From contig NC_134683.1 of assembly GCF_024713945.1 (NCBI RefSeq), positions 622,501 through 686,500 of the forward strand: a DNA stretch of 64,000 bases. Reading direction: 5' to 3'. This DNA comes from Dermatophagoides farinae (lineage: Eukaryota; Arthropoda; Arachnida; Sarcoptiformes; Pyroglyphidae). Below, piece by piece: positions 1-64,000 of this stretch (the stretch's first letter is position 1; each line of letters opens with the position of its first letter). Made by a program: the position numbers and the translations under genes. The notes beneath the pieces were generated by a model that was given only the letters and a program-made list of their open reading frames with translations, did no database searches and was not told the DNA's origin.

Positions 1-133
1 AACTGAAAAGATTAGATTTTGGCAATCAAAAATCATTTTTTTTTTATTTGTTTACGATTGATTTATTATTGGTTCCTCAAGAATAGAACAACAAAGTGAA
101 TTTTTAATTTCATGGAATGAAAAAAACAATGAA
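1..133 (-). repeat. Duplicated 3' flank of RCC1-BTB genes, with poly-A signal
   Basis: This is the 3' flank of the first gene. The same block, with a few changes, follows the stop codons of other long-tailed family members at about 8350-8485, 10465-10598, 19165-19280 and 21340-21458. Read on the minus strand it holds an AATAAA signal at 62-67, about 70 bases after the stop codon. Its presence behind five genes shows that the duplicated unit included the 3' untranslated region. Confidence 0.7.
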
Positions 134-1711
134 TTATTTTGAAATGAATGGTCGTCGTTGATTGTAAAACCAATTGAGAAATTCAATAGAATTTTCATTG
201 TTTTGCCGAATACTGTCGGTGATTTCGGGTAACACTTGTTCGATAGTAAGGTGAGCGAGTTTATCGTACAATTTCTTCATTTCGTATTTGTTAATTAATG
301 AAAGATATGTGGTTATAGTTTTTGTATTCAGATCATTCCGGATGAATGTTTTACAATGTTCCATCAATTTTATATCTCCATAACACTTAGCCAGATCAAC
401 AAGTTCGGTTATGTTTAGACGATTAATATGAATTTTACCCGTATGTAACATAAGCAAGTAGGCATAATATGTTTCATACGAATAATCGTCGATGATTACT
501 TGATCATTTTCACTCCAATTACCGGAAAACATTCGTCGATAATATTCCGATACAGATTTGAGATAACATTTACTCGCCTTAATACGTTTTTTGTCAATCA
601 AAAATTCCACATCATAACTATCTTGATTATTGAATAATTGGAGGATTGATTTGGATTGGTACGATATCGAATCATGTGATCCGAATACATGGATTGTTGA
701 TGTGAGACCAAATGTTATTGGTGATGATAGAATCATTGTCGACGCAGAGGCAAATGATGTCGGATGATAATCCAATTTTTTAGGTGATGACCAGTGGCCA
801 TTTTTGCCCCATGCATAATACGATGATCCATCATATACCAATGAAAAGTTGTGAAATTTTGAACATACAATTTGTTGTACATTTTCAATCGGTACTTTTG
901 TCAACTTTGATCGTTCAGAATGATAACCAAGACCAATTTGACCATTGTTACTAGAACCACACCCCCAAAGCTGACGATTTTCGAATAAAAATAATGAATG
1001 ATACATGCCAGCCACAATATCTTTGATTCGTGTTGAATTATCATTTGGAAATGGAACAAGACATGGAGTGTTTCGGTTTTTTCCATCACCAAGTCCTAAT
1101 TGACCATAATTATTAAGGCCCCAGGAATAAATCTCTCCATTATTTGTTATTGAAAAACTATGAAACCGTCCACAAACTATGAGCTGGACATTTTCTAGGT
1201 TATCAATATGGATCATACTTTCCAATGATGATTTTTCATTACCAGTTTTTTGACCATAACTATTATCACCCATAGCGAAAACATGACCATCTTGTCGTAG
1301 CAATAATAAATGGAACTGTCCACAAGCAATCATCTTGAAACAATCATTACCCGTGTTGATTAATTGTAATGTTTTATTCGTTTTCCATTCGCTGGCCAGG
1401 AATACTTGTCCTTGATCAGTTAGAATGGCAACAAATGTGATACCATAATCTACTTGAACAATTTTCACACCATTTAAAACTGATATCCGTTGTGGTTTGC
1501 TCATATCATGTTCCAACGATAACAATGAGCATATTTGTTTACCATATGCCCATGTAGCATCTATGGTCATCAATATAAATTCTTTTTTGTCATCGCAAAT
1601 ATAAAGACTGCAAATTGAAACAATTGATGGGAGATATTCTTGATCAATGTATTTAAAATCATCTTGAAATAAATCAATAATATCGATATATTCAGTCGGT
1701 GATCTTGCCAT
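134..1711 (-). CDS. RCC1-repeat and BTB domain protein, single unit, long C-tail
   Basis: The intronless frame encodes 525 residues. RCC1-type blades run from about residue 40 to 345, with motifs such as YSWGLNNYGQLGLGD and LWGCGSSNNGQIGLG. A BTB/POZ domain follows at about 365-470 (YDVEFLIDKKRIKASKCYL), then about 55 residues of helical tail ending FYNQRRPFISK. In known RCBTB proteins the BTB part contacts cullin-3 and the propeller binds a partner; that role here is inferred. I start at MARSPTEY because every family member begins with MARS or a close variant in the context GATAATGGC; an in-frame ATG 39 bases upstream lies in the conserved leader. It is closest by eye to the gene at 10599-12176. 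Confidence 0.85.
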   Translation of the reverse strand: MARSPTEYIDIIDLFQDDFKYIDQEYLPSIVSICSLYICDDKKEFILMTIDATWAYGKQICSLLSLEHDMSKPQRISVLNGVKIVQVDYGITFVAILTDQGQVFLASEWKTNKTLQLINTGNDCFKMIACGQFHLLLLRQDGHVFAMGDNSYGQKTGNEKSSLESMIHIDNLENVQLIVCGRFHSFSITNNGEIYSWGLNNYGQLGLGDGKNRNTPCLVPFPNDNSTRIKDIVAGMYHSLFLFENRQLWGCGSSNNGQIGLGYHSERSKLTKVPIENVQQIVCSKFHNFSLVYDGSSYYAWGKNGHWSSPKKLDYHPTSFASASTMILSSPITFGLTSTIHVFGSHDSISYQSKSILQLFNNQDSYDVEFLIDKKRIKASKCYLKSVSEYYRRMFSGNWSENDQVIIDDYSYETYYAYLLMLHTGKIHINRLNITELVDLAKCYGDIKLMEHCKTFIRNDLNTKTITTYLSLINKYEMKKLYDKLAHLTIEQVLPEITDSIRQNNENSIEFLNWFYNQRRPFISK

Positions 1712-2295
1712 TATCGATGATGAAAAACACAATAGACACAATATTGACAAACTATATGCGAGAAATTAGTGATGGCACAAAAGAAATGATCAACAAAAAA
1801 TGTCAAATCATTCGATACATTGAAAATTTGTGATAATCACTTAAGACATTATCATCATCATCAAACTTATTGATCAGCAATCAATCAATCAAATAATTTT
1901 CAAAAATTGGGTGGAGATGGAATTTGTTATATGCATCATTTCAATGTAAAAACCATAACGACGACAGTAATCTCAAAAAAAAAAAAAAATTCTCGGAATC
2001 AAATCATGATTGTCGCAATTGAAATGATAATTAAACTCATTGAAAATCATTATCAATTTGATGGGGAAAAAAATCTTTTAATAGAACAAACAGGATTTTT
2101 GCATTAGATCATGGCCAATGTATTTTTTTCCAGGAACTGGGTTATTCCGTTAAAAACAATTGTTGTTGATCGTTGAACCAATTGAGAAATTCAATAGATT
2201 TTTATTTAATTTTATTAAAATTTTTGTGTAAATAAAAAAATCAAATCAATAAATCAATCGAATGATTTGTGATTAAATTCTCGGAAAAGAATAAA
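1712..2295. repeat. Intergenic spacer: shared 5' leader and duplicated block C
   Basis: The part next to the gene (to about 1900) is a leader shared with the genes starting at 20882 and 31207. It includes a GTTTGTCAATATTGTG-like stretch and a later CAATTTGTGATAATCAC-like stretch. From about 1905 to 2170 lies a block (call it C) that recurs at about 21060-21250 and 24115-24400. At about 2165-2205 is a 40-base relic of a family C-terminal coding end (the NQLRNSI/FLNWF region on the minus strand). No gene is seen here: the plus-strand frame at 1907-2107 is only this repeat. Confidence 0.6.
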
Positions 2296-3897
2296 TCATT
2301 TTTCAATGAATGATTGTTGATCATAAAACCAAACAAGAAATTTTAAAGAATTTTCATTGTCACGCAAAAGACTGTCGGTGATTTTGGGCAACATTTTTTC
2401 AATGCAAAGATGAGCAAGTTTGTCATACAATTCTTTAATTTGATATTTTCTAATTAATGAATGATATTTGTTCATTGTTTGTTCATTCAGATCATTTCGT
2501 ATGAATGTTTTACAATATTGCAACAATCGTTGATCACGATAACAATTGGCTAGATCGATTAGTTCGTCAATGTTTTGTGGATTGATTCGAATGGTACCAT
2601 TGTGCAACATACGTAAATATGCATAGTATGTATCATAGCTATACTCATTGATCATTATCTGATTTTTTTCCTTCCAATTATTGGAAAACATTAACAGATA
2701 ATATTCGGAAACCATTTTCAGATAACATTTCCATGCCTTTATGCTTTTCTTACGGACGATAAATTCTACATCATAATTATCTGTGTTATTGAATACATCA
2801 CCGATTGAATGAATGGCCAATTTTGAATCATAAAATTTGAATACATTCGAAATTGTTGTTTGGCCAAATGTGATGGGTGATAATAGAATCATTTCTGATG
2901 CAGCTGCAAATGATTCCGGTTGACCATTCAATTTTCTAGGTGAAAGACAATGGCTATTTTTGGTATTATAACCCCATGAATAATATGATGAACCACCATC
3001 ATAAGCCCATGTGGGTGTATTAAATATCGAACAAACTGCTTTTTGTACTTTTTTTTCAATCATTATTTTCATCGGTTTCGGTCGATTCTTCTGATCACCA
3101 AGACCAAGTTGGCCATCACCATTATGACCACAAGACCAAAGCTGTCCATTTTCGAATAAAAACAATGAATGTTTGTAGCCAGCCACAATATCTTTGATTC
3201 GGTGGTTATCGATTGAATTGTCAAATTTAACAAGAAATGGCATTTTTCTTTTCTTATAATCACCAACACCTAATTGACCACAATCATTTTGGCCCCAGGA
3301 ATAAACTTTTTCCGTATCTGTCACAGCAAGACTATGATGTTTTCCACAAGTAATGAGCTTGATATTTTTTAAACCAATGTTGACCATAGTTTTATATGAT
3401 GATTGATATTTACCAGTAAGTTGACCACAGTGATTTCGGCCCATTGCAAAAACAGTACCATCTTGTCGTAACAATAATAAATGTTTGTATCCACAAGCAA
3501 TCATTTTAAATCGATCATTACCGATATTGATCAATCGACAGGTATTGTTCGTTTGCCAATTATAATCATTACTGGCCAGATACACATGACCATCATCAGT
3601 TAAAATGGTGACAAAATCCAATCCAGAATTGACTTGAATAATTTTCATATCATTTAGAATGGAAATCTTTTGTGGTCTGGTCAAATCATGTTTCAACGAT
3701 AGCCATGAACATATATGTTTGCCATATGCATACGTAGCATCATTGGTCATCAATATAAATTCAATTTTGTTACCTGTTGGTTTGTAAACAATATGGGAGA
3801 AAATTGAACGAATAGTTTGAAGAAATTCACGATCAATAAATTTCAAATTATCTTGAAATAAATCAATATCAATCACATCATTGGATGATTTAGCCAT
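2296..3897 (-). CDS. RCC1-repeat and BTB domain protein, divergent single unit
   Basis: The 533-residue intronless frame has the usual order: N-terminal region (MAKSSNDVIDIDLFQDNL), RCC1 blades to about residue 345 (YSWGQNDCGQLGVGD, LWSCGHNGDGQLGLGD), BTB at about 370-470 (YDVEFIVRKKSIKAWKCYL) and a C-tail ending FYDQQSFIEK. It is clearly less similar to the MARS group and, with the broken genes next to it, forms a more diverged subgroup sharing the QSFIEK/QSFLEK tail and the CIEKMLPK motif. The start could also be an ATG two codons earlier; I prefer the one aligning with MARS. The first half of the gene at 21459-23180 resembles this copy more than its other neighbours. Confidence 0.83.
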   Translation of the reverse strand: MAKSSNDVIDIDLFQDNLKFIDREFLQTIRSIFSHIVYKPTGNKIEFILMTNDATYAYGKHICSWLSLKHDLTRPQKISILNDMKIIQVNSGLDFVTILTDDGHVYLASNDYNWQTNNTCRLINIGNDRFKMIACGYKHLLLLRQDGTVFAMGRNHCGQLTGKYQSSYKTMVNIGLKNIKLITCGKHHSLAVTDTEKVYSWGQNDCGQLGVGDYKKRKMPFLVKFDNSIDNHRIKDIVAGYKHSLFLFENGQLWSCGHNGDGQLGLGDQKNRPKPMKIMIEKKVQKAVCSIFNTPTWAYDGGSSYYSWGYNTKNSHCLSPRKLNGQPESFAAASEMILLSPITFGQTTISNVFKFYDSKLAIHSIGDVFNNTDNYDVEFIVRKKSIKAWKCYLKMVSEYYLLMFSNNWKEKNQIMINEYSYDTYYAYLRMLHNGTIRINPQNIDELIDLANCYRDQRLLQYCKTFIRNDLNEQTMNKYHSLIRKYQIKELYDKLAHLCIEKMLPKITDSLLRDNENSLKFLVWFYDQQSFIEK

Positions 3898-4335
3898 TAT
3901 CAATCAATGACATAGACAAATGGACACAAAAAAAACTGATCAGAAACAATTTTTTTGATCAATACAAATCATCATTTAAATATGAAACAAAAACTTACGA
4001 GAAATTATTCGAAATCTGGAAAACAATCATTATCATTTTTGGAATGTTAGTGTGGTCATATACATTATCTAATGTAACCAATGTTTTTGCCGATTGAATA
4101 TCATCATCATGTTTTGATGACGTCAAGAAAAAAAACATTCCTCATCTATGAACATCATTCATTGTTTTGTTGATTTTAAAGTTATTTGATGACAACATTC
4201 CATTCGATTCAATGCTGAAATTGAATTAAATCAAAAAAAAAATTGAATTTCTGGCTAATTGGGATTTAAAAAGATCAAATATATTGATGACGATGACTGA
4301 CTGATACATTTGCATTTGCATTTCACAAAATTTAT
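3898..4335. other. Spacer upstream of the divergent RCC1-BTB gene
   Basis: About 440 bases without a coding frame. A perfect TGACGTCA octamer lies at 4118-4125, about 220 bases before the start of the downstream minus-strand gene. The rest is AT-rich with no further repeat that I can recognise. Confidence 0.5.
4118..4125. promoter_or_regulatory. CRE-like palindrome TGACGTCA
   Basis: Perfect 8-base palindrome of the CREB/ATF type upstream of the gene that starts at 3897. The same octamer occurs upstream of two other family genes (18554-18561 and 47682-47689). Here it is farther from the start and its flanks differ, so a shared origin is less sure. Confidence 0.35.
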
Positions 4336-5930
4336 TCATTTTTCCAGAAAAGATTGTTCGAAATAAAACCACTGCAAAAATTTTTCCATACAATTTTCTT
4401 TATCATCTGCTAGTAGATTATCGATAATTTTTGGCATTACATTTTCCATTGTAAGATGGCTAATTTTGTTTTGTAAACCAGCGGTACCGATTTCATATCG
4501 TTTTATTAATGGCAAATAATCTATTAATGTTTGTTCATTAAGATCAATGCCAATGAATTTTTTACATTGTTTCTGCAATCGTTCATCACAATAACAATTT
4601 GCTATATCGAATAATTCATCGATATTAGTCTGATCGATACGAATGTAGCCATCGTGTAACCAACGTAGGTAAGCATAGTAAATATCATAACTATAATCTT
4701 TGATGATTACTCGGTTATTTTCACCCCAATCACCAGAAAACATTCGACAAAAATATACTGATGCCATTTTCAGATAACATTTCCATGCACGTATACATTG
4801 TTCACCAATAATAAATTCAACATCGAAATCATCTGGATTATTGAATAATCGGCTAATTGATTGAATGGCTAATAATGGATCATTATATTCAAATACATAG
4901 ATTGTTGATGTCAGGCCAAATGTTATTGGTGATGATAGAATCATGGCCGCTGCAGATGCAAATGACGCCGGTAGACCGTCCAATTTTCTCGGTGATAACC
5001 AATCTCCATTTATGGTTTTACCCCATGCATAATATGAAGATCCATCATGTGCCAATGAAAAATTGTGAAATTTTGAACATGCAATTTTTTGTACATTCTC
5101 AATTGGTATTTTTGTCAACTTTGATTGATTCTTTTTATCACCAAGACCAAGTTCACCAACACTATTAGAGCCACATCCCCAAAGCTGACCATTTTCAAGC
5201 AAGAATAATGAATGATTTGAGCCGGCCCAATATTTTTGATTTTTGTATCGATCGAATCATCATCATCATAGTCCGGAAATTTGACAAGAGCCGCCTTGTT
5301 TCGATCTCGATTATCACCTAGACCCAATTGACCACAATCATTACTACCCCAAGAATAAATTTCACCGGAATTAGTCACAACAATATTATGAAATTGACCG
5401 CAAGCAATAAGTTCAACATTCTCAATACCAGTATTGATCATAGTTCTATATGATGATGGAAAATGGCCAGTTATTTGACCAAAATGATTATCACCCATAG
5501 CGAAAATGGTTCCATCTTGTCGTAGCAATAATAAATGATCGCGTCCACAACGAATCATTTTAAAACGATCACAATTAATCACGTCATCAATTTTCCAATT
5601 ATTCGAATCACTTGCCAGATAAACTTGGCCATCATCGGTCAGAATGGCAACGAAATTTTTTCCCGAATCTATTTGTGCAATTTTCATATCATCAAGGCAT
5701 GATATCCGTTGTGGTTGATTTGGATCATGTTTGAATGATAAATACGAACAAATTCGTTCACCATAAGCATATGTAGCCAAATTGGTGGCGATAAGAAAAT
5801 TGTCATTTTCTTCGAACAATGTGACCAATGCAATTATTGATTTTTCAACAAATTTTTTATCAATTGATTGGAAAAATGAATTTTGAAATAATTCAATTTC
5901 AATAATGTTATCCGGTGATATTGTCGTCAT
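4336..5930 (-). pseudogene. RCC1-BTB gene with a one-base frameshift in the propeller
   Basis: Two overlapping frames together carry one family member. The 5' part starts at MTTISPDNIIEIELFQ and reads RCC1 blades up to KIKNIGPAQ. The 3' part resumes with LENGQLWGCGSNSVGELGLGD and continues through the BTB domain (FDVEFIIGEQCIRAWKCYL) to the tail FEQSFLEK. At about 5227 the sister copies read GTGGCTGGC or similar, where this copy has GGGCCGGC: one base is missing, and the total length (1595) is 3n+2. No other break is visible, so this is either a recent pseudogene, an allele, or a sequencing error. It belongs to the diverged subgroup with the gene at 2296-3897. Confidence 0.75.
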
Positions 5931-6393
5931 ATTTGGATTGGCGAAAGCAGACACACACACACACACATGCACAAATAGATAATATTCCAGGATTAGTGAA
6001 AAATAAATCTGATATGCTGCAAAAAAAAAAAAAAAAAAAAAAAAACAGAAACACCCAAGCATTTGATTTACTATTAGATAATCGCCTTGTAAATTATCGG
6101 CATTTATTTTAACACTAAAACAATGTAATAACAATCAATTTGGGGTGGTAAATAAAGAGAAAAGAAAAATTTTTTGAAATCAAATATCCAATTTGGATCT
6201 GCTTCTTGCTAGTTAATTATTGATAACGATAACGATAATGTATGCAATGACGGAACAGACGCTTTGGCCACAAATATATTGATTGATTACCAATGGATAA
6301 AATTTGAAATTCTAATTATGGTAAAAATAAAAAAAAAAATTAATTATACAATGATATTATTGGATCCCGTGATTAGTAATACATACCGAATCA
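5931..6393. other. Spacer with CA and poly-A tracts
   Basis: About 460 bases between two broken family members. It holds a short CA/TG tract near 5950-5965 and a run of 20-odd A near 6020-6043. The long N-terminal extension that one frame would give the upstream gene here is poly-F from this A run and is not credible. No other feature is seen. Confidence 0.5.
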
Positions 6394-7952
6394 TTATTCA
6401 ATAAAGAATTGTTGATCAAAGAACAAATCAAGAAATTTTAAAGAATTTGCATTGTTTCGCCGAAGATTGTCGGAGGTTTTGGGCAACATTTTTTCGATGC
6501 AAAGATGAGCAAGTTTGCCGTACAATTTTTTAATTCGATGTTTTTAATTAATGGATGATATTTGTTTATTGTATTCTCATTTAGATCATCACTTATGAAT
6601 GTTTGACATTGTTTGATAAATTTTTCATCGCCATGAGAATAGACCAGAGAAATTAATTCGGTTATGTTTTGATGATTAAAACGAATTTCACCCATATGTA
6701 ACATACGTAGATATTCATAGTATGCATCATAGTTATAATCACAGATCGTTACCTCTTTCTTTTCTTTCCAATCACCCGAAAACTTATCATCATAAAATTT
6801 GGATACAGATTTCAAATAACATTTGGACACTTTTATGCGTTTCTCCTCGATAATGAATTCCACATCATAATTGTCTGGATTATCGAATAATTTACAATTT
6901 GATTGAATGGTTGATGTATGATTAGATTCACATAGATTGACGGATGTTAGACTAAATGTGGTTTGTGATTCCAATAACAGAGCTGATGCAGAAGCAAATG
7001 ATGAATGTTGATCATACAATTTTCTAGGTGATGACCATTTGCCATTCTCGCTTTCTCCCCATGCATAATAATTTAATCCATCATGTGCCAATGACAAGTT
7101 TTGGTCTTTTGAACATGCGATTTGTTGCACATTTTCAAACGGTAGTTTGGTCAAAGTTGATTGTCCAATATCATAACCAAGACCAAGTTCACCATTTTCG
7201 TTGGAACCACATCCCCAAAGTTGACCATTTTCAAATAAAAATAAAGAATGATAGTTGCCAGCTACAATATCTTTGATTCGGGTTGAATCAGCATTATGAA
7301 ATGGAACAAGACATGGTGTGTTACGGTTTTTTTCATCACCAAGACCTAATTGACCAAAAACATTATAGCCCCAGGAATAAATTTCACTGGAATTGGTCAC
7401 AACAATACAATGAAATTGACCGCAAGCAATAAGTTTAACATTTTCAATACCAATATTGATCATACATTCACATGATGATTTAATACAAGTTATTTGATCA
7501 CAACCAGTAGCGAAAACATGATCATCTTGTCGCAACATTAATAAATGATAACTTCCACAAGCAATCATCTTGAAACGGTCCTTATCAGTGTTGATTAGTC
7601 GTAATGTTTTACTCGTTTTCCATTTAGTTTCAACATGGCCGGCGAGAAATACTTGTCCTTCATCAGTTAGAATGGCAACAAAATCAGAGCCAGAATCTAC
7701 TTGAACAATTTTTATATCATTCAAAAGTGATATCCATTGTGGTTTGGTCAATTTATTTTCCAACGATAACCATGAACATATTACCTCACCATATGCATAT
7801 GTAGCTTTTTTGGTCATCAATAAAAATTGTTTTTCGTCTTCATAAATAAAGCTGAAAATCTGAATAATTGATTGAAGAAATTTTTGATCAATGTATTTGA
7901 GATCATCTTTGAATAACTCAATATCAATATTATCAGTTGATGAGTTTGCCAT
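6394..7952 (-). pseudogene. RCC1-BTB gene with a frameshifted C-terminus
   Basis: It starts MANSSTDNIDIELFKDDL and keeps the propeller and BTB domain (YDVEFIIEEKRIKVSKCYL) in one frame for about 470 residues. One A appears to be missing in an A run near 6540, at the LIKKYEIKELYDKL position. After that point the family tail continues in the next frame (CIEKMLPK..., ...FDQQFFIE) to a TAA at 6394-6396, while the original frame runs on as unrelated residues to 6438. Total length is 3n+2, as expected for a single loss. The propeller also has a small in-frame shortening near CDQITCIKSS. As the break is past the BTB domain, a slightly altered protein could still be made. Confidence 0.7.
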
Positions 7953-8485
7953 TATTGATGATCGAAAACACTCGAATTATAGAGACACAATATTGACAAA
8001 AATACGATAAAGTTGCGATAGAAAGAGAATAGCAAATGACTTAAAAAGCAAAAATAGCCAACCACATTGAATTGAACCAAAAAAAAAAAAAAAAAAAGAT
8101 TACTAATGTTCTATGAAAAGAAACATTCACAAACGAAAAACATGCCACAGATGAGTTTTTCTCAATTTATATACATGTATAATAATTGTATTTGTGAATA
8201 ATCCCAAATGATTTTATTTTGAACACAGATATTTTTTAAATAAACGATCGTTGTTGCTTTAACAACTAAATAAATATATATGCGCAATAAAAAATATGAA
8301 AAGCCATAACACACAACACAAATATGAACGTTTTTTTTTGAAAATAAAAGTGAAAAGATCAGATTTAGGCAATCAAAAATCATTTTTTTTATTTGTTTGC
8401 GATTGATTTATTATTGGTTCATCAAGAATAAAGTAAAAAAAGTAAATTTTCTTTTTTAGTTTTATGGAATGAAAAAAACAATGAA
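7953..8485. repeat. Duplicated intergenic spacer, copy 1
   Basis: This spacer matches the one at 10079-10598 over most of its length: the leader next to the start codon, a stretch around GATTACTAATG, a block with AACGATCGTTGTTGCTTTAA, and the 3' flank of the next gene. So the spacer and gene were copied as one head-to-tail unit. No coding frame is supported. Confidence 0.65.
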
Positions 8486-10078
8486 TTATTTTGAATGAGT
8501 AGTTGAATGATTGTACCAATTGAGAAATTCAATAGAATTTTCATTGTTTTTCCGAATATTGTCGGTAACTTTCGGTAACACTTGTTCGATAGCAATTTGG
8601 CTTAGTTTATCGTACAATTCCTTCATTTCGTATTTGATAATTAATGGAAGATATGTGGTCATAGTTTGTTCATCCAAATCATTCCATATGAATGTTTTAC
8701 AATGTTTCATCAATTTTATATCACCATAACAGTTGGCCAGATCAACAAGCTCGGTTATGTTTTGATGATTAATATGGATTTCACTAGTATGTAACATAAG
8801 CAAGTAGGCATAATATGTTTCATACGAATAATCATTGATGGTTACTTGGTCATTTTCACTCCAATTACCAGAAAACATTCGACGATAATATTCAGATGCA
8901 GATTTGAGACAGCATTTAAGCGCCTTAATACATTTTTTGTCAATTAAAAATTCCACATCATAATTATCTTGATTATCGAATAATTGAGTGATTAATTTGA
9001 ATTGATACGATTTGGAATCATGTGATCCGAATACATGGATCGTTGATGTGAGACCAAATGTTATTGGTGATGATAGAACCCTTGTCGACGCAGAAGCAAA
9101 TGATGTCGGATGATAATCCAATTTTTTAGGTGATGACCAGTTTTCAATTTCGCCCCATGCATAATACGATGATCCATCATATGCCAATGAAAAATTGTGA
9201 AATGTTGAACATGCAATTTGTTGTACATTTTCAATCGGTATTTTCGTCAACTTTGATCGATTTTTACCACCAAAACCAAGTTCACCATGATAATTACGAC
9301 CACATCCACAAAGCTGACCATTTTCGAATAAAAATAAAGAATGATACTGGCCAGCCGCAATATCTTTGATTCGTATTGAATTATCATTTAGAAATGTAAC
9401 AAGACATGGGGTGTTTCGACTGTTTTCATCACCAAGACCTAATTCACCATGATGATTAGTGCCCCAGGAATAAATTTCTCCATTATTAGTTAATGATAAA
9501 TTATGAAACAATCCACAAGCTATGAGCTTGACATTTTTTAGGTTATCAATGTGGATCATAATTTCATATGACGATTTTTCATTGCCAGTTATTTGACCAA
9601 GTCTATTAGAACCCATAGCGAAAACGTGACCATCTTCTCGTAGCAATAATAAATGCTCACCTCCACAAGCAATCATCTTGAAACGGTCATTATAGTTGGA
9701 AATCAATCGTAATGATTTATTCGTTTTCCATTCAGATGTTTCATTCGCTTTCCATCCAACATTGTTAGCTACGAATACTTGACCTTCATGAGTTAGAATG
9801 GCAACAAAATCGAAGCCAGAATCTACTTGAACAATTTTCTTATAATTTAAACGAGATATCCGTTGTGGTTTGTCATAATCATGTGTCAACGATAAACATG
9901 AGCATATTACTACACCATATGCATATGTAGCGTCTTTGGTCATCAATAAAAATTGTTTTAGTTCACCGAAGTAAAAGCTGAAAATCGAAACAACTGATTG
10001 GAGGAATTCTTGATCGATGTATTGGAAATCATTTTGAAATAACTCAATATCGATATTTTCAGTCTGTGATCTTGCCAT
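8486..10078 (-). CDS. RCC1-repeat and BTB domain protein, single unit, long C-tail
   Basis: The 530-residue intact frame starts MARSQTENIDIELFQNDF. RCC1 blades span about residues 40-350 (YSWGTNHHGELGLGD, LCGCGRNYHGELGFGG), the BTB domain about 370-475 (YDVEFLIDKKCIKALKCCL), then the helical tail. The last residues differ from the usual FYNQRRPFISK and read YNHSTTHSK, probably by a small local change near the stop. The first blade region carries a roughly ten-residue insertion relative to its sisters, in which NETSEWKTNK looks like a repeat of the neighbouring NVGWKANE segment. Confidence 0.85.
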   Translation of the reverse strand: MARSQTENIDIELFQNDFQYIDQEFLQSVVSIFSFYFGELKQFLLMTKDATYAYGVVICSCLSLTHDYDKPQRISRLNYKKIVQVDSGFDFVAILTHEGQVFVANNVGWKANETSEWKTNKSLRLISNYNDRFKMIACGGEHLLLLREDGHVFAMGSNRLGQITGNEKSSYEIMIHIDNLKNVKLIACGLFHNLSLTNNGEIYSWGTNHHGELGLGDENSRNTPCLVTFLNDNSIRIKDIAAGQYHSLFLFENGQLCGCGRNYHGELGFGGKNRSKLTKIPIENVQQIACSTFHNFSLAYDGSSYYAWGEIENWSSPKKLDYHPTSFASASTRVLSSPITFGLTSTIHVFGSHDSKSYQFKLITQLFDNQDNYDVEFLIDKKCIKALKCCLKSASEYYRRMFSGNWSENDQVTINDYSYETYYAYLLMLHTSEIHINHQNITELVDLANCYGDIKLMKHCKTFIWNDLDEQTMTTYLPLIIKYEMKELYDKLSQIAIEQVLPKVTDNIRKNNENSIEFLNWYNHSTTHSK

Positions 10079-10598
10079 TGTTGATGATAAAAAACACTCG
10101 AATTACAAAGACACGACATTGACAAATAGAGAGAGAATAGCAAATGACTGAAAACAAATAGACAACCACATTGAATTGAGCCAAAAAAAATAAAAGATTA
10201 CTAATGCTGGATGTGAAACATTATTAGTGCCGTCTTTTGTTATATTTTTGAACTTCTAAGTATTGTATGTTTATTCAAGTTTTTCTCAATTTATACATAT
10301 AATAATTGTATTTGTGAATGATCCCTAATGATATTGAACACATTTTTTAAATAAACGATCGTTGTTGCTTTAACAACTAGAAATAAATATGCGCAATAAA
10401 AAATATAATGGAAAGCCATAACACGCAGCACACATACGTACGTTTTTTTTTTTTTTAAATAAAAGTGAAAAGATTAGATTTTGGCAATCAAAAATCATTT
10501 TTTTTATTTGTTTGCGATTGATTTATTATTGATTCATCAAGAATAGTGTAAAAAAGTAAATTTTCATTTTTAGTTTCTTGGAATCAGAAAACAATGAA
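10079..10598. repeat. Duplicated intergenic spacer, copy 2
   Basis: Second copy of the spacer at 7953-8485. It ends in the shared 3' flank (about 10465-10598), which holds the poly-A signal region of the gene starting at 12176. It is recognised by the shared GTTGTTGCTTTAACAACTAG and GGCAATCAAAAATCATTTTT stretches. Confidence 0.65.
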
Positions 10599-12176
10599 TT
10601 ATTTTGAAATGAGTGGTCGTCGTTGATTGTAAAACCAATTGAGAAATTCAATAGAATTTTCATTGTTTTGCCTAATACTGTCGGCGATTTCGGGTAACAC
10701 TTGTTCGATAGTAATATGACTTAGCTTATCGTACAATTCCTTCATTTCGTGTTTGTTAATTAATGAAAGATATGTGGTCATAGTTTGTTCATCCAAATCA
10801 TTCCGTATGAATGTTTCACAATATTTCATCAAACTTTCATCACCATAACAATTGGCCAGATCAACAAGTTCGGTTATGTTTTGACGGTTAATATGAATTT
10901 TACCCGTATGTAACATAAGCAAGTAGGCATAATATGTTTCATATGAATAATCGTCGATGGTTACTTGATTATTTTCACTCCAATTACCGGAAAACATTCG
11001 TCGATAATATTCCGATACAGATTTTAGATAACATTTGCATGCCTTGATACGTTTTCTGTAAATTAAAAATTCCACATCATAACTATCTTGATTATCGAAT
11101 AATTGGAGGATTGATTTGTACGATATCGAATCATGTGATCCGAATACATGGATTGTTGATGTGAGACCAAATGTGAGTGGTGATGATAGAATCATTGTCG
11201 ACGCAGAAGCGAATGATGTCGGATGATAATTCAATTTTTTAGGTGATGACCAGTTGCCATTTTTGCCCCATGCATAATACGATAATCCATCATATGCCAA
11301 TGAAAAGTTGTGAAATTTTGAACATGCAATTTGTTGTACATTTTCAATCGGTATTTTTGTCAACTTTGATCGTTTAAAATGATAACCAAGACCAATTTCA
11401 CCATTGTTATTAGAACCACACCCCCAAAGCTGACCATTTTCGAATAAAAATAATGAATGATTCATGCCAGCCACAATATCTTTGATTCGTGTTGAATCAC
11501 CATTTGGAAATGGAATAAGACATGGGGTGTTTCGGTTTTTTTCATCCCCAAGACCTAATTGACCAAATTCATTAAGGCCCCAGGAATAAATCTCTCCATT
11601 ATTGGTTATTGATAAACTTTGAAACCGTCCACAAACTATGAGCTCGACATTTTCTAGGTTATCAATGTGGATCATACTTTCATATGATGATTTTTCATTA
11701 CCAGTTATTTGACCATAACTATTATAACCCATAGCGAAAACATGACCATCTTGTCGTAGCAATAATAAATGCCACTGTCCACAAGCAATCATCTTGAAAC
11801 AAATATTACCCTTGTTGATTAATCGTAATGTTTCATTCGTATTCCATTCAGATTTAACATCGCTGGCCAGGAATACTTGTCCTTCATCAGTTAGAATGGC
11901 AACAAAATGACGTCCATAATCTACTTGAACAATTTTCTTATAATTTAAACGTGATATCCGTTGTGGTTTGCTATAAATATGTTTCAACGATAACCATGAG
12001 CATATTTGTTTACCATATGCATATGTTGCATCTTTGGTCATCAATAAAAATTGTTTTTGCTCATCGAAGGTAAAGCTGAAAATCGAAACAACTGATTGGA
12101 GAAATTCTTGACCAATTTTTTTAAAATCATCTTGAAATAAATCAATATTGATATTTTCAGTCGGTGATCTTGCCAT
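10599..12176 (-). CDS. RCC1-repeat and BTB domain protein, single unit, long C-tail
   Basis: The 525-residue frame starts MARSPTENINIDLFQDDF. It has RCC1 blades (YSWGLNEFGQLGLGDEKNRN, LWGCGSNNNGEIGLG), a BTB domain from about residue 368 (YDVEFLIYRKRIKACKCYL) and the tail FYNQRRPLISK. By eye it is almost the same as the gene at 134-1711 through the BTB and tail. Its 5' flank is block A (see 12290-12640), but the CRE-bearing part of that flank has been deleted here. Confidence 0.86.
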   Translation of the reverse strand: MARSPTENINIDLFQDDFKKIGQEFLQSVVSIFSFTFDEQKQFLLMTKDATYAYGKQICSWLSLKHIYSKPQRISRLNYKKIVQVDYGRHFVAILTDEGQVFLASDVKSEWNTNETLRLINKGNICFKMIACGQWHLLLLRQDGHVFAMGYNSYGQITGNEKSSYESMIHIDNLENVELIVCGRFQSLSITNNGEIYSWGLNEFGQLGLGDEKNRNTPCLIPFPNGDSTRIKDIVAGMNHSLFLFENGQLWGCGSNNNGEIGLGYHFKRSKLTKIPIENVQQIACSKFHNFSLAYDGLSYYAWGKNGNWSSPKKLNYHPTSFASASTMILSSPLTFGLTSTIHVFGSHDSISYKSILQLFDNQDSYDVEFLIYRKRIKACKCYLKSVSEYYRRMFSGNWSENNQVTIDDYSYETYYAYLLMLHTGKIHINRQNITELVDLANCYGDESLMKYCETFIRNDLDEQTMTTYLSLINKHEMKELYDKLSHITIEQVLPEIADSIRQNNENSIEFLNWFYNQRRPLISK

Positions 12177-13216
12177 TATCGATGATCAATACACACGAAT
12201 TAGAGAGACACAATATTGACAAACTATATGAGAGAATTAGTGAAGGTGGAAAAGAAATGATTCGAGGGGATGATTTGATGATTGCTTGTGTGGCATGGAC
12301 TTTTATATGATTTTTCCAACTGTCCAACTGCCAATCGGTTTGACCACGCCACTTGTCACATAGACCATGTGTTCGAGTGATCTTTCTCTACTCATATTTA
12401 CCACCGTCCTTGATCGAAAGTGGTGGACGAGTCCAAAGTTTTTCTCGGGCCCAAAAATAAGTCCCTGACTCATGGCCACGTTTTTTCCACGCTGGTTTTT
12501 GCCATTCCAATTCTTCGCTTCCTTGTCAATTCAAAAAAAATTAAATCGATATCCATCTTAGGACATCACATGTATATCGAATAGCTATTTCTTACATAGA
12601 AATTCATAATGTTAATATACGACTGTTAAGGAAACGGAACAGCCATCTTTTTCGATTTTTTGGTGGTTTTTATGTTGGGAAACCATTTTGCACCACTTTG
12701 ATTTTCATCAAAACCTCAGAAAAAGAGAGAAAAATGGAATAGTTTTTTTTTGGAAAAAAACGCCAATTTTTGTATACCTCTTCGCTGTAAGGACTGACAA
12801 TTTTTTGTCCTTTGACCTTTAGAGACTCGAGGTATCAAGCTCATATGACATTATTCTTGTACCTTGTGGTGCGACAGATAATTGTTCAAAGTTTTACAAA
12901 AATATTTCAAATGACGACTGTTTTGGAGCCATTTGAAGAAAAGCGTCGAATACTAAGTTGATTATCATTATCGATGGCCAATTGATGATGAATTTAATTA
13001 TGAAAATTGATTGTTTTTTTCATTGTTATCCATATGGATGGCAATGGTAAAGCGAAAAAAATAAGCTAAGCAAGTCATATGAATTGTTTTGATTTATTGA
13101 TAAAAATTGGAAAAGAAAAATGATAAAGTAAATTTTTGATTTAATTTTTTTTGAAACAATGGAATTATTATCTAATAAATGATTTTTGATGGTAAAACCT
13201 ATCAAATCCAGAAAGT
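12177..13216. repeat. Duplicated spacer: blocks A and F between family genes
   Basis: Going leftward on the minus strand from the gene ending at 13217, the order is its 3' flank (block F, about 12820-13216), then block A (about 12290-12640), then the leader of the gene starting at 12176. The same order occurs inverted at 42692-43883 in the right arm. Block A has a relatively GC-rich core with TTGATCGAAAGTGGTGG. Block F has CTTGTGGTGCGACAGATAAT and recurs at 24840-25237. No coding frame is supported. Confidence 0.7.
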
Positions 13217-16200
13217 TTAAAGAATTTTTATTTTTTTTGATGAAGATTGTTGGGGATTTTTGTCCAGATAAGCAATCTTGTCATACAATTCCTTTATTTC
13301 GTATTTGATAATTAATGTACGATATGTGGGCATAGTTTGTTTATTTAGATCATCCTGTATGAATGTTTCACAATAATTCATCAATCTTTCATCACCATAA
13401 CAATTGGCCAGATCAATAAGTTCGGCTATGTTTTGACGATAAATATAAATTTTACGAGTATGTAACATACGTAGATATGCATAGTATGTTTCATACGAAT
13501 AATCGTCGATGGTTACTTGATTTTTTTCACTCCAATCACCGGAAAACATTCGACGATAATATTCCGATACAGATTTGAGAAAACATTTACATGCCTTGAT
13601 ACGTTTTTTGTTAATTATAAATTCCACTTCATAACTATCTAGATTATCTAATAATTGGATGATTGATTTGCCTTGGAAAAATTTTGAATCAGAAGATTCA
13701 AATTTATAGATAATTGATGTGAAACCAAATGCGAAGGGTGTAAGACATATCATTAACGATGCATTAACAAATGATGTCGGATGACCATTCAATTTTTTAG
13801 GTGATGGCCATTCGCCATATTTGGTTTTGCCCCATGCGTAGTACGATAATCCATCATATGCCAATGAAAAGTGGTAGAATTTTGAATATACAATTTGTTG
13901 TACATTTTCAATCGGTATTTTTGTTAACGTTGATCGTTTAAAATAATCACCAAGGCCAAGTTCACCATATTTATTAGCACCACATCCCCAAAGTTGACCA
14001 TTTTCGAATAAAAATAATGAATGTTTTAATCCAGCCACAATATCTTTGATTTGTGTTGAATCAACATTAGGAAATGGAACAAGACATGGTGTGTTTCGGT
14101 TGTCTTCATCACCAAGACCTAATTGACCAAAATCATTAATGCCCCAGGAATAAATTTCTCCTTTATTAGTTATTGATATATTATGAAGATATGCACAAAC
14201 TATGAGCTCGACATTTTCAAGGTTATCAATGTGGATCATACTTTCAAATGATGATTTTTCATTACCAGTTATTTGACCATAACTATTATCACCCATAGCG
14301 AAAACATGACCATCTTGTCGTAACAATAATAAATGCTGCCATCCACAAGCAATCATCTTGAAACAATCATTACCGGTGTTGATTAATCGTAATGTTTTAT
14401 TCGTTTCCCATTTAGATTTAACATTGCTGGCTAGGAATACTTGTCCTTCATCAGTTAGAATGACAACAAAATCAGAGCCAGAATCTACTTGAACAATTTT
14501 TATGTCATTCAAAAGTGATATCCGTTGTGGTTTGGTCAATTTATTTTCCAACGATAACCATGAGCATATTATTCGGCCATATGCATATGTAGCTTCTCTG
14601 GTCATCAATAAAAATTGTTTTTGGTAAATTAAGGAAAAGCTGAAAAACGAAATGACTGATTGGAGAAATTCTTGATCAATGTAATCGAAATCATATTCAG
14701 ATAAATAATAGATAGCCATTGATCTTTTCATATTTCTGATTTTATTATGCAATACCTGCATTTCGTATTTGTTTATTAATGTACGATATGTGGGAATAGT
14801 TTGTTCATTCAGATCATTCCATATGAATGTTTGACAATATTTCATCAAAGTTTCATCACCATAACAATTGGCCAGATCAACAAGTTCGGTTAAGTTTTGA
14901 TGATTAATATGAATTTCACCCGTATGTAACATACGTAGATATGCATAATATGTTTCATATTGATAATCGTTGATGTTAACTAGATCATTTTCACACCAAT
15001 TTCCAGAAAACATTCGACAATAATATTCCGATACAGATTTTAGATAACATTTGCATGCCTTTATACGTTTTTTGTCAATTATAAATTCCACATCATAATT
15101 ATCTTGATTATCGAATAATTTGCATTGGTACGATATTGAATAATGTGATTCGAATACACGGATTGTTGATGTGAGGCCAAATGTGTGTGGTGATGATCGA
15201 ATCATTGCCGATGCGGCTGAAAATGATGTCGGATGACCACCCAATTTTTTAGGTGACCGCCAGTAGCCATATTTGGTTTCTCCCCATGCATAATACGATG
15301 ATCCATCATATGCCAATAAAAATCCGGGGAATCTTGAACATACAATTTGTTGGACATTTTCAATCGGTATTTTTGTCAACTTTGATAGTTTAATATCATG
15401 GTTAAGACCAAGTATATGAAGGTCTGGTTTAATATCATCACCAAGACCAAGTTCAGCATAGTTATTAGAACCACAGCCCCAAAGCTGACCATTTTCGAAT
15501 AAAAATAACGAAGAATGGTCGCCAGTAACAATATCTTTGATGCGGTTTGAATCACTATTTGGAATTGGAACAAGACTTGGGGTGTTTCTTCTGTTTTCAT
15601 CACCAAGACCTAATTGACCATAATCATTAAGGCCCCAGGAATAAATTTCTCCATTATTAGTTATTGACAAATTAAAAAAATATCCACAAACTATGAGCTT
15701 GACATTTTCTAGGTTATCAATGTGGATCATGCTTTCATATGATTTTATGTAACCATTTATTTGACCATTTCTATTATCACCCATAGCGAAAACATGACCA
15801 TCTTGTCGTAGCAATAATAAATGCTGCCATCCACAAGCAATCATCTTGAAACAATCATTACCGGTGTTGATTAATCGTAATGTTTTATTCGTTTCCCATT
15901 TAGATTCAACATTGCTGGCTAGGAATACTTGTCCTTCATCAGTTAGAATGACAAAAAAATCAAAGCCAGAATCTGACTGAACAATTTTCTTATTATCAAG
16001 AGGAGATATCCGTTGTGGTTTGGTCATATCATGTTCCAACGATAACCATGGGCATATTACTGTGCCATATGCATATGTAGCTTCTCTGGTCATCAATAAA
16101 AATTGTTTTTCACAGTATAGTAAAGCAATAAAGTTGAAAATCGAAATGACTGATTGGCGAAATTCTCGATGGATGTTTTTGAAATCATTTTGAAATAACT

Positions 16201-16234
16201 CAATATCGATATTATCAATCGGTAATCTTGCCAT
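13217..16234 (-). CDS. Two-unit RCC1-BTB fusion protein
   Basis: One intact frame of 1005 residues holds two full units. Unit 1 (1-501) starts MARLPIDNIDIELFQNDF, with blades and a BTB domain ending near YRTLINKYEMQVLHNKIRN. Unit 2 starts at M502 (MKRSMAIYYLSEYDF, an altered N-terminus) and ends with the short tail DKNPQQSSSKKIKIL. Unit 1 has an extra repeat of blade sequence (GLGDDIKPDLHILGLNHDIK). I start at MARL, not at the ATG seven codons upstream, to match the family. The promoter side is interrupted by a 2.2 kb DNA element 56 bases before the start. A 183-base stretch of the two units is nearly identical, suggesting conversion inside the gene. Confidence 0.85.
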   Translation of the reverse strand: MARLPIDNIDIELFQNDFKNIHREFRQSVISIFNFIALLYCEKQFLLMTREATYAYGTVICPWLSLEHDMTKPQRISPLDNKKIVQSDSGFDFFVILTDEGQVFLASNVESKWETNKTLRLINTGNDCFKMIACGWQHLLLLRQDGHVFAMGDNRNGQINGYIKSYESMIHIDNLENVKLIVCGYFFNLSITNNGEIYSWGLNDYGQLGLGDENRRNTPSLVPIPNSDSNRIKDIVTGDHSSLFLFENGQLWGCGSNNYAELGLGDDIKPDLHILGLNHDIKLSKLTKIPIENVQQIVCSRFPGFLLAYDGSSYYAWGETKYGYWRSPKKLGGHPTSFSAASAMIRSSPHTFGLTSTIRVFESHYSISYQCKLFDNQDNYDVEFIIDKKRIKACKCYLKSVSEYYCRMFSGNWCENDLVNINDYQYETYYAYLRMLHTGEIHINHQNLTELVDLANCYGDETLMKYCQTFIWNDLNEQTIPTYRTLINKYEMQVLHNKIRNMKRSMAIYYLSEYDFDYIDQEFLQSVISFFSFSLIYQKQFLLMTREATYAYGRIICSWLSLENKLTKPQRISLLNDIKIVQVDSGSDFVVILTDEGQVFLASNVKSKWETNKTLRLINTGNDCFKMIACGWQHLLLLRQDGHVFAMGDNSYGQITGNEKSSFESMIHIDNLENVELIVCAYLHNISITNKGEIYSWGINDFGQLGLGDEDNRNTPCLVPFPNVDSTQIKDIVAGLKHSLFLFENGQLWGCGANKYGELGLGDYFKRSTLTKIPIENVQQIVYSKFYHFSLAYDGLSYYAWGKTKYGEWPSPKKLNGHPTSFVNASLMICLTPFAFGFTSIIYKFESSDSKFFQGKSIIQLLDNLDSYEVEFIINKKRIKACKCFLKSVSEYYRRMFSGDWSEKNQVTIDDYSYETYYAYLRMLHTRKIYIYRQNIAELIDLANCYGDERLMNYCETFIQDDLNKQTMPTYRTLIIKYEIKELYDKIAYLDKNPQQSSSKKIKIL

Positions 16235-16360
16235 TATCGATGATGAAAAACACACGAATTATAAACACAATGTTGACAAACTATATGATACACAGAGAAA
16301 AAAATAGCCTGGTGTGTACACTACTAAATCGTAGTGGAGTGGCGAAACTACCAAATCAGC

Positions 16361-16540
16361 TAGTACACTACCAAATCAGCTAGTACACTACCAAAATCGA
16401 TAGTACACTACCAAAATCGATTGTACACTACTAAAATCGATAGTACACTACCAAAATCGATAGTACACTACCAAATCGAATAGTACACTACCAAATCGAA
16501 TAGTACACTACCAAATCAGCTAGTACACTACTTTGATTTT
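16361..16540 (+). repeat. Left subterminal array, nine 20-base units
   Basis: Nine units with an exact 20-base period, typified by TAGTACACTACCAAATCAGC and variants ending AAAATCGA or AAATCGAA. A partial, more diverged unit precedes it at about 16310-16360. Such arrays near element ends often bind the transposase; that role here is inferred. Confidence 0.85.
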
Positions 16541-16662
16541 TGACCTCTCCCCCTTTTTAACCCTTTCGACCTCCTCTTCATTATTTGTATTGAATTTAAA
16601 TTTTATTGCAAAATTAAATGAATAATAAATGAAGTATATATTATTTTTAAAAACAAAATATC

Positions 16663-16881
16663 ATGATAATGCACAAATTGTATTATGCTGATCCAAAATC
16701 CAACATTTTATGGTATGAATTTTTGTTGTCCAATAGAAAAGATATATTGTTCCGTTCTCCAAGTTCTAAATGTTTTCAACACAATGTCCGAGTTTACAAA
16801 TCCCAAAAATATGTTAATATGGCAATTCGAATCATATCAGCGGCATTGAGAGATTTGACTACATGGCATTATACTAAATAA
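16663..16881 (+). CDS. Short unrecognised frame inside the DNA element
   Basis: 72 residues starting MIMHKLYYADPKSNILWYEF and ending LRDLTTWHYTK. The composition looks protein-like (no simple repeats), unlike the surrounding AT-rich sequence, and it may be a remnant or captured exon. I recognise no family. Coding status is uncertain. Confidence 0.25.
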   Translation: MIMHKLYYADPKSNILWYEFLLSNRKDILFRSPSSKCFQHNVRVYKSQKYVNMAIRIISAALRDLTTWHYTK

Positions 16882-16986
16882 TTGAAAAGGATTAGTTGTA
16901 ACCGTGGATTTTCAATTCAATTACATACCTGTTTGTTTTTTTTTAAATAAACTTTATTTACCCCTATATCTTAACAAAAAAAAGGA

Positions 16987-17072
<86 letters not shown>

Positions 17073-18110
17073 AACAACAACAATTACAATAAGTTAAAAA
17101 TATTAGAAAAAAATATAAATAAAAATACCTGTGTTTGTATCGATGATTCAAACGTGATTTGATTTCTTTATTTACCCCTATACATATCAGTGTTTGTATG
17201 AAAGATATTCTTATTCTATTTTCGGTTAACGAGAAAAACTACAGTCATTTCAAGATAATGGTTTTGATTGAAATTCAGAGGTTCCAGTTTTAGATTTCAA
17301 GATCGATGGCTAAAAATTAAAAACAATTAGTTATGGGTTTTGTTAATCGATTCTAGTATATACAAGTAATTATATCGGAGATATTTACTAATTGTTTATC
17401 GTCGAATGCTTATAGAATGTATCTGGTTAACTTTCAAGCTTATTCGTGGGTCAAAAACAAAACTTTGTCTGGTTCTCTTTAATTGAAATTTGGCCAATAT
17501 TGAATTCGATTTAAGACCAGAATAATAAACTGAAAGATATTTGTCGTTAGCATTAATCAATTCAGATACATACCATTATTCATATCAAAAGTCTTTGTCT
17601 TCATACTCTTGGATTTAATGGGACAAAAGTCACGTCTTTAGTTTCAACATATATGAACTCAAAAACGATAAAATATTCATTTCGTTTTTAGGAAACCAGA
17701 ACTTGTTCAAATATTTTATCTTTTTACAAAAAATAATATTAACCTACGTATATTAGAGATTAGAGATATTTGTAAAAATATTAATTGATTTTTTAATAAA
17801 TAAATGAATAAATGCCCCAATATTTTACAATATGTTCAATAACAACAAAACATTGTTACATATTTGCTCCAAAAATCAATCAGCTACTTACTATTTACCA
17901 TGGCAAAAAAATAGAAAAAATATCAAAGTTAAACATTTCGAACATGAAAAAATTCAATGTTGAAATTTTTTGAAACAGAGTATGATGATTGGGCATTTTT
18001 ATAGTTGTTGCAATTATAAGTCAATACATGTATGAAATATATTTAATGCCGTTCATAGACAATGTTATAATGTTGTAATTTTTTAAATTGTTGTAAACTA
18101 CTTTCAAAAA
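16882..18110. other. AT-rich interior of the DNA element
   Basis: No reading frame of note. It contains a homopolymer of 82 A at 16989-17070 and two copies of a CTTTATTTACCCCTATA stretch (about 16952 and 17167) on either side of the A run. Nothing else is recognised. Confidence 0.5.
16989..17070 (+). repeat. Poly-A tract of 82 bases
   Basis: An uninterrupted run of A, much longer than any other homopolymer in the window. It sits inside the DNA element, and its length in the assembly may be unreliable. Confidence 0.9.
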
Positions 18111-18113
18111 TGA

Positions 18114-18497
18114 TAGTGTACACTACCTAGTTGAGGTCGTGTACACTACCTAGCTGAGGTCGTGTACACTACCTAGCTGAGGTCGTGTACACTACCTAGC
18201 TGAGGTCGTGTACACTACCTAGTTGTTAAGTACTTATTCATTTGGTAGTGTGCACTACCATTTGCACACTACCTAATTGTTAAGTACTTATTCATTTGGT
18301 AGTGTGCACTACCATTTGCACACTACCAACTAGTAATGTACACTACCTAATTGTTAAGTACTTATTCATTTGGTAGTGTGCACTACCATTTGTACACTAC
18401 CAAATCGAATAGTACACTACCTAATTGTTAAGTACTTATACATTTGGTAGTGTGCACTACCATTTGTACACTACCAAATCGAATAGTACACTACCTG
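18114..18497 (+). repeat. Right subterminal array with 23-base units and palindromic units
   Basis: It starts with about four 23-base units (GTGTACACTACCTAGCTGAG plus GTC), then about four longer units that contain GGTAGTGTGCACTACC, a perfect 16-base palindrome, linked by CTAATTGTTAAGTACTTATT. The TACACTACC core is shared with the left array, so the same motif is presented at both ends. Confidence 0.85.
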
Positions 18498-18553
18498 CTT
18501 TTTTCTCTGTGTAGGATTAAGTGAAGGTAGAAAAGAAATGATCAACAATTGCG

Positions 18554-18561
18554 TGACGTCA
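18554..18561. promoter_or_regulatory. CRE-like palindrome cut off from its gene by the DNA element
   Basis: TGACGTCA in the context GCGTGACGTCATAT. If the inserted element is ignored, it lies about 98 bases upstream of the start of the two-unit gene at 13217-16234. That matches the spacing of the same octamer upstream of the gene at 47776. Confidence 0.5.
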
Positions 18562-18638
18562 TATAGTATTCTTGGTGGACGAAGTTAACGCACGCGTATT
18601 CACACAACACAGATTTAAAAATACAAAATAAAAATAAA

Positions 18639-18693
18639 GTTTTAATTTACCACCTGTATTATAAAAATAAAAATACAGGTGGTAAATTAAAAC
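18639..18693. repeat. Perfect hairpin, 22-base arms, 11-base loop
   Basis: The arms at 18639-18660 and 18672-18693 are exact reverse complements, with a TACCACCTGTA core. The equivalent parts of the sister spacers at about 43670-43740 and 47550-47620 read AACACCAGTATTTTCATTTT or similar and do not fold this way. The perfect palindrome is therefore specific to this copy. Confidence 0.8.
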
Positions 18694-19280
18694 GGCAACC
18701 CAGCAAAAATGATTCGAGATGATTATTTGATGATTGCTTGTGTGACATGGACTTTTATATGATTTTTCCAACCGTCAAACTGCCAATCGGTTTGACCACG
18801 CCACTTGTCACGTAGACCATGTGTTTGGATGATTGTTTTGCTACTAATATTTACCACCGTCCTTGATCGAAAGTGGTGGACGAGTCCAAAATTTTTATCG
18901 GGCCCTGAAAATCAGTCTGTGACACATGGCCACGTTTTTTCCACGCTGGTTTTTGCCATTCCAATTTTTCGCATTCCTGCCAATTCAGGAGAGAAAAAAA
19001 GAATTAAATAGCATAGGAACCAAATTTTTGTGACATTCGTTCGAAAATGTTATACACAAAAACGACAGTACTTTTCTTTACCTTCTAATAAATTCGAGAA
19101 ATTACTGACAACAGAAAAGAAATGAATTAACAAAATTGAAAATAGCGAATGACTGAAAATAGCCAATCAAAGATCATTTTTAAACATTTTTTTTATTTGT
19201 TTGCGATTGATTTATTATTGGTTCATCAAGAATAAAGTAAAAAAAGTAAATTTAGTTTCATGGAATCAAAAAACAATGAA
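18694..19280. repeat. Block A spacer and 3' flank
   Basis: About 18710-19010 is block A (TTGATCGAAAGTGGTGG core), also at 12290-12640 and, inverted, at about 43265-43640 and 47160-47530. About 19165-19280 is the shared 3' flank of the gene ending at 19281. The plus-strand frames across block A follow the repeat and are not supported as genes. Confidence 0.65.
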
Positions 19281-20882
19281 TTATTTTGGAATGAATGGTC
19301 GTCGTTGATTGTAAAACCAATCGAGAAATTCAATAGAATTTTCATTGTTTTGCAAAATACTGTCGGTAACTTTCGGTAACACTTGTTCGATAGTAATATG
19401 ACTTAGTTTATCGTACAATTCCTTAATTTCGTATTTGATAACTAATGGAAGATATGTAGGCATAGTTTGTTCGTCCAAATCATCCCGTATGAATGTTTTA
19501 CAATGTTTCATCAACCTTTTATCAATATAACAAGTGGCCAAATCGATGAGTTGAGTGATCCTATTTTGATTGATTCCAATGCAGCCATAGTGTAACATAC
19601 GTAGATATGCATAGTATGTTTCATAGGAATAATCACGGATTTCTACTTCAACTTTTTCTTTCCAAGCACCAGAAAACATTAGACAATAATAATCGGATAC
19701 TGATTTAAGATAACATTTACATGCCAATATACGTCTATCGCCGATTACGAATTTGACATCATAATTATCAGGATTATTAAATAGTCGAATGATTGATTTG
19801 GTTGATATTGGTTCTTGAAATTGGAATACTTTTATTTTTGATGTTAGTCCAAATGTTATTGGCGATTCTAGTATCATTGCTGATGCAGCTGAAAATGATG
19901 CCGGTTGACCATCCAATTTTCTTGACGATAACCAATTGCCATATTTGGTACTACCCCATGCATAATACGATGATCCATCATGTGCCAATGAAAATAAATG
20001 GAATTTTGAACATGCAATTTTTTGTACATTTTCAATGGGTATTTTTGTCAAATTTGATCGATTATTTTTATCACCAAGACCAAGTTCACCATCCCTATTT
20101 GAACCAAATCCCCAAAGCTGACCATTTTCGAATAAAAATATTGAATGATAGTTGCCAGCCACAATATCTTTAATTCGGATATCGATTAAATCATCATTTG
20201 GAAATGAAACAAGACATGGGGTGTTTCGGTTTCTTTCATCACCAAGACCTAATTGACCACAACTATTAAGGCCCCAGGAATAAATTTCTCCTTTATTAGT
20301 TATAGAAAAATTATGATCAAATCCACAAGATATTAGCTCGACATTTTCTAGGTAATCAATGAAGATCATACTTTCATATGATGATCTTTTATTACCCGTT
20401 ATTTGACCATAACTATTATCACCCAGAGCGAAAACATGACCATCTTGTCGTAATAATAATAAATGCGACCATCCACTAGCAATCATCTTGACACAATCAT
20501 TATCAGTGGAGATCAATCGTAATGTTTCATTTGTTTCCCATTTAGATTTAACATCGCTGGCTATGAATACTTGTCCATCATCAGTTAGAATGGCAACAAA
20601 ATTATAACCATAATCTGCTTGAACAATTTTCACACCATTTAAAAGTGATATCCGTTGTGGTATGCTCATATCATGTTCCAATGATAACCATGAGCATATT
20701 TCTTCACCATATGCATATGTAGCATCTTTGGTCATCAATAAAAATTGTTTTTCAAGATTCTTTTCTACTAAAGTAAAAAAACTACGAATCGAAACAACTG
20801 ATTGGAGAAATTCTTGATCAATGTATTCGAGATCATCTTGAAATAACTCAATATCGATTTTTTCAGGCGGTGGTCTTGCCAT
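19281..20882 (-). CDS. RCC1-repeat and BTB domain protein, single unit, long C-tail
   Basis: The 533-residue intact frame starts MARPPPEKIDIELFQDDL. RCC1 blades include YSWGLNSCGQLGLGDERNRN and LWGFGSNRDGELGLGD. The BTB domain from about residue 375 (YDVKFVIGDRRILACKCYL) is followed by the long tail FYNQRRPFIPK. From FSAASAMILESPITFG to the stop it is nearly identical to the gene at 21459-23180, while the N-terminal halves differ; this points to conversion or an uneven crossover. The leader is the type shared with the genes starting at 1711 and 31207. Confidence 0.86.
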   Translation of the reverse strand: MARPPPEKIDIELFQDDLEYIDQEFLQSVVSIRSFFTLVEKNLEKQFLLMTKDATYAYGEEICSWLSLEHDMSIPQRISLLNGVKIVQADYGYNFVAILTDDGQVFIASDVKSKWETNETLRLISTDNDCVKMIASGWSHLLLLRQDGHVFALGDNSYGQITGNKRSSYESMIFIDYLENVELISCGFDHNFSITNKGEIYSWGLNSCGQLGLGDERNRNTPCLVSFPNDDLIDIRIKDIVAGNYHSIFLFENGQLWGFGSNRDGELGLGDKNNRSNLTKIPIENVQKIACSKFHLFSLAHDGSSYYAWGSTKYGNWLSSRKLDGQPASFSAASAMILESPITFGLTSKIKVFQFQEPISTKSIIRLFNNPDNYDVKFVIGDRRILACKCYLKSVSDYYCLMFSGAWKEKVEVEIRDYSYETYYAYLRMLHYGCIGINQNRITQLIDLATCYIDKRLMKHCKTFIRDDLDEQTMPTYLPLVIKYEIKELYDKLSHITIEQVLPKVTDSILQNNENSIEFLDWFYNQRRPFIPK

Positions 20883-21458
20883 TATCGATGATCGAAAACA
20901 CACGAATTATAGACACAATATTGACAAACGAGAATATGTGAGAATTAGTGACGGTAGAAAATAAATGATGAACAAAAAATGCCAAGGCGTTTTACATACA
21001 TTGACAATTTGTGATAATCACCAAGGACATTATCATCATCATTAAAACTATTAAAATATTTGAAATTGCTACATACATCATTTCAATGTAAAAACCATAA
21101 CGACGACAATAATCGCGACAAAAAAAAAGTTATCGGAATCAAATCACGATTGTCGCAATTGAAATAATAATTATACTCATCTGTAATCATTAACAATTTG
21201 ATGGAACAAAAATCTTTTAATGGAACAAACAGGATTTTCGAATTAGATCATGTATGTATTGTTTTACAAGAAATGAATTGATGAAAGCCATAACACACAA
21301 CACATACGTAAGCTTTTTTGAAAGTGAAAGTCTAAAGATCAAATTTTCGCAATCAAAAATCTTTTTTTTTATTTGTTTGCGATTGATTTATTATTGGTTC
21401 ATCAAGAATAGAGCAAAAAAAGTAAATTTAGTTTCATGGAATAAAAAAAAACAATGAA
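20883..21458. repeat. Spacer: shared leader, block C and 3' flank
   Basis: Leader to about 21060, then a shortened block C (about 21060-21250), a fragment of the block with AAAGCCATAACACACAACAC (about 21283-21303), and the common 3' flank (about 21340-21458). No supported coding frame. Confidence 0.6.
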
Positions 21459-23180
21459 TTATTTTGAAATGAATGGTCGTCGTTGATTGTAAAACCAATT
21501 GAGAAATTCAATAGAATTTTCATTGTTTTGCAGAATACTGTCGGTAATTTTGGGTAACACTTGTTCGATAGTAATATGACTTAGTTTATCGTACAATTCC
21601 TTAATTTCGGATTTGATAACTAATGGAAGATATGTAGGCATAGTTTGTTCGTCCAAATCATCCCGTATGAATGTTTTACAATGTTTCATCAACCTTTCAT
21701 CAATATAACAAGTGGCCAAATCGATGAGTTGAGTGATCCTATTTTGATTGATTCCAATGCAGCCATAGTGTAACATACGTAGATATGCATAGTATGTTTC
21801 ATAGGAATAATCACGGATTTCTACTTCAACTTTTTCTTTCCAAGCACCAGAAAACATTAAACAATAATAATCGGATACTGATTTAAGATAACATTTACAT
21901 GCCAATATACGTCTATCGCCGATTACGAATTTGACATCATAATTATCAGGATTATTAAATAGTCGAATGATCGATTTGGTCGATATTGATTCATGAAATT
22001 CGAATATTTTTATTCTTGATGTCAGTCCAAATGTTATTGGCGATTCTAGTATCATTGCTGATGCGGCTGAAAATGATTTTGGTCGACCATTCAATTTTCT
22101 AGGTGATGACCATATGCCAGATTTGGTTTCGCCCCATACATAATACGATGATCCATCATGTGCCAATGAAAAGAAATAGAATTTCGAACATGCAATTTTT
22201 TGTACATTTTCAATTGGTATTTTTATCGGTTTTAATGGAAGTATATCATCAAGTTTTGATTCAAGTTTTTTTTTCTTTTGCAATCTAGTGCTCAATAATT
22301 GCATTGAGTTGAATCTTATAGGTTGTTCATTATTGTTTGCTATCGTAAATTGTTGTTGATAATTGTTTGGAATCATAGTCGGTTGATCATCATAATTATA
22401 ACCACAAGACAAAAGCTGACCATTTTTCAATAAGAATAAGGAATGAGATGGGCCTGCCGCAATATCAATGATTTGGCTATAGATCGAATCATGAGGAAAT
22501 ACAATTGGAAAAGGATTGTTTCGGTTGTTTTTGTCACCAAGACCTAGTTGACCACAATCATTTTTTCCCCATGAATAAACTTTTCCTTCATCGGTCAATG
22601 CAAGACTATGATTTCTTCCACAAATTATGAGTTTTACATTTTTTAAATCAATTTTGACCATAGATTCAAATGAGGACAAAAAAGAACCGGTTAATTGGCC
22701 ATATGTATTATTACCCATAGTGAAAAGTACCCCATCTTGTCGTAATAATAATAAATGTTTGAATCCACAAGCGATCATTTTAAATCGATCATTACCGGTG
22801 GAGATCAATCGACACGTATTGTTCGTCTGCCAATTAGAAACATTACTGGCCACATACACATGACCCTCCTCAGTTAAAAAGGCAACAAAATCCAAGCCAG
22901 AATCAATTTGAACAATTTTCATATCATCAAGAATGGAAATCTTTTGTGGTCTAGTTATATCATGTTTCAACGATAGCCATGAACATATATGTTCGCCATA
23001 TGCATACGTAGTAGCATCATTAGTCATCAATAGAAATTCTCTTTGAAATGTTTTGCTTGTTTCCTGGTGGATCAATAGACTGTAAATCCATTCAATAATT
23101 TGAACAAATTCTTGATCGATCGGTTCAAAAATATTTTGAAATAATTCATTATCTATGAAATTATCTGTTAATCTTGCCAT
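21459..23180 (-). CDS. RCC1-BTB protein, chimeric, with an inserted propeller segment
   Basis: 573 residues from MARLTDNFIDNELFQNIF. The N-terminal two thirds follow the diverged subgroup of the gene at 2296 (WQTNNTCRLI, YSWGKNDCGQLGLGDKNNRN). The C-terminal 200 or so residues match the gene at 19281 almost exactly. Between two blades is an insertion of about 45 residues rich in N, Q and K (around NNYQQQFTIANNNEQPI and LQKKKKLESKLDDILPLKP) that no sister has. I start at MARL, not at the in-frame ATG 30 codons upstream, as only MARL aligns with the family. The BTB domain and tail are complete. Confidence 0.82.
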   Translation of the reverse strand: MARLTDNFIDNELFQNIFEPIDQEFVQIIEWIYSLLIHQETSKTFQREFLLMTNDATTYAYGEHICSWLSLKHDITRPQKISILDDMKIVQIDSGLDFVAFLTEEGHVYVASNVSNWQTNNTCRLISTGNDRFKMIACGFKHLLLLRQDGVLFTMGNNTYGQLTGSFLSSFESMVKIDLKNVKLIICGRNHSLALTDEGKVYSWGKNDCGQLGLGDKNNRNNPFPIVFPHDSIYSQIIDIAAGPSHSLFLLKNGQLLSCGYNYDDQPTMIPNNYQQQFTIANNNEQPIRFNSMQLLSTRLQKKKKLESKLDDILPLKPIKIPIENVQKIACSKFYFFSLAHDGSSYYVWGETKSGIWSSPRKLNGRPKSFSAASAMILESPITFGLTSRIKIFEFHESISTKSIIRLFNNPDNYDVKFVIGDRRILACKCYLKSVSDYYCLMFSGAWKEKVEVEIRDYSYETYYAYLRMLHYGCIGINQNRITQLIDLATCYIDERLMKHCKTFIRDDLDEQTMPTYLPLVIKSEIKELYDKLSHITIEQVLPKITDSILQNNENSIEFLNWFYNQRRPFISK

Positions 23181-24524
23181 GATAAATGATTCAAAACCAT
23201 CAATATAAACAAAAATCAAAAAACAATATTTTTCAGAATTATTGAGTAAATAACGACTAGAAATAATCACTCATAAAATATATGCACAACATATGTGTTA
23301 ATAAAAAACGACGGTTTTTTTTATCAAACTTAATAAATAAAATAAAATGATGATTACACACATCACACAAAAAAATCATTCAAAAAAAAAAAAAAATGAA
23401 AGCAGTGGTACAGCATACACAAATCGGATCAAAAATCAGAAAGCTTATTGCTCATCGACAAGTGTTGATCATATTTTCTGTGCATAATTGCTGCGGTCGT
23501 TGTTGATTAAAACAAATTTTATTTTGTCCATTATAAATTGATTATTATCCAATTGATGGCCAATTGATGATGAATTTAATTATGAAAAAATTGATTGTGT
23601 TTTTTTTTTCATTGTTATCCATATATGGATGGCACTGGTAAAACGAAAAAGAAAAATAAGCTAAGCAATTCATTTGAATTGATTCGATTTATTGATCAAA
23701 ATTGAAAAGAAAAGACGAAAATTATAACTTTAACTTTATTTGAATAAAAAAAAATATCAGGAATACGTTTTTTTATACAGGAATATTATTACAAGAATCA
23801 GAATCAAATTAACAATTTTTTTTTGTTAATAAAGTTATCAATGAATATTGAGGAATATAATTATTTCATCATTCAAAGTGGATTCAATCAAAGTTGAAAG
23901 AGTCGAGTTTCAAATTAAAAAAAACGATAATGATGCTGTTGATGATGATGCATTTTTAGACAGTAATCGGATCAATGTTTTTTGAAAAATAGCTTTCTCT
24001 TTAATTGTCACCATGCATTTTTTCACATTATTAGCAATGCCGTGAAGCTCACATTTTTTCTCCATGTGTGAATGTTTTACAATATTTCAGATAAGCAATC
24101 AATCATCAATCAAATAATTTTAAAAATGGGTGGAGATCCAAATTGTTATATGAATTATTTCAATGTAAAAACCATAACGACGATAATAATCTCTACAACA
24201 AAAAAATTCTCGGAATTGAATCATGATTGTCGCAATTGAAATGATGATTAAACTCATCGGTAATCATTATCAATTTGATGGGGAAAAAAAATTTTTAATG
24301 GAACAAAGTGGATTTTTGCTTTGGATCATGGCCAATGTACTTTTTTTTGCGAGAACAAAACATATCCGTTAAAAACAATCGTTGTTGATCGTAAAACCAA
24401 TTGAGAAATTCAATAGATTTTTCATTGATAATTAATTTTATTAAAATTCTGATTTGATTCTGATTAAAAATCAAATCAATAAATCAATAGAATGATTTGT
24501 GATTAATTCTCGGAAAAGAATAAA
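23181..24524. other. Spacer with block C and a relic of a gene end
   Basis: From 23181 to about 24110 I see only AT-rich sequence, including a second, partial copy of the GATGGCCAATTGATGATGAA stretch of block F near 23560-23700. From about 24115 to 24400 lies block C, then a 40-base relic of a family C-terminal coding end. The order matches 1905-2295, so this is a copy of that segment. Confidence 0.55.
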
Positions 24525-24650
24525 TCATTTTTCAATGAATGATTGTTGATCATGAAACCAATCAAGAAATTTTAAAGAATTTTCATTATCACGCAAAAGA
24601 CTGTCGGTGATTTTGGGCAACATTTTTTCGATGCAAAGATGAGCAAGTCA
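24525..24650 (-). pseudogene. 3' fragment of an RCC1-BTB gene
   Basis: About 41 codons read in frame from LAHLCIEKMLPKITDSL to DQQSFIEK and a TGA. They match the last residues of the gene at 2296-3897, and the 3' flank matches as well. The homology stops abruptly near 24650, where unrelated sequence and then block F begin. It is a truncated copy left by a duplication breakpoint. Confidence 0.75.
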
Positions 24651-24669
24651 TCGACTCTAGAGTCTAGAG

Positions 24670-24831
24670 CAGTAATTCTCAACCACTGTGCCGCGGCGCT
24701 TTTGTGTGCCACCAAATTCTGAAATTGTGCCGCCAAATTTTAGATTGACCATTGATGCCGTGATGCAGTGTGCCGCCAAATTTTGAAATCGTTAAAAGTG
24801 TGCCGCAACAAAAAAAGGTTGAGAATCACTG
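24670..24831. mobile_element. hAT-type MITE with 8-base target duplication
   Basis: A 162-base element with inverted ends of the hAT (Charlie-like) kind: CAGTAATTCTCAACC at the left, and the complement of GGTTGAGAATCACTG at the right. It is flanked by perfect direct repeats GTCTAGAG (24662-24669 and 24832-24839). The inside carries three copies of a GTGCCGCCAAATTTT-like stretch. Related spacers at about 12825 and 43080 show the site without the insert. There is no coding capacity, so it needs a transposase from elsewhere. Confidence 0.92.
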
Positions 24832-24839
24832 GTCTAGAG

Positions 24840-25237
24840 ACTCGAGGTGTCAAGCTCATATGACATTATTCTTGTACCTTGTGGTGCGACAGATAATTGT
24901 TCGAAGTTTTACAAAAATATTTCAAATGACGACTGTTTAGGAGCGATTTGAAGAAAAGCGGCGAATACTAAGTTGATAATCATTATCGATGACCAATTGA
25001 TGATGAATTTAATTATGAAAATTGATTGTTTTTTTCATTGTTATCCATATGGATGGTCGGAAAAGAAAAGACTGGTAAAGCGAAAAAAAAAATAAGCCAA
25101 GCAAGTCATTTGAATTGATTCGATTTATTGGTCAAAATTGAAAAGAAAAATAAAAAAGTAAATTTTTAATTTAATTTTTTTTGAACAATGGAATTATTAT
25201 CGAATGAATGATTTTTGATGGTAAAAGTCATGAAAGT
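24840..25237. repeat. Block F, 3' flank of a short-tailed family gene
   Basis: It matches 12820-13216 and, inverted, 42692-43090. It lies behind the stop codon of the four-unit gene. In all three places it follows a gene with the short C-terminal tail (PQQSSSK type), so it marks that subgroup. Confidence 0.7.
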
Positions 25238-28200
25238 TTAAAAAAATTTTGTTCGTTTTGATGAAGATTGTTGGCGATTTTTGTCCAGATGAGCAATCTT
25301 GTCATACAATTCCTTGATTTCGTATTTGATAATTAATGTACGATATGTGGGCATAGTTTGTTCATCCAAATCATTCCGTATGAATGTTGCACAATATTTC
25401 ATCAACCTTTCATCACCATAACAATTGGCCAGATCGACAAGTTCGGTTATGTTTTGACGATTAATATGAATTTTACCAGTATGTAACATCCGTAGATATG
25501 CATAGTATGTTTCATACGAATAATCGTTGATGATTACTTGATCATTTTCACTCCAATTACCGGAAAACCTTCGACGATAATATTCCGATACAGATTGGAG
25601 ATAACATTTACTCGCCTTAATACGTTTTTTGTCAAATATAAATTCCACATCATAACTATCTTGATTATCGAATAATTGGATGATTGATTTGCTTTGGTAC
25701 GATATTGAATCATGTGATCCGAATAGATGGATTATTAATGTGGGGCCAAATGTGATTGGTGAATTCAATACCTGAACTGATGCAGAAGCAAATGATGAAT
25801 GTGAATCATCCAATTTTCTAGGTGATGACCATTTGCCATTTTCGGTTTTGCCCCATGCATAATACGATGATCCATCATATGCCAATGAAAAGCTGCAGAA
25901 TTTTGAACATGCAATTTTTCGTACATTTTCTATTGGTATTTTTGTCAACTTTGATCGTTTAATATCATCACCAAGACCAAGTTCACCATTTTTATTAGAA
26001 CCACAACCCCAAAGCTGACCATTTTTGAATAAAAATAATGAAAATAATGGGCCAGCCACAATATCTTTGATTTGTATATCGATTGAATCATCATTTTGAA
26101 ATGCAACAAGACATGGGGTGTTTCGGTTTTTTGCATCACCAAGACCTAATTGACCACAACTATTAAGGCCCCATGAATAAATTTCTCCTTTATTAGTTAT
26201 TGATAAACTATGAAGCCCACCACAAACTATGAGCTTGACATTTTCTAGGTTATCAATGTGGATTATACTTTCATATGACGATTCTTTGTAACCAGTTATT
26301 TGACCATGAATATTACCACCCATGGCAAAAACATGTCCATCTTGTCGTAGCAATAATAAATGATACTGTCCACAAGCAATCATCTTGAAACGATCATTAT
26401 CGTTGGAAATCAATCGCAATGTTTCATTCGTTTCCCATTTAGATTTAACATTGCTGGCTAGGAATACTTGTCCATCATTAGTTAGAATGGCAACAAAATT
26501 ACGTCCATAATCTACTTGAACAATTTTCATATCATCAAGCCAAGATATCCGTTGTGGTTTGCTCCTATCATGTGCCAACGATAACCATGAGCATATTTCT
26601 TCACCATATGCATAAGTAGCTTCTTTGGTCATCAATAAAAATTCATTTTTGTCTTCCAAAATAAAGCTGAAAATCGAACCAACTGATTGGAAAAATTGTT
26701 GATCAATGTATATGAAATCGTATTGAAATAAATCAATGTAGATATTTTCAGGCGGTGATCTTGCTATTATCTTGTTTCTGAGTTTATCGTGCAATTCGTT
26801 CATTTCGTATTTGTTAATCAATGGAAGATATGTGGGCGAAGTTTGTTCATTCCGTATGAATGTTTCACAATATTTCATCAACCTTTCATCGAAATAACAA
26901 TTGGAAAGATCAACAAGTTCGGATATGTTTTGACGATTAATATAAATTTTACCAGTATGTAACATGCGTAGAAATGCATAGTATGTTTCATACGAATAAT
27001 CGTTGATGATTACTTGATCATTTTCAATCCAATTACCGGAAAACATTAGACGATAATATTCCGATGCAGATTTGAGATAACATTTGCATGCCTTAATACG
27101 ATTTTCGTTAATTTTAAATTCAACATCGTAAATATCTTGATTATCGAATAATTGGATGATTGATTTGCATTGATAGGATATTGGATCATGTGATTTGAAT
27201 TCATGGATTATTGATGTGAGGCCAAATGTGTGTGTTGATAAAAAAATCATTTTCGATGCAGAAGCAAATGATGAATGTGGAACATTAACTTTTTCTGGCG
27301 ATGACAATTTGCCACATTTGGTTTCGCCCCATGCATAATACGATGATCCGTCATGTGCCAATGAAAAGTTAAACAAACATGCTATTCTTTGTACATTTTC
27401 AATCGGTATTTTCGTCAACTTTGATAGTTTAATATCATCACCAAGACCAAGTTCACCATCACTATTAGAACCACAACCCCAAAGCTGACCATTTCCAAAT
27501 AAAAATAATGAATGATAGTTGCCAGCCATAATATCTTTGATGCGGATATTGATTAAATCATCATGAAATGCAACAAGACATGGGGTGTTTCGGTTTTCTT
27601 CATCGCCAAGACCTAATTGACCACAGTTATTATACCCCCAAGAATAAATTTCTCCTTTTATAGTTATTGATAAACTATGACCCGCTCCACAAACTATAAG
27701 CATGACATTTTCTAGGTTATCAATGTGTTTCATACTTTGATATGATGATTCTTCATTACCAGTTATTTGAGAGCAAATATTATCACCCATTGCGAAAACA
27801 TGACCATCTTGTCGTAGCATTAATAAATGCGACCATCCACAAGCAATCATCTTGAAACGATCATTATCGTTGGAAATCAATCGTAATGTTTCATTCGTTT
27901 CCCATCCAGATTTAACATCACTGGCTAGGAATACTTGCCCATTATCAGTTAGAATGGCAACAAAATCACATCCATAATCTACTTGAACAATTTTCACATC
28001 ATTTAAAAGTGATATCCGTTGTGGATTGTTCATATCATGTTGCAACGATAACCATGAGCATATTTGTTTACCATATCCATATGTAGCATCTTTGGTCATT
28101 AATAAAAATTGCATTTCATGGCATAAGGAAGGAAAAAAACTAAAAATCGAAACGACTGATTGGAGAAATTCTTGATTGATGTTTTCGAAATCATCTTCAA

Positions 28201-31200
28201 ATAACTCAATATCGATAGTTTCAGTCGGTGGTCTTGTCATATTTCTGATTTTATAGTCCAATTCCTTCATTTCGTATTTGCTAATTAATGGAAGATATGT
28301 GGGCATAGTTTGTTCATTTAGATCATTCCGTATGAATGTTTCACAATATTCCATCAATCTTTCATCACCATAAAAATTGGCCAGATCAACAAATTCGGTT
28401 AGGTTTCGCTGACAGATTTCAATTTTACCAATATGTAACATACGTAGATATTCATAGTATGTTTCATATGAATAATTTTCGATGATTACTTGGTTATTTT
28501 CACTCCAATTTTCGGAAAACATTCCTCGATAATATTTCGATATAGATTTGAGATAACATTTACTCGCCTTAATACGTTTTTCGTCAATAATGAATTCCAC
28601 ATCATAATTATCTTGATTATCGAACAATTGAGTGATTAATTTGAATTGGTACGATATTGAATCATGTGATCCAAATGCATAGATTGTTGATGTGAGGCCA
28701 AATGTGAGTGGTGATGATAGAATCATTGCCGATGCAGCTACAAATGATGTAGGATGATCATCCAATTTTCTAGGTGATGACCATTTGCCATTTTCGGTTT
28801 TGCCCCATGCATAATACGATGATCCATCATGTGCCAATGAAAAGCTGTCGAATTTCGAACATGCAATTTTTTTTACATTTTCAATCGGTATTTTTGTCGG
28901 TGTTGATCGTTTAATATCATCACCTAGACCAAGTTCACCATCACTATTAGAACCACATCCCCAAAGCTGACCATTTTCAAATAAAAATAATGAATGAAAC
29001 TTGCCAGCCACAATATCTTTGATGCGGGTTGAATCATCATTTGGAAATGGAATAAGACATGGGGTGTTTCGTTTTTTTTCATCACCAAGACCTAATTGAC
29101 CAAAATCATTATCGCCCCAAGAATAAATTTCTCCTTTATTCGTTATTGATAAACTATGATACTCTCCACAAGCTATGAGCTTGACATTTTCTAGGTAATC
29201 AATGTGGATCATTCTTTCAAATGACGATTTTTCATTACCAGTTATTTGACCAAGTCTATTATCACCCATAGCGAAAACATGACCATCTTGTCGTAGCAAT
29301 AATAAATGCCACCCTCCACAAACAATCATCTTAAAACGATCATTTTCGTTGGAAATCAATCTTAATGTTTTATTCGTTTCCCATTTAGAATCAACATCGC
29401 TGGCTATGAATACTTGTCCTTCATCAGTTAGAATGACAACAAAATCATGGCTCGAATCTACTTGAACTATTTTCGTATCATTTAAAAGTGATATCCGTTG
29501 TGGTTTGCTCATATCATGTTCCAACGATAAACATGAGCATATTTCTTCGCCATATGCAAATGCAGTTTTTTTGGTCATCAATAAAAATTCTATTTCAGTG
29601 CCTGAGAAAGGAAACAATTCAAAAATCGAAACGACTGATTGGAGAAATTCTTGATCAATTTTTTTTAAACCATATTGAAATAAATCAATATCGATATTTT
29701 CAATCGGTGATCTTGCCATTATCTTATTTTTAAACTTATCGTGCAATTCCTTTATTTCGTATTTTTTAATTAATGGAAGATATGTGGGCATAGTTTGTTC
29801 ATTTAGATCATTTTGTATGAATGTTTGACAATATTTCATCAATTTTTCATCACCATAACAATTGGCCAGATCAACAAGTTCGGTTATGTTTTGACGATTA
29901 ATATGAATTTTACCCGAATGTAACATGCGTAGATATGCATTGTATGCATTATAGCTATAACCACTGATCATTACCTGATTTTTTTTCTTCCAGTCATCAG
30001 AAAACTTATCACTAAAAAATTTGGATACAGATTTCAAATAACATTTGCACCCCTTAATACGTTTGTCCTCGATGATGAATTCCACATCATAACTATCTTG
30101 ATTATTGAATAATTGGATGATTGATCTGCATTGGTACAATTTTGAATCATATGATCCGAATGCATAGATTGTTGATGTGAGGCCAAATGTGAGTGGTGAA
30201 TTCAATATCTGAACTGATGCAGAAGCAAATGTTGAATGCGAATCATCCAATTTTTTAGGTGATAACCATTCGTCATAATTGGTTGCGCCCCATGCGTAAT
30301 ACGATGATCCATCATGTGCCAATGAAAAGTTATGGAATGTTGAACATGCAATTTGTTGTACATTTTCAATCGGTATTTTTGTCGGTGTTGATCGTTCAAT
30401 ATCATCACCAAGACCAAGTTCACCTCTATAATTAAAACCACATCCCCAGAGTTGACCATTTTCAAATAAAAATAATGAAAAAAATGGGCCAGCCATAATA
30501 TCTTTGATGCGGATATCGATTGAATCATCATTTTGAAATGCAACAAGACATGGGGTGTTTCGGTTTTTTGCATCACCAAGACCTAATTGGCCACGACCAT
30601 TACGGCCCCAGGAATAAATTTTTCCTTTATTAGTTAATGAAAAACTTTGATCAAATCCGCAAACTATGAGCTCGACATTTTCTAGATTATCAATGTGGAT
30701 CATACTTTGATATGATGATTTTTCATTACCAGTTATTTGACCACAACTATTATCACCCATAGCGCAAACATGACCATCTTGTCGCAGCATTAATAAATGC
30801 CCTCCTCCACAAGCAATCATCTTAAAACGATCATTATCGTTGGAAATCAATCGTAATGTTTCATTCGTTTCCCATCCAGATTTAACATCACTGGCTATGA
30901 ATACTTGTCCATCTTCAATTAGAATGGCAACAAATCTACGGCCATAATCTACTTGAACAATTTTCTTATCATTTAAAAGTGATATCTGTTGTGGTTTGGT
31001 CATATCATGTTTCAACGATAACCATGAGCATATTTCTTCACCATATCCATATGTAGCTTCTTTGGTCATCAATAAAAATTGTTTAAGGCCTATGTAAGGA
31101 ACAAAACTGAAAATCGAAACAACTGATTGGAGAAATTCTTGACCAATTTTTTTAAAATCATCTTGAAATAAATCAATATCGATATTTTCAATCGATGATC

Positions 31201-31207
31201 TTGCCAT
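25238..31207 (-). CDS. Four-unit RCC1-BTB fusion protein, 1989 residues
   Basis: One uninterrupted frame carries four full propeller-BTB units: unit 1 at 1-496 (MARSSIENIDIDLFQ), unit 2 at 497-989 (MARSPIENIDIDLFQ), unit 3 at 990-1480 (MTRPPTETIDIELFE) and unit 4 at 1481-1989 (IARSPPENIYIDLFQ). Each has RCC1 blades with YSWG/LWGCG motifs and a BTB domain (YDVEF...KCYL). Internal units end at the helix KELHDK or NELHDK and run straight into K(I/L)RN and the next N-terminus; only unit 4 has the terminal tail DKNRQQSSSKRTKFF. The start of unit 4 has lost its methionine (ATA). With four BTB domains the product could self-assemble or hold several cullin-3 complexes; that is inference. The leader is the type shared with the genes starting at 1711 and 20882. 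Confidence 0.87.
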   Translation of the reverse strand: MARSSIENIDIDLFQDDFKKIGQEFLQSVVSIFSFVPYIGLKQFLLMTKEATYGYGEEICSWLSLKHDMTKPQQISLLNDKKIVQVDYGRRFVAILIEDGQVFIASDVKSGWETNETLRLISNDNDRFKMIACGGGHLLMLRQDGHVCAMGDNSCGQITGNEKSSYQSMIHIDNLENVELIVCGFDQSFSLTNKGKIYSWGRNGRGQLGLGDAKNRNTPCLVAFQNDDSIDIRIKDIMAGPFFSLFLFENGQLWGCGFNYRGELGLGDDIERSTPTKIPIENVQQIACSTFHNFSLAHDGSSYYAWGATNYDEWLSPKKLDDSHSTFASASVQILNSPLTFGLTSTIYAFGSYDSKLYQCRSIIQLFNNQDSYDVEFIIEDKRIKGCKCYLKSVSKFFSDKFSDDWKKKNQVMISGYSYNAYNAYLRMLHSGKIHINRQNITELVDLANCYGDEKLMKYCQTFIQNDLNEQTMPTYLPLIKKYEIKELHDKFKNKIMARSPIENIDIDLFQYGLKKIDQEFLQSVVSIFELFPFSGTEIEFLLMTKKTAFAYGEEICSCLSLEHDMSKPQRISLLNDTKIVQVDSSHDFVVILTDEGQVFIASDVDSKWETNKTLRLISNENDRFKMIVCGGWHLLLLRQDGHVFAMGDNRLGQITGNEKSSFERMIHIDYLENVKLIACGEYHSLSITNKGEIYSWGDNDFGQLGLGDEKKRNTPCLIPFPNDDSTRIKDIVAGKFHSLFLFENGQLWGCGSNSDGELGLGDDIKRSTPTKIPIENVKKIACSKFDSFSLAHDGSSYYAWGKTENGKWSSPRKLDDHPTSFVAASAMILSSPLTFGLTSTIYAFGSHDSISYQFKLITQLFDNQDNYDVEFIIDEKRIKASKCYLKSISKYYRGMFSENWSENNQVIIENYSYETYYEYLRMLHIGKIEICQRNLTEFVDLANFYGDERLMEYCETFIRNDLNEQTMPTYLPLISKYEMKELDYKIRNMTRPPTETIDIELFEDDFENINQEFLQSVVSIFSFFPSLCHEMQFLLMTKDATYGYGKQICSWLSLQHDMNNPQRISLLNDVKIVQVDYGCDFVAILTDNGQVFLASDVKSGWETNETLRLISNDNDRFKMIACGWSHLLMLRQDGHVFAMGDNICSQITGNEESSYQSMKHIDNLENVMLIVCGAGHSLSITIKGEIYSWGYNNCGQLGLGDEENRNTPCLVAFHDDLINIRIKDIMAGNYHSLFLFGNGQLWGCGSNSDGELGLGDDIKLSKLTKIPIENVQRIACLFNFSLAHDGSSYYAWGETKCGKLSSPEKVNVPHSSFASASKMIFLSTHTFGLTSIIHEFKSHDPISYQCKSIIQLFDNQDIYDVEFKINENRIKACKCYLKSASEYYRLMFSGNWIENDQVIINDYSYETYYAFLRMLHTGKIYINRQNISELVDLSNCYFDERLMKYCETFIRNEQTSPTYLPLINKYEMNELHDKLRNKIIARSPPENIYIDLFQYDFIYIDQQFFQSVGSIFSFILEDKNEFLLMTKEATYAYGEEICSWLSLAHDRSKPQRISWLDDMKIVQVDYGRNFVAILTNDGQVFLASNVKSKWETNETLRLISNDNDRFKMIACGQYHLLLLRQDGHVFAMGGNIHGQITGYKESSYESIIHIDNLENVKLIVCGGLHSLSITNKGEIYSWGLNSCGQLGLGDAKNRNTPCLVAFQNDDSIDIQIKDIVAGPLFSLFLFKNGQLWGCGSNKNGELGLGDDIKRSKLTKIPIENVRKIACSKFCSFSLAYDGSSYYAWGKTENGKWSSPRKLDDSHSSFASASVQVLNSPITFGPTLIIHLFGSHDSISYQSKSIIQLFDNQDSYDVEFIFDKKRIKASKCYLQSVSEYYRRRFSGNWSENDQVIINDYSYETYYAYLRMLHTGKIHINRQNITELVDLANCYGDERLMKYCATFIRNDLDEQTMPTYRTLIIKYEIKELYDKIAHLDKNRQQSSSKRTKFF

Positions 31208-31828
31208 TGTCGATAATGGAAAACACTCGAATTATAGACAAAATGATTGACAAACGAGAATATGCGAGAATTAGTGATGGCAGAAAAGAGATGATCAACA
31301 AAAAAATGCCAAATCATTTGATACATTGACAATTTGTGATAATTACCTGTGATATTATCATCATTATTTACATTAAAAATGTATTGGTTCTATCTATCTA
31401 TCTATCTATCTAAGCAGTTTATCATCATCACTGATGTATTGCGTTTGTGTTTGGTGCCCGTTTATGATTAATCATAATCATCATTCACATTGAAAACATT
31501 CCTGATAAATAACCATAGGCTAAAAGTAATACTCCGTGCATGAGAAAAAAAAACATCGGAAGGCACAAAGCGTTAAGATTTACAGCTTTGATTGAATACC
31601 AAGTTGGTTCCAACCAGCCACCTCTCTTGCGGGTATCCAATTTTATTGACTGTCAACGTCTGAGAAAATGTTTATACTTGTTGCTCTGTATGTTCTGTAT
31701 ATGATAATGATAAAATAATTCCAAAGATCAATCATTTTATTTATTGGGTTAATCACAAATTTAAAAAAAAGTCACAAGATTATCTGTTGTTTGTCATTGA
31801 TAAAAAATCGATCATCTAATCAATTTGA
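31208..31828. other. Spacer between the left array and the scavenger receptor gene
   Basis: The first 170 bases are the shared family leader of the four-unit gene. A TATC tetranucleotide repeat lies at 31391-31411. Two overlapping AATAAA signals for the minus-strand receptor gene lie at 31736-31745, about 90 bases after its stop. The rest holds nothing recognisable. Confidence 0.6.
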
Positions 31829-33811
31829 TTATGAAACGGTTCCATAATTAGAATTTGTAGCCGTTGTATTATCATCGTGATCAGTACTTGTCATTATTTC
31901 ATTCGATTGTGGTTGTTGTTGTCGCTGTTCATTATTATTATTGTTATTAGTAATCAACGGATCAGATGTTTGATCATTATCATTAATGAATTCATTATAA
32001 TCATCATCCAAATGATGACGATGCCAATAATATAAAACACAAACGAAAATTGAATAAATCAACATTATTGATCCAATAATCAGGATTAATGCTGCAACGG
32101 TATAAGCAATAATACGTGGTTGTTTTGTTTGCTGTTCAATTGTATTGGCTATTTCTGGTGTTATATGAATCGCTAAACTTTGCCACATTGTAGGCATTAT
32201 TAATGATGCCATTTTTGGTTGTGATGTACCAGCGGTTTGTAAATCAACATTAACCTGTATACGAGCAATGAAATCGACTGGTGTGCCGGTTTGTGGTTCA
32301 ATATCAATATATGATTCATGTTTAGTACGATTCGGATGTAATCCATTCAATTGTTTACGATAATAATCGGAGGCATCTAAAAAATGTGGCAACGATATAA
32401 ATATTGGTGCTCCTTGTTGACATGATGAAATATCGAAAACACCTGATGGTTTTATAACTGGTTGCTTCATAATCATCGTCGCTTTGTTGTCATTAATCGA
32501 TTCGGTGGCTAGAAAGTAAAGAAAAAAAATTAAATATCAGCAACTATGAACGTTTAGCCAACTTACAATTTTGATTATATAAAAGATGATTTATTTCTTT
32601 CGAATCCAATTTAAAAGTTTTCAATAATTGATCAATCGTTCTTTTCCATCGTTGTTTTTCATCATTATCCATAGCAGTGGCAGCAGTAGAAGCATTGGAA
32701 GTAGCAGCCATTTTAATTGATGATAATTTAGATTGATAACAACTATTTGGTGGATAATCAATCGAATTCATAAATGAATGTCGATCTATATGAAAACGAT
32801 CTGTACGTAATGAACCAACATCACTTTGAATGTTTGTTTCGTTCAATGTTAAATTGAATGTACGACAAAAATCTGGACGAAAAAATTGATAAATTTTACG
32901 TTGACCAAATTGACCAGCCGGTGGAAATAGTTCACCATTTTGTGTACCATTAATCTGATTACATTTATCAGTACGCCAATAATTTAATTTGGATGATCCA
33001 TTAAACGATATTAACGTTGTTAAACGGTCAATTTGATCATGACCAGTATATTGGACATATGGTCCAGACCATGTATCATTTTGATTTGACATTAATGAAA
33101 AATAACATGATGGCACTTGTTTTGGTAGTATTCGTTTCAATTCACATAATAATTCACTTTTATAGCCACTAAATAATAATTCATCAACTGATGCCGTAAT
33201 GAAAAAACTAAATTTCAAACGATTAAAAATAGCACGTATGATTGGCTTTAATATTGGTGGTATTGAATTTGAATCCAACATTTTATATACGGTTATCAGT
33301 GGTATATTCATGATTGTTATCTGTTAGGAAAAAAATTTTGAAAATTTCAAATTTTTTGTTAGTCAAAAGAAAAAAACAGAAAACATACCTGTGTTTGTAA
33401 ATCATATGATGATAAATTTGCGTCGAAATGAAATTGTTTCTTTTCCACATAGGAAACAATAGTGTTATTCGAATTAAATTTAATATCACCTTTTGTCATG
33501 TTTAAATGATAAACAAATGGACCAATTTCATTTACCGTAGGTCGCCCGCCGGATAACATTTCTTCGGTGTTTGTTATATTGAATAGATAGAATTTTTGAT
33601 AAATCGGTATATCCATATCACGCCATAGTATATAGCCAGGATTATCGGGTAAAGTGGCCAATTTTTTATGTAAAATATTTGAGATCAAATTCTGGCCAAT
33701 TGGCAAAAAAACAATACCGAGGATAGTCAATATTAATCCAATAATCGATAATGTAATGATTAGTTTTTTATGTTCCATTGCCATTGTTTTGGGCTGCCGT
33801 TTTTGAATCAA
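31829..33811 (-). CDS. Class B scavenger receptor (CD36/SCARB/LIMP-2 family), three coding exons
   Basis: Exons at 33389-33811, 32567-33320 and 31829-32508 join in phase with GT-AG introns of 68 and 58 bases, giving 618 residues. An N-terminal membrane segment (LIITLSIIGLILTILGIVFL) is followed by the CD36 ectodomain: NITNTEEMLSGGRPTVNEIG, FFRPDFCRTFNLT, KPSGVFDISSC, GAPIFISLPHFLDAS, YIDIEPQTGTPVDF. A second membrane segment lies near IIAYTVAALILIIGSIMLIY, and an N/Q-rich cytoplasmic tail of about 60 residues ends NYGTVS. Family members bind lipids, lipoproteins or microbial ligands at the cell surface or lysosome. Unusual is a low-complexity stretch of about 70 residues before KPSGVF. The first exon might start at either of two later ATGs (MAMEHKK), and a 5' untranslated exon may exist upstream. 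Confidence 0.9.
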
Positions 33812-34996
33812 TGTCTGTATTTTTTTTTTCCAAAAAAAAGTGTGAAAAATTGGTAAAAATATGAAACAGAAACAACAAGTGACTCACGTTATTATCATTC
33901 GAAAAAAAATGGAAGACAAGATTTCGTTGTTGTTGATCAATAAACAAAATCAAATGTATTTGCAATGTGCGATGATATTTGATCAGGAGAAAATTGAGTT
34001 TGAATTCAATTTCTGTTATCTGTATGTGTGTGTGTGTGTGATTGTAACCAGGAAGCGAAATTTGTTGCTGCAGCAAAAATAAAATATTTATATAATATCA
34101 GAACAATCGTAGATCATATATGATTCGATTGAAAAAAAATCGAAACATTTTTTTTTGTTTGAAAAAAAAATCCAAAAAAAGATCCAGCAACCAACCAAAA
34201 TACGACTTAATTTTTTTTCTGTGATGATGATGATAAATGGATTCTCTGATGTGAATCAATGGATGAAATTAATGGCATTCAGGTTGTTGTTTTTCTTTTT
34301 TCCATTTTTTTTCATTCATCATACAGGTAAAATATTTATCTTGAATAAATGAATTTTTAATCAATTCAATGACAACATCGAAATAAAAAATGACGCAGTT
34401 ATTGATGATAAATAGAGAATGACAACGCCTCAACACATAGATATACACAAACAAAATTAGTTGCAATCACTATTTATCAGTATCATCAAAAAAAAAAAAA
34501 AAAGAAAATATTAAGGTTGTGTTGTTATTGTGGTTATTATAGATTATTATAACACATAGAATGTTGATTAAATAAAATCCATGTTTACCAATACGTTTTT
34601 TTTTGGTTGTTGATTCACATCGTGATTCGATGATGATAGGTCATATTGATCATCAATCAAGTTATTGAAATTGAAATTGAAATGATGTGATCCGTAAATT
34701 TATTGAATGTTATAATTTGGTTTGTTTTTTTTTTTTTTTTTTTTTTTCCAAAAAAAAAAAAAAACAAAAACAAATCAAAATGTTTCAACAAAAAATAACC
34801 AAATTTATACGTTACAAGTTATACAAGTCTACAATGAATTGCATCTCGTATGAAAACAGTAATTTTATTAGAATTTATTGAAATTGACAATATAAATAAT
34901 AATAATGATAAAGATAAAGATAAAGATAAAGATATCTGAAAAAGGAAACAAAACTTTAACAAATTGAATAGATCGAATTTACCATTGATTGATAAT
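33812..34996. other. Spacer between the receptor gene and the RCC1-only gene
   Basis: AT-rich, with a GT tract near 34025-34040, poly-A/T tracts at 34489-34503 and 34726-34762, and a GATAAA-type tandem repeat at about 34908-34933. A possible 3' splice site (ATACAG) just above 33811 would allow an upstream untranslated exon of the receptor gene. The several short frames are compositional. Confidence 0.5.
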
Positions 34997-36451
34997 TCAT
35001 ATTCTATGATGATTTAATAGTTTATTCATTCCATTTGAAAAATGTTTTCGATTTTGATTCAAATGGCCACTAGTTTGATCCATATGGTCATCATCATTAT
35101 CGAATGTTTTTGTTGTGGTCGTCGTCGAATGTTGTTTAATTTTAGGTAATTTACTTTTCATCAGATATAATATCTGCCAGAATAAATTTTGATGATGATG
35201 ATAATTTGATCTGACCACTTTTGTTGTATGTGCTGTTGATTGATTTATATTGGCAAAAATTTCATGTGAATTTGATTTATTTTTCTTCATTGTAGGTGAT
35301 TTTTGTTGTTCTAATAAAAAATTTGTCCTCAATAATAATGGATTATTATTTTCATCCAATGATATGATTGAATTTGACGAATTTGATGACGATTGTTGTT
35401 GTTTCCGATGGTGATTAATTGATTCATCATTATCATCAATAATTTTTGTATCGATTGGTGTTAACAGCCAATGATCACCACATTTACCAAATACTAATGA
35501 ATTTCTTTTCTTTTTAGTTCGTGCCAATGATGTATTACTGAATGGTGATGCAAGAATATCATTGATTTTTTCATCCAAACAAATACGTACTGGTAATGAT
35601 TCATTTCGTCGTGATCCGGTTCCTAATTGGCCATAATAATTTGATCCAAAACCCAATAGCTGACCATCCACACTAACAGCAAGTACATGATTTTGTCCAC
35701 ATGTTACTTGTTTAATTATAAAATCATTGCCATCAATTACTTTAGTTGGAATGTTTCGATAATTGATTCGTTCACCGATACCAAGCTGTCCATATGCATT
35801 ATGTCCCCATGTAAATAGATGACCTTTACGTGATAAAGCAACCGAATGATGTTGACCACAAGCTATTTCAACAATATTTTCATGTTGTAATTGTCGTAAT
35901 ATGGTTGGCGCAAAACGATTATGATTATCACCTAAACCAAGTTGTCCCCAGAAATTGAAACCCCAACCATAAATGATGCCACGTTTGGTTAATGCTAATG
36001 AATGAAATGCACCACAAGCAATACCGATTATATGTTCATTACGTAATGATTGAATTTGTTGTGGAATATTTATCGATGAACCGGCGTAATCATCCAACGG
36101 TAATGCAAGCTGACCAAATTCATTACTACCACAAGCAAAAATTTTACCATTTTTTGATCGTGCCAATATATGATTACGTCCAGCAGAAAATTCAACAATT
36201 TTACGTCCACATAATCGATGAATTTTTTGTGGTTCAACAATCAAATCTTGATTATCATAATCATTGCCAATACCTAAACATCCACAATTATTACGGCCAT
36301 ATGAATAGACATGATCATTGTTTGTTATGAAAATAACACAATCACTATTACGACCGAATACGAAAACACGTTTTATATCCTGATACAGATAACTATCAAG
36401 ATCATTCAATATAGGTATTGAACGACGAAGTTTACGACGTTCCAGTGTCAT
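34997..36451 (-). CDS. RCC1-propeller protein without a visible BTB domain
   Basis: 484 residues in one frame. Residues about 25-325 hold six clear RCC1 repeats (YSYGRNNCGCLGIGND, YGWGFNFWGQLGLGDN, FTWGHNAYGQLGIGER, LGFGSNYYGQLGTGSR), with cores such as IACGAFHSLAL and IACGQHHSVAL. They resemble vertebrate RCBTB propellers more than the array copies do. The remaining 160 residues are low complexity (N, S, H, T) and I find no BTB motif in this frame or close downstream. RCC1 propellers bind partners such as GTPases or ubiquitin-ligase substrates; the role here is unknown. A 3' splice-like site (TTTCAG) about 100 bases upstream suggests a 5' untranslated exon. Confidence 0.82.
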   Translation of the reverse strand: MTLERRKLRRSIPILNDLDSYLYQDIKRVFVFGRNSDCVIFITNNDHVYSYGRNNCGCLGIGNDYDNQDLIVEPQKIHRLCGRKIVEFSAGRNHILARSKNGKIFACGSNEFGQLALPLDDYAGSSINIPQQIQSLRNEHIIGIACGAFHSLALTKRGIIYGWGFNFWGQLGLGDNHNRFAPTILRQLQHENIVEIACGQHHSVALSRKGHLFTWGHNAYGQLGIGERINYRNIPTKVIDGNDFIIKQVTCGQNHVLAVSVDGQLLGFGSNYYGQLGTGSRRNESLPVRICLDEKINDILASPFSNTSLARTKKKRNSLVFGKCGDHWLLTPIDTKIIDDNDESINHHRKQQQSSSNSSNSIISLDENNNPLLLRTNFLLEQQKSPTMKKNKSNSHEIFANINQSTAHTTKVVRSNYHHHQNLFWQILYLMKSKLPKIKQHSTTTTTKTFDNDDDHMDQTSGHLNQNRKHFSNGMNKLLNHHRI

Positions 36452-38440
36452 GATTTAAAAAAAAAAAATATTCACAACAAAAACAACACCGATCGATGAT
36501 GATGATGATGATGATATGTTGTATTGTTGACAATCATCTAATGATTCCTGAAACAATCACGAAAAAAAATGAATTCAACGAAAAAAAATGTCAAAATGTC
36601 AATCGTTATTGTTGATTTTGTATGTGATTTTGATTGATGAATATGACAATTTTACATACACAACACAGACACAAACACAAACTCACACACACACACACGC
36701 ACTAATTGACATTGATGTTTATTCTTGATTTGTCCTATTATTGAAAAAAAATAATAAATTAAGTGATTCTTTGTTGTAATTAAAATACATACAACATGCA
36801 ATTCAAGTTTGAAAGGATTTCTATTTGTTTGGCTTTGATTCAAGTTTTGCTTTTGATGACGTTTAAAATTCATTCAGTTCAAATATTATTCTTGCCACTA
36901 TTTTTAAATGGAATACAGAATGAATAAAGAATTTGTTTAAAAATAATAAACAAATGTGTTAATCTTTTTCCATCAAATTCGAATGAAAAAAAAAAGAAGA
37001 AAATTGAGTTTTTCCACCATTCCGATAGATGGTGGTATTATAGTGAATGATTGGATTTTTGTTTTTATTTTTTGATTATTTTAAATTCACAAAAATTCTT
37101 GTCAATGTCATGGCTAATAATCATCATTGACACAATTAATGGTGTTCATCATTTGATACACGTTTCAAACGTAATTGTGTTCGTGTTGTGAATGAATGAA
37201 TGAATGAATGTGTGCATACCACATTACCATCATACACCATTTATATATTCGCGAATCGTTTTGAAATCAAAATTGGTTGTTCTGTTTTTTTTTTTGGAAC
37301 CAAACAAAACATCTCATACATCCAAATGCCCTGATGATGATGATGATGATAATGGTGGTGGCTTGCCGTTTTCTTTTTTTTTCTCAATTTCATTTTCTAT
37401 TACATTGGATTTCACCATCATTTTCAAAGCAAAATTAATTGAATCACATCACTTTGTTGAACCAAATACCACCACCATATGTTTTATATATTCAATGGAC
37501 AGTCAGTCAATTTATTGCCACAAATTGCCGCCAATTCCGTTGATGATGTTGATATCCGGCCAATTTTATGGCATTCCATTTAGCCGTTGTTGTTGTTGGT
37601 GAATTCAAAAGTTTCTTGCTTTCATTTTCAGTTTCAGTTTCAATTTTCTTTTCATTCTGATTTAAATTTTATGTAAATTTTTTTTTCTTTGTTGCTCCAA
37701 TATTGTTCATTGTGAAAGAAAATAACCGAAAACAAAAAAAAAGACACAGATGTGATTTCAAAAAAAAAAAAAAAAAAATTTTGCTCTCAAAACTACAGAG
37801 AGAGATCATTTTTCAGATTCAAATTTTTTTCACATAAACCACTTGGTTATATATCATTCGGTGATGATGATGTAACAATCATTCTGGATTTTGTTGTTGT
37901 TGTTCATTGAGAAACAAGAGAAAAAAATCTGAATGAAGAAAAAAAAATAATCCCGATTATTATAAACCAACAGGCAAACACTCATACACACACACACACA
38001 CACACAAAATCATCCAAACTTGATTGAAAATTGTTTTTCTTTCCAATCATAACTTGAATATTTTTCTCTTCAATGTTTGCCATCATCATCATCATCATCA
38101 ATAATTTCCAATGAATGGAAAAAAAAGAATCGGGTTTTCCAAAAAATTTTTTTTTCTTTAATTCTTGGCTCCGTGATGAAAAAAAAGTACATAGAATTTC
38201 TTTGAAAAACATGATTAATTAACAATAACACAAATGGTGTTTGTTTGCTAAAGAAAAAAAAACAAAACAGAATTACAAATAAAGAACAAAAAAAATTTTT
38301 TTCAATCTTACAAAACAATCAATTAACAATAAATCTTTAAATATTCTGTATCGCCGTCGTCGAAATTTTTTTCGATGTTGCTGATTATCAAAGAAAAAAA
38401 ATTCTTTATTCTTCGGTTCCATTATCGATGATTTTGTTTC
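36452..38440. other. Spacer between the RCC1-only gene and the polyQ gene
   Basis: About 2 kb with no supported gene. It holds CA tracts near 36690 and 37985-38005, a GAAT repeat near 37190-37208, and ATC/ATG repeats. The frames found here are rich in F, H and K from AT runs. It probably contains the promoter and 5' untranslated sequence of the gene starting at 36451 and the 3' end of the polyQ gene. Confidence 0.5.
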
Positions 38441-40659
38441 TCATTGTATCATACAAATCAATTCGGCCATTGAACTGTCCTGAAAAAATGAATCCATATT
38501 ATCCATTGTTTGTAATGGAATCTGTGTATCAATCGGTAATAATTCGGTGGTTAGATTCATTCCTATTATATTTTATAGAATGGGGAAAAAAATTTTTTGT
38601 TAAAAATTTTCAAGCAAAAAAAAAAAAAAAAAAAAAATACAACTGTCTTACCACGTGATTCACGACACCGTTCACAGGCACATGGTATACCATTTTTTGA
38701 TGTTGCAATACGATGTTGTTGTTGTTGTTCTACCATCATCATTGATGATTTATTCACATCGATATCGTCATCATCAAGATCATCACCGGCAATCAATGAC
38801 CATTGATATAGCTCATCAGATGTTATATTATTATTATCCGGTACTTTATCCTGATCCAAATACATTGCTTGGATATAATTTTTTAATTTTTGTTGATATT
38901 GTTGAGGTTGTTGTTGTTCAGATTTTTTTCCATTCTCACCATTATGATGATGATCTACATTCAATTTATTTAGCTGTTTTTCCGAACGATTATGTGATAA
39001 ACGGTTCCAGAAACTTTTTCCACCACCACCACTACCAACATTATTTTGACCACCTACCATTACTATATTGCTTTTATCGGATAAAATCATTTTATTATTA
39101 TTATTTTTCATTTTATTCATTTGTTTCGTTGTTGATGATGAATAGATAACATTCGAATCGTTTATATTTGAAAATCGATTTGGATCACGTATCGTATAAT
39201 AAATATGATCATCATCAAATTGTTTTTGTTGCTGCTTTGACTGTTGTTGTTGTTGTTGTTGGCTATAATGATTTTTTAATGGTTCAGATAATTGATGATG
39301 TAATTGCTGCTGTTGTTGAGCTGATTTTGTATCAATCAATGATAATTGCCTCTGCAAACGTCTACTTAGATGATCAATTTTTTGATAGGATAATTCTGTT
39401 GTTGTTGCTGTCGATGATGATTGTTGTTGTTGTTGTTGTGGTTGTTGCGTTTGTGTTTGTAATAATCCATTCTGTATCAATTCTTCAACATCAGTTTGTG
39501 TACGTTTATCTGAATAGAAAATTGTATTCAATGATTGTTGCTGTTGATCAATACTATTCGTATAATAATTATTAAAACCATGGCCATCAATAATTTCAAT
39601 TTGATGATTTTTCATATCATTATTATTATCATTTAAATTCAACATTGAAATTTTCTGATTATTAAGAAATGCATTTGGTGGTGTTATAACACGTGATAAA
39701 TGTTCATAACGTTCATCTTCAAGTAAATGATTTGCATCCAGATAATATAATGTATTACTAGTAGCTTGATGTTGTGATCTTTGTTGTTGATATGGTTGAT
39801 CAGACCAACTTGAATCGCTTGTTGTTGTTGTTGTTGGACAACATTTGGAACAACGACATAATAGACGACATGGATTTGTTGTTGTCGTTGTTGTTTTTTC
39901 TTTAACATTTTCATTGACAAAAAAATCACGACGAATTTTTTGTTGCTGCTGATCATGATTTTGATTGATCGATTGTTGTATTTGATTCGCATTATCATTT
40001 TGTTTAATCATTGATGATGATGGTGATTCAAATTGTTGTTCAACGATTATCGATTGTTGTTGCTGTTGTTGTTCTGATAATTTCAATTCTTTTTTAGGCT
40101 GCAATTGTTCTTGTTGTTGTTGTTGTTGCTGTTGCTGCCGTAATTGACGGAAATATTCTTGAAAAAGTTCCGGATATTGACTTACATAATAACGATAAAG
40201 ATTAAATTGTCGCTGTAATAATGTTTCTTGATCATGATTTATGTCCAATTCATGATCATATTGATGTTGTAATGATGATGATGTTGATACCTCTGGATCA
40301 TTGTCCGTAATTGTCGATGCCATAAACACTGTATTATTCAATGATTCAGTGATATTTGAATCATTTTCATATTTTTGTTGTTGTAATTGATAATTATTCG
40401 ATATTTGCTGTGGATCTGTTTCTGGTCGTAATGATGATGATGATGATGGTCTATTCGGTTCAATAATATCATTCGAATCCGATTGGCAGGAAACTTTTTT
40501 TTTCTGCAGTGATAAATTTGATTTTCGAAATGTTTTCGATGATTGCTGCTGCTGCTGCTGTTTACGATGATGATTTTGTAACTGATGCTGCATTTGTTGC
40601 TGTTGTTGTTGTTGTTGTTGATTATAATGAGCATTTGCCAATTGATGATGGTTTAGAAT
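38441..40659 (-). CDS. Polyglutamine-rich protein, 3' part of a spliced gene (5' end not found)
   Basis: A large exon (38652-40659) begins after a CCACAG acceptor with ILNHHQLANAHYNQQ and ends at a GTAAGA donor after CACERCRESRG. A candidate last exon (38441-38562, after AATATAATAG) continues in phase with MNLTTELLPIDTQIPL and stops after ELICMIQ. Together they give about 709 codons. The protein has many Q runs, S/T-rich stretches and two cysteine clusters (CRLLCRCSKCC near the middle, CACERCRESRG near the end). It also has a less repetitive segment, QFNLYRYYVSQYPELFQEYF. I do not recognise the family. The real start lies in an exon further upstream that I could not pin down; the ATG at 40689 lies in the intron. 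Confidence 0.6.
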
Positions 40660-41164
40660 CTGTGGTGGGAAAAAAAAATTTAAAATCAAAATGAATAGAA
40701 AAAAAATTCAATGGAAAATTTCTTCTTTCAGAATCACATTCGCCAACCAAGTAACTAAAGAACCAGCAGACCATAATAATGACATATTTGATTGCCATTG
40801 AATTATGGGTTATGATGATGATTATATTTCATTCGAATTCATTTTATTCAATGTAAATTTTATTTTATTTTTTTTCAAAAACGAAAAAACACAATCAGCA
40901 ATGTGAAAATTTTACAAATTGAGGATCATTTTATCATCATTTTTTTTATTGGTCTGATTTATGAATTGGATGAATGGATGGAAAAGTTTTCGGCAATTAT
41001 CGAATGAAAAAGCGAGAAAATTGCCATTTATTTATATACTATAGTATATGAAGATACACAATTGTTTATCATTTATTTTTGGCTCGTCACTAATTCTCGA
41101 ATATTCTCGTTTGTCAATCATTTTGTCTATATTTCGATTTTTCGAGTGTTTTCCATCATCGATA
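40660..41164. other. Divergent spacer between the polyQ gene and the right array
   Basis: Between a minus-strand gene and the first plus-strand family gene. The last 100 bases before the start at 41165 are the conserved family leader (TTCTCGTTTGTCAATCATTT ... CATCATCGATAATGGC). Just upstream is a TTTATATACT stretch that could serve as a TATA box; it overlaps the 16-base palindrome at 41034-41049. Two short coding-like stretches on the minus strand at about 40740-40798 could belong to a first exon of the polyQ gene, but I see no good donor. Confidence 0.45.
41031..41049 (+). promoter_or_regulatory. Candidate TATA region with a 16-base palindrome
   Basis: TTTATATA followed by the perfect palindrome ATATACTATAGTATAT (41034-41049), about 115-130 bases before the start codon of the first right-arm gene. 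It is a plausible core promoter, but AT-rich sequence makes such matches common. Confidence 0.35.
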
Positions 41165-42691
41165 ATGGCAAGATCAGCGACTGAAACTATCGATATTAAT
41201 TTATTTCAAGATGATTTCAAAAACATCGATCAAAAATTTCTACAATCAGTTGTTTCGATTTGCGGTCTTTATACTTACGAAGACAAAAAACAATTTTTAT
41301 TGATGACCGATGAAGCTACATATGGATATGGTAAACAAATATGCTCATGGTTATCGTTAAAACATGATATGAGCAAACCCCAACGGATATCACTTTTAAA
41401 TGATATGAAAATCTTTCAAGTAGATTATGGTCGTGATTTTGTTGCCATTCTAACTAAGGATGGACAAGTATTCTTAGCCAGCGATGTTGATTCTATGTGG
41501 AAAACAAAGAGAACATTACGATTGATCTCCACTAATAATGATCGTTTCAAGATGATTGCTTGTGGATACTTCCATTTATTAATGTTACGAGAAGATGGTC
41601 ATGTTTTCGCTATGGGTTCTAATTTTCGTGGTCAAATAACTGGTAATGAAATATCATCATATGAAAGTATGATCCAGATTGAAAACCAAGAAAATGTAGA
41701 GCTCATAGCTTGTGGAGCGGGTCATAGTTTTTCAATAACTAATAAAAGAGAAATTTATGCTTGGGGCGATAATGATTTTGGTCAATTAGGTTTTGGTGAA
41801 AGAAAAAAACGAAACACCCCATGTCTTGTTGCATTTCAAAATGATGATTCAACACAAATCAAAGATATTGTGGCTGGTTACGGAAATTCATTATTTTTAT
41901 TCGAAAATGGTCAGCTTTGGGGATGTGGTTATAATTATAATGGTGAACTTGGTTTTGATAATTATAATTATCGATCAAAGTTGACAAAAATACCGATTGA
42001 AAATGTACAACAAATTAAAAGTTCAAAATTCCATTTCTTTTCAATGGCATATGATGGATCATCTTATTATGTATGGGGAGAAACCAAATATGACAAATGG
42101 TCATCACCTAAAAAATTGGATTATCATCTGACATCATTTGCTTCTGCATCGACAATGATTCTATCCACACCAATCACATTTGGTCTCACATCAACAATCC
42201 ATCTATTCGGATCACATGATTCAATATCGTACCAATTAAAATTAATCACTCAATTATTCGATAATCAAGATAATTATGATGTGAAATTCATAATTGACAA
42301 AAAATGTATTAAGGCGATTAAATGCTGTCTCAAATCTGCTTCGGAATATTTTGGTCGAATGTTTTCCGGTAATTGGATTGAAAATGACCAAGTAATCATC
42401 AACGATTATTCATATGAAACATATTATGCATATCTACGCATGTTACATTTTGGTACAATTCATATTAATCATCAGAACATTATCGAACTTGTTGATCTTG
42501 CAAACTGTTATGGTGATGAAAAATTAATGAAATATTGTAAAACATTCATACGAAATGATTTGGACGATCAAACTATGTCTACATATCTTTCATTAATCAA
42601 CAAATATGAAATCAAGGAATTGTATGAAAAACTTGCTCATCTGTACAAAAATCCCCAACAATCTTCAACAAAACGAAGAAAATTTTTTTAA
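41165..42691 (+). CDS. RCC1-repeat and BTB domain protein, single unit, short C-tail
   Basis: 508 residues from MARSATETIDINLFQDDF. Blades include YAWGDNDFGQLGFGERKKRN and LWGCGYNYNGELGFDN. The BTB domain starts near residue 365 (YDVKFIIDKKCIKAIKCCL). The protein ends with the short tail YKNPQQSSTKRRKFF shared with the multi-unit genes. The 39-codon in-frame extension upstream is leader sequence and lacks counterparts. A 151-base segment of its propeller is nearly identical to the neighbouring gene at 43884. It is the only single-unit member with the short tail, so it may resemble the building block of the fusions. Confidence 0.86.
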   Translation: MARSATETIDINLFQDDFKNIDQKFLQSVVSICGLYTYEDKKQFLLMTDEATYGYGKQICSWLSLKHDMSKPQRISLLNDMKIFQVDYGRDFVAILTKDGQVFLASDVDSMWKTKRTLRLISTNNDRFKMIACGYFHLLMLREDGHVFAMGSNFRGQITGNEISSYESMIQIENQENVELIACGAGHSFSITNKREIYAWGDNDFGQLGFGERKKRNTPCLVAFQNDDSTQIKDIVAGYGNSLFLFENGQLWGCGYNYNGELGFDNYNYRSKLTKIPIENVQQIKSSKFHFFSMAYDGSSYYVWGETKYDKWSSPKKLDYHLTSFASASTMILSTPITFGLTSTIHLFGSHDSISYQLKLITQLFDNQDNYDVKFIIDKKCIKAIKCCLKSASEYFGRMFSGNWIENDQVIINDYSYETYYAYLRMLHFGTIHINHQNIIELVDLANCYGDEKLMKYCKTFIRNDLDDQTMSTYLSLINKYEIKELYEKLAHLYKNPQQSSTKRRKFF

Positions 42692-43883
42692 ACTTTCATT
42701 GCTTTTACCATCAAAAATCATTCATTCGATAATAATTCCAGTGTAAAAAAATTAAATTAAAAATTTTCTTTATCATTTTTCTTTTCTGTATTTTGATCAA
42801 TAAATAAATCAAATTCTTAATCAAAACAATTCAAATGACTTAGTTTTATTTTCGCTTTACCAATACCATCCATTTGGATAACAATGAAAAAAAACAATCA
42901 ATTTTCATAATCAAATTCATCATCAATTGGTCATCGATAATGATAATCAACATAACACGCCGCTTTTCTTCAAATCGCTCCTGAACAGTCGTCATTTGAA
43001 ATATTTTTGCAAAATTTTGAACAATTATTCCTATCACCACAAAATACAATAATCTCAAATGAACTTGATACCTCGAGTCTCTAGAGGTCAAAGGACAAAA
43101 AATTGTCAGTCCTTACAGCGAAGAGGTATACAAAAATTGGCATTTTTTTCAAAAAAAAAACTATTCCATTTTTCTCTCTTTTTCTGAGGTTTTGATAAAA
43201 ATCAAAGTGGTGCAAAATGGTTTCCCAACATAAAAACCACCAAAAAATCGAAAAAGATGGCTGTTCCGTTTCCTTAACAGTCGTATATTAACATTATGAA
43301 TTTCTATGTAAGAAATAGCTATGCGTTATACATGTGATGTCCTAAAATGGACATCGATTTTATTCTTTTTGAATTGGCCAGGAAACGAAGAATTGGACTG
43401 GCAAAAACCAGCGTGGAAAAAACGTGGCCATGTGTCACAGACTTATTTTCAGGGCCCGAAAAAAACTTTGGACTTGTCCACCACTTTCGATCAAGGACGG
43501 TGGTAAATATGAGTAGCAAAACAATCACCGAACACATGGTCTATGTGACAAGTGGCGTGGTCAAACCGATTGGCAGTTGGATAGTTGGAAAAATCATATA
43601 AAAGTCCATGTCACACAAGCAATCATCAAATCATCACTTCGGATCATTTTTGCTGGCTGGCCGTTTTATTTTTCCAACACCAGTATTTTCATTTTTACAA
43701 TATTAAATTTTCTCATATTTTTAAATCTGTGCTGTGTGAATACGCATGTGTTAACTTCGTCCACTAAGAACACTATTCATATGCTCACGTCACGCAATTG
43801 TTGATCATTTCTTTTCTGCTGTCACTAATTCTCGCCTATTTTCGTTTGTCAATATTGTGTCTATGTGTTTTTGATCATCGATA
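42692..43883. repeat. Inverted copies of blocks F and A, with leader
   Basis: Directly behind the stop comes block F (about 42692-43090), then block A (about 43265-43640), then the leader of the next gene with a degenerate CRE (TCACGTCA at 43785-43792). The order relative to the genes is the same as at 12177-13216 on the other strand. An AATAAA signal lies at 42799-42804. The short frames over block A follow the repeat. Confidence 0.7.
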
Positions 43884-46871
43884 ATGGCAAGATCACCCAA
43901 TGAAAATATCGATATTGAATTATTCCAAAAGGATTTCCAATACATCGATCAAGAATTTCTCCAATCCGTCATTTCGATTTTCAGCTTTACCTTCAATCTC
44001 GCAAAACAATTTTTATTGATGACCCAAAAAGCAACATATGCATATGGTGAAAATATATGCTCGTGGTTATCATTGGAACATAATATGGCCGAGCCACAAC
44101 GGATATCACTTTTAAATGATGTGAAAATTGTTCAAGTAGATAATGGATGTAATTTTGTTGCCATTCTAACTGATGATGGACAAGTATTCCTAGCCAGCTT
44201 AGTTGAATCTAAATGGGAAACGAATGAAACATTACGATTGATTTCCAACCATAATGATCGTTTCAAGATGATTGCTTGTGGAGTGACGCATTTGTTATTG
44301 CTACGACAAGATGGTCATGTTTTCGCTATGGGTAAAAATGAATTTGGTCAATTAACTGGCAATGAAAAATCATCATATGAAAGTATGATCCACATTGATA
44401 ACCTAGAAAATGTCAAGTTCATAGATTGTGGACAGTATCATAGTTTATCATTAACTAATAAAGGCAAAATTTATTCCTGGGGTGACGATAATTGTGGTCA
44501 ACTAGGTCTTGGTTATGAATCAGACGGAAAAACCCCATGTCTTGTAAATGTTGATTCGATCGATAGCCGTGTCAAAGATATTGTGGCTGGCGACAATCAT
44601 TCATTAGTTTTATTCGAAAATGGTCAGCTTTGGGGATGTGGTTCTAATTATCAAGGTGAACTTGGTTTTGATAATTATAATAATCGATCAAAGTTGACAA
44701 AAATACCGATTGAAAATGTACAACAAATTAAAAGTTCAAAATTCCATTTCTTTTCAATGGCATATGATGGATCATCTTATTATGTATGGGGAGAAACCAA
44801 ATATGGCATCTGGTCGTCACCTAAAAGATTGGATGATCATCCGACGTCATTTGTATCTGCATCGGCAATGATTTTTTCATCACCACTAACATTTGGTCTC
44901 ACATCAACAATCTATGTATTCGGATCACATGATTCAATATCGTACCAATCCAAATCAATCCTCCAACTATTCGATAATCAAGATAGTTATGATGTGGAAT
45001 TTTTAATTGACCAGAAACCTATTAAGGCATGCAAATGTTATCTCAAATCTGTATCGGAATATTATTGTCGAATGTTTTCCGGTAATTGGAGTGAAAATGA
45101 CCAAGTAATCATCAACGATTATTCATATGATACATACTATGCATATCTACGTATGTTACATACTTGTGAAATTCACATTAATCCTCAAAACATAGCCGAA
45201 CTTGTTGATTTGGCCAATTGTTATGGTGATGAAATGTTGATGAAACATTGTAAAACATTCATATGGAATAATCTGAATGAACAAACTATACCAACATATC
45301 GTACATTAATTAACAAATACGAAATTAAGGAATTGGACTATAAACTCAGAAATATGATAAAATCAACGGCTGAAAAAATCGATATTGATTTATTTCATGG
45401 CTATTTAGTATACATTGATCGAGAATTTTTCCAATCAGTTGTTTCGATTTTCAGCTTTTTTCCTTTATTTCATGAAATTGAATTTTTATTTATGATCGAA
45501 GGAGCTACATATGCATATGGTAAAATAATATGCTCATGGTTATCGTTGGAACATGATATGAGGAAACCACAACGGATATCTTGTCTTGATGATATGAAAA
45601 TTGTTCAAGTAGATTCTGGCTGGAATTTTGTTGCCATTCTAACTGATGATGGACAAGTATTCCTAGCCAGCAATGGTTTTAATTGGAAGACGAAAGATAC
45701 ATTACAATTGATTTCCAACGATAATGATCGTTTCAAAATGATTGCTTGTGGATGTGAGCATTTATTAATGCTGCGACAAGATGGCCATGTTTTTGCTATT
45801 GGATCTAATATGTGTTCTACATTATCGGGTAATAGAAAATCATCATATGAAAGTATGATCCACATTGATGGACTAGAAAATGTGGAACACATAGCTTGTG
45901 GAGATTATCATAATTTATCAGTAACGAATAAAGGAGAGATTTATTCCTGGGGCCTTAATATTTTCGGTCAATTAGGTCTTGGTGATGAAAAAATACGAAA
46001 CACCCCATGTCTTATTCCATTTCCAAATGATTTGATCAATATCCGAATCAAGGATGTTTTAGCTGTCCGCAGACATTCATTATTTTTATTCGAAAATGGT
46101 CAGCTTTGGGGTTGTGGTCCTAATGGCTATTGTCAGCTTGATCTTTTTAATGGAAAGATACAATCAAAGTTGACAAAAATACCGATTGAAAATGTACAAC
46201 AAATTGCATGTTCAAAATTCTTCAGATATTCATTTGCATATGATGGATCATCGTATTATGCTTTGGACGAAAAGATATATGTTGGACTATGGGCATCACC
46301 TAGAAAATTGGATGATTCGCATTCATCATTTGCTTCTGCATCATTTCAAGTATTGAATTCACCACACACATTCGGTTTAACATCAACAATCCATGAATTC
46401 GAATCACATGATCTAATATCATACATGATGATTATGATGTGGAATTTCTAATTGTACGAATCAATCCTCCAATTATTCGATAATCAAGATAATTATGATG
46501 TGGAATTTCTAATTGACAAAAAACGTATTAAGGCATGCAAATGTTATCTCAAATATGTATCGGAATATTATCGACGAATGTTTTCCGGTAATTGGATTAA
46601 AAAGGATCAAGTACCCATCGAGAATTATTCATATGAAACATATTATGCATATGTAAATATGTTACATACTGGTGAAATTCATATTAATCATCAAAACATA
46701 ACCGAACTTGTTGATTTGGCCAATTGTTATGGTGATGAACGGTTGATGAAACATTGTAAAACATTCATACAGAATAATCTAAATAAACAAACTATGCCCA
46801 CATTGCTTCCATTAATCAACAAATACGAAATGAATGAATTGTATGCCAAACTTGCTCATATTAGCATTTAA
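43884..46871 (+). pseudogene. Two-unit RCC1-BTB gene interrupted by an in-frame stop
   Basis: Unit 1 (residues 1-490, MARSPNENIDIELFQKDF) is complete with its BTB domain. Unit 2 starts at M491 (MIKSTAEKIDIDLFHGYL), and its propeller reads to HDLISY. There an in-frame insertion of about 33 bases brings a TAA at 46449-46451; beyond it the BTB domain (YDVEFLIDKKRIKACKCYL) continues in the same frame to 46871. The insertion holds a 24-base copy (46431-46454) of sequence found just downstream at 46492-46515. The usual short tail is also eroded: it stops after KLAHISI, with further stops in the sequence matching QSSTKRRKFF. An 855-residue product with one BTB domain is still possible, so it may be a truncated gene and not a dead one. 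Confidence 0.75.
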
Positions 46872-47775
46872 AAAGTATTTCGCCATAATCGTCGACAATC
46901 TTAAACAAAACGAAGAAAATTTTTTGTAAACTTTCTTGACTAGTTTTTTCATTGTTTTAAAAAAAAATTAAAATTAAAAATTTACTTTATCATTTTTCTT
47001 TTCAATTTTGATCAATAATAAAAAATTTCAATATACAAAAATTGGCATTTTTTTCCAAAAAAAAACTATTTCATTTTTCTCTCTTTTTCTGAAGTTTTGA
47101 TAAAAATCAAAGTGATACAAAATGGTTTTCCAACATAAAAACCACCAAAAAAAATCGACCAATGGGGCTGTTCCGTTTCCTGATCACGCCATATATTAAC
47201 ATTATGAATTTCTATGTAAGAAATAGCTATAGCTATTTAATTCTTTTTCCTCTTGCTGAATTGACAGGAAAGCAAAGAATTGGACTGACAAAAACGTGGC
47301 CATTTATTTTCAGGGACCGGAAAAATTTTCCAGTCGTCCACCACTTTCGATCAAGGACAATGATAAAGTGATTTTTGCTAATATGCACCTTCTAGGACTG
47401 GCATATGAGTAGCAAAACAATCATTCAAACACATGGTCTACGTGACAAATGGTGTGATCAAACTGAATGGCAGTTGGACGGTCCGAAAAATCATATAAAA
47501 TTCCATGCCACACAAGCAATCATCAAGTCATCACCACAAACATTTTGTTTTTTTTTATTTTTCCAACACCTGTATTTTCATTTTTACAATATTAAATTTT
47601 CTCATATTTTTAAATCTGTGTTGTGTGTGAATACGCATGTGTTAACTTCGTCAACCAAGAACGCTATACATATACAATACATGACGTCACGCAATTGTTG
47701 ATCATTTCTTTTCTGCCGGCACTAATTATCGCATTTTTCGTTTGTCAATATATCGAGTGTTTTTCATCATCGATA
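46872..47775. repeat. Spacer with block A and the CRE-bearing leader
   Basis: It contains the decayed tail of the upstream gene, an A-rich stretch, block A (about 47160-47530, inverted relative to the left arm) and the leader of the next gene. Small differences from the other block A copies include a short insertion near 47370-47400. No gene is supported. Confidence 0.6.
47682..47689. promoter_or_regulatory. CRE-like palindrome in the family leader
   Basis: TGACGTCA in the context ATGACGTCACGCAATTG, 87-94 bases before the start at 47776. The surrounding CACGCAATTGTTGATCATTT stretch is shared with the 18541-18561 copy and, with changes, with 43785-43810, so it is an inherited part of this leader type. 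Confidence 0.5.
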
Positions 47776-50700
47776 ATGGCGAGATCACAGACTGATATTA
47801 TCGATATTGAGTTATTTCAAGATGATTTCAAAAACATCGATCAAAAATTTCTTCAATCAGTTGTTTCAATTTTTAGCTTTTTTACTTTCAAATGGTCCTT
47901 TAAAAAACAATTTTTATTGATGACCGAAAATGCTACATATGCATATGGTGATGAAATATGCTCATGGTTATCGTTGAAACATGATTTGACCAAACCACAA
48001 CGGATATCTTGTCTTGATGATATGAAAATTGTTCAAGTAGATTCTGGCCATGATTTTGTTGCCATTCTAACTGATGATGGACAAGTATTCATAGCCAGCG
48101 ATGTTGATTCTAATTGGAAAACAAAGAGAACATTACGATTGATTTCCAACGATAATGATCGTTTCAAGATGATTGCTTGTGGATGGTTGCATTTATTATT
48201 GCTCAAACAAGATGGTCATGTTTTTGCTATGGGTGATAATAATTGGGGTCAAATAACTGGTAATGAAATATCATCATATGAAATCATGATCCACATTGAT
48301 AACCTAGAAAATGTCAAGTTCATAGCTTGTGGAAAGCACCATAGTTTTTCAATAACAAATAAAGGAGAAATTTATTCCTGGGGCCTTAATTATTGGCATC
48401 AATTAGGTCTTGATGATGATGAAAACCGAAACGTCTCATGTCTTGTTGCATATCCTAATGCTTATTCAACCCGCATCAAAGATATTATGACTGGCAACTA
48501 TCATTCATTATTTTTATTCGAAAATGGTCAGCTTTGGGGATGTGGATCTAATAGCCTTGGTGAACTTGGTCTTGGTAATTATATTAAACGATCAACGTTG
48601 GCAAAAATACCAATTAAAAATGTCAAACAAATTACATGTTCAAGAGACCATTCATTTTCATTGGCATATGATGGATCATCGTACTATGCATGGGGCAGAA
48701 CCAAATATGGCATATGGTCATCACCTAAAAAATTGAATGATTCGCATTCATCATTTGTAGCTGCATCAGTTCATGTATTGGATTCACCAATCACATTTGG
48801 CCTCACATCAATGATCCGTGAATTCGGTTCACGTGATCAAATATCGTACAAATCAATCATCCAATTATTCGATAATCAACATAGTTATGATGTGGAATTT
48901 ATATTTGACAAAAAACGTATTAAGGCGAGTAAATGTTATCTCCAATCTGTATCGGAATATTATCGTCTAATGTTTTCGGGTAATTGGATTGAAAATGGCG
49001 AAGTACCCATCAAGAATTATTCGTATGATACATACTATGCATATCTACGTATGTTACATACGGGTAATATTTATATTAATCGTCAAAACATAACCGAACT
49101 TGTTGATCTGGCCTATTGTTATGGTGATATAAAATTAATTGAATATTGTCAAACATTCATACGGAGTGATCTAAATGAACAAACTATGACCACATATCTT
49201 TTATTAATCACCAAATACGAAATGAATGAATTAGACGGTAAACTGAGAAACAAGATATTAGCAAAATCACCGACTGAAAATATAATCGATATTGATTTAT
49301 TTCAAAACGATTTCAAAAAGATTGATCAAGAATTTCTCCAATCAGTTGTATCAATTTTCAGCTTTACCTTCGATGACAAAAAACAATTTTTATTGATGAC
49401 CAAAGATGCTACATATGCATATGGTAAACAAATATGCTCATGGTTATCGTTGGAACATGATATGAGCAAACCACAACGGATATCTTGTCTTGATGATATG
49501 AAAATCATTCAAGTAGATTCTGGCTGGAATTTTGTTGCCATTCTAACTGATGATGGTCGAGTGTATCTGGCAAGCAATAATTTTTATTGGAATAATACTC
49601 TCCCATTAACCTACAGCTCAGATTACTATATTATTAAAACTAATTGGAAAACGAATGAAACATTACGATTGATTTCCAACGATAATGACCGTTTCAAGAT
49701 GATTGCTTGTGGATGGTTGCATTTATTATTATTACGACAAGATGGTCATGTTTTCGCTATGGGTGATAATAGTTATGGTCAAATAACTGGTAATGAAAAA
49801 TCATCATTTGAAAGTATGATCCACATTGATAACCTAGAAAATGTCGAGCTCATAGTTTGTGGACGGTTTCATAGTTTATCAATAACCAATAATGGTGAGA
49901 TTTATTCCTGGGGTGATAATACTTGTGGTCAATTGGGTCTTGGTGATGGAAAAAATCGAAAAACCCCATGTCTTGTTGCATTTCCTAATGCTGATTTGAT
50001 CAATATCCGAATCAAAGATATTGTGGCTGGCATGTATCATTCATTATTTTTATTCGAAAATGGTCAGCTTTGGGGATGTGGTTCTAATAAATATGGTGAA
50101 CTTGGTCTTGGTGGTCATTTTAAACGATCAAAGTTGACAAAAATACCGATTGAAAATGTCAAACAAATTGCATGTTCAAGAAACCATTCATTTTCATTGG
50201 CACATGATGGATCATCGTATTATGCATGGGGCGATACCAAATATGGCATATGGTCACCTAAAAAATTGGATGGTCATCCGACATCATTTGCTTCTGCATC
50301 AGTTCATGTATTGGATTCACCAATCACATTTGGCCTCACATCAATCCATGTATTCGGATCACATGATTCGATATCGTACAAATCAATCCTCAAATTATTC
50401 GATAATCAAGATAGTTATGATGTGAAATTTATAATTGACAAAAAAGATATCAAGGCATGCAAATATTATCTAAAATCTGTATCGGAATATTATCGTCGAA
50501 TGTTTTCCTGTAATTGGATTGAAAATGGCAAAGTACCCATCAAGAATTATTCATATGAAACATACTATGCATATCTACGTATGTTACATACGGGTAATAT
50601 TTATATTAATCGTCAAAACATTACCGAACTTGTTGATCTGGCCAATTGTTATTGTGATATAAAATTAATTGAATATTGTCAAACATTCATACGGAGTGAT

Positions 50701-50820
50701 CTAAATGAACAAACTATGACCACATATCTTTCATTAATTTACATACACGAAATGAAGAAATTGTATGACAAACTTGTTCATCTTGCCAAAAATTGCCAAC
50801 AATATTCAACAAAACAATGA
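47776..50820 (+). CDS. Two-unit RCC1-BTB fusion protein
   Basis: 1014 residues in one intact frame. Unit 1 (1-494) starts MARSQTDIIDIELFQDDF; unit 2 starts at residue 495 (LAKSPTENIIDIDLFQND), where the ancestral methionine has become leucine. Both have RCC1 blades (YSWGLNYWHQLGLDDD, YSWGDNTCGQLGLGDG) and BTB domains (YDVEFIFDKKRIKASKCYL, YDVKFIIDKKDIKACKYYL). The end is the short tail KNCQQYSTKQ. The first blade of unit 2 has an insertion of about 20 residues (around NNTLPLTYSSDYYIIK). The 51-codon extension upstream of MARS is leader sequence. The BTB-to-tail parts of the two units are very alike (TGNIYINRQNITELVDLA in both). Confidence 0.86.
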   Translation: MARSQTDIIDIELFQDDFKNIDQKFLQSVVSIFSFFTFKWSFKKQFLLMTENATYAYGDEICSWLSLKHDLTKPQRISCLDDMKIVQVDSGHDFVAILTDDGQVFIASDVDSNWKTKRTLRLISNDNDRFKMIACGWLHLLLLKQDGHVFAMGDNNWGQITGNEISSYEIMIHIDNLENVKFIACGKHHSFSITNKGEIYSWGLNYWHQLGLDDDENRNVSCLVAYPNAYSTRIKDIMTGNYHSLFLFENGQLWGCGSNSLGELGLGNYIKRSTLAKIPIKNVKQITCSRDHSFSLAYDGSSYYAWGRTKYGIWSSPKKLNDSHSSFVAASVHVLDSPITFGLTSMIREFGSRDQISYKSIIQLFDNQHSYDVEFIFDKKRIKASKCYLQSVSEYYRLMFSGNWIENGEVPIKNYSYDTYYAYLRMLHTGNIYINRQNITELVDLAYCYGDIKLIEYCQTFIRSDLNEQTMTTYLLLITKYEMNELDGKLRNKILAKSPTENIIDIDLFQNDFKKIDQEFLQSVVSIFSFTFDDKKQFLLMTKDATYAYGKQICSWLSLEHDMSKPQRISCLDDMKIIQVDSGWNFVAILTDDGRVYLASNNFYWNNTLPLTYSSDYYIIKTNWKTNETLRLISNDNDRFKMIACGWLHLLLLRQDGHVFAMGDNSYGQITGNEKSSFESMIHIDNLENVELIVCGRFHSLSITNNGEIYSWGDNTCGQLGLGDGKNRKTPCLVAFPNADLINIRIKDIVAGMYHSLFLFENGQLWGCGSNKYGELGLGGHFKRSKLTKIPIENVKQIACSRNHSFSLAHDGSSYYAWGDTKYGIWSPKKLDGHPTSFASASVHVLDSPITFGLTSIHVFGSHDSISYKSILKLFDNQDSYDVKFIIDKKDIKACKYYLKSVSEYYRRMFSCNWIENGKVPIKNYSYETYYAYLRMLHTGNIYINRQNITELVDLANCYCDIKLIEYCQTFIRSDLNEQTMTTYLSLIYIHEMKKLYDKLVHLAKNCQQYSTKQ

Positions 50821-51600
50821 AAATTTTTTGAAATTTTATAGCCGATGCATTTTAATTATTTTCAAATGTTTTCATTAATAATAATATGATGGACGATCAA
50901 TAATCAATTCAAAGTTTTTGTTGTATTCATTTCGCACATTTTAATCATATTTTATACATTCATTCGATTTAAACTGTTCGATTTAGTTTTTCATTTCGTA
51001 AATGTGTCAACATCAATAATGATCATGGTATATCATCATTTTTTAAATTTTAATTCTATTAATCAATTATAATTTTGACGATAAACAAGATCCAAATTCT
51101 GTTCTCTGAATCAAGTATAAAATGAAATTTTACTATTTTTTCATGCGAACAAAAAAAAAATCAATCCATTTTTCACTATAGTTAACGAGCGAGAGATTCT
51201 TTAACATTGTTTAAATTCCTTTCAATTGATCATATGGTTTTGTTCATTCTGTTGAAATTAATTGAAAATCGAATGAAATCACCGACCAATCAAGACCATG
51301 GATGAAAAAAAACCAGAAAAAACGAAATTCACAATCGACAAAACTAAGACTTTCACGAAGAAAAAAAAATCCTATCGATCCAATAGCATAAATCACATTC
51401 AGACAGTCAAAATGAATGAATGAACAAACCATTTTGGCTAATAATAAATTTTGATAGAAGAGAAATGATAAAATAAAATGGTTGAGTAGGTCTTCTTCTT
51501 CTTTTTATTTTTTTTCTAATTGAAAAAATATGGCCATATGGATTTCTTTTTTTTTATTTTACTTTTCTTGAATAACAACCAGTAAAAAAAAAATAATAAC
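50821..51600. other. AT-rich flank after the right array
   Basis: No supported coding frame and no copy of the family spacer blocks, so the array seems to end here. Only A, T and CTT tracts are seen. Confidence 0.5.
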
Positions 51601-51693
51601 TCAATCGATCGATTGTAAGAATTTTTTTTGTTGCAGCATCTGTTTACCCTGTTGTTGTTGTTGTCGTCGTCGTTTCAATAATTCATTCAATAG
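51601..51693 (-). CDS. Candidate last exon of an unidentified gene
   Basis: After a TTTTCACTAG acceptor, 30 codons read LLNELLKRRRQQQQQGKQML ... FLQSID and a TGA. The length is a multiple of three and the content (a basic, helical, Q-rich end) is more protein-like than its surroundings. With the small candidate exon at 56557-56577, also phase 0, it could belong to a split minus-strand gene. This rests on splice motifs only. Confidence 0.3.
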   Translation of the reverse strand, partial: LLNELLKRRRQQQQQGKQMLQQKKFLQSID

Positions 51694-54600
51694 CTAGTGA
51701 AAATGAAAAAAAAATGATTTATCATTATTGTTGTTGTTGTTGTTGTTGTTGATGCCATCCAATCAATGTGTGTGTGTTTGAAGAAATTTAATCGATTTTT
51801 TTTCTTCTTCAGAAATTACTTGCCAATGACACACACACACACACAATGAATGAATGAATGAATTATTATTTTGGATCGATAATGTGTCAATTTTTTTTTA
51901 TTTCTTCTGGTTATTAATTAAAATCCGATTTTTTCATTTTTTTCTTTAATAGTTCCATCATTGATTGATTGCTAATCAATGGCCACATATATATCGATGA
52001 ACATAAAACATAAAACAAAAACAAAACAAAAAAGTGTCAAGAGCATCATCAAATATTTGTGTGTTTACCGCTAGGATTTTCAAATTGTTTGAACATCGAT
52101 TAATATATATATCGATATTTTGTGTTTCGATATATCGATGTATTGAAACATTCTTAATACTTTTCTATCTATTTGCTTTACACTTTATCACATCAAACAA
52201 ACAAATGAATCAGCAGCAGCCACCAAAAGTGAAGAAGAAAAAAAAAATCTGTCAAAAGTTTTTTGTTTTGTTTTGTTTTCATTTTCAACAATTCTTGTTT
52301 CATCACAAACATATTTTTTTTCACCCGTCCGATGGTATATCGATCCAAAAATTCTATACTTTTTTGTTTCTCTTTGGCTCTCCGAAACAAAATTTCTGAT
52401 TCAATCCAAGTGTTCTCTTGCAACAACAACAACAACAACGACAACAAAGTGTTTGTTTTATGGCTCAAATTGCTGGTTCGACACAACGACAACAGCGGAA
52501 ATGCAGACATATTTTTCATTTGATCCATGTGGATATTGTGTTTCAAAATGATAAACACTAGAAAATTCGTTTTTTTCCTTGTTCGATTTGGATGTTCGAT
52601 ACATCTCAAATACGAAACAAACATACGTCTTGAAGATTAGAAAAAAAAATGGTCAGCTGGGTTTTCGCTATTCAATGAATCAATATGGAACAGAATCGAA
52701 AATCTCTCTCTCGCTCTCTCCCCGGATGCATTCATCCAGACCGATCGAATTGATCGGATCGATTATTGGCCTATCGATACTATTAGTAATTGTAATATAT
52801 AAAAAAATACTGTAAGTTCAGTGCATCTTTTTTCATTTCTTCTAAATCATAATTTATTGTACATCATCCATTTGATATTTAGATTCCATGCAAAAAAAGA
52901 GAAAAAAAACAGTTGGAATTTTTTTTGACACAAATTAAATTGTGGATAGAATTTAATTAAGCTTGAATATTATATACGACTGATGCTGGGGCTGGAAATG
53001 ACAAAAAAAACGAAAAGAATTTTAATATTGAAAGAATCATTATTATCATTTATTCTTGTACTGTGTCCACCAGAAAAAAGGCCCATTCATATCTAATAAT
53101 GAATAATGATATTGATGATGATAGAATGAAAAAAATTCCATTGTACGTCAATAAGTGTGGTGTGGTTTTTTTTGTTCCACATTTTTTTTATTATTATTAA
53201 TCCTGATTCTCAGAACTGAATTTGAAATTTTTGCCTGCTGATGAAATATGATTCTTTTGGTGTGATCATCATAATATATTCTTGGATATAATTTGAAATA
53301 ATGAATTTCAATTTTATTACACCAAAAAAAAAGAAAAATTCAAAAAGGCACGAATACAGAAAAAAAGCCACCACACACACACACATATATATCATGAATG
53401 AATGGCCCAATTGGCCCAATTAATGGAATTTTTGATGATGATGATGATATAATTATGAGAATTGAGAAAAGGAGAAAAAAAATTCCAGGAATTGTTTTCT
53501 ATTCTAATTATTGGTTTGTGTTTTTGGTCCATCAATTGGAACGAACGAAATAAAAATGAAAAAAAGCATCACATGCAGCATCCACTTGGCTTTTCTTTTT
53601 TTTTTGCTTTGTTTTTGACAAACAAATTTCAATCAAACAAGCAAACAAAGAATTACCACCACCACCACCATCAGCATCATTGTTTGTTTGTTTTTCGTAT
53701 GAAACAAGAGCAAAACAAAAAAAAAAATAGATTCAATTATATGACAGTCTTGATTTGACAAATGAATAGACCGAATGACAAAAACATATTGTCGTTTTTT
53801 TATCATGTTTTATATGACAGTGAAAAAAAAATGATGGTGTCATTTTTTTTTCGTCTGTCTGTTGTTTTTTTTTCTACATAGCATGGTTTTGATTAAAAAA
53901 AAAAATCAAAACAAAATCGTCTGGCTATCTCGATTTATATGGAAACAACATGAATGATAAAAAACAAAAAAATCAACAAAAAGTTCATCATCATCATCAT
54001 CTATTCAATGTTTCGAATATTTTTGCTAAAGTTTTTTTTTCTTTGGTTCAAATAAAAGTTTTTTTTTTATTATCGTTACAGAATACAGAATGTACACAAG
54101 CACACACACACACACGGAATCGATAATCGGTTTTTTATTACTTTTACTGTTAGTTTCATATTGATAAAGATTTTTTTTTTTTTTTGCTCTATAGATTTTG
54201 ATTGATCGAGTTGTCAACATATGGTTGTATATATATTATTTATTATTATTATTGGTGATGGCGGTATACATGTGCGATTTTAGTGTGTATCTATGTGTGT
54301 TTGTTGAACAATATGATTATTGATCATTCATTCGTTTTTTTTTGTTCATAGCCAAGTAATTTTTTTTTTCATTTCCTGATGAACAAAATTAATACTTGCT
54401 ATCGCATAGGGTCCAAATTTTTTTTTTTTTTTTTTTTTTTATTCGTAATGGACATGTTCAACACAAATACACACAAACACACACACTAAAAGTAAATATT
54501 AGCCAATGATATCAGGTCATCATTATTTTTTTTTCTTTCTCAGTTCACCCATCAAATTTACACTATCAAATCATTTTTCATCCACACACACACCCACGCA

Positions 54601-56556
54601 CTTGAGCGCCTTATTTATATGAATGAATGAATGAATGGATGAACAATTTTCAAAATCGAAAATTTTTGTAATTTGACAGGAGATTGTTTTTTTTCTGTTC
54701 ATAAAAAAAAACAGTAAAGCTCATCAAATAAACACGGCCAAATATCCACCATGAACAATAAAAAAACAAAAAAAAAATTCTGGGGCTTAACTCAGTGAAA
54801 AATTGGCCTTTTTGTTTGATTGCTACTGAAAAGAAAATTGGTCGAAATCATCATTTTTATTGCAGCACTGTTATTATTATCAATGTAGCAGAAAGAAGAA
54901 GAGAAAATCCATCAAGAAACATCCATTCACCAACCAACCAACCAACCACCCACCCACCCACACATATTACATATCTATAGAGAGAGAGAGAAAGAAATAG
55001 CAACGAGAAAACAATGAAGAAAAAAAAAGTGAAAATGAAAATTTCAACAATGATGATGATGATCATCATCATCATAATCATAATGGGAACGAACGAACAA
55101 AAAAAAAGAATTTTTTTTTTTGCCAAATTCATGCTTATGTAATCAACAAAAATTTTCATTTTTTTTCATATTCTCTCTGTAAGCCCATCATCATCATCAT
55201 CACGGTACATGGTACAGTGAAGAAGAAAAAAAAATTTCTTTTGAATTTCGGCGTTTTGTACATTTTTTTTCACAGTTTTTTTTTGCTGAATTATCATCGT
55301 CATCATCATCAGTTTTTTTTTTTTTTTTTTGCTATTCACGATCATTATCGATGTGCTTTTTCAACACATGACACACACGGGTGTTGAAATATTCAAATAT
55401 GGATTTTGTATGTATGAGTGTGTGTGTGTGTGTGGGTAGTTTTTTCGTCTTTTAGATTGATTTGGTTATTATCATTCTATGGATGGATTTTTGGAATTCA
55501 AGAATCCAATGGATAAACGAATGTAATATGATATGAACTGGACTTTTGGAAATTTTTTATCTTTTTTTCTGTTTGTTTGTCCGTTTTTTTTTGCATCAAA
55601 GAATTGACGAATGAATGAATGAATGAATGTGGCTAAAAATAAACTTGGAAAAAAAATTCCGGCGAATCAAACAACAACAACAACAACAACAATGTTCCAC
55701 ATTTGGATCGCTGCAGTTGTGTTTTGTGTGCGTCAATTTAATTTACATAATGTAGAAACCAATTTTTTTTCCTGTTCATAATTGCAATGATAAAAACAAA
55801 ATGATGGAATTACGAAGAAAAGTTGATGGAGAATTTTTTTTTCAGAAACTTTTCTTGGATTTATGAATGTGGAAATGATTAGTGTGTGTGTGTGTGTGTG
55901 TGATGGAAAATCCTAACATCACGTCGCATTTTATTTGCTGTCAGCAAAAAAAAAGTAAAACGTCAGATTCACTTAAAAATGAATTTTGAATTTTTGAAAT
56001 TTTTTTTCCCATTTTAAAAACTTCCGGTTACCAAATCATAAAGAAACATGATGAATGGAAAGCCAGAATAAACAGTTTCGTCCAAAATAAGTAGAATTCG
56101 TGTGTTTGTTTGTCATGCCAAAAAAAAAGAATCCTCATGAATGATGAATGAATGAATTTAACATGAAAAGAAACAAACAAACAAAAAAAAAACAGAAAAA
56201 ATCGAAATAGAAATTTTATTCTACAGTGCAAACACACACACACACACACACAATGTTATTATGTTTCATTCAAATTGAATAAAATATTCTACAACACAAG
56301 AATTGTGTTTCTCATCACATCATCATTAATTTTGAATAGAAAAAAAGAGAGACAGAATGGGAAAAGAATAAAAATTCTTGATACAAAACAGTAGCATCAG
56401 TGGCAACTGAATCAAATTAAACAACAAAAATCAATCAATGATTTATCAATCGATATTGACAACGAAAAAAAATTCTATCCAATGCAGGTGGTGAAGAATT
56501 TGTTTCTTTTCCCCAATTCACATCATAAGGGAAAAGAAAAAATGAAAGAATCTTAC
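51694..56556. other. Gene-poor, microsatellite-rich stretch (possible intron)
   Basis: About 4.9 kb with GTT, CA/GT, GAAT, ATC and T tracts; a run of more than 20 T lies near 54418-54440. The frames at 52034, 52193, 52579, 53462 and 54857 are compositional (F, K, N or repeat-coded) and unsupported. A less AT-rich patch at about 52700-52790 (ending GATCGGATCGATTATTGG) could be regulatory. If the two candidate exons belong together, this is their intron. Confidence 0.45.
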
Positions 56557-56577
56557 CTGAAATATATTGGATTCCAT
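56557..56577 (-). CDS. Candidate first coding exon (seven codons)
   Basis: ATG followed by ESNIFQ and an excellent donor (CAG then GTAAGA, intron side 56551-56556), in phase 0. It is preceded on the minus strand by CA repeats and GAAAATGG, a fair start context. It might pair with the exon at 51601-51693, with or without exons between. Weak evidence overall. Confidence 0.22.
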
Positions 56578-59500
56578 TTTCGTGTGTGTGTGTGTGGCTG
56601 TTTGTGTTCATTATAATGCATATAAGATGATTATTAATGATGTTTTATAGTGAGAAATATATCTGCATTTGTGTGTGTGATGAAAATCTGTTTTCAATAA
56701 AAAAACACACACACACACACATACATCGATGAAAATTCAATCAATCAATATGTCACACGAGTAATTCAATGACGGTGTATACAAGATGATGTGTTGACAA
56801 ACTTTGATTATGAATTCAGCATACTGAATAATTTTTGGGACTTGCAAAAAAAAAAGAACTGAAAATTCAAAATCAATTTTTTTATGTCCCAGTTGGTTGC
56901 ATCACGCTATTCATTCGATTCAGACAGAAAAAACTATGAATTCACGCACACACACACACACACATAGCCAAAAATTCGTTTCAACCACCACCACCACCAA
57001 CACTCAGTTAGATCCAAAAAGTGAATGAGAAATAAGATGGAAAAAAAACACCAAAACCGTCAATTAAATGTTGTCGTTTTTTTTTTTTTTTTTTTATAAC
57101 CAGAAAAAAAATCTCTTTTTTTTCGGTTAAGTTGTGAAACCGTTATGAAAAACAACCATAACTGAACACACACATATAAGCGCCGGCGTCATCTTATATG
57201 ATGATTGGGTATATATCGTCTGTCGACAGATATTCTCAGTCTAGAATTTTGGTGATGCGTGATGATGATGTTGATAGCAGCAGCGGCAGCATCATCATCA
57301 TCATCATTTTCCATATAGAATTCTCATTCAATTTAGTCTAGAACCATTCTAGAGAGTTTGTCGAAATTGTTTGTTTGTATCGTCGACAATGCAGAAAAAA
57401 AAACACAAAACGAAACAGAACAAGAATAAATAAATAAAAGTTTGAATATACCCGAAACGGTTTTTCTTTTTTTTCTGGTTCTCTATCCATTTCCCGAATC
57501 TATTTAATGCAAACATCATCATCACCACCATCATTGTAGCAGTAGTTTTTTTTATTGAAATTACATGGATCCAACAATGGGAGAACAAAACAAAAAAAAA
57601 CTAATGGAAACCATAATGATGATGATGATCATCATCATCATGATCAAAAATTGATATGATGGTAATAATGTAAACTGTTGAGCAATACTTCAAAATATGG
57701 ATAAAAATGGGGATTTTTTTTCATTATTATTATTCTGGTTACAAAGAATATTCTGTGTGGTTGAATTAGATTAGAAAAAAAAGAAAGAAAGAAAGAAAGA
57801 ATTTCTTTCGTCGTTTTTTTTTCTTTGCAGAATGAAAATTAATAAGATTATCATCAACATCATCATTATTCTGATCGGCCGACAGAATTTATTTATTGCT
57901 CAAATATATTTAGCATATTCTTGGATTAAATTAAATTCTTTTCCTCTCTCTCTCTTTCTTTTTTTCATTTATTTTTCTTTCTGCATTCTATTCTGATTCC
58001 TTTCATCAAATTCTAATGATTCTTTCCATCTCCATCGATTCGATTCTTTTTTTTATTTGTTACTAGGCCTAACTAGAAACCGAAAAAAAATAAAAATTTC
58101 CCTCATACACATCATTGACAATTGTCAATTTGTTGTTTGATTTGCATTCAAGAAATAGTCCCAATTTGGCGAATGGCAAATGACAGTCGTTGTTCAATAC
58201 ACTACTCAAATTGACAGAGAGAAATGGAGAGAGAAAGATAGAGAGAGAAAACTTTATTTTCCCTTGTTGTTTGTTATTATTGAACGTCAAACGTAATATA
58301 GATGTTTTTGGTACTCTCATTTGCCCCATTCCAATTCAATTTAATCATTTTTTTACCTTGATTTTTTTTCCCATAAAGATTTGCCTTTGAGTAACACAAA
58401 TGTTTCGTTGCAGTAGTTGTTGTTGTTCAAAATTCTTGCCACCAGAATATGATTTTAATGAAATTTGCATCTGGTTCTTTTTTATTCTCTTTCGTTCTCT
58501 TTCTCTCTAGTGTTCATTTCGGTTGATTGAGTTTGCTGCTGGTTGTCAACAAGAAGAAGAAGAAGAAAAAAAAAGTTTTTCGCTCATTAATTGTATATTT
58601 TGTTTGTTTTTTTTCTGTTTTTTTTCCACATTCAATTCTCCAAAGCTTCACACACACACACACGACAATCTAGGAACTTTGAAACTGAAAATGGAGTTAA
58701 GCCAAAATTTTAGCCAAATTGACAAATAATAATTGATTCTTATTATGAATAAAAGTTTTGTCTCGTCGTTGATAGTAGTATTAGTAGTAGTAGTTATATG
58801 CAACATAAAACTTAATGAAATGATTTTGATGGATGACAAAAACATGTAAGCAGACAAATTTTAAATTCAAATTTAGGTTAATTAAGTTTTTAAAAACCAT
58901 AATAATCAGTCAACTAGTAGTAATTAAAGAATATTCTTCCAGTCACAAATCATTCTATTCTTACAACAGCAGCAGAGTCCAGATAAAATAAAATGGTGGT
59001 CCAGTAACGACATTCTGGACCTTGGATTCTGTGGCCATCGAAAAATAAAAGAAAACAAATAATAAAGTTGTATACAGAATAAATATTTGAACACTAAACA
59101 AACAGTGAATCAGCAGAATATATATATATGGGCTGAACGTTTAGTTCTGTTGTTGTTGTTGTTGGTTTTACTTAATAATAATTCAATTAATTCAATCGAT
59201 TGATTGGTGGTCTTTGATTTCTATAGAATGGAAAAAAAGGAAGTTTTTTTTTGTCTTGTTTGCCACCAAATAGTTTTGTCGATTTGCATGTCGATGTAAA
59301 AGAAAAGTGTTCATCGTTTCCGGATGCATCAATGACAAGAATTTTTTCCTCCCTGTCACTAGTTTGACAAATTTTCATTGACAAAAAAAATAACGGAAAC
59401 CAATCACAAAGTATTGTTAGATCGGATTGGAAGAGTTTTTTTTTTGTTGCCAAATTGAAAAATTTCAATTTTAAATTGACAGACAGTCAAAAAAAAAAAA

Positions 59501-59663
59501 TATCCATTTAGAAATGAAAATAATTCTTGATCGCCTGAAGGTTGAAAAAAAATAGAATCCATTTAATGGATGAAAATTCTTGGAACGTTTTATGTAAAAT
59601 AAAAAAAAAAAAAATGTAAAGAATTTGCAATCAGAGAAAAAAAATCATCACTTACATTATTGG

Positions 59664-59677
59664 CCACTAGGCGGCGA
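59664..59677 (+). promoter_or_regulatory. CTCF-like motif
   Basis: CCACTAGGCGGCGA matches the well-known CTCF core pattern (CCASYAGRKGGCRS) at 13 of 14 positions by my reading, in otherwise AT-rich sequence. Function is inferred only. Confidence 0.35.
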
Positions 59678-60608
59678 AACGAGGTTCATATAGTTTTTAA
59701 TTTTTAATTTTTTTTTTTTTGGTTGAATAAAATTTTGAAAAAAAACAAATGCAAACAACACACACTAACAACACACACACAAACACACACACCATTTATG
59801 GAATTCATTGATGATTGATTTTCATTACTGATTATTGTCACGAAATTCTTTTCATTGTCATTGTCATCGTTGTTGTTGTTATGGAAAGTGAAAATTTTCC
59901 ATTTTCATTTGTTTTGTCTATCCATTTTTATATTTGATTGGCCGAAACCTTTTTGATGGTTGACCATTTCTTCTCTTTTTTTTGCTGTTGTTATTCTTGC
60001 TTTGTTGTTTGATCTTCAAGGTCTTGGAAATCTTTTGTCTTTTGATTAGTTGATTACTTGATTGTTGTTGTTGTTGTTGTTATTGTTGATGTGTGTGTGT
60101 GATATGTGACTTGCTGTTTTTCAATGAAAATGAACTGGTTGCCTGTTTGTTTGAGTAAAATTCACTTTTTTTTTGATTTTTCTTTAAATGGACTCAATCA
60201 TCATCAAGATGATGATGATATCATGATCCTGTCACGTTCATGTAGGAAAAACAAAGAAAGCAAGTAAAAATAAAAAAATTTTGTTTGTACACATCATTTA
60301 TTTAGGGGTTTTAGATGATGATGATCATAAATAATGGACGTGATTTGAATTCTATAATAATTATTAAGAAAAGAAGACGGAAAAAAATGAAAAACGAAAT
60401 TGTCCGGATTGATTTTGAAAGGGGTTGACAAAATGCAGACAGACATTAAACAAAAAATTGAAAATTTCAATCCATAAAAATTATTCAAATGAATCAGATT
60501 TTTTTTTGTGATTCACAAATTCAAACGATTGATTCATTTTGATATGCCAACAAGAATAATTCAATATATTTTAAAGAATCGAATGAATTTTCGAATGTTG
60601 GCGATACG

Positions 60609-60622
60609 TGCGCCATCTAGAA
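60609..60622 (-). promoter_or_regulatory. CTCF-like motif, opposite orientation
   Basis: On the minus strand this reads TCTAGATGGCGCAC, with the AGATGGCGC core typical of insect CTCF sites. With the plus-strand motif at 59664 it forms a convergent pair about 0.95 kb apart. Inferred only. Confidence 0.3.
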
Positions 60623-61710
60623 TCGTTGCATTACACTAATAGATATATTCGTATTATTAGCTATTTACATCAATGGTCAGATTGTCAAATTCTTGTCATT
60701 TCATTTCATTTTTTTTTCAAATAAAAAAAAAATTTATCTATTTTCTCTCACACACACACAGAGCAACAAGTGTCCATATAACATGGTCCAATGATATTGA
60801 GAACAAAACAATAATGGATGATGAGAAAAAAAATAGAACCTAAAAATGAAATGAAATGATAAAAAAAAAAAATTTTCTCATATTGAGCCCTACGGTGTGT
60901 GTGTGTGTGTAACAGGAAAAAAAATTTTCTTTCATATTTACCTGTCTTATGACACCAAAAAAAAAATCACATTAATCATCATCAGTTGCTGATACTGCTA
61001 CTGTTTTGTTACTGAAGTGGTGGTGGTAGTTTTATTTTCTTCATTTTTTAAATTATTTAAAAATGGATTTTTATCGATCATCGATTAGGTTATGATTATG
61101 AAATTCTGTTTCATTTTTTTTCATTTTATGAATGAAATATAAGAATATAAGAATCTTTAATGCTTAAAGATTGATGTAATAATTATGATAACATTTGATT
61201 ACATATACAGACACACATTATTTTCAAATTTCCCATTTCATTCAACAACAACAACAAAAGTAATAGTAAAATAGTAAAAACAACGTAGTAAATCTCGTAA
61301 ATATGACCCTTGACCTTCGTTACACACACACACACACACACATTGACTGAATGACTGATGTAATACATTTTACGTTCACTGTCGTTGTTGTTGTTGTTTT
61401 CGCTACCTGTATTTAATTCTTTTGTCCATTTTTTTTTCTTCTTCATTTTTTTTTACATAAATTCATTCATTCATTCATTCAAATTTTACTTGAATGAATG
61501 AATGAAAAAAAACTATACGAAGAAGAACTAGATTCTTCCATCCGGCCATAGCTGATTATTATGGTGATGATGATGATTTAAATTTCAATCTACACACACA
61601 CACACACACGATACGCCCACAACCAACGAAACAATTGAAATAAAGCAAAGCAAAAAAAAAAATTGATAACGATGCTGATGATGATGATGATGATGTTTTG
61701 GTCATTTTCC

Positions 61711-61740
61711 GGTCTAGTCTGGTCTAGTCAGGTCTAGCCA
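61711..61740 (+). repeat. Three 10-base tandem units
   Basis: GGTCTAGTCT, GGTCTAGTCA and GGTCTAGCCA stand side by side. It is a short non-microsatellite tandem repeat, of unknown meaning. Confidence 0.7.
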
Positions 61741-63779
61741 AACAACAATGATGTATTGCAATGACAAAAGTAAAGACCAGTGGTAGTTTTTGGCTTTCGA
61801 TTTTTTTTTTCATTGGGGAAAATAATCAAATGAATGAAATAACAAAATTGCCAGGTTTATGTCCATGTCCATGTACATATCTATCTATGGCGACGATTAT
61901 GATTTCCATTTTGATTGATTGATTGATTGATTGTTGCACTATCCCCGCGCATAAAGTGTCGGTGAAATTTTGAAAATTGGATTTTCACAAAAAAAAAATT
62001 TCGTCTTCGAATCAAACAAAAATTCGAGATGAGAATGAAAAAAAAAATTGCTGCAAAATATAATTGCAGCCGTAGACTGATTTTTTTCCTCCTATTCTCT
62101 TGCTCTCTTGGCTTCTTTCGATCGATCGATCGATTGATCGATTCTTATTCATTCTTAATATTGAAAAAAACTGTAATCTTCTCTTTTCAACTTTGACCTT
62201 CATGTGAATGGCGACCAAAAAAAAGTGACACAACAACAGCAAAAACTACAATTCAAAAATCATAAAAATGTCACCGATCTATATATTTTTTTTTTGGGAT
62301 GATACAATGAAATAATATCAAATGACACCATGATGACACACACACAGCAATCATACCACATATATGACATATCATTTCACCTTTGACCTGATGATCAACT
62401 ACTACATTTATTTACTACACCTTTGTTCCAAACACACACACACACAAAAAAAAGATTTCTATAGTGAATAAAAAATGAAAAAAAAACAAACGCGTGTTCA
62501 TCGAAGTGTAAATTTTATTTTTCTTCATTTTCTTCTTCCGATGATGATGATTTTTTTTCTGGTGGAAGCAGAAAAAACCAAAAAAAAAAAAAAATTTCCG
62601 AAAATTTTTCTGTTTGTTTCACATCGAAATAAAAACCTGTTGCTCGTTGTTGTTGTTGTTGTTGTTGATGATTATGATTATGGCAGATGTGAACAACAAC
62701 AACAACAACAACATCATAATCATTGGGAAAAACAGATGAATTATTATGACAAGTTTTTTTTTCGTTTATTTGAATATATGAAAAAGAATTGCCATTTTGA
62801 CTGTAAACAATTTCCGTTCACAACAAAAAAAATGCCAACCAACCAACAATGATGATTATTTGATCATTAATCGATGAATTTTTAGAATAAAAGTTTTGCG
62901 TGTGAAGAAAAGACGAAAAAAACCAATCAATTTCATCGATTTTATTGATGAGATACAATGGATGCGACAACAACAACAACAATGATAATCACGCCATATT
63001 GTCACCATGATCATCATCAACCATCTGTTGTTTTAATAATCATCATCATCATTATCAAAGAAAATTAATGATGATGATGATGATTACACATAGACAAAAC
63101 AACAACAAAAAAAAGAATGAAAATCTGGTAATGATCATTATTCATCATCATCATCATCAAATTTCTATGGTCAAAATAGAATCATTCTGGTTCTTTCTCT
63201 GTTCACTTGTTGGCTGGCTTTATTTTTATTTTTATTTCCGATGCAATTATCATCAGGTAGTCATCATTTTCAGCAGTAGCAACAAGTAGCAAGTGGCAAT
63301 ACAATTCAAAAGACCCTAGAAAAGAAAACACTTTTTTAACCCATGATGATGATGATGATGATTTTAAAAAAAAAATGTTCCACTCACACAAATGCAGAGA
63401 GTTTTTTTTTTTTGGTTTTTTGGTTTTTTGGACATGGTTGACTGCATTACATCATCATCATCATAATACATCATAACTTGACACCTGTGTGTGTGTGTGT
63501 GTGTGTGCTAGCAAACTCTGTTTTTGTGATCAACAAGTTTTCCAATGCTACCTGAATTTATCTGAAAATTAATTGATTGATTACGTTAATTATGATCGCA
63601 AAAAATCTTAAAAGGGGACATTTTTTTTGGATTGCCCATTTTTTTTTCATTCACTTTATCATGAAATTTGTTCTACACCACACCACACCACATATATTTC
63701 ATCATCATCATTATTCCAAGCAAACAAACAGACAATTGTCACATAGAAATTCTATTGTTTGAATTTGAATTTGATGAAA

Positions 63780-63783
<4 letters not shown>

Positions 63784-63813
<30 letters not shown>
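63784..63813 (+). repeat. CT dinucleotide repeat
   Basis: A run of about 14 CT units, the longest CT/GA tract in the window. Such tracts can bind GAGA-type factors in arthropods, but nothing here shows that it does. Confidence 0.7.
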
Positions 63814-63815
<2 letters not shown>

Positions 63816-64000
63816 GATGTCATCGTCAATATTCAGGTTTTTTTGTTTTGTTTTGTTTTGTTTTCATCAACATACAAATTCACCTTTTGTCCTTGTTCAT
63901 TTTATTATTTAAATTTTTTTTTTTTTGATTTTCTCTATATATGAAACAATAACCAAATATGTTATCTCCATGTTTAATATATAGGTGGCATTCACATCAT

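Follow-up and report, generated by a model that had tools for sequence, protein, structure and literature searches.

The genome of the mite Dermatophagoides farinae carries about 59 units made of an RCC1 propeller and a BTB domain, and these units are hypervariable at 19 codons that occupy corresponding loop positions (GxxH, GxN and NxxG) from one propeller blade to the next. We consider it rather probable that the array is a diversifying birth-and-death repertoire of cullin-3 substrate receptors, in which the RCC1 beta-propeller would be the recognition part of each unit and the BTB domain its ligase docking part. A fast-changing set of cullin-3 adaptors had been suggested in an earlier note, made from the sequence alone. 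The suggestion is supported in part, as it passed two checks: pN/pS is near 2.9 in the loops versus 0.64 in the BTB domain, and 47 of the 50 full units retain a presumed cullin-3 contact motif.

Organization of the RCC1-BTB array

In the window, i.e. the whole stretch of 64,000 nucleotides that was analysed, the earlier note had counted 19 propeller-BTB units in 13 loci. ORFs and a unit HMM, built from seven of the window units, gave exactly this number, with 14 units in ten loci on the minus strand (window 134-31207) and five units in three loci on the plus strand (41048-50820). The two divergent arms that the note described are a window-edge effect, because the array runs on for ~90 kb to the left of the window, forming a larger cluster (C7:531.8-673.3 kb) of three blocks, on the plus (C7:531.8-556.0 kb), minus (C7:578.4-653.7 kb) and plus (C7:663.5-673.3 kb) strands.

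On the minus strand, the loci are, from left to right: a single unit of 525 aa, of the long C-terminal type (134..1711); a single unit of 533 aa (2296..3897), near-copy of C7:585152-586744; one broken unit (4336..6134), with the N-terminal part of the propeller at 5229-5918 and the remaining propeller and BTB in another frame at 4342-5229; single units of 504 aa (6438..7952, counted as full, but with a C-terminal tail diverged from its duplicate partner), 530 aa (8486..10078) and 525 aa (10599..12176, the reference for site numbering); two units fused in frame, 1005 aa (13217..16234); single units of 533 aa (19281..20882) and 573 aa (21459..23180), the latter with its propeller enlarged by an insertion in the C-terminal part; and four units fused in frame, 1989 aa (25238..31207), where one ORF contains four propellers and four BTB domains (units 29729-31207, 28238-29719, 26774-28240 and 25277-26767). 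On the plus strand are a single unit of the short C-terminal type, with the terminus SSTKRRKFF (41048..42691), a two-unit fusion (43884..46868) in whose second unit a stop after 46448 separates the propeller from the BTB, with the match continuing from 46458, and two units fused in frame, 1014 aa (47776..50820), the internal one starting with TTA rather than ATG.

Units were called full when the HMM match started at or before position 15 and ended at or after 485, which holds for 17 of the 19 window units; the locus at 4336-6134 and the second unit of 43884-46868 are broken. All seven array proteins scanned (from five minus-strand window loci, from 41048-42691 and from the C7:2228 kb cluster) had both RCC1 and BTB above the Pfam cut-off, the N-terminal propeller preceding the BTB domain in one chain, an RCBTB-type architecture. 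The unit HMM identified the remaining window loci, as did genome profile searches with PF00415 and PF00651; in the RCC1 search 150 of 278 candidates were scored, so that RCC1 counts are lower bounds. Chance or low-complexity ORFs were rejected, as Pfam E-values reach 1e-199.

Genome-wide, 50 full and nine broken units were found in three clusters, the main one and two smaller. Among the 70 unit-HMM rows, 20 were partial: three came from the RCC1-only gene described below, and 17 were grouped manually into the nine broken units. The total leaves out an RCC1 cluster (C7:3766-3770 kb), a piece (C9:218 kb) and a remnant (C7:2886 kb). Beyond the clusters, RCC1+BTB genes are present at C7:1054 kb, C4:134 kb and C6:1458 kb; that on C4 is the most array-like (264 bits with the unit HMM), and that on C7 is, by domain content, a candidate RCBTB1/2 orthologue. 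Vertebrates have two RCBTB genes, RCBTB1 and RCBTB2, with the same domain order as the mite units and a similar length. The mite differs from them by its about 59 hypervariable units in three clusters, and by having no BACK match over the cut-off.

The core that had been placed between minus- and plus-strand loci does lie there (window 31.8-40.7 kb), but it is not free of RCC1, because it contains an RCC1-repeat gene (34997..36451, minus strand; 484 aa, without BTB match). The same core holds pieces of a CD36-family gene (31829..33311, minus strand), with a Pfam CD36 match on the 32544-33311 ORF, the 31829-32476 ORF being the C-terminal part by eye.

Fused multi-unit genes

Seven ORFs join two to four units. 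Their ten internal junctions have one conserved junction site, and few origins are therefore favoured; on the tree of units, the labels fused and single need four changes, so that a single origin of the fused units is neither shown nor excluded. Separate proteins from internal starts were considered and rejected: there is no stop between units, the upstream stretch of single genes is missing before internal units, and the internal ATG is replaced at two of the nine junctions listed. Several genes have lost both the stop and the upstream stretch that would separate adjacent units. The C-terminal extension is missing from short units and from internal fused units. The resulting chains of two to four receptors, with differing faces, could serve as multivalent or internally dimerised adaptors.

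Probable diversifying selection on propeller loops

Selection was tested on the 50 full units only, with pairs limited to pS<0.30, which left 44 of the 50 units in 22 disjoint pairs; three units crossing locus borders are absent from alignment A1 and present in the Python analyses. For the 19 loop codons, hereafter face codons, which were first spotted by eye in these very sequences, pN/pS(gene) was 2.91 (bootstrap 2.57-3.26), rising to 3.05 when only the 13 pairs with pS<0.15 were used. An example is provided by the reference unit at GxxH residues 238-239 (11460..11465, minus strand, positioned from the ORF start at 12176). By comparison, pN/pS was 0.80 in the rest of the propeller and 1.01 in the N-terminal 60 codons; for the BTB domain, with 0.64 overall, window pairs alone gave 0.80. 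The contrast between propeller and BTB codons that the earlier note had asked for was thus found in a subset of loops.

Shifting the sites by one codon lowered the face signal to 1.6, and none of 50000 random sets of 19 propeller codons reached the face value. In a split sample, sites chosen by entropy from the 33 units outside the window gave 2.80 on eight window pairs; the reverse split, with sites chosen from window units, gave 2.91 on 14 outside pairs. These sites overlapped the motif-defined ones at 12/19 and 13/19 positions, respectively. Ranked by pN/pS, the top 40 sites comprise 16 face sites and 24 others, including 38, 39, 57, 108, 290, 344 and 357.

Under the MGK codon model with scaled branches, the face had an omega of 2.90, the other propeller codons 0.52 and the BTB 0.54, and the face differed from omega=1 with 2 delta lnL about 39.6 (kappa grid). 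The result was weaker under the GY model: with free branches, face omega was 1.69 (2 delta lnL about 7.3), and with scaled branches it was 1.30, not significant versus omega=1. The GY fit was much worse than that of MG, face tree lengths were very long in all runs, and exchange between units complicates such tree-based tests. The BTB domain is not strongly conserved, its median pairwise DNA identity (0.81) being the same as that of the propeller, and its MGK omega is like that of the non-face propeller. Positive selection is found in the recognition domain and not in the cullin-binding domain, with the qualification that it concerns part of the propeller only and is weaker under GY.

Face haplotypes were distinct in 49 of the 50 units, with a median of 15 of 19 sites differing. 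We propose that the blade-repeated loop residues are under diversifying selection; nearly every unit would therefore present a distinct binding surface on a shared scaffold.

Conservation of a presumed cullin-3 contact motif

The phi-x-E motif (as defined in an extract of PMC3616122) was searched in the alpha3-beta4 region of the BTB domain. Its W is present in 50/50 full units, and WxE in 47/50, with K replacing E in the three exceptions. In the reference unit, the motif is WSE (residues 399-401; 10974..10982, minus strand, positioned from the ORF start at 12176), a presumed cullin-3 contact. A general absence of contact residues, which in the earlier note would have spoken against the adaptor idea, is thus not what the BTB domains display. 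The best solved match for the BTB domain is KLHL22, a CRL3 receptor, and the alignment continues beyond the BTB core. Cullin-family genes are found in the genome, cullin-3 itself not being told apart among them.

A very unlikely reading, in our judgement, is that the units are no ubiquitin adaptors at all, their BTB domains serving dimerisation only and the propeller acting on Ran, chromatin or lipids. RCC1 propellers do have other roles, and in the seven array proteins no BACK domain matched above the Pfam cut-off (one listing, E 0.14); retention of phi-x-E argues against it, as does the association with cullin-3 of the known RCC1+BTB proteins: human RCBTB1 co-precipitates with CUL3 according to an extract of PMC10216830, and IBtk-alpha is described as a cullin-3 substrate receptor in part of PMC4447969.

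High values over the whole gene (pN/pS 0.87), the nine broken units and the GY run with scaled branches, in which omega=1 is not rejected for the face, would also suit a relaxed, near-neutral decay, recombination expanding the family while the loops drift freely. We find this highly improbable: when the data are divided into two separate halves, each gives a face pN/pS near 2.7-2.9, above neutrality, long fused frames are still open, up to 1997 codons, and the W of phi-x-E is invariant. The repertoire of cullin-3 receptors remains our preferred reading; units of this kind, presumably expressed, would bind cullin-3 and bring about ubiquitination of the bound target.

A predicted propeller face

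The closest solved propeller by sequence is UVR8 (E 1.7e-47), a plant UV-B receptor without BTB domain. Reference residues 287-288 align with UVR8 W233-R234, and 201/203 with W94/D96 (numbering derived manually). W94, W233, W285 and W337 are described as lying at the UVR8 dimer interaction surface, so that residues of this surface align with hypervariable sites of the array; from this alignment, the loop residues probably form one face of the propeller. The mite units differ from UVR8 in that the tryptophans of its three GWRHT motifs occupy positions of a type found hypervariable in the array. They are not conserved there, and both residues inside GxxH belong to its most variable sites.

The alignment with a homodimer surface raises the alternative that the face mediates self-association, as in UVR8, and diverges against cross-pairing of paralogues, with no outside target. 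Many co-resident paralogues would exert such a pressure. On the other hand, the changes span many chemical classes, the near-complete distinctness of faces seems beyond what avoiding a few partners would need, and faces differ even inside one fused chain (a comparison of six fused ORFs gave differences at 11-16 of the 19 sites), so that we give this alternative little chance. Many variable residues recur from blade to blade, which, under the receptor reading, makes the recognition face predictable and open to a direct test.

Duplication and exchange between units

Diversity would originate from tandem and segmental duplication, unit-to-unit exchange and point changes. One pair of duplicate blocks contains a 3-unit ORF on one side and a 4-unit ORF on the other, within flanks that are mostly 95-100% identical; duplicate blocks are spaced roughly 40 kb. 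Coding sequences differed more than non-coding ones in two block pairs (5.6 vs 2.6%, and 11.4 vs 2.0%), and the third, shorter pair was opposite (3.4 vs 5.7%).

Exchange is clear at one locus, where the unit at 19281..20882 is a mosaic: compared with 21459-23180, its BTB DNA is 98% identical and its propeller 75%. Elsewhere, the data suggest exchange, including at the 3- and 4-unit ORFs. In a donor search over eight pairs, run without a null, six had some 30-codon windows matching a third unit at 95% or more, better than the partner. For the 3- and 4-unit ORFs, the search revealed no long donor tract.

The allele-like flanks of the 3-/4-unit pair might indicate that two alleles were placed in tandem during assembly, an artefact that would touch only part of the array (the blocks spaced roughly 40 kb, with these two ORFs) and that we hold to be unlikely. 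An artefact cannot account for the family as such, because most units are diverged far beyond alleles (median dS between units, 0.36). Should the blocks be alleles, the array would be polymorphic in unit number, which is equally interesting.

Possible roles and known systems

In nematodes, MATH-BTB and F-box adaptors undergo fast birth-and-death, with positive selection in the substrate-binding and not the cullin-binding part, according to the portion of PMC4334554 available; the analogy drawn by the earlier note thus agrees with a like pattern. Three differences set the mite array apart: its recognition part is an RCC1 propeller, many of its variable sites are blade-repeated loop positions, and several of its genes fuse two to four complete receptors in frame. 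Compared with the nematode adaptors, the arthropod array thus shows a similar signature on a different recognition fold, the RCC1 propeller.

Defence, with target proteins that are foreign or change rapidly, would be the likeliest single role, at less than an even chance. D. farinae ranks among the major sources of human allergens; to our knowledge, little is known of the mite's own immunity. A group 21 allergen gene of this genome is identical to Der f 21 over 112 residues, EDKW through the C-terminus, which agrees with D. farinae or a close relative; its group 2-like and papain-like genes had no close fit to any Dermatophagoides sequence in the PDB. Genetic conflict within the mite (toxin-antidote elements, sperm/egg competition or drive) might instead lie behind the diversification, since such systems could also yield tandem birth-and-death and fast evolution of substrate sites; a paper on nematode toxin-antidote elements uses the word F-box 54 times in its text. 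Nothing here favours conflict over defence, and we regard it as quite unlikely. More tentatively, and with doubt prevailing, the receptor array could amount to a germline repertoire for recognition, based on the RCC1 propeller, with a fixed scaffold and a combinatorially variable face coupled to ubiquitin ligation, its diversity being kept by exchange and diversifying selection, and fused genes offering several faces per chain.

None of the matches listed in a search of the open-licence literature was a paper on RCC1-BTB genes of mites, which is not proof of their being unpublished; neither RCC1 nor BTB occurs as a word in the main text of PMC12105342, PMC12364353 or PMC6806590. The nearest likeness to the fused genes is given by IBtk-alpha and S. 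pombe Btb1, which have RCC1 repeats and two BTB domains per chain, according to the same part of PMC4447969. IBtk-alpha combines ankyrin repeats with a single RCC1 region and two BTB domains, whereas the mite fusions repeat the whole propeller-BTB unit two to four times, which raises the mechanical question of how a chain carrying two to four BTB domains would assemble with cullin-3.

Size and layout of the array

Units, in which an RCC1 propeller of about 340 residues is followed by a BTB domain, were annotated from an ORF listing and an HMM trained on seven units of the window, and the whole genome was searched (62.4 Mb, 22 contigs). In the window, we obtained the count of the earlier note, 19 RCC1-BTB units in 13 loci, with the strand split claimed there: 10 minus-strand loci (14 units) and 3 plus-strand loci (5 units). 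Two of these units are broken (4336-6134, and the second unit of 43884-46868), leaving 17 full ones. Every full unit is a single open frame. Whole-genome searches and the DNA of the region show that the array extends past the window, units spanning 531.8-673.3 kb of C7, the contig on which the window occupies 622501-686500. They form a plus-strand block (531.8-556.0 kb), a minus-strand block (578.4-653.7 kb) and another plus-strand block (663.5-673.3 kb), which together hold 40 full units. Further clusters are found at C7:1985-2003 kb (7 full units) and C7:2228-2234 kb (3 full units). Nine broken units were counted by our own grouping of 17 partial rows belonging to the family.

An apparent single unit at C7:601006-604512 has its propeller and BTB parts about 2 kb apart, separated perhaps by an insertion or an intron. 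Three ORFs at C7:3766605-3770272 matched RCC1 but not BTB when the genome was searched, and are possible BTB-less members. The core between minus- and plus-strand loci contains, at 34997-36451, an RCC1-repeat protein without BTB match, whose C-terminus is rich in S, N, H and K.

All comparisons below are between paralogues within one genome. In a tree of 50 full units, with C4:134 kb as outgroup, middle branches were poorly resolved and recent pairs were few, several lying within segmental duplicates. The cluster at C7:2228 kb formed a single, fully supported group of three units.

Domain architecture and cullin-3 contact motif

Among solved structures, the propeller is closest in sequence to UVR8 and the BTB domain to KLHL22. 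At the position of phi-x-E, the cullin-3 contact motif as defined in PMC3616122, the W is invariant (50/50 units), and WxE is present in 47 of 50 units, K replacing E in the other three. BTB domains all devoid of cullin-3 contact residues, a possibility the earlier note had considered, were not seen. Constraint on the BTB domain is moderate (pN/pS 0.80 for window pairs). C-termini are mainly of two types: long ones, which finish with NWFYNQRRPFISK or a similar sequence, and short ones, which either finish with SSSKRTKFF or a similar sequence or are continuous with the next unit. Several short-type units share this conserved basic-aromatic tail or a variant of it (e.g. the C-terminus at 42662-42691), a possible localisation or docking signal.

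Hypervariable propeller loops forming a probable face

Of the 10 sites with the highest column entropy among the 50 units, 9 occupy loop positions repeated from blade to blade: two residues inside GxxH, one inside GxN and two inside NxxG. Differences at 19 such codons, hereafter the face, were counted in 22 disjoint closest pairs (Nd 361, Sd 41). Face pN/pS was 2.91 with the gene-wide pS (bootstrap 2.57-3.26) and 2.36 with its own-class pS, to be compared with 0.80 for the non-face propeller, 0.64 for the BTB domain, 1.01 for the N-terminal 60 codons, 0.85 for the tail and 0.87 for the whole gene. The difference between propeller and BTB codons that the earlier note had proposed to look for is found, in a subset of the propeller.

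The face ratio was 2.39, 2.91 and 3.46 for kappa of 1, 2 and 4, and exceeded 1.6 in each of eight motif groups, the last blade being weakest. Shifting the sites by one codon lowered it to about 1.6, and larger shifts to 0.3-1.3; the highest ratio among 50000 sets of 19 propeller codons drawn at random was 2.03. When the 19 most variable propeller sites were picked on one subset and scored on the other, the ratio was 2.80 on 8 window pairs (sites from 33 outside units) and 2.91 on 14 outside pairs in the reverse direction, with 12/19 and 13/19 sites shared with the motif-defined set; as the 19 sites were first recognised in the same data, these shift, random and split controls offset this only partially. 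Fast evolution is not confined to the face: the face accounts for 16 of the 40 fastest sites, and the others are spread over further propeller loops, the BTB domain and the N-terminus.

Codon models were run on a fixed tree, with branches scaled or free. With scaled branches, MGK gave omega values of 2.90 for the face (2 delta lnL ~39.6 against omega=1), 0.52 for the non-face propeller and 0.54 for the BTB domain; GY, which fits the face worse than MGK (-2588 vs -2455), gave 1.30 for the face, not significant. With free branches, face omega was 1.69 under GY (2 delta lnL ~7.3) and 2.85 under MG.

Face strings are distinct in 49 of 50 units, and two units differ at a median of 15 of the 19 sites despite a DNA identity of about 81%. 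In a phmmer alignment to UVR8, residues 287-288 of the reference unit (10599-12176, minus strand, 525 aa) correspond to W233-R234, and residues 201, 203 and 204 to W94, D96 and F97, UVR8 numbering being derived from chain positions with the offset set to put W233 and W94 on tryptophans. Since W233, W285 and W337, with W94 of the partner monomer, are described as lying at the UVR8 dimer interaction surface (PMC9546227), this alignment suggests that the variable sites probably share one exposed propeller face.

Fused genes and exchange between units

Seven ORFs are in-frame fusions of 2-4 units (983, 1489, 1013, 1997, 858, 1068 and 1037 codons), the second unit of the 858-codon ORF being broken. 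Within a fused ORF, units differ at 11-16 face sites (six fused ORFs compared). All 10 internal junctions fall at a common position, with KLRN, KLRNKI or a similar sequence on one side and, on the other, the MARSP-like residues that open the following unit. Read by eye, gtgtttttcatcatcgata or a close variant lies upstream of many first or single units, and such a stretch stands about 20 bases 5' of the start codon in many array genes. Because it is absent upstream of all nine internal units listed, two of which have ATA or TTA in place of ATG, internal units can hardly be separate genes. The stretch itself may act as a promoter element or in translation.

The four-unit ORF (window 25238-31207; span also listed as C7:647741-653731, window 25238-31231) and the three-unit ORF (C7:611196-615662, outside the window) sit in duplicate blocks. 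Their upstream and downstream flanks are 95-100% identical, except for 88% in the comparison window adjoining the ORF start, and the ORFs between are about 79-90% identical (98-100% in the last BTB region), with a best unit-to-unit identity of at most 0.892. Unit number and propeller sequence have thus turned over while the flanks hardly altered, unless the flanks were homogenised later. The block pair is possibly an exchange hot spot or an allelic pair. Exchange with a neighbouring unit is visible at 19281-20882, whose BTB domain is 98% identical to that of its neighbour and its propeller 75%, the shift occurring near codon 260-320.

Proposed mechanism

Cullin-3 and UBE2E3 are reported to co-precipitate with RCBTB1 (PMC10216830), and IBtk-alpha, which likewise combines RCC1 and BTB domains, is described as a cullin-3 substrate receptor (PMC4447969). 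By analogy with these two proteins, the mite units would each bind cullin-3 via WxE, and the variable face of each would hold the target, which may be foreign, related to genetic conflict, or another propeller. IBtk-alpha differs in that, by the account in PMC4447969, substrate is bound by its C-terminal region and not by the RCC1 part, whereas we propose the propeller face. As dimers are presented as the acting form of BTB receptors (PMC3616122, PMC11074293), a fused protein containing two or four BTB domains could dimerise internally and might display two different faces; the existence of a three-unit ORF indicates that even BTB numbers are not required.

Other genes of the genome

Outside the window, an allergen gene matches Der f 21 with 0 mismatches over 112 residues, which identifies the mite as Dermatophagoides farinae or a species very close to it. 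At C6:4883586-4889723, ORFs for papain-like cysteine peptidases lie in tandem, and the one compared is distantly like Der f 1.
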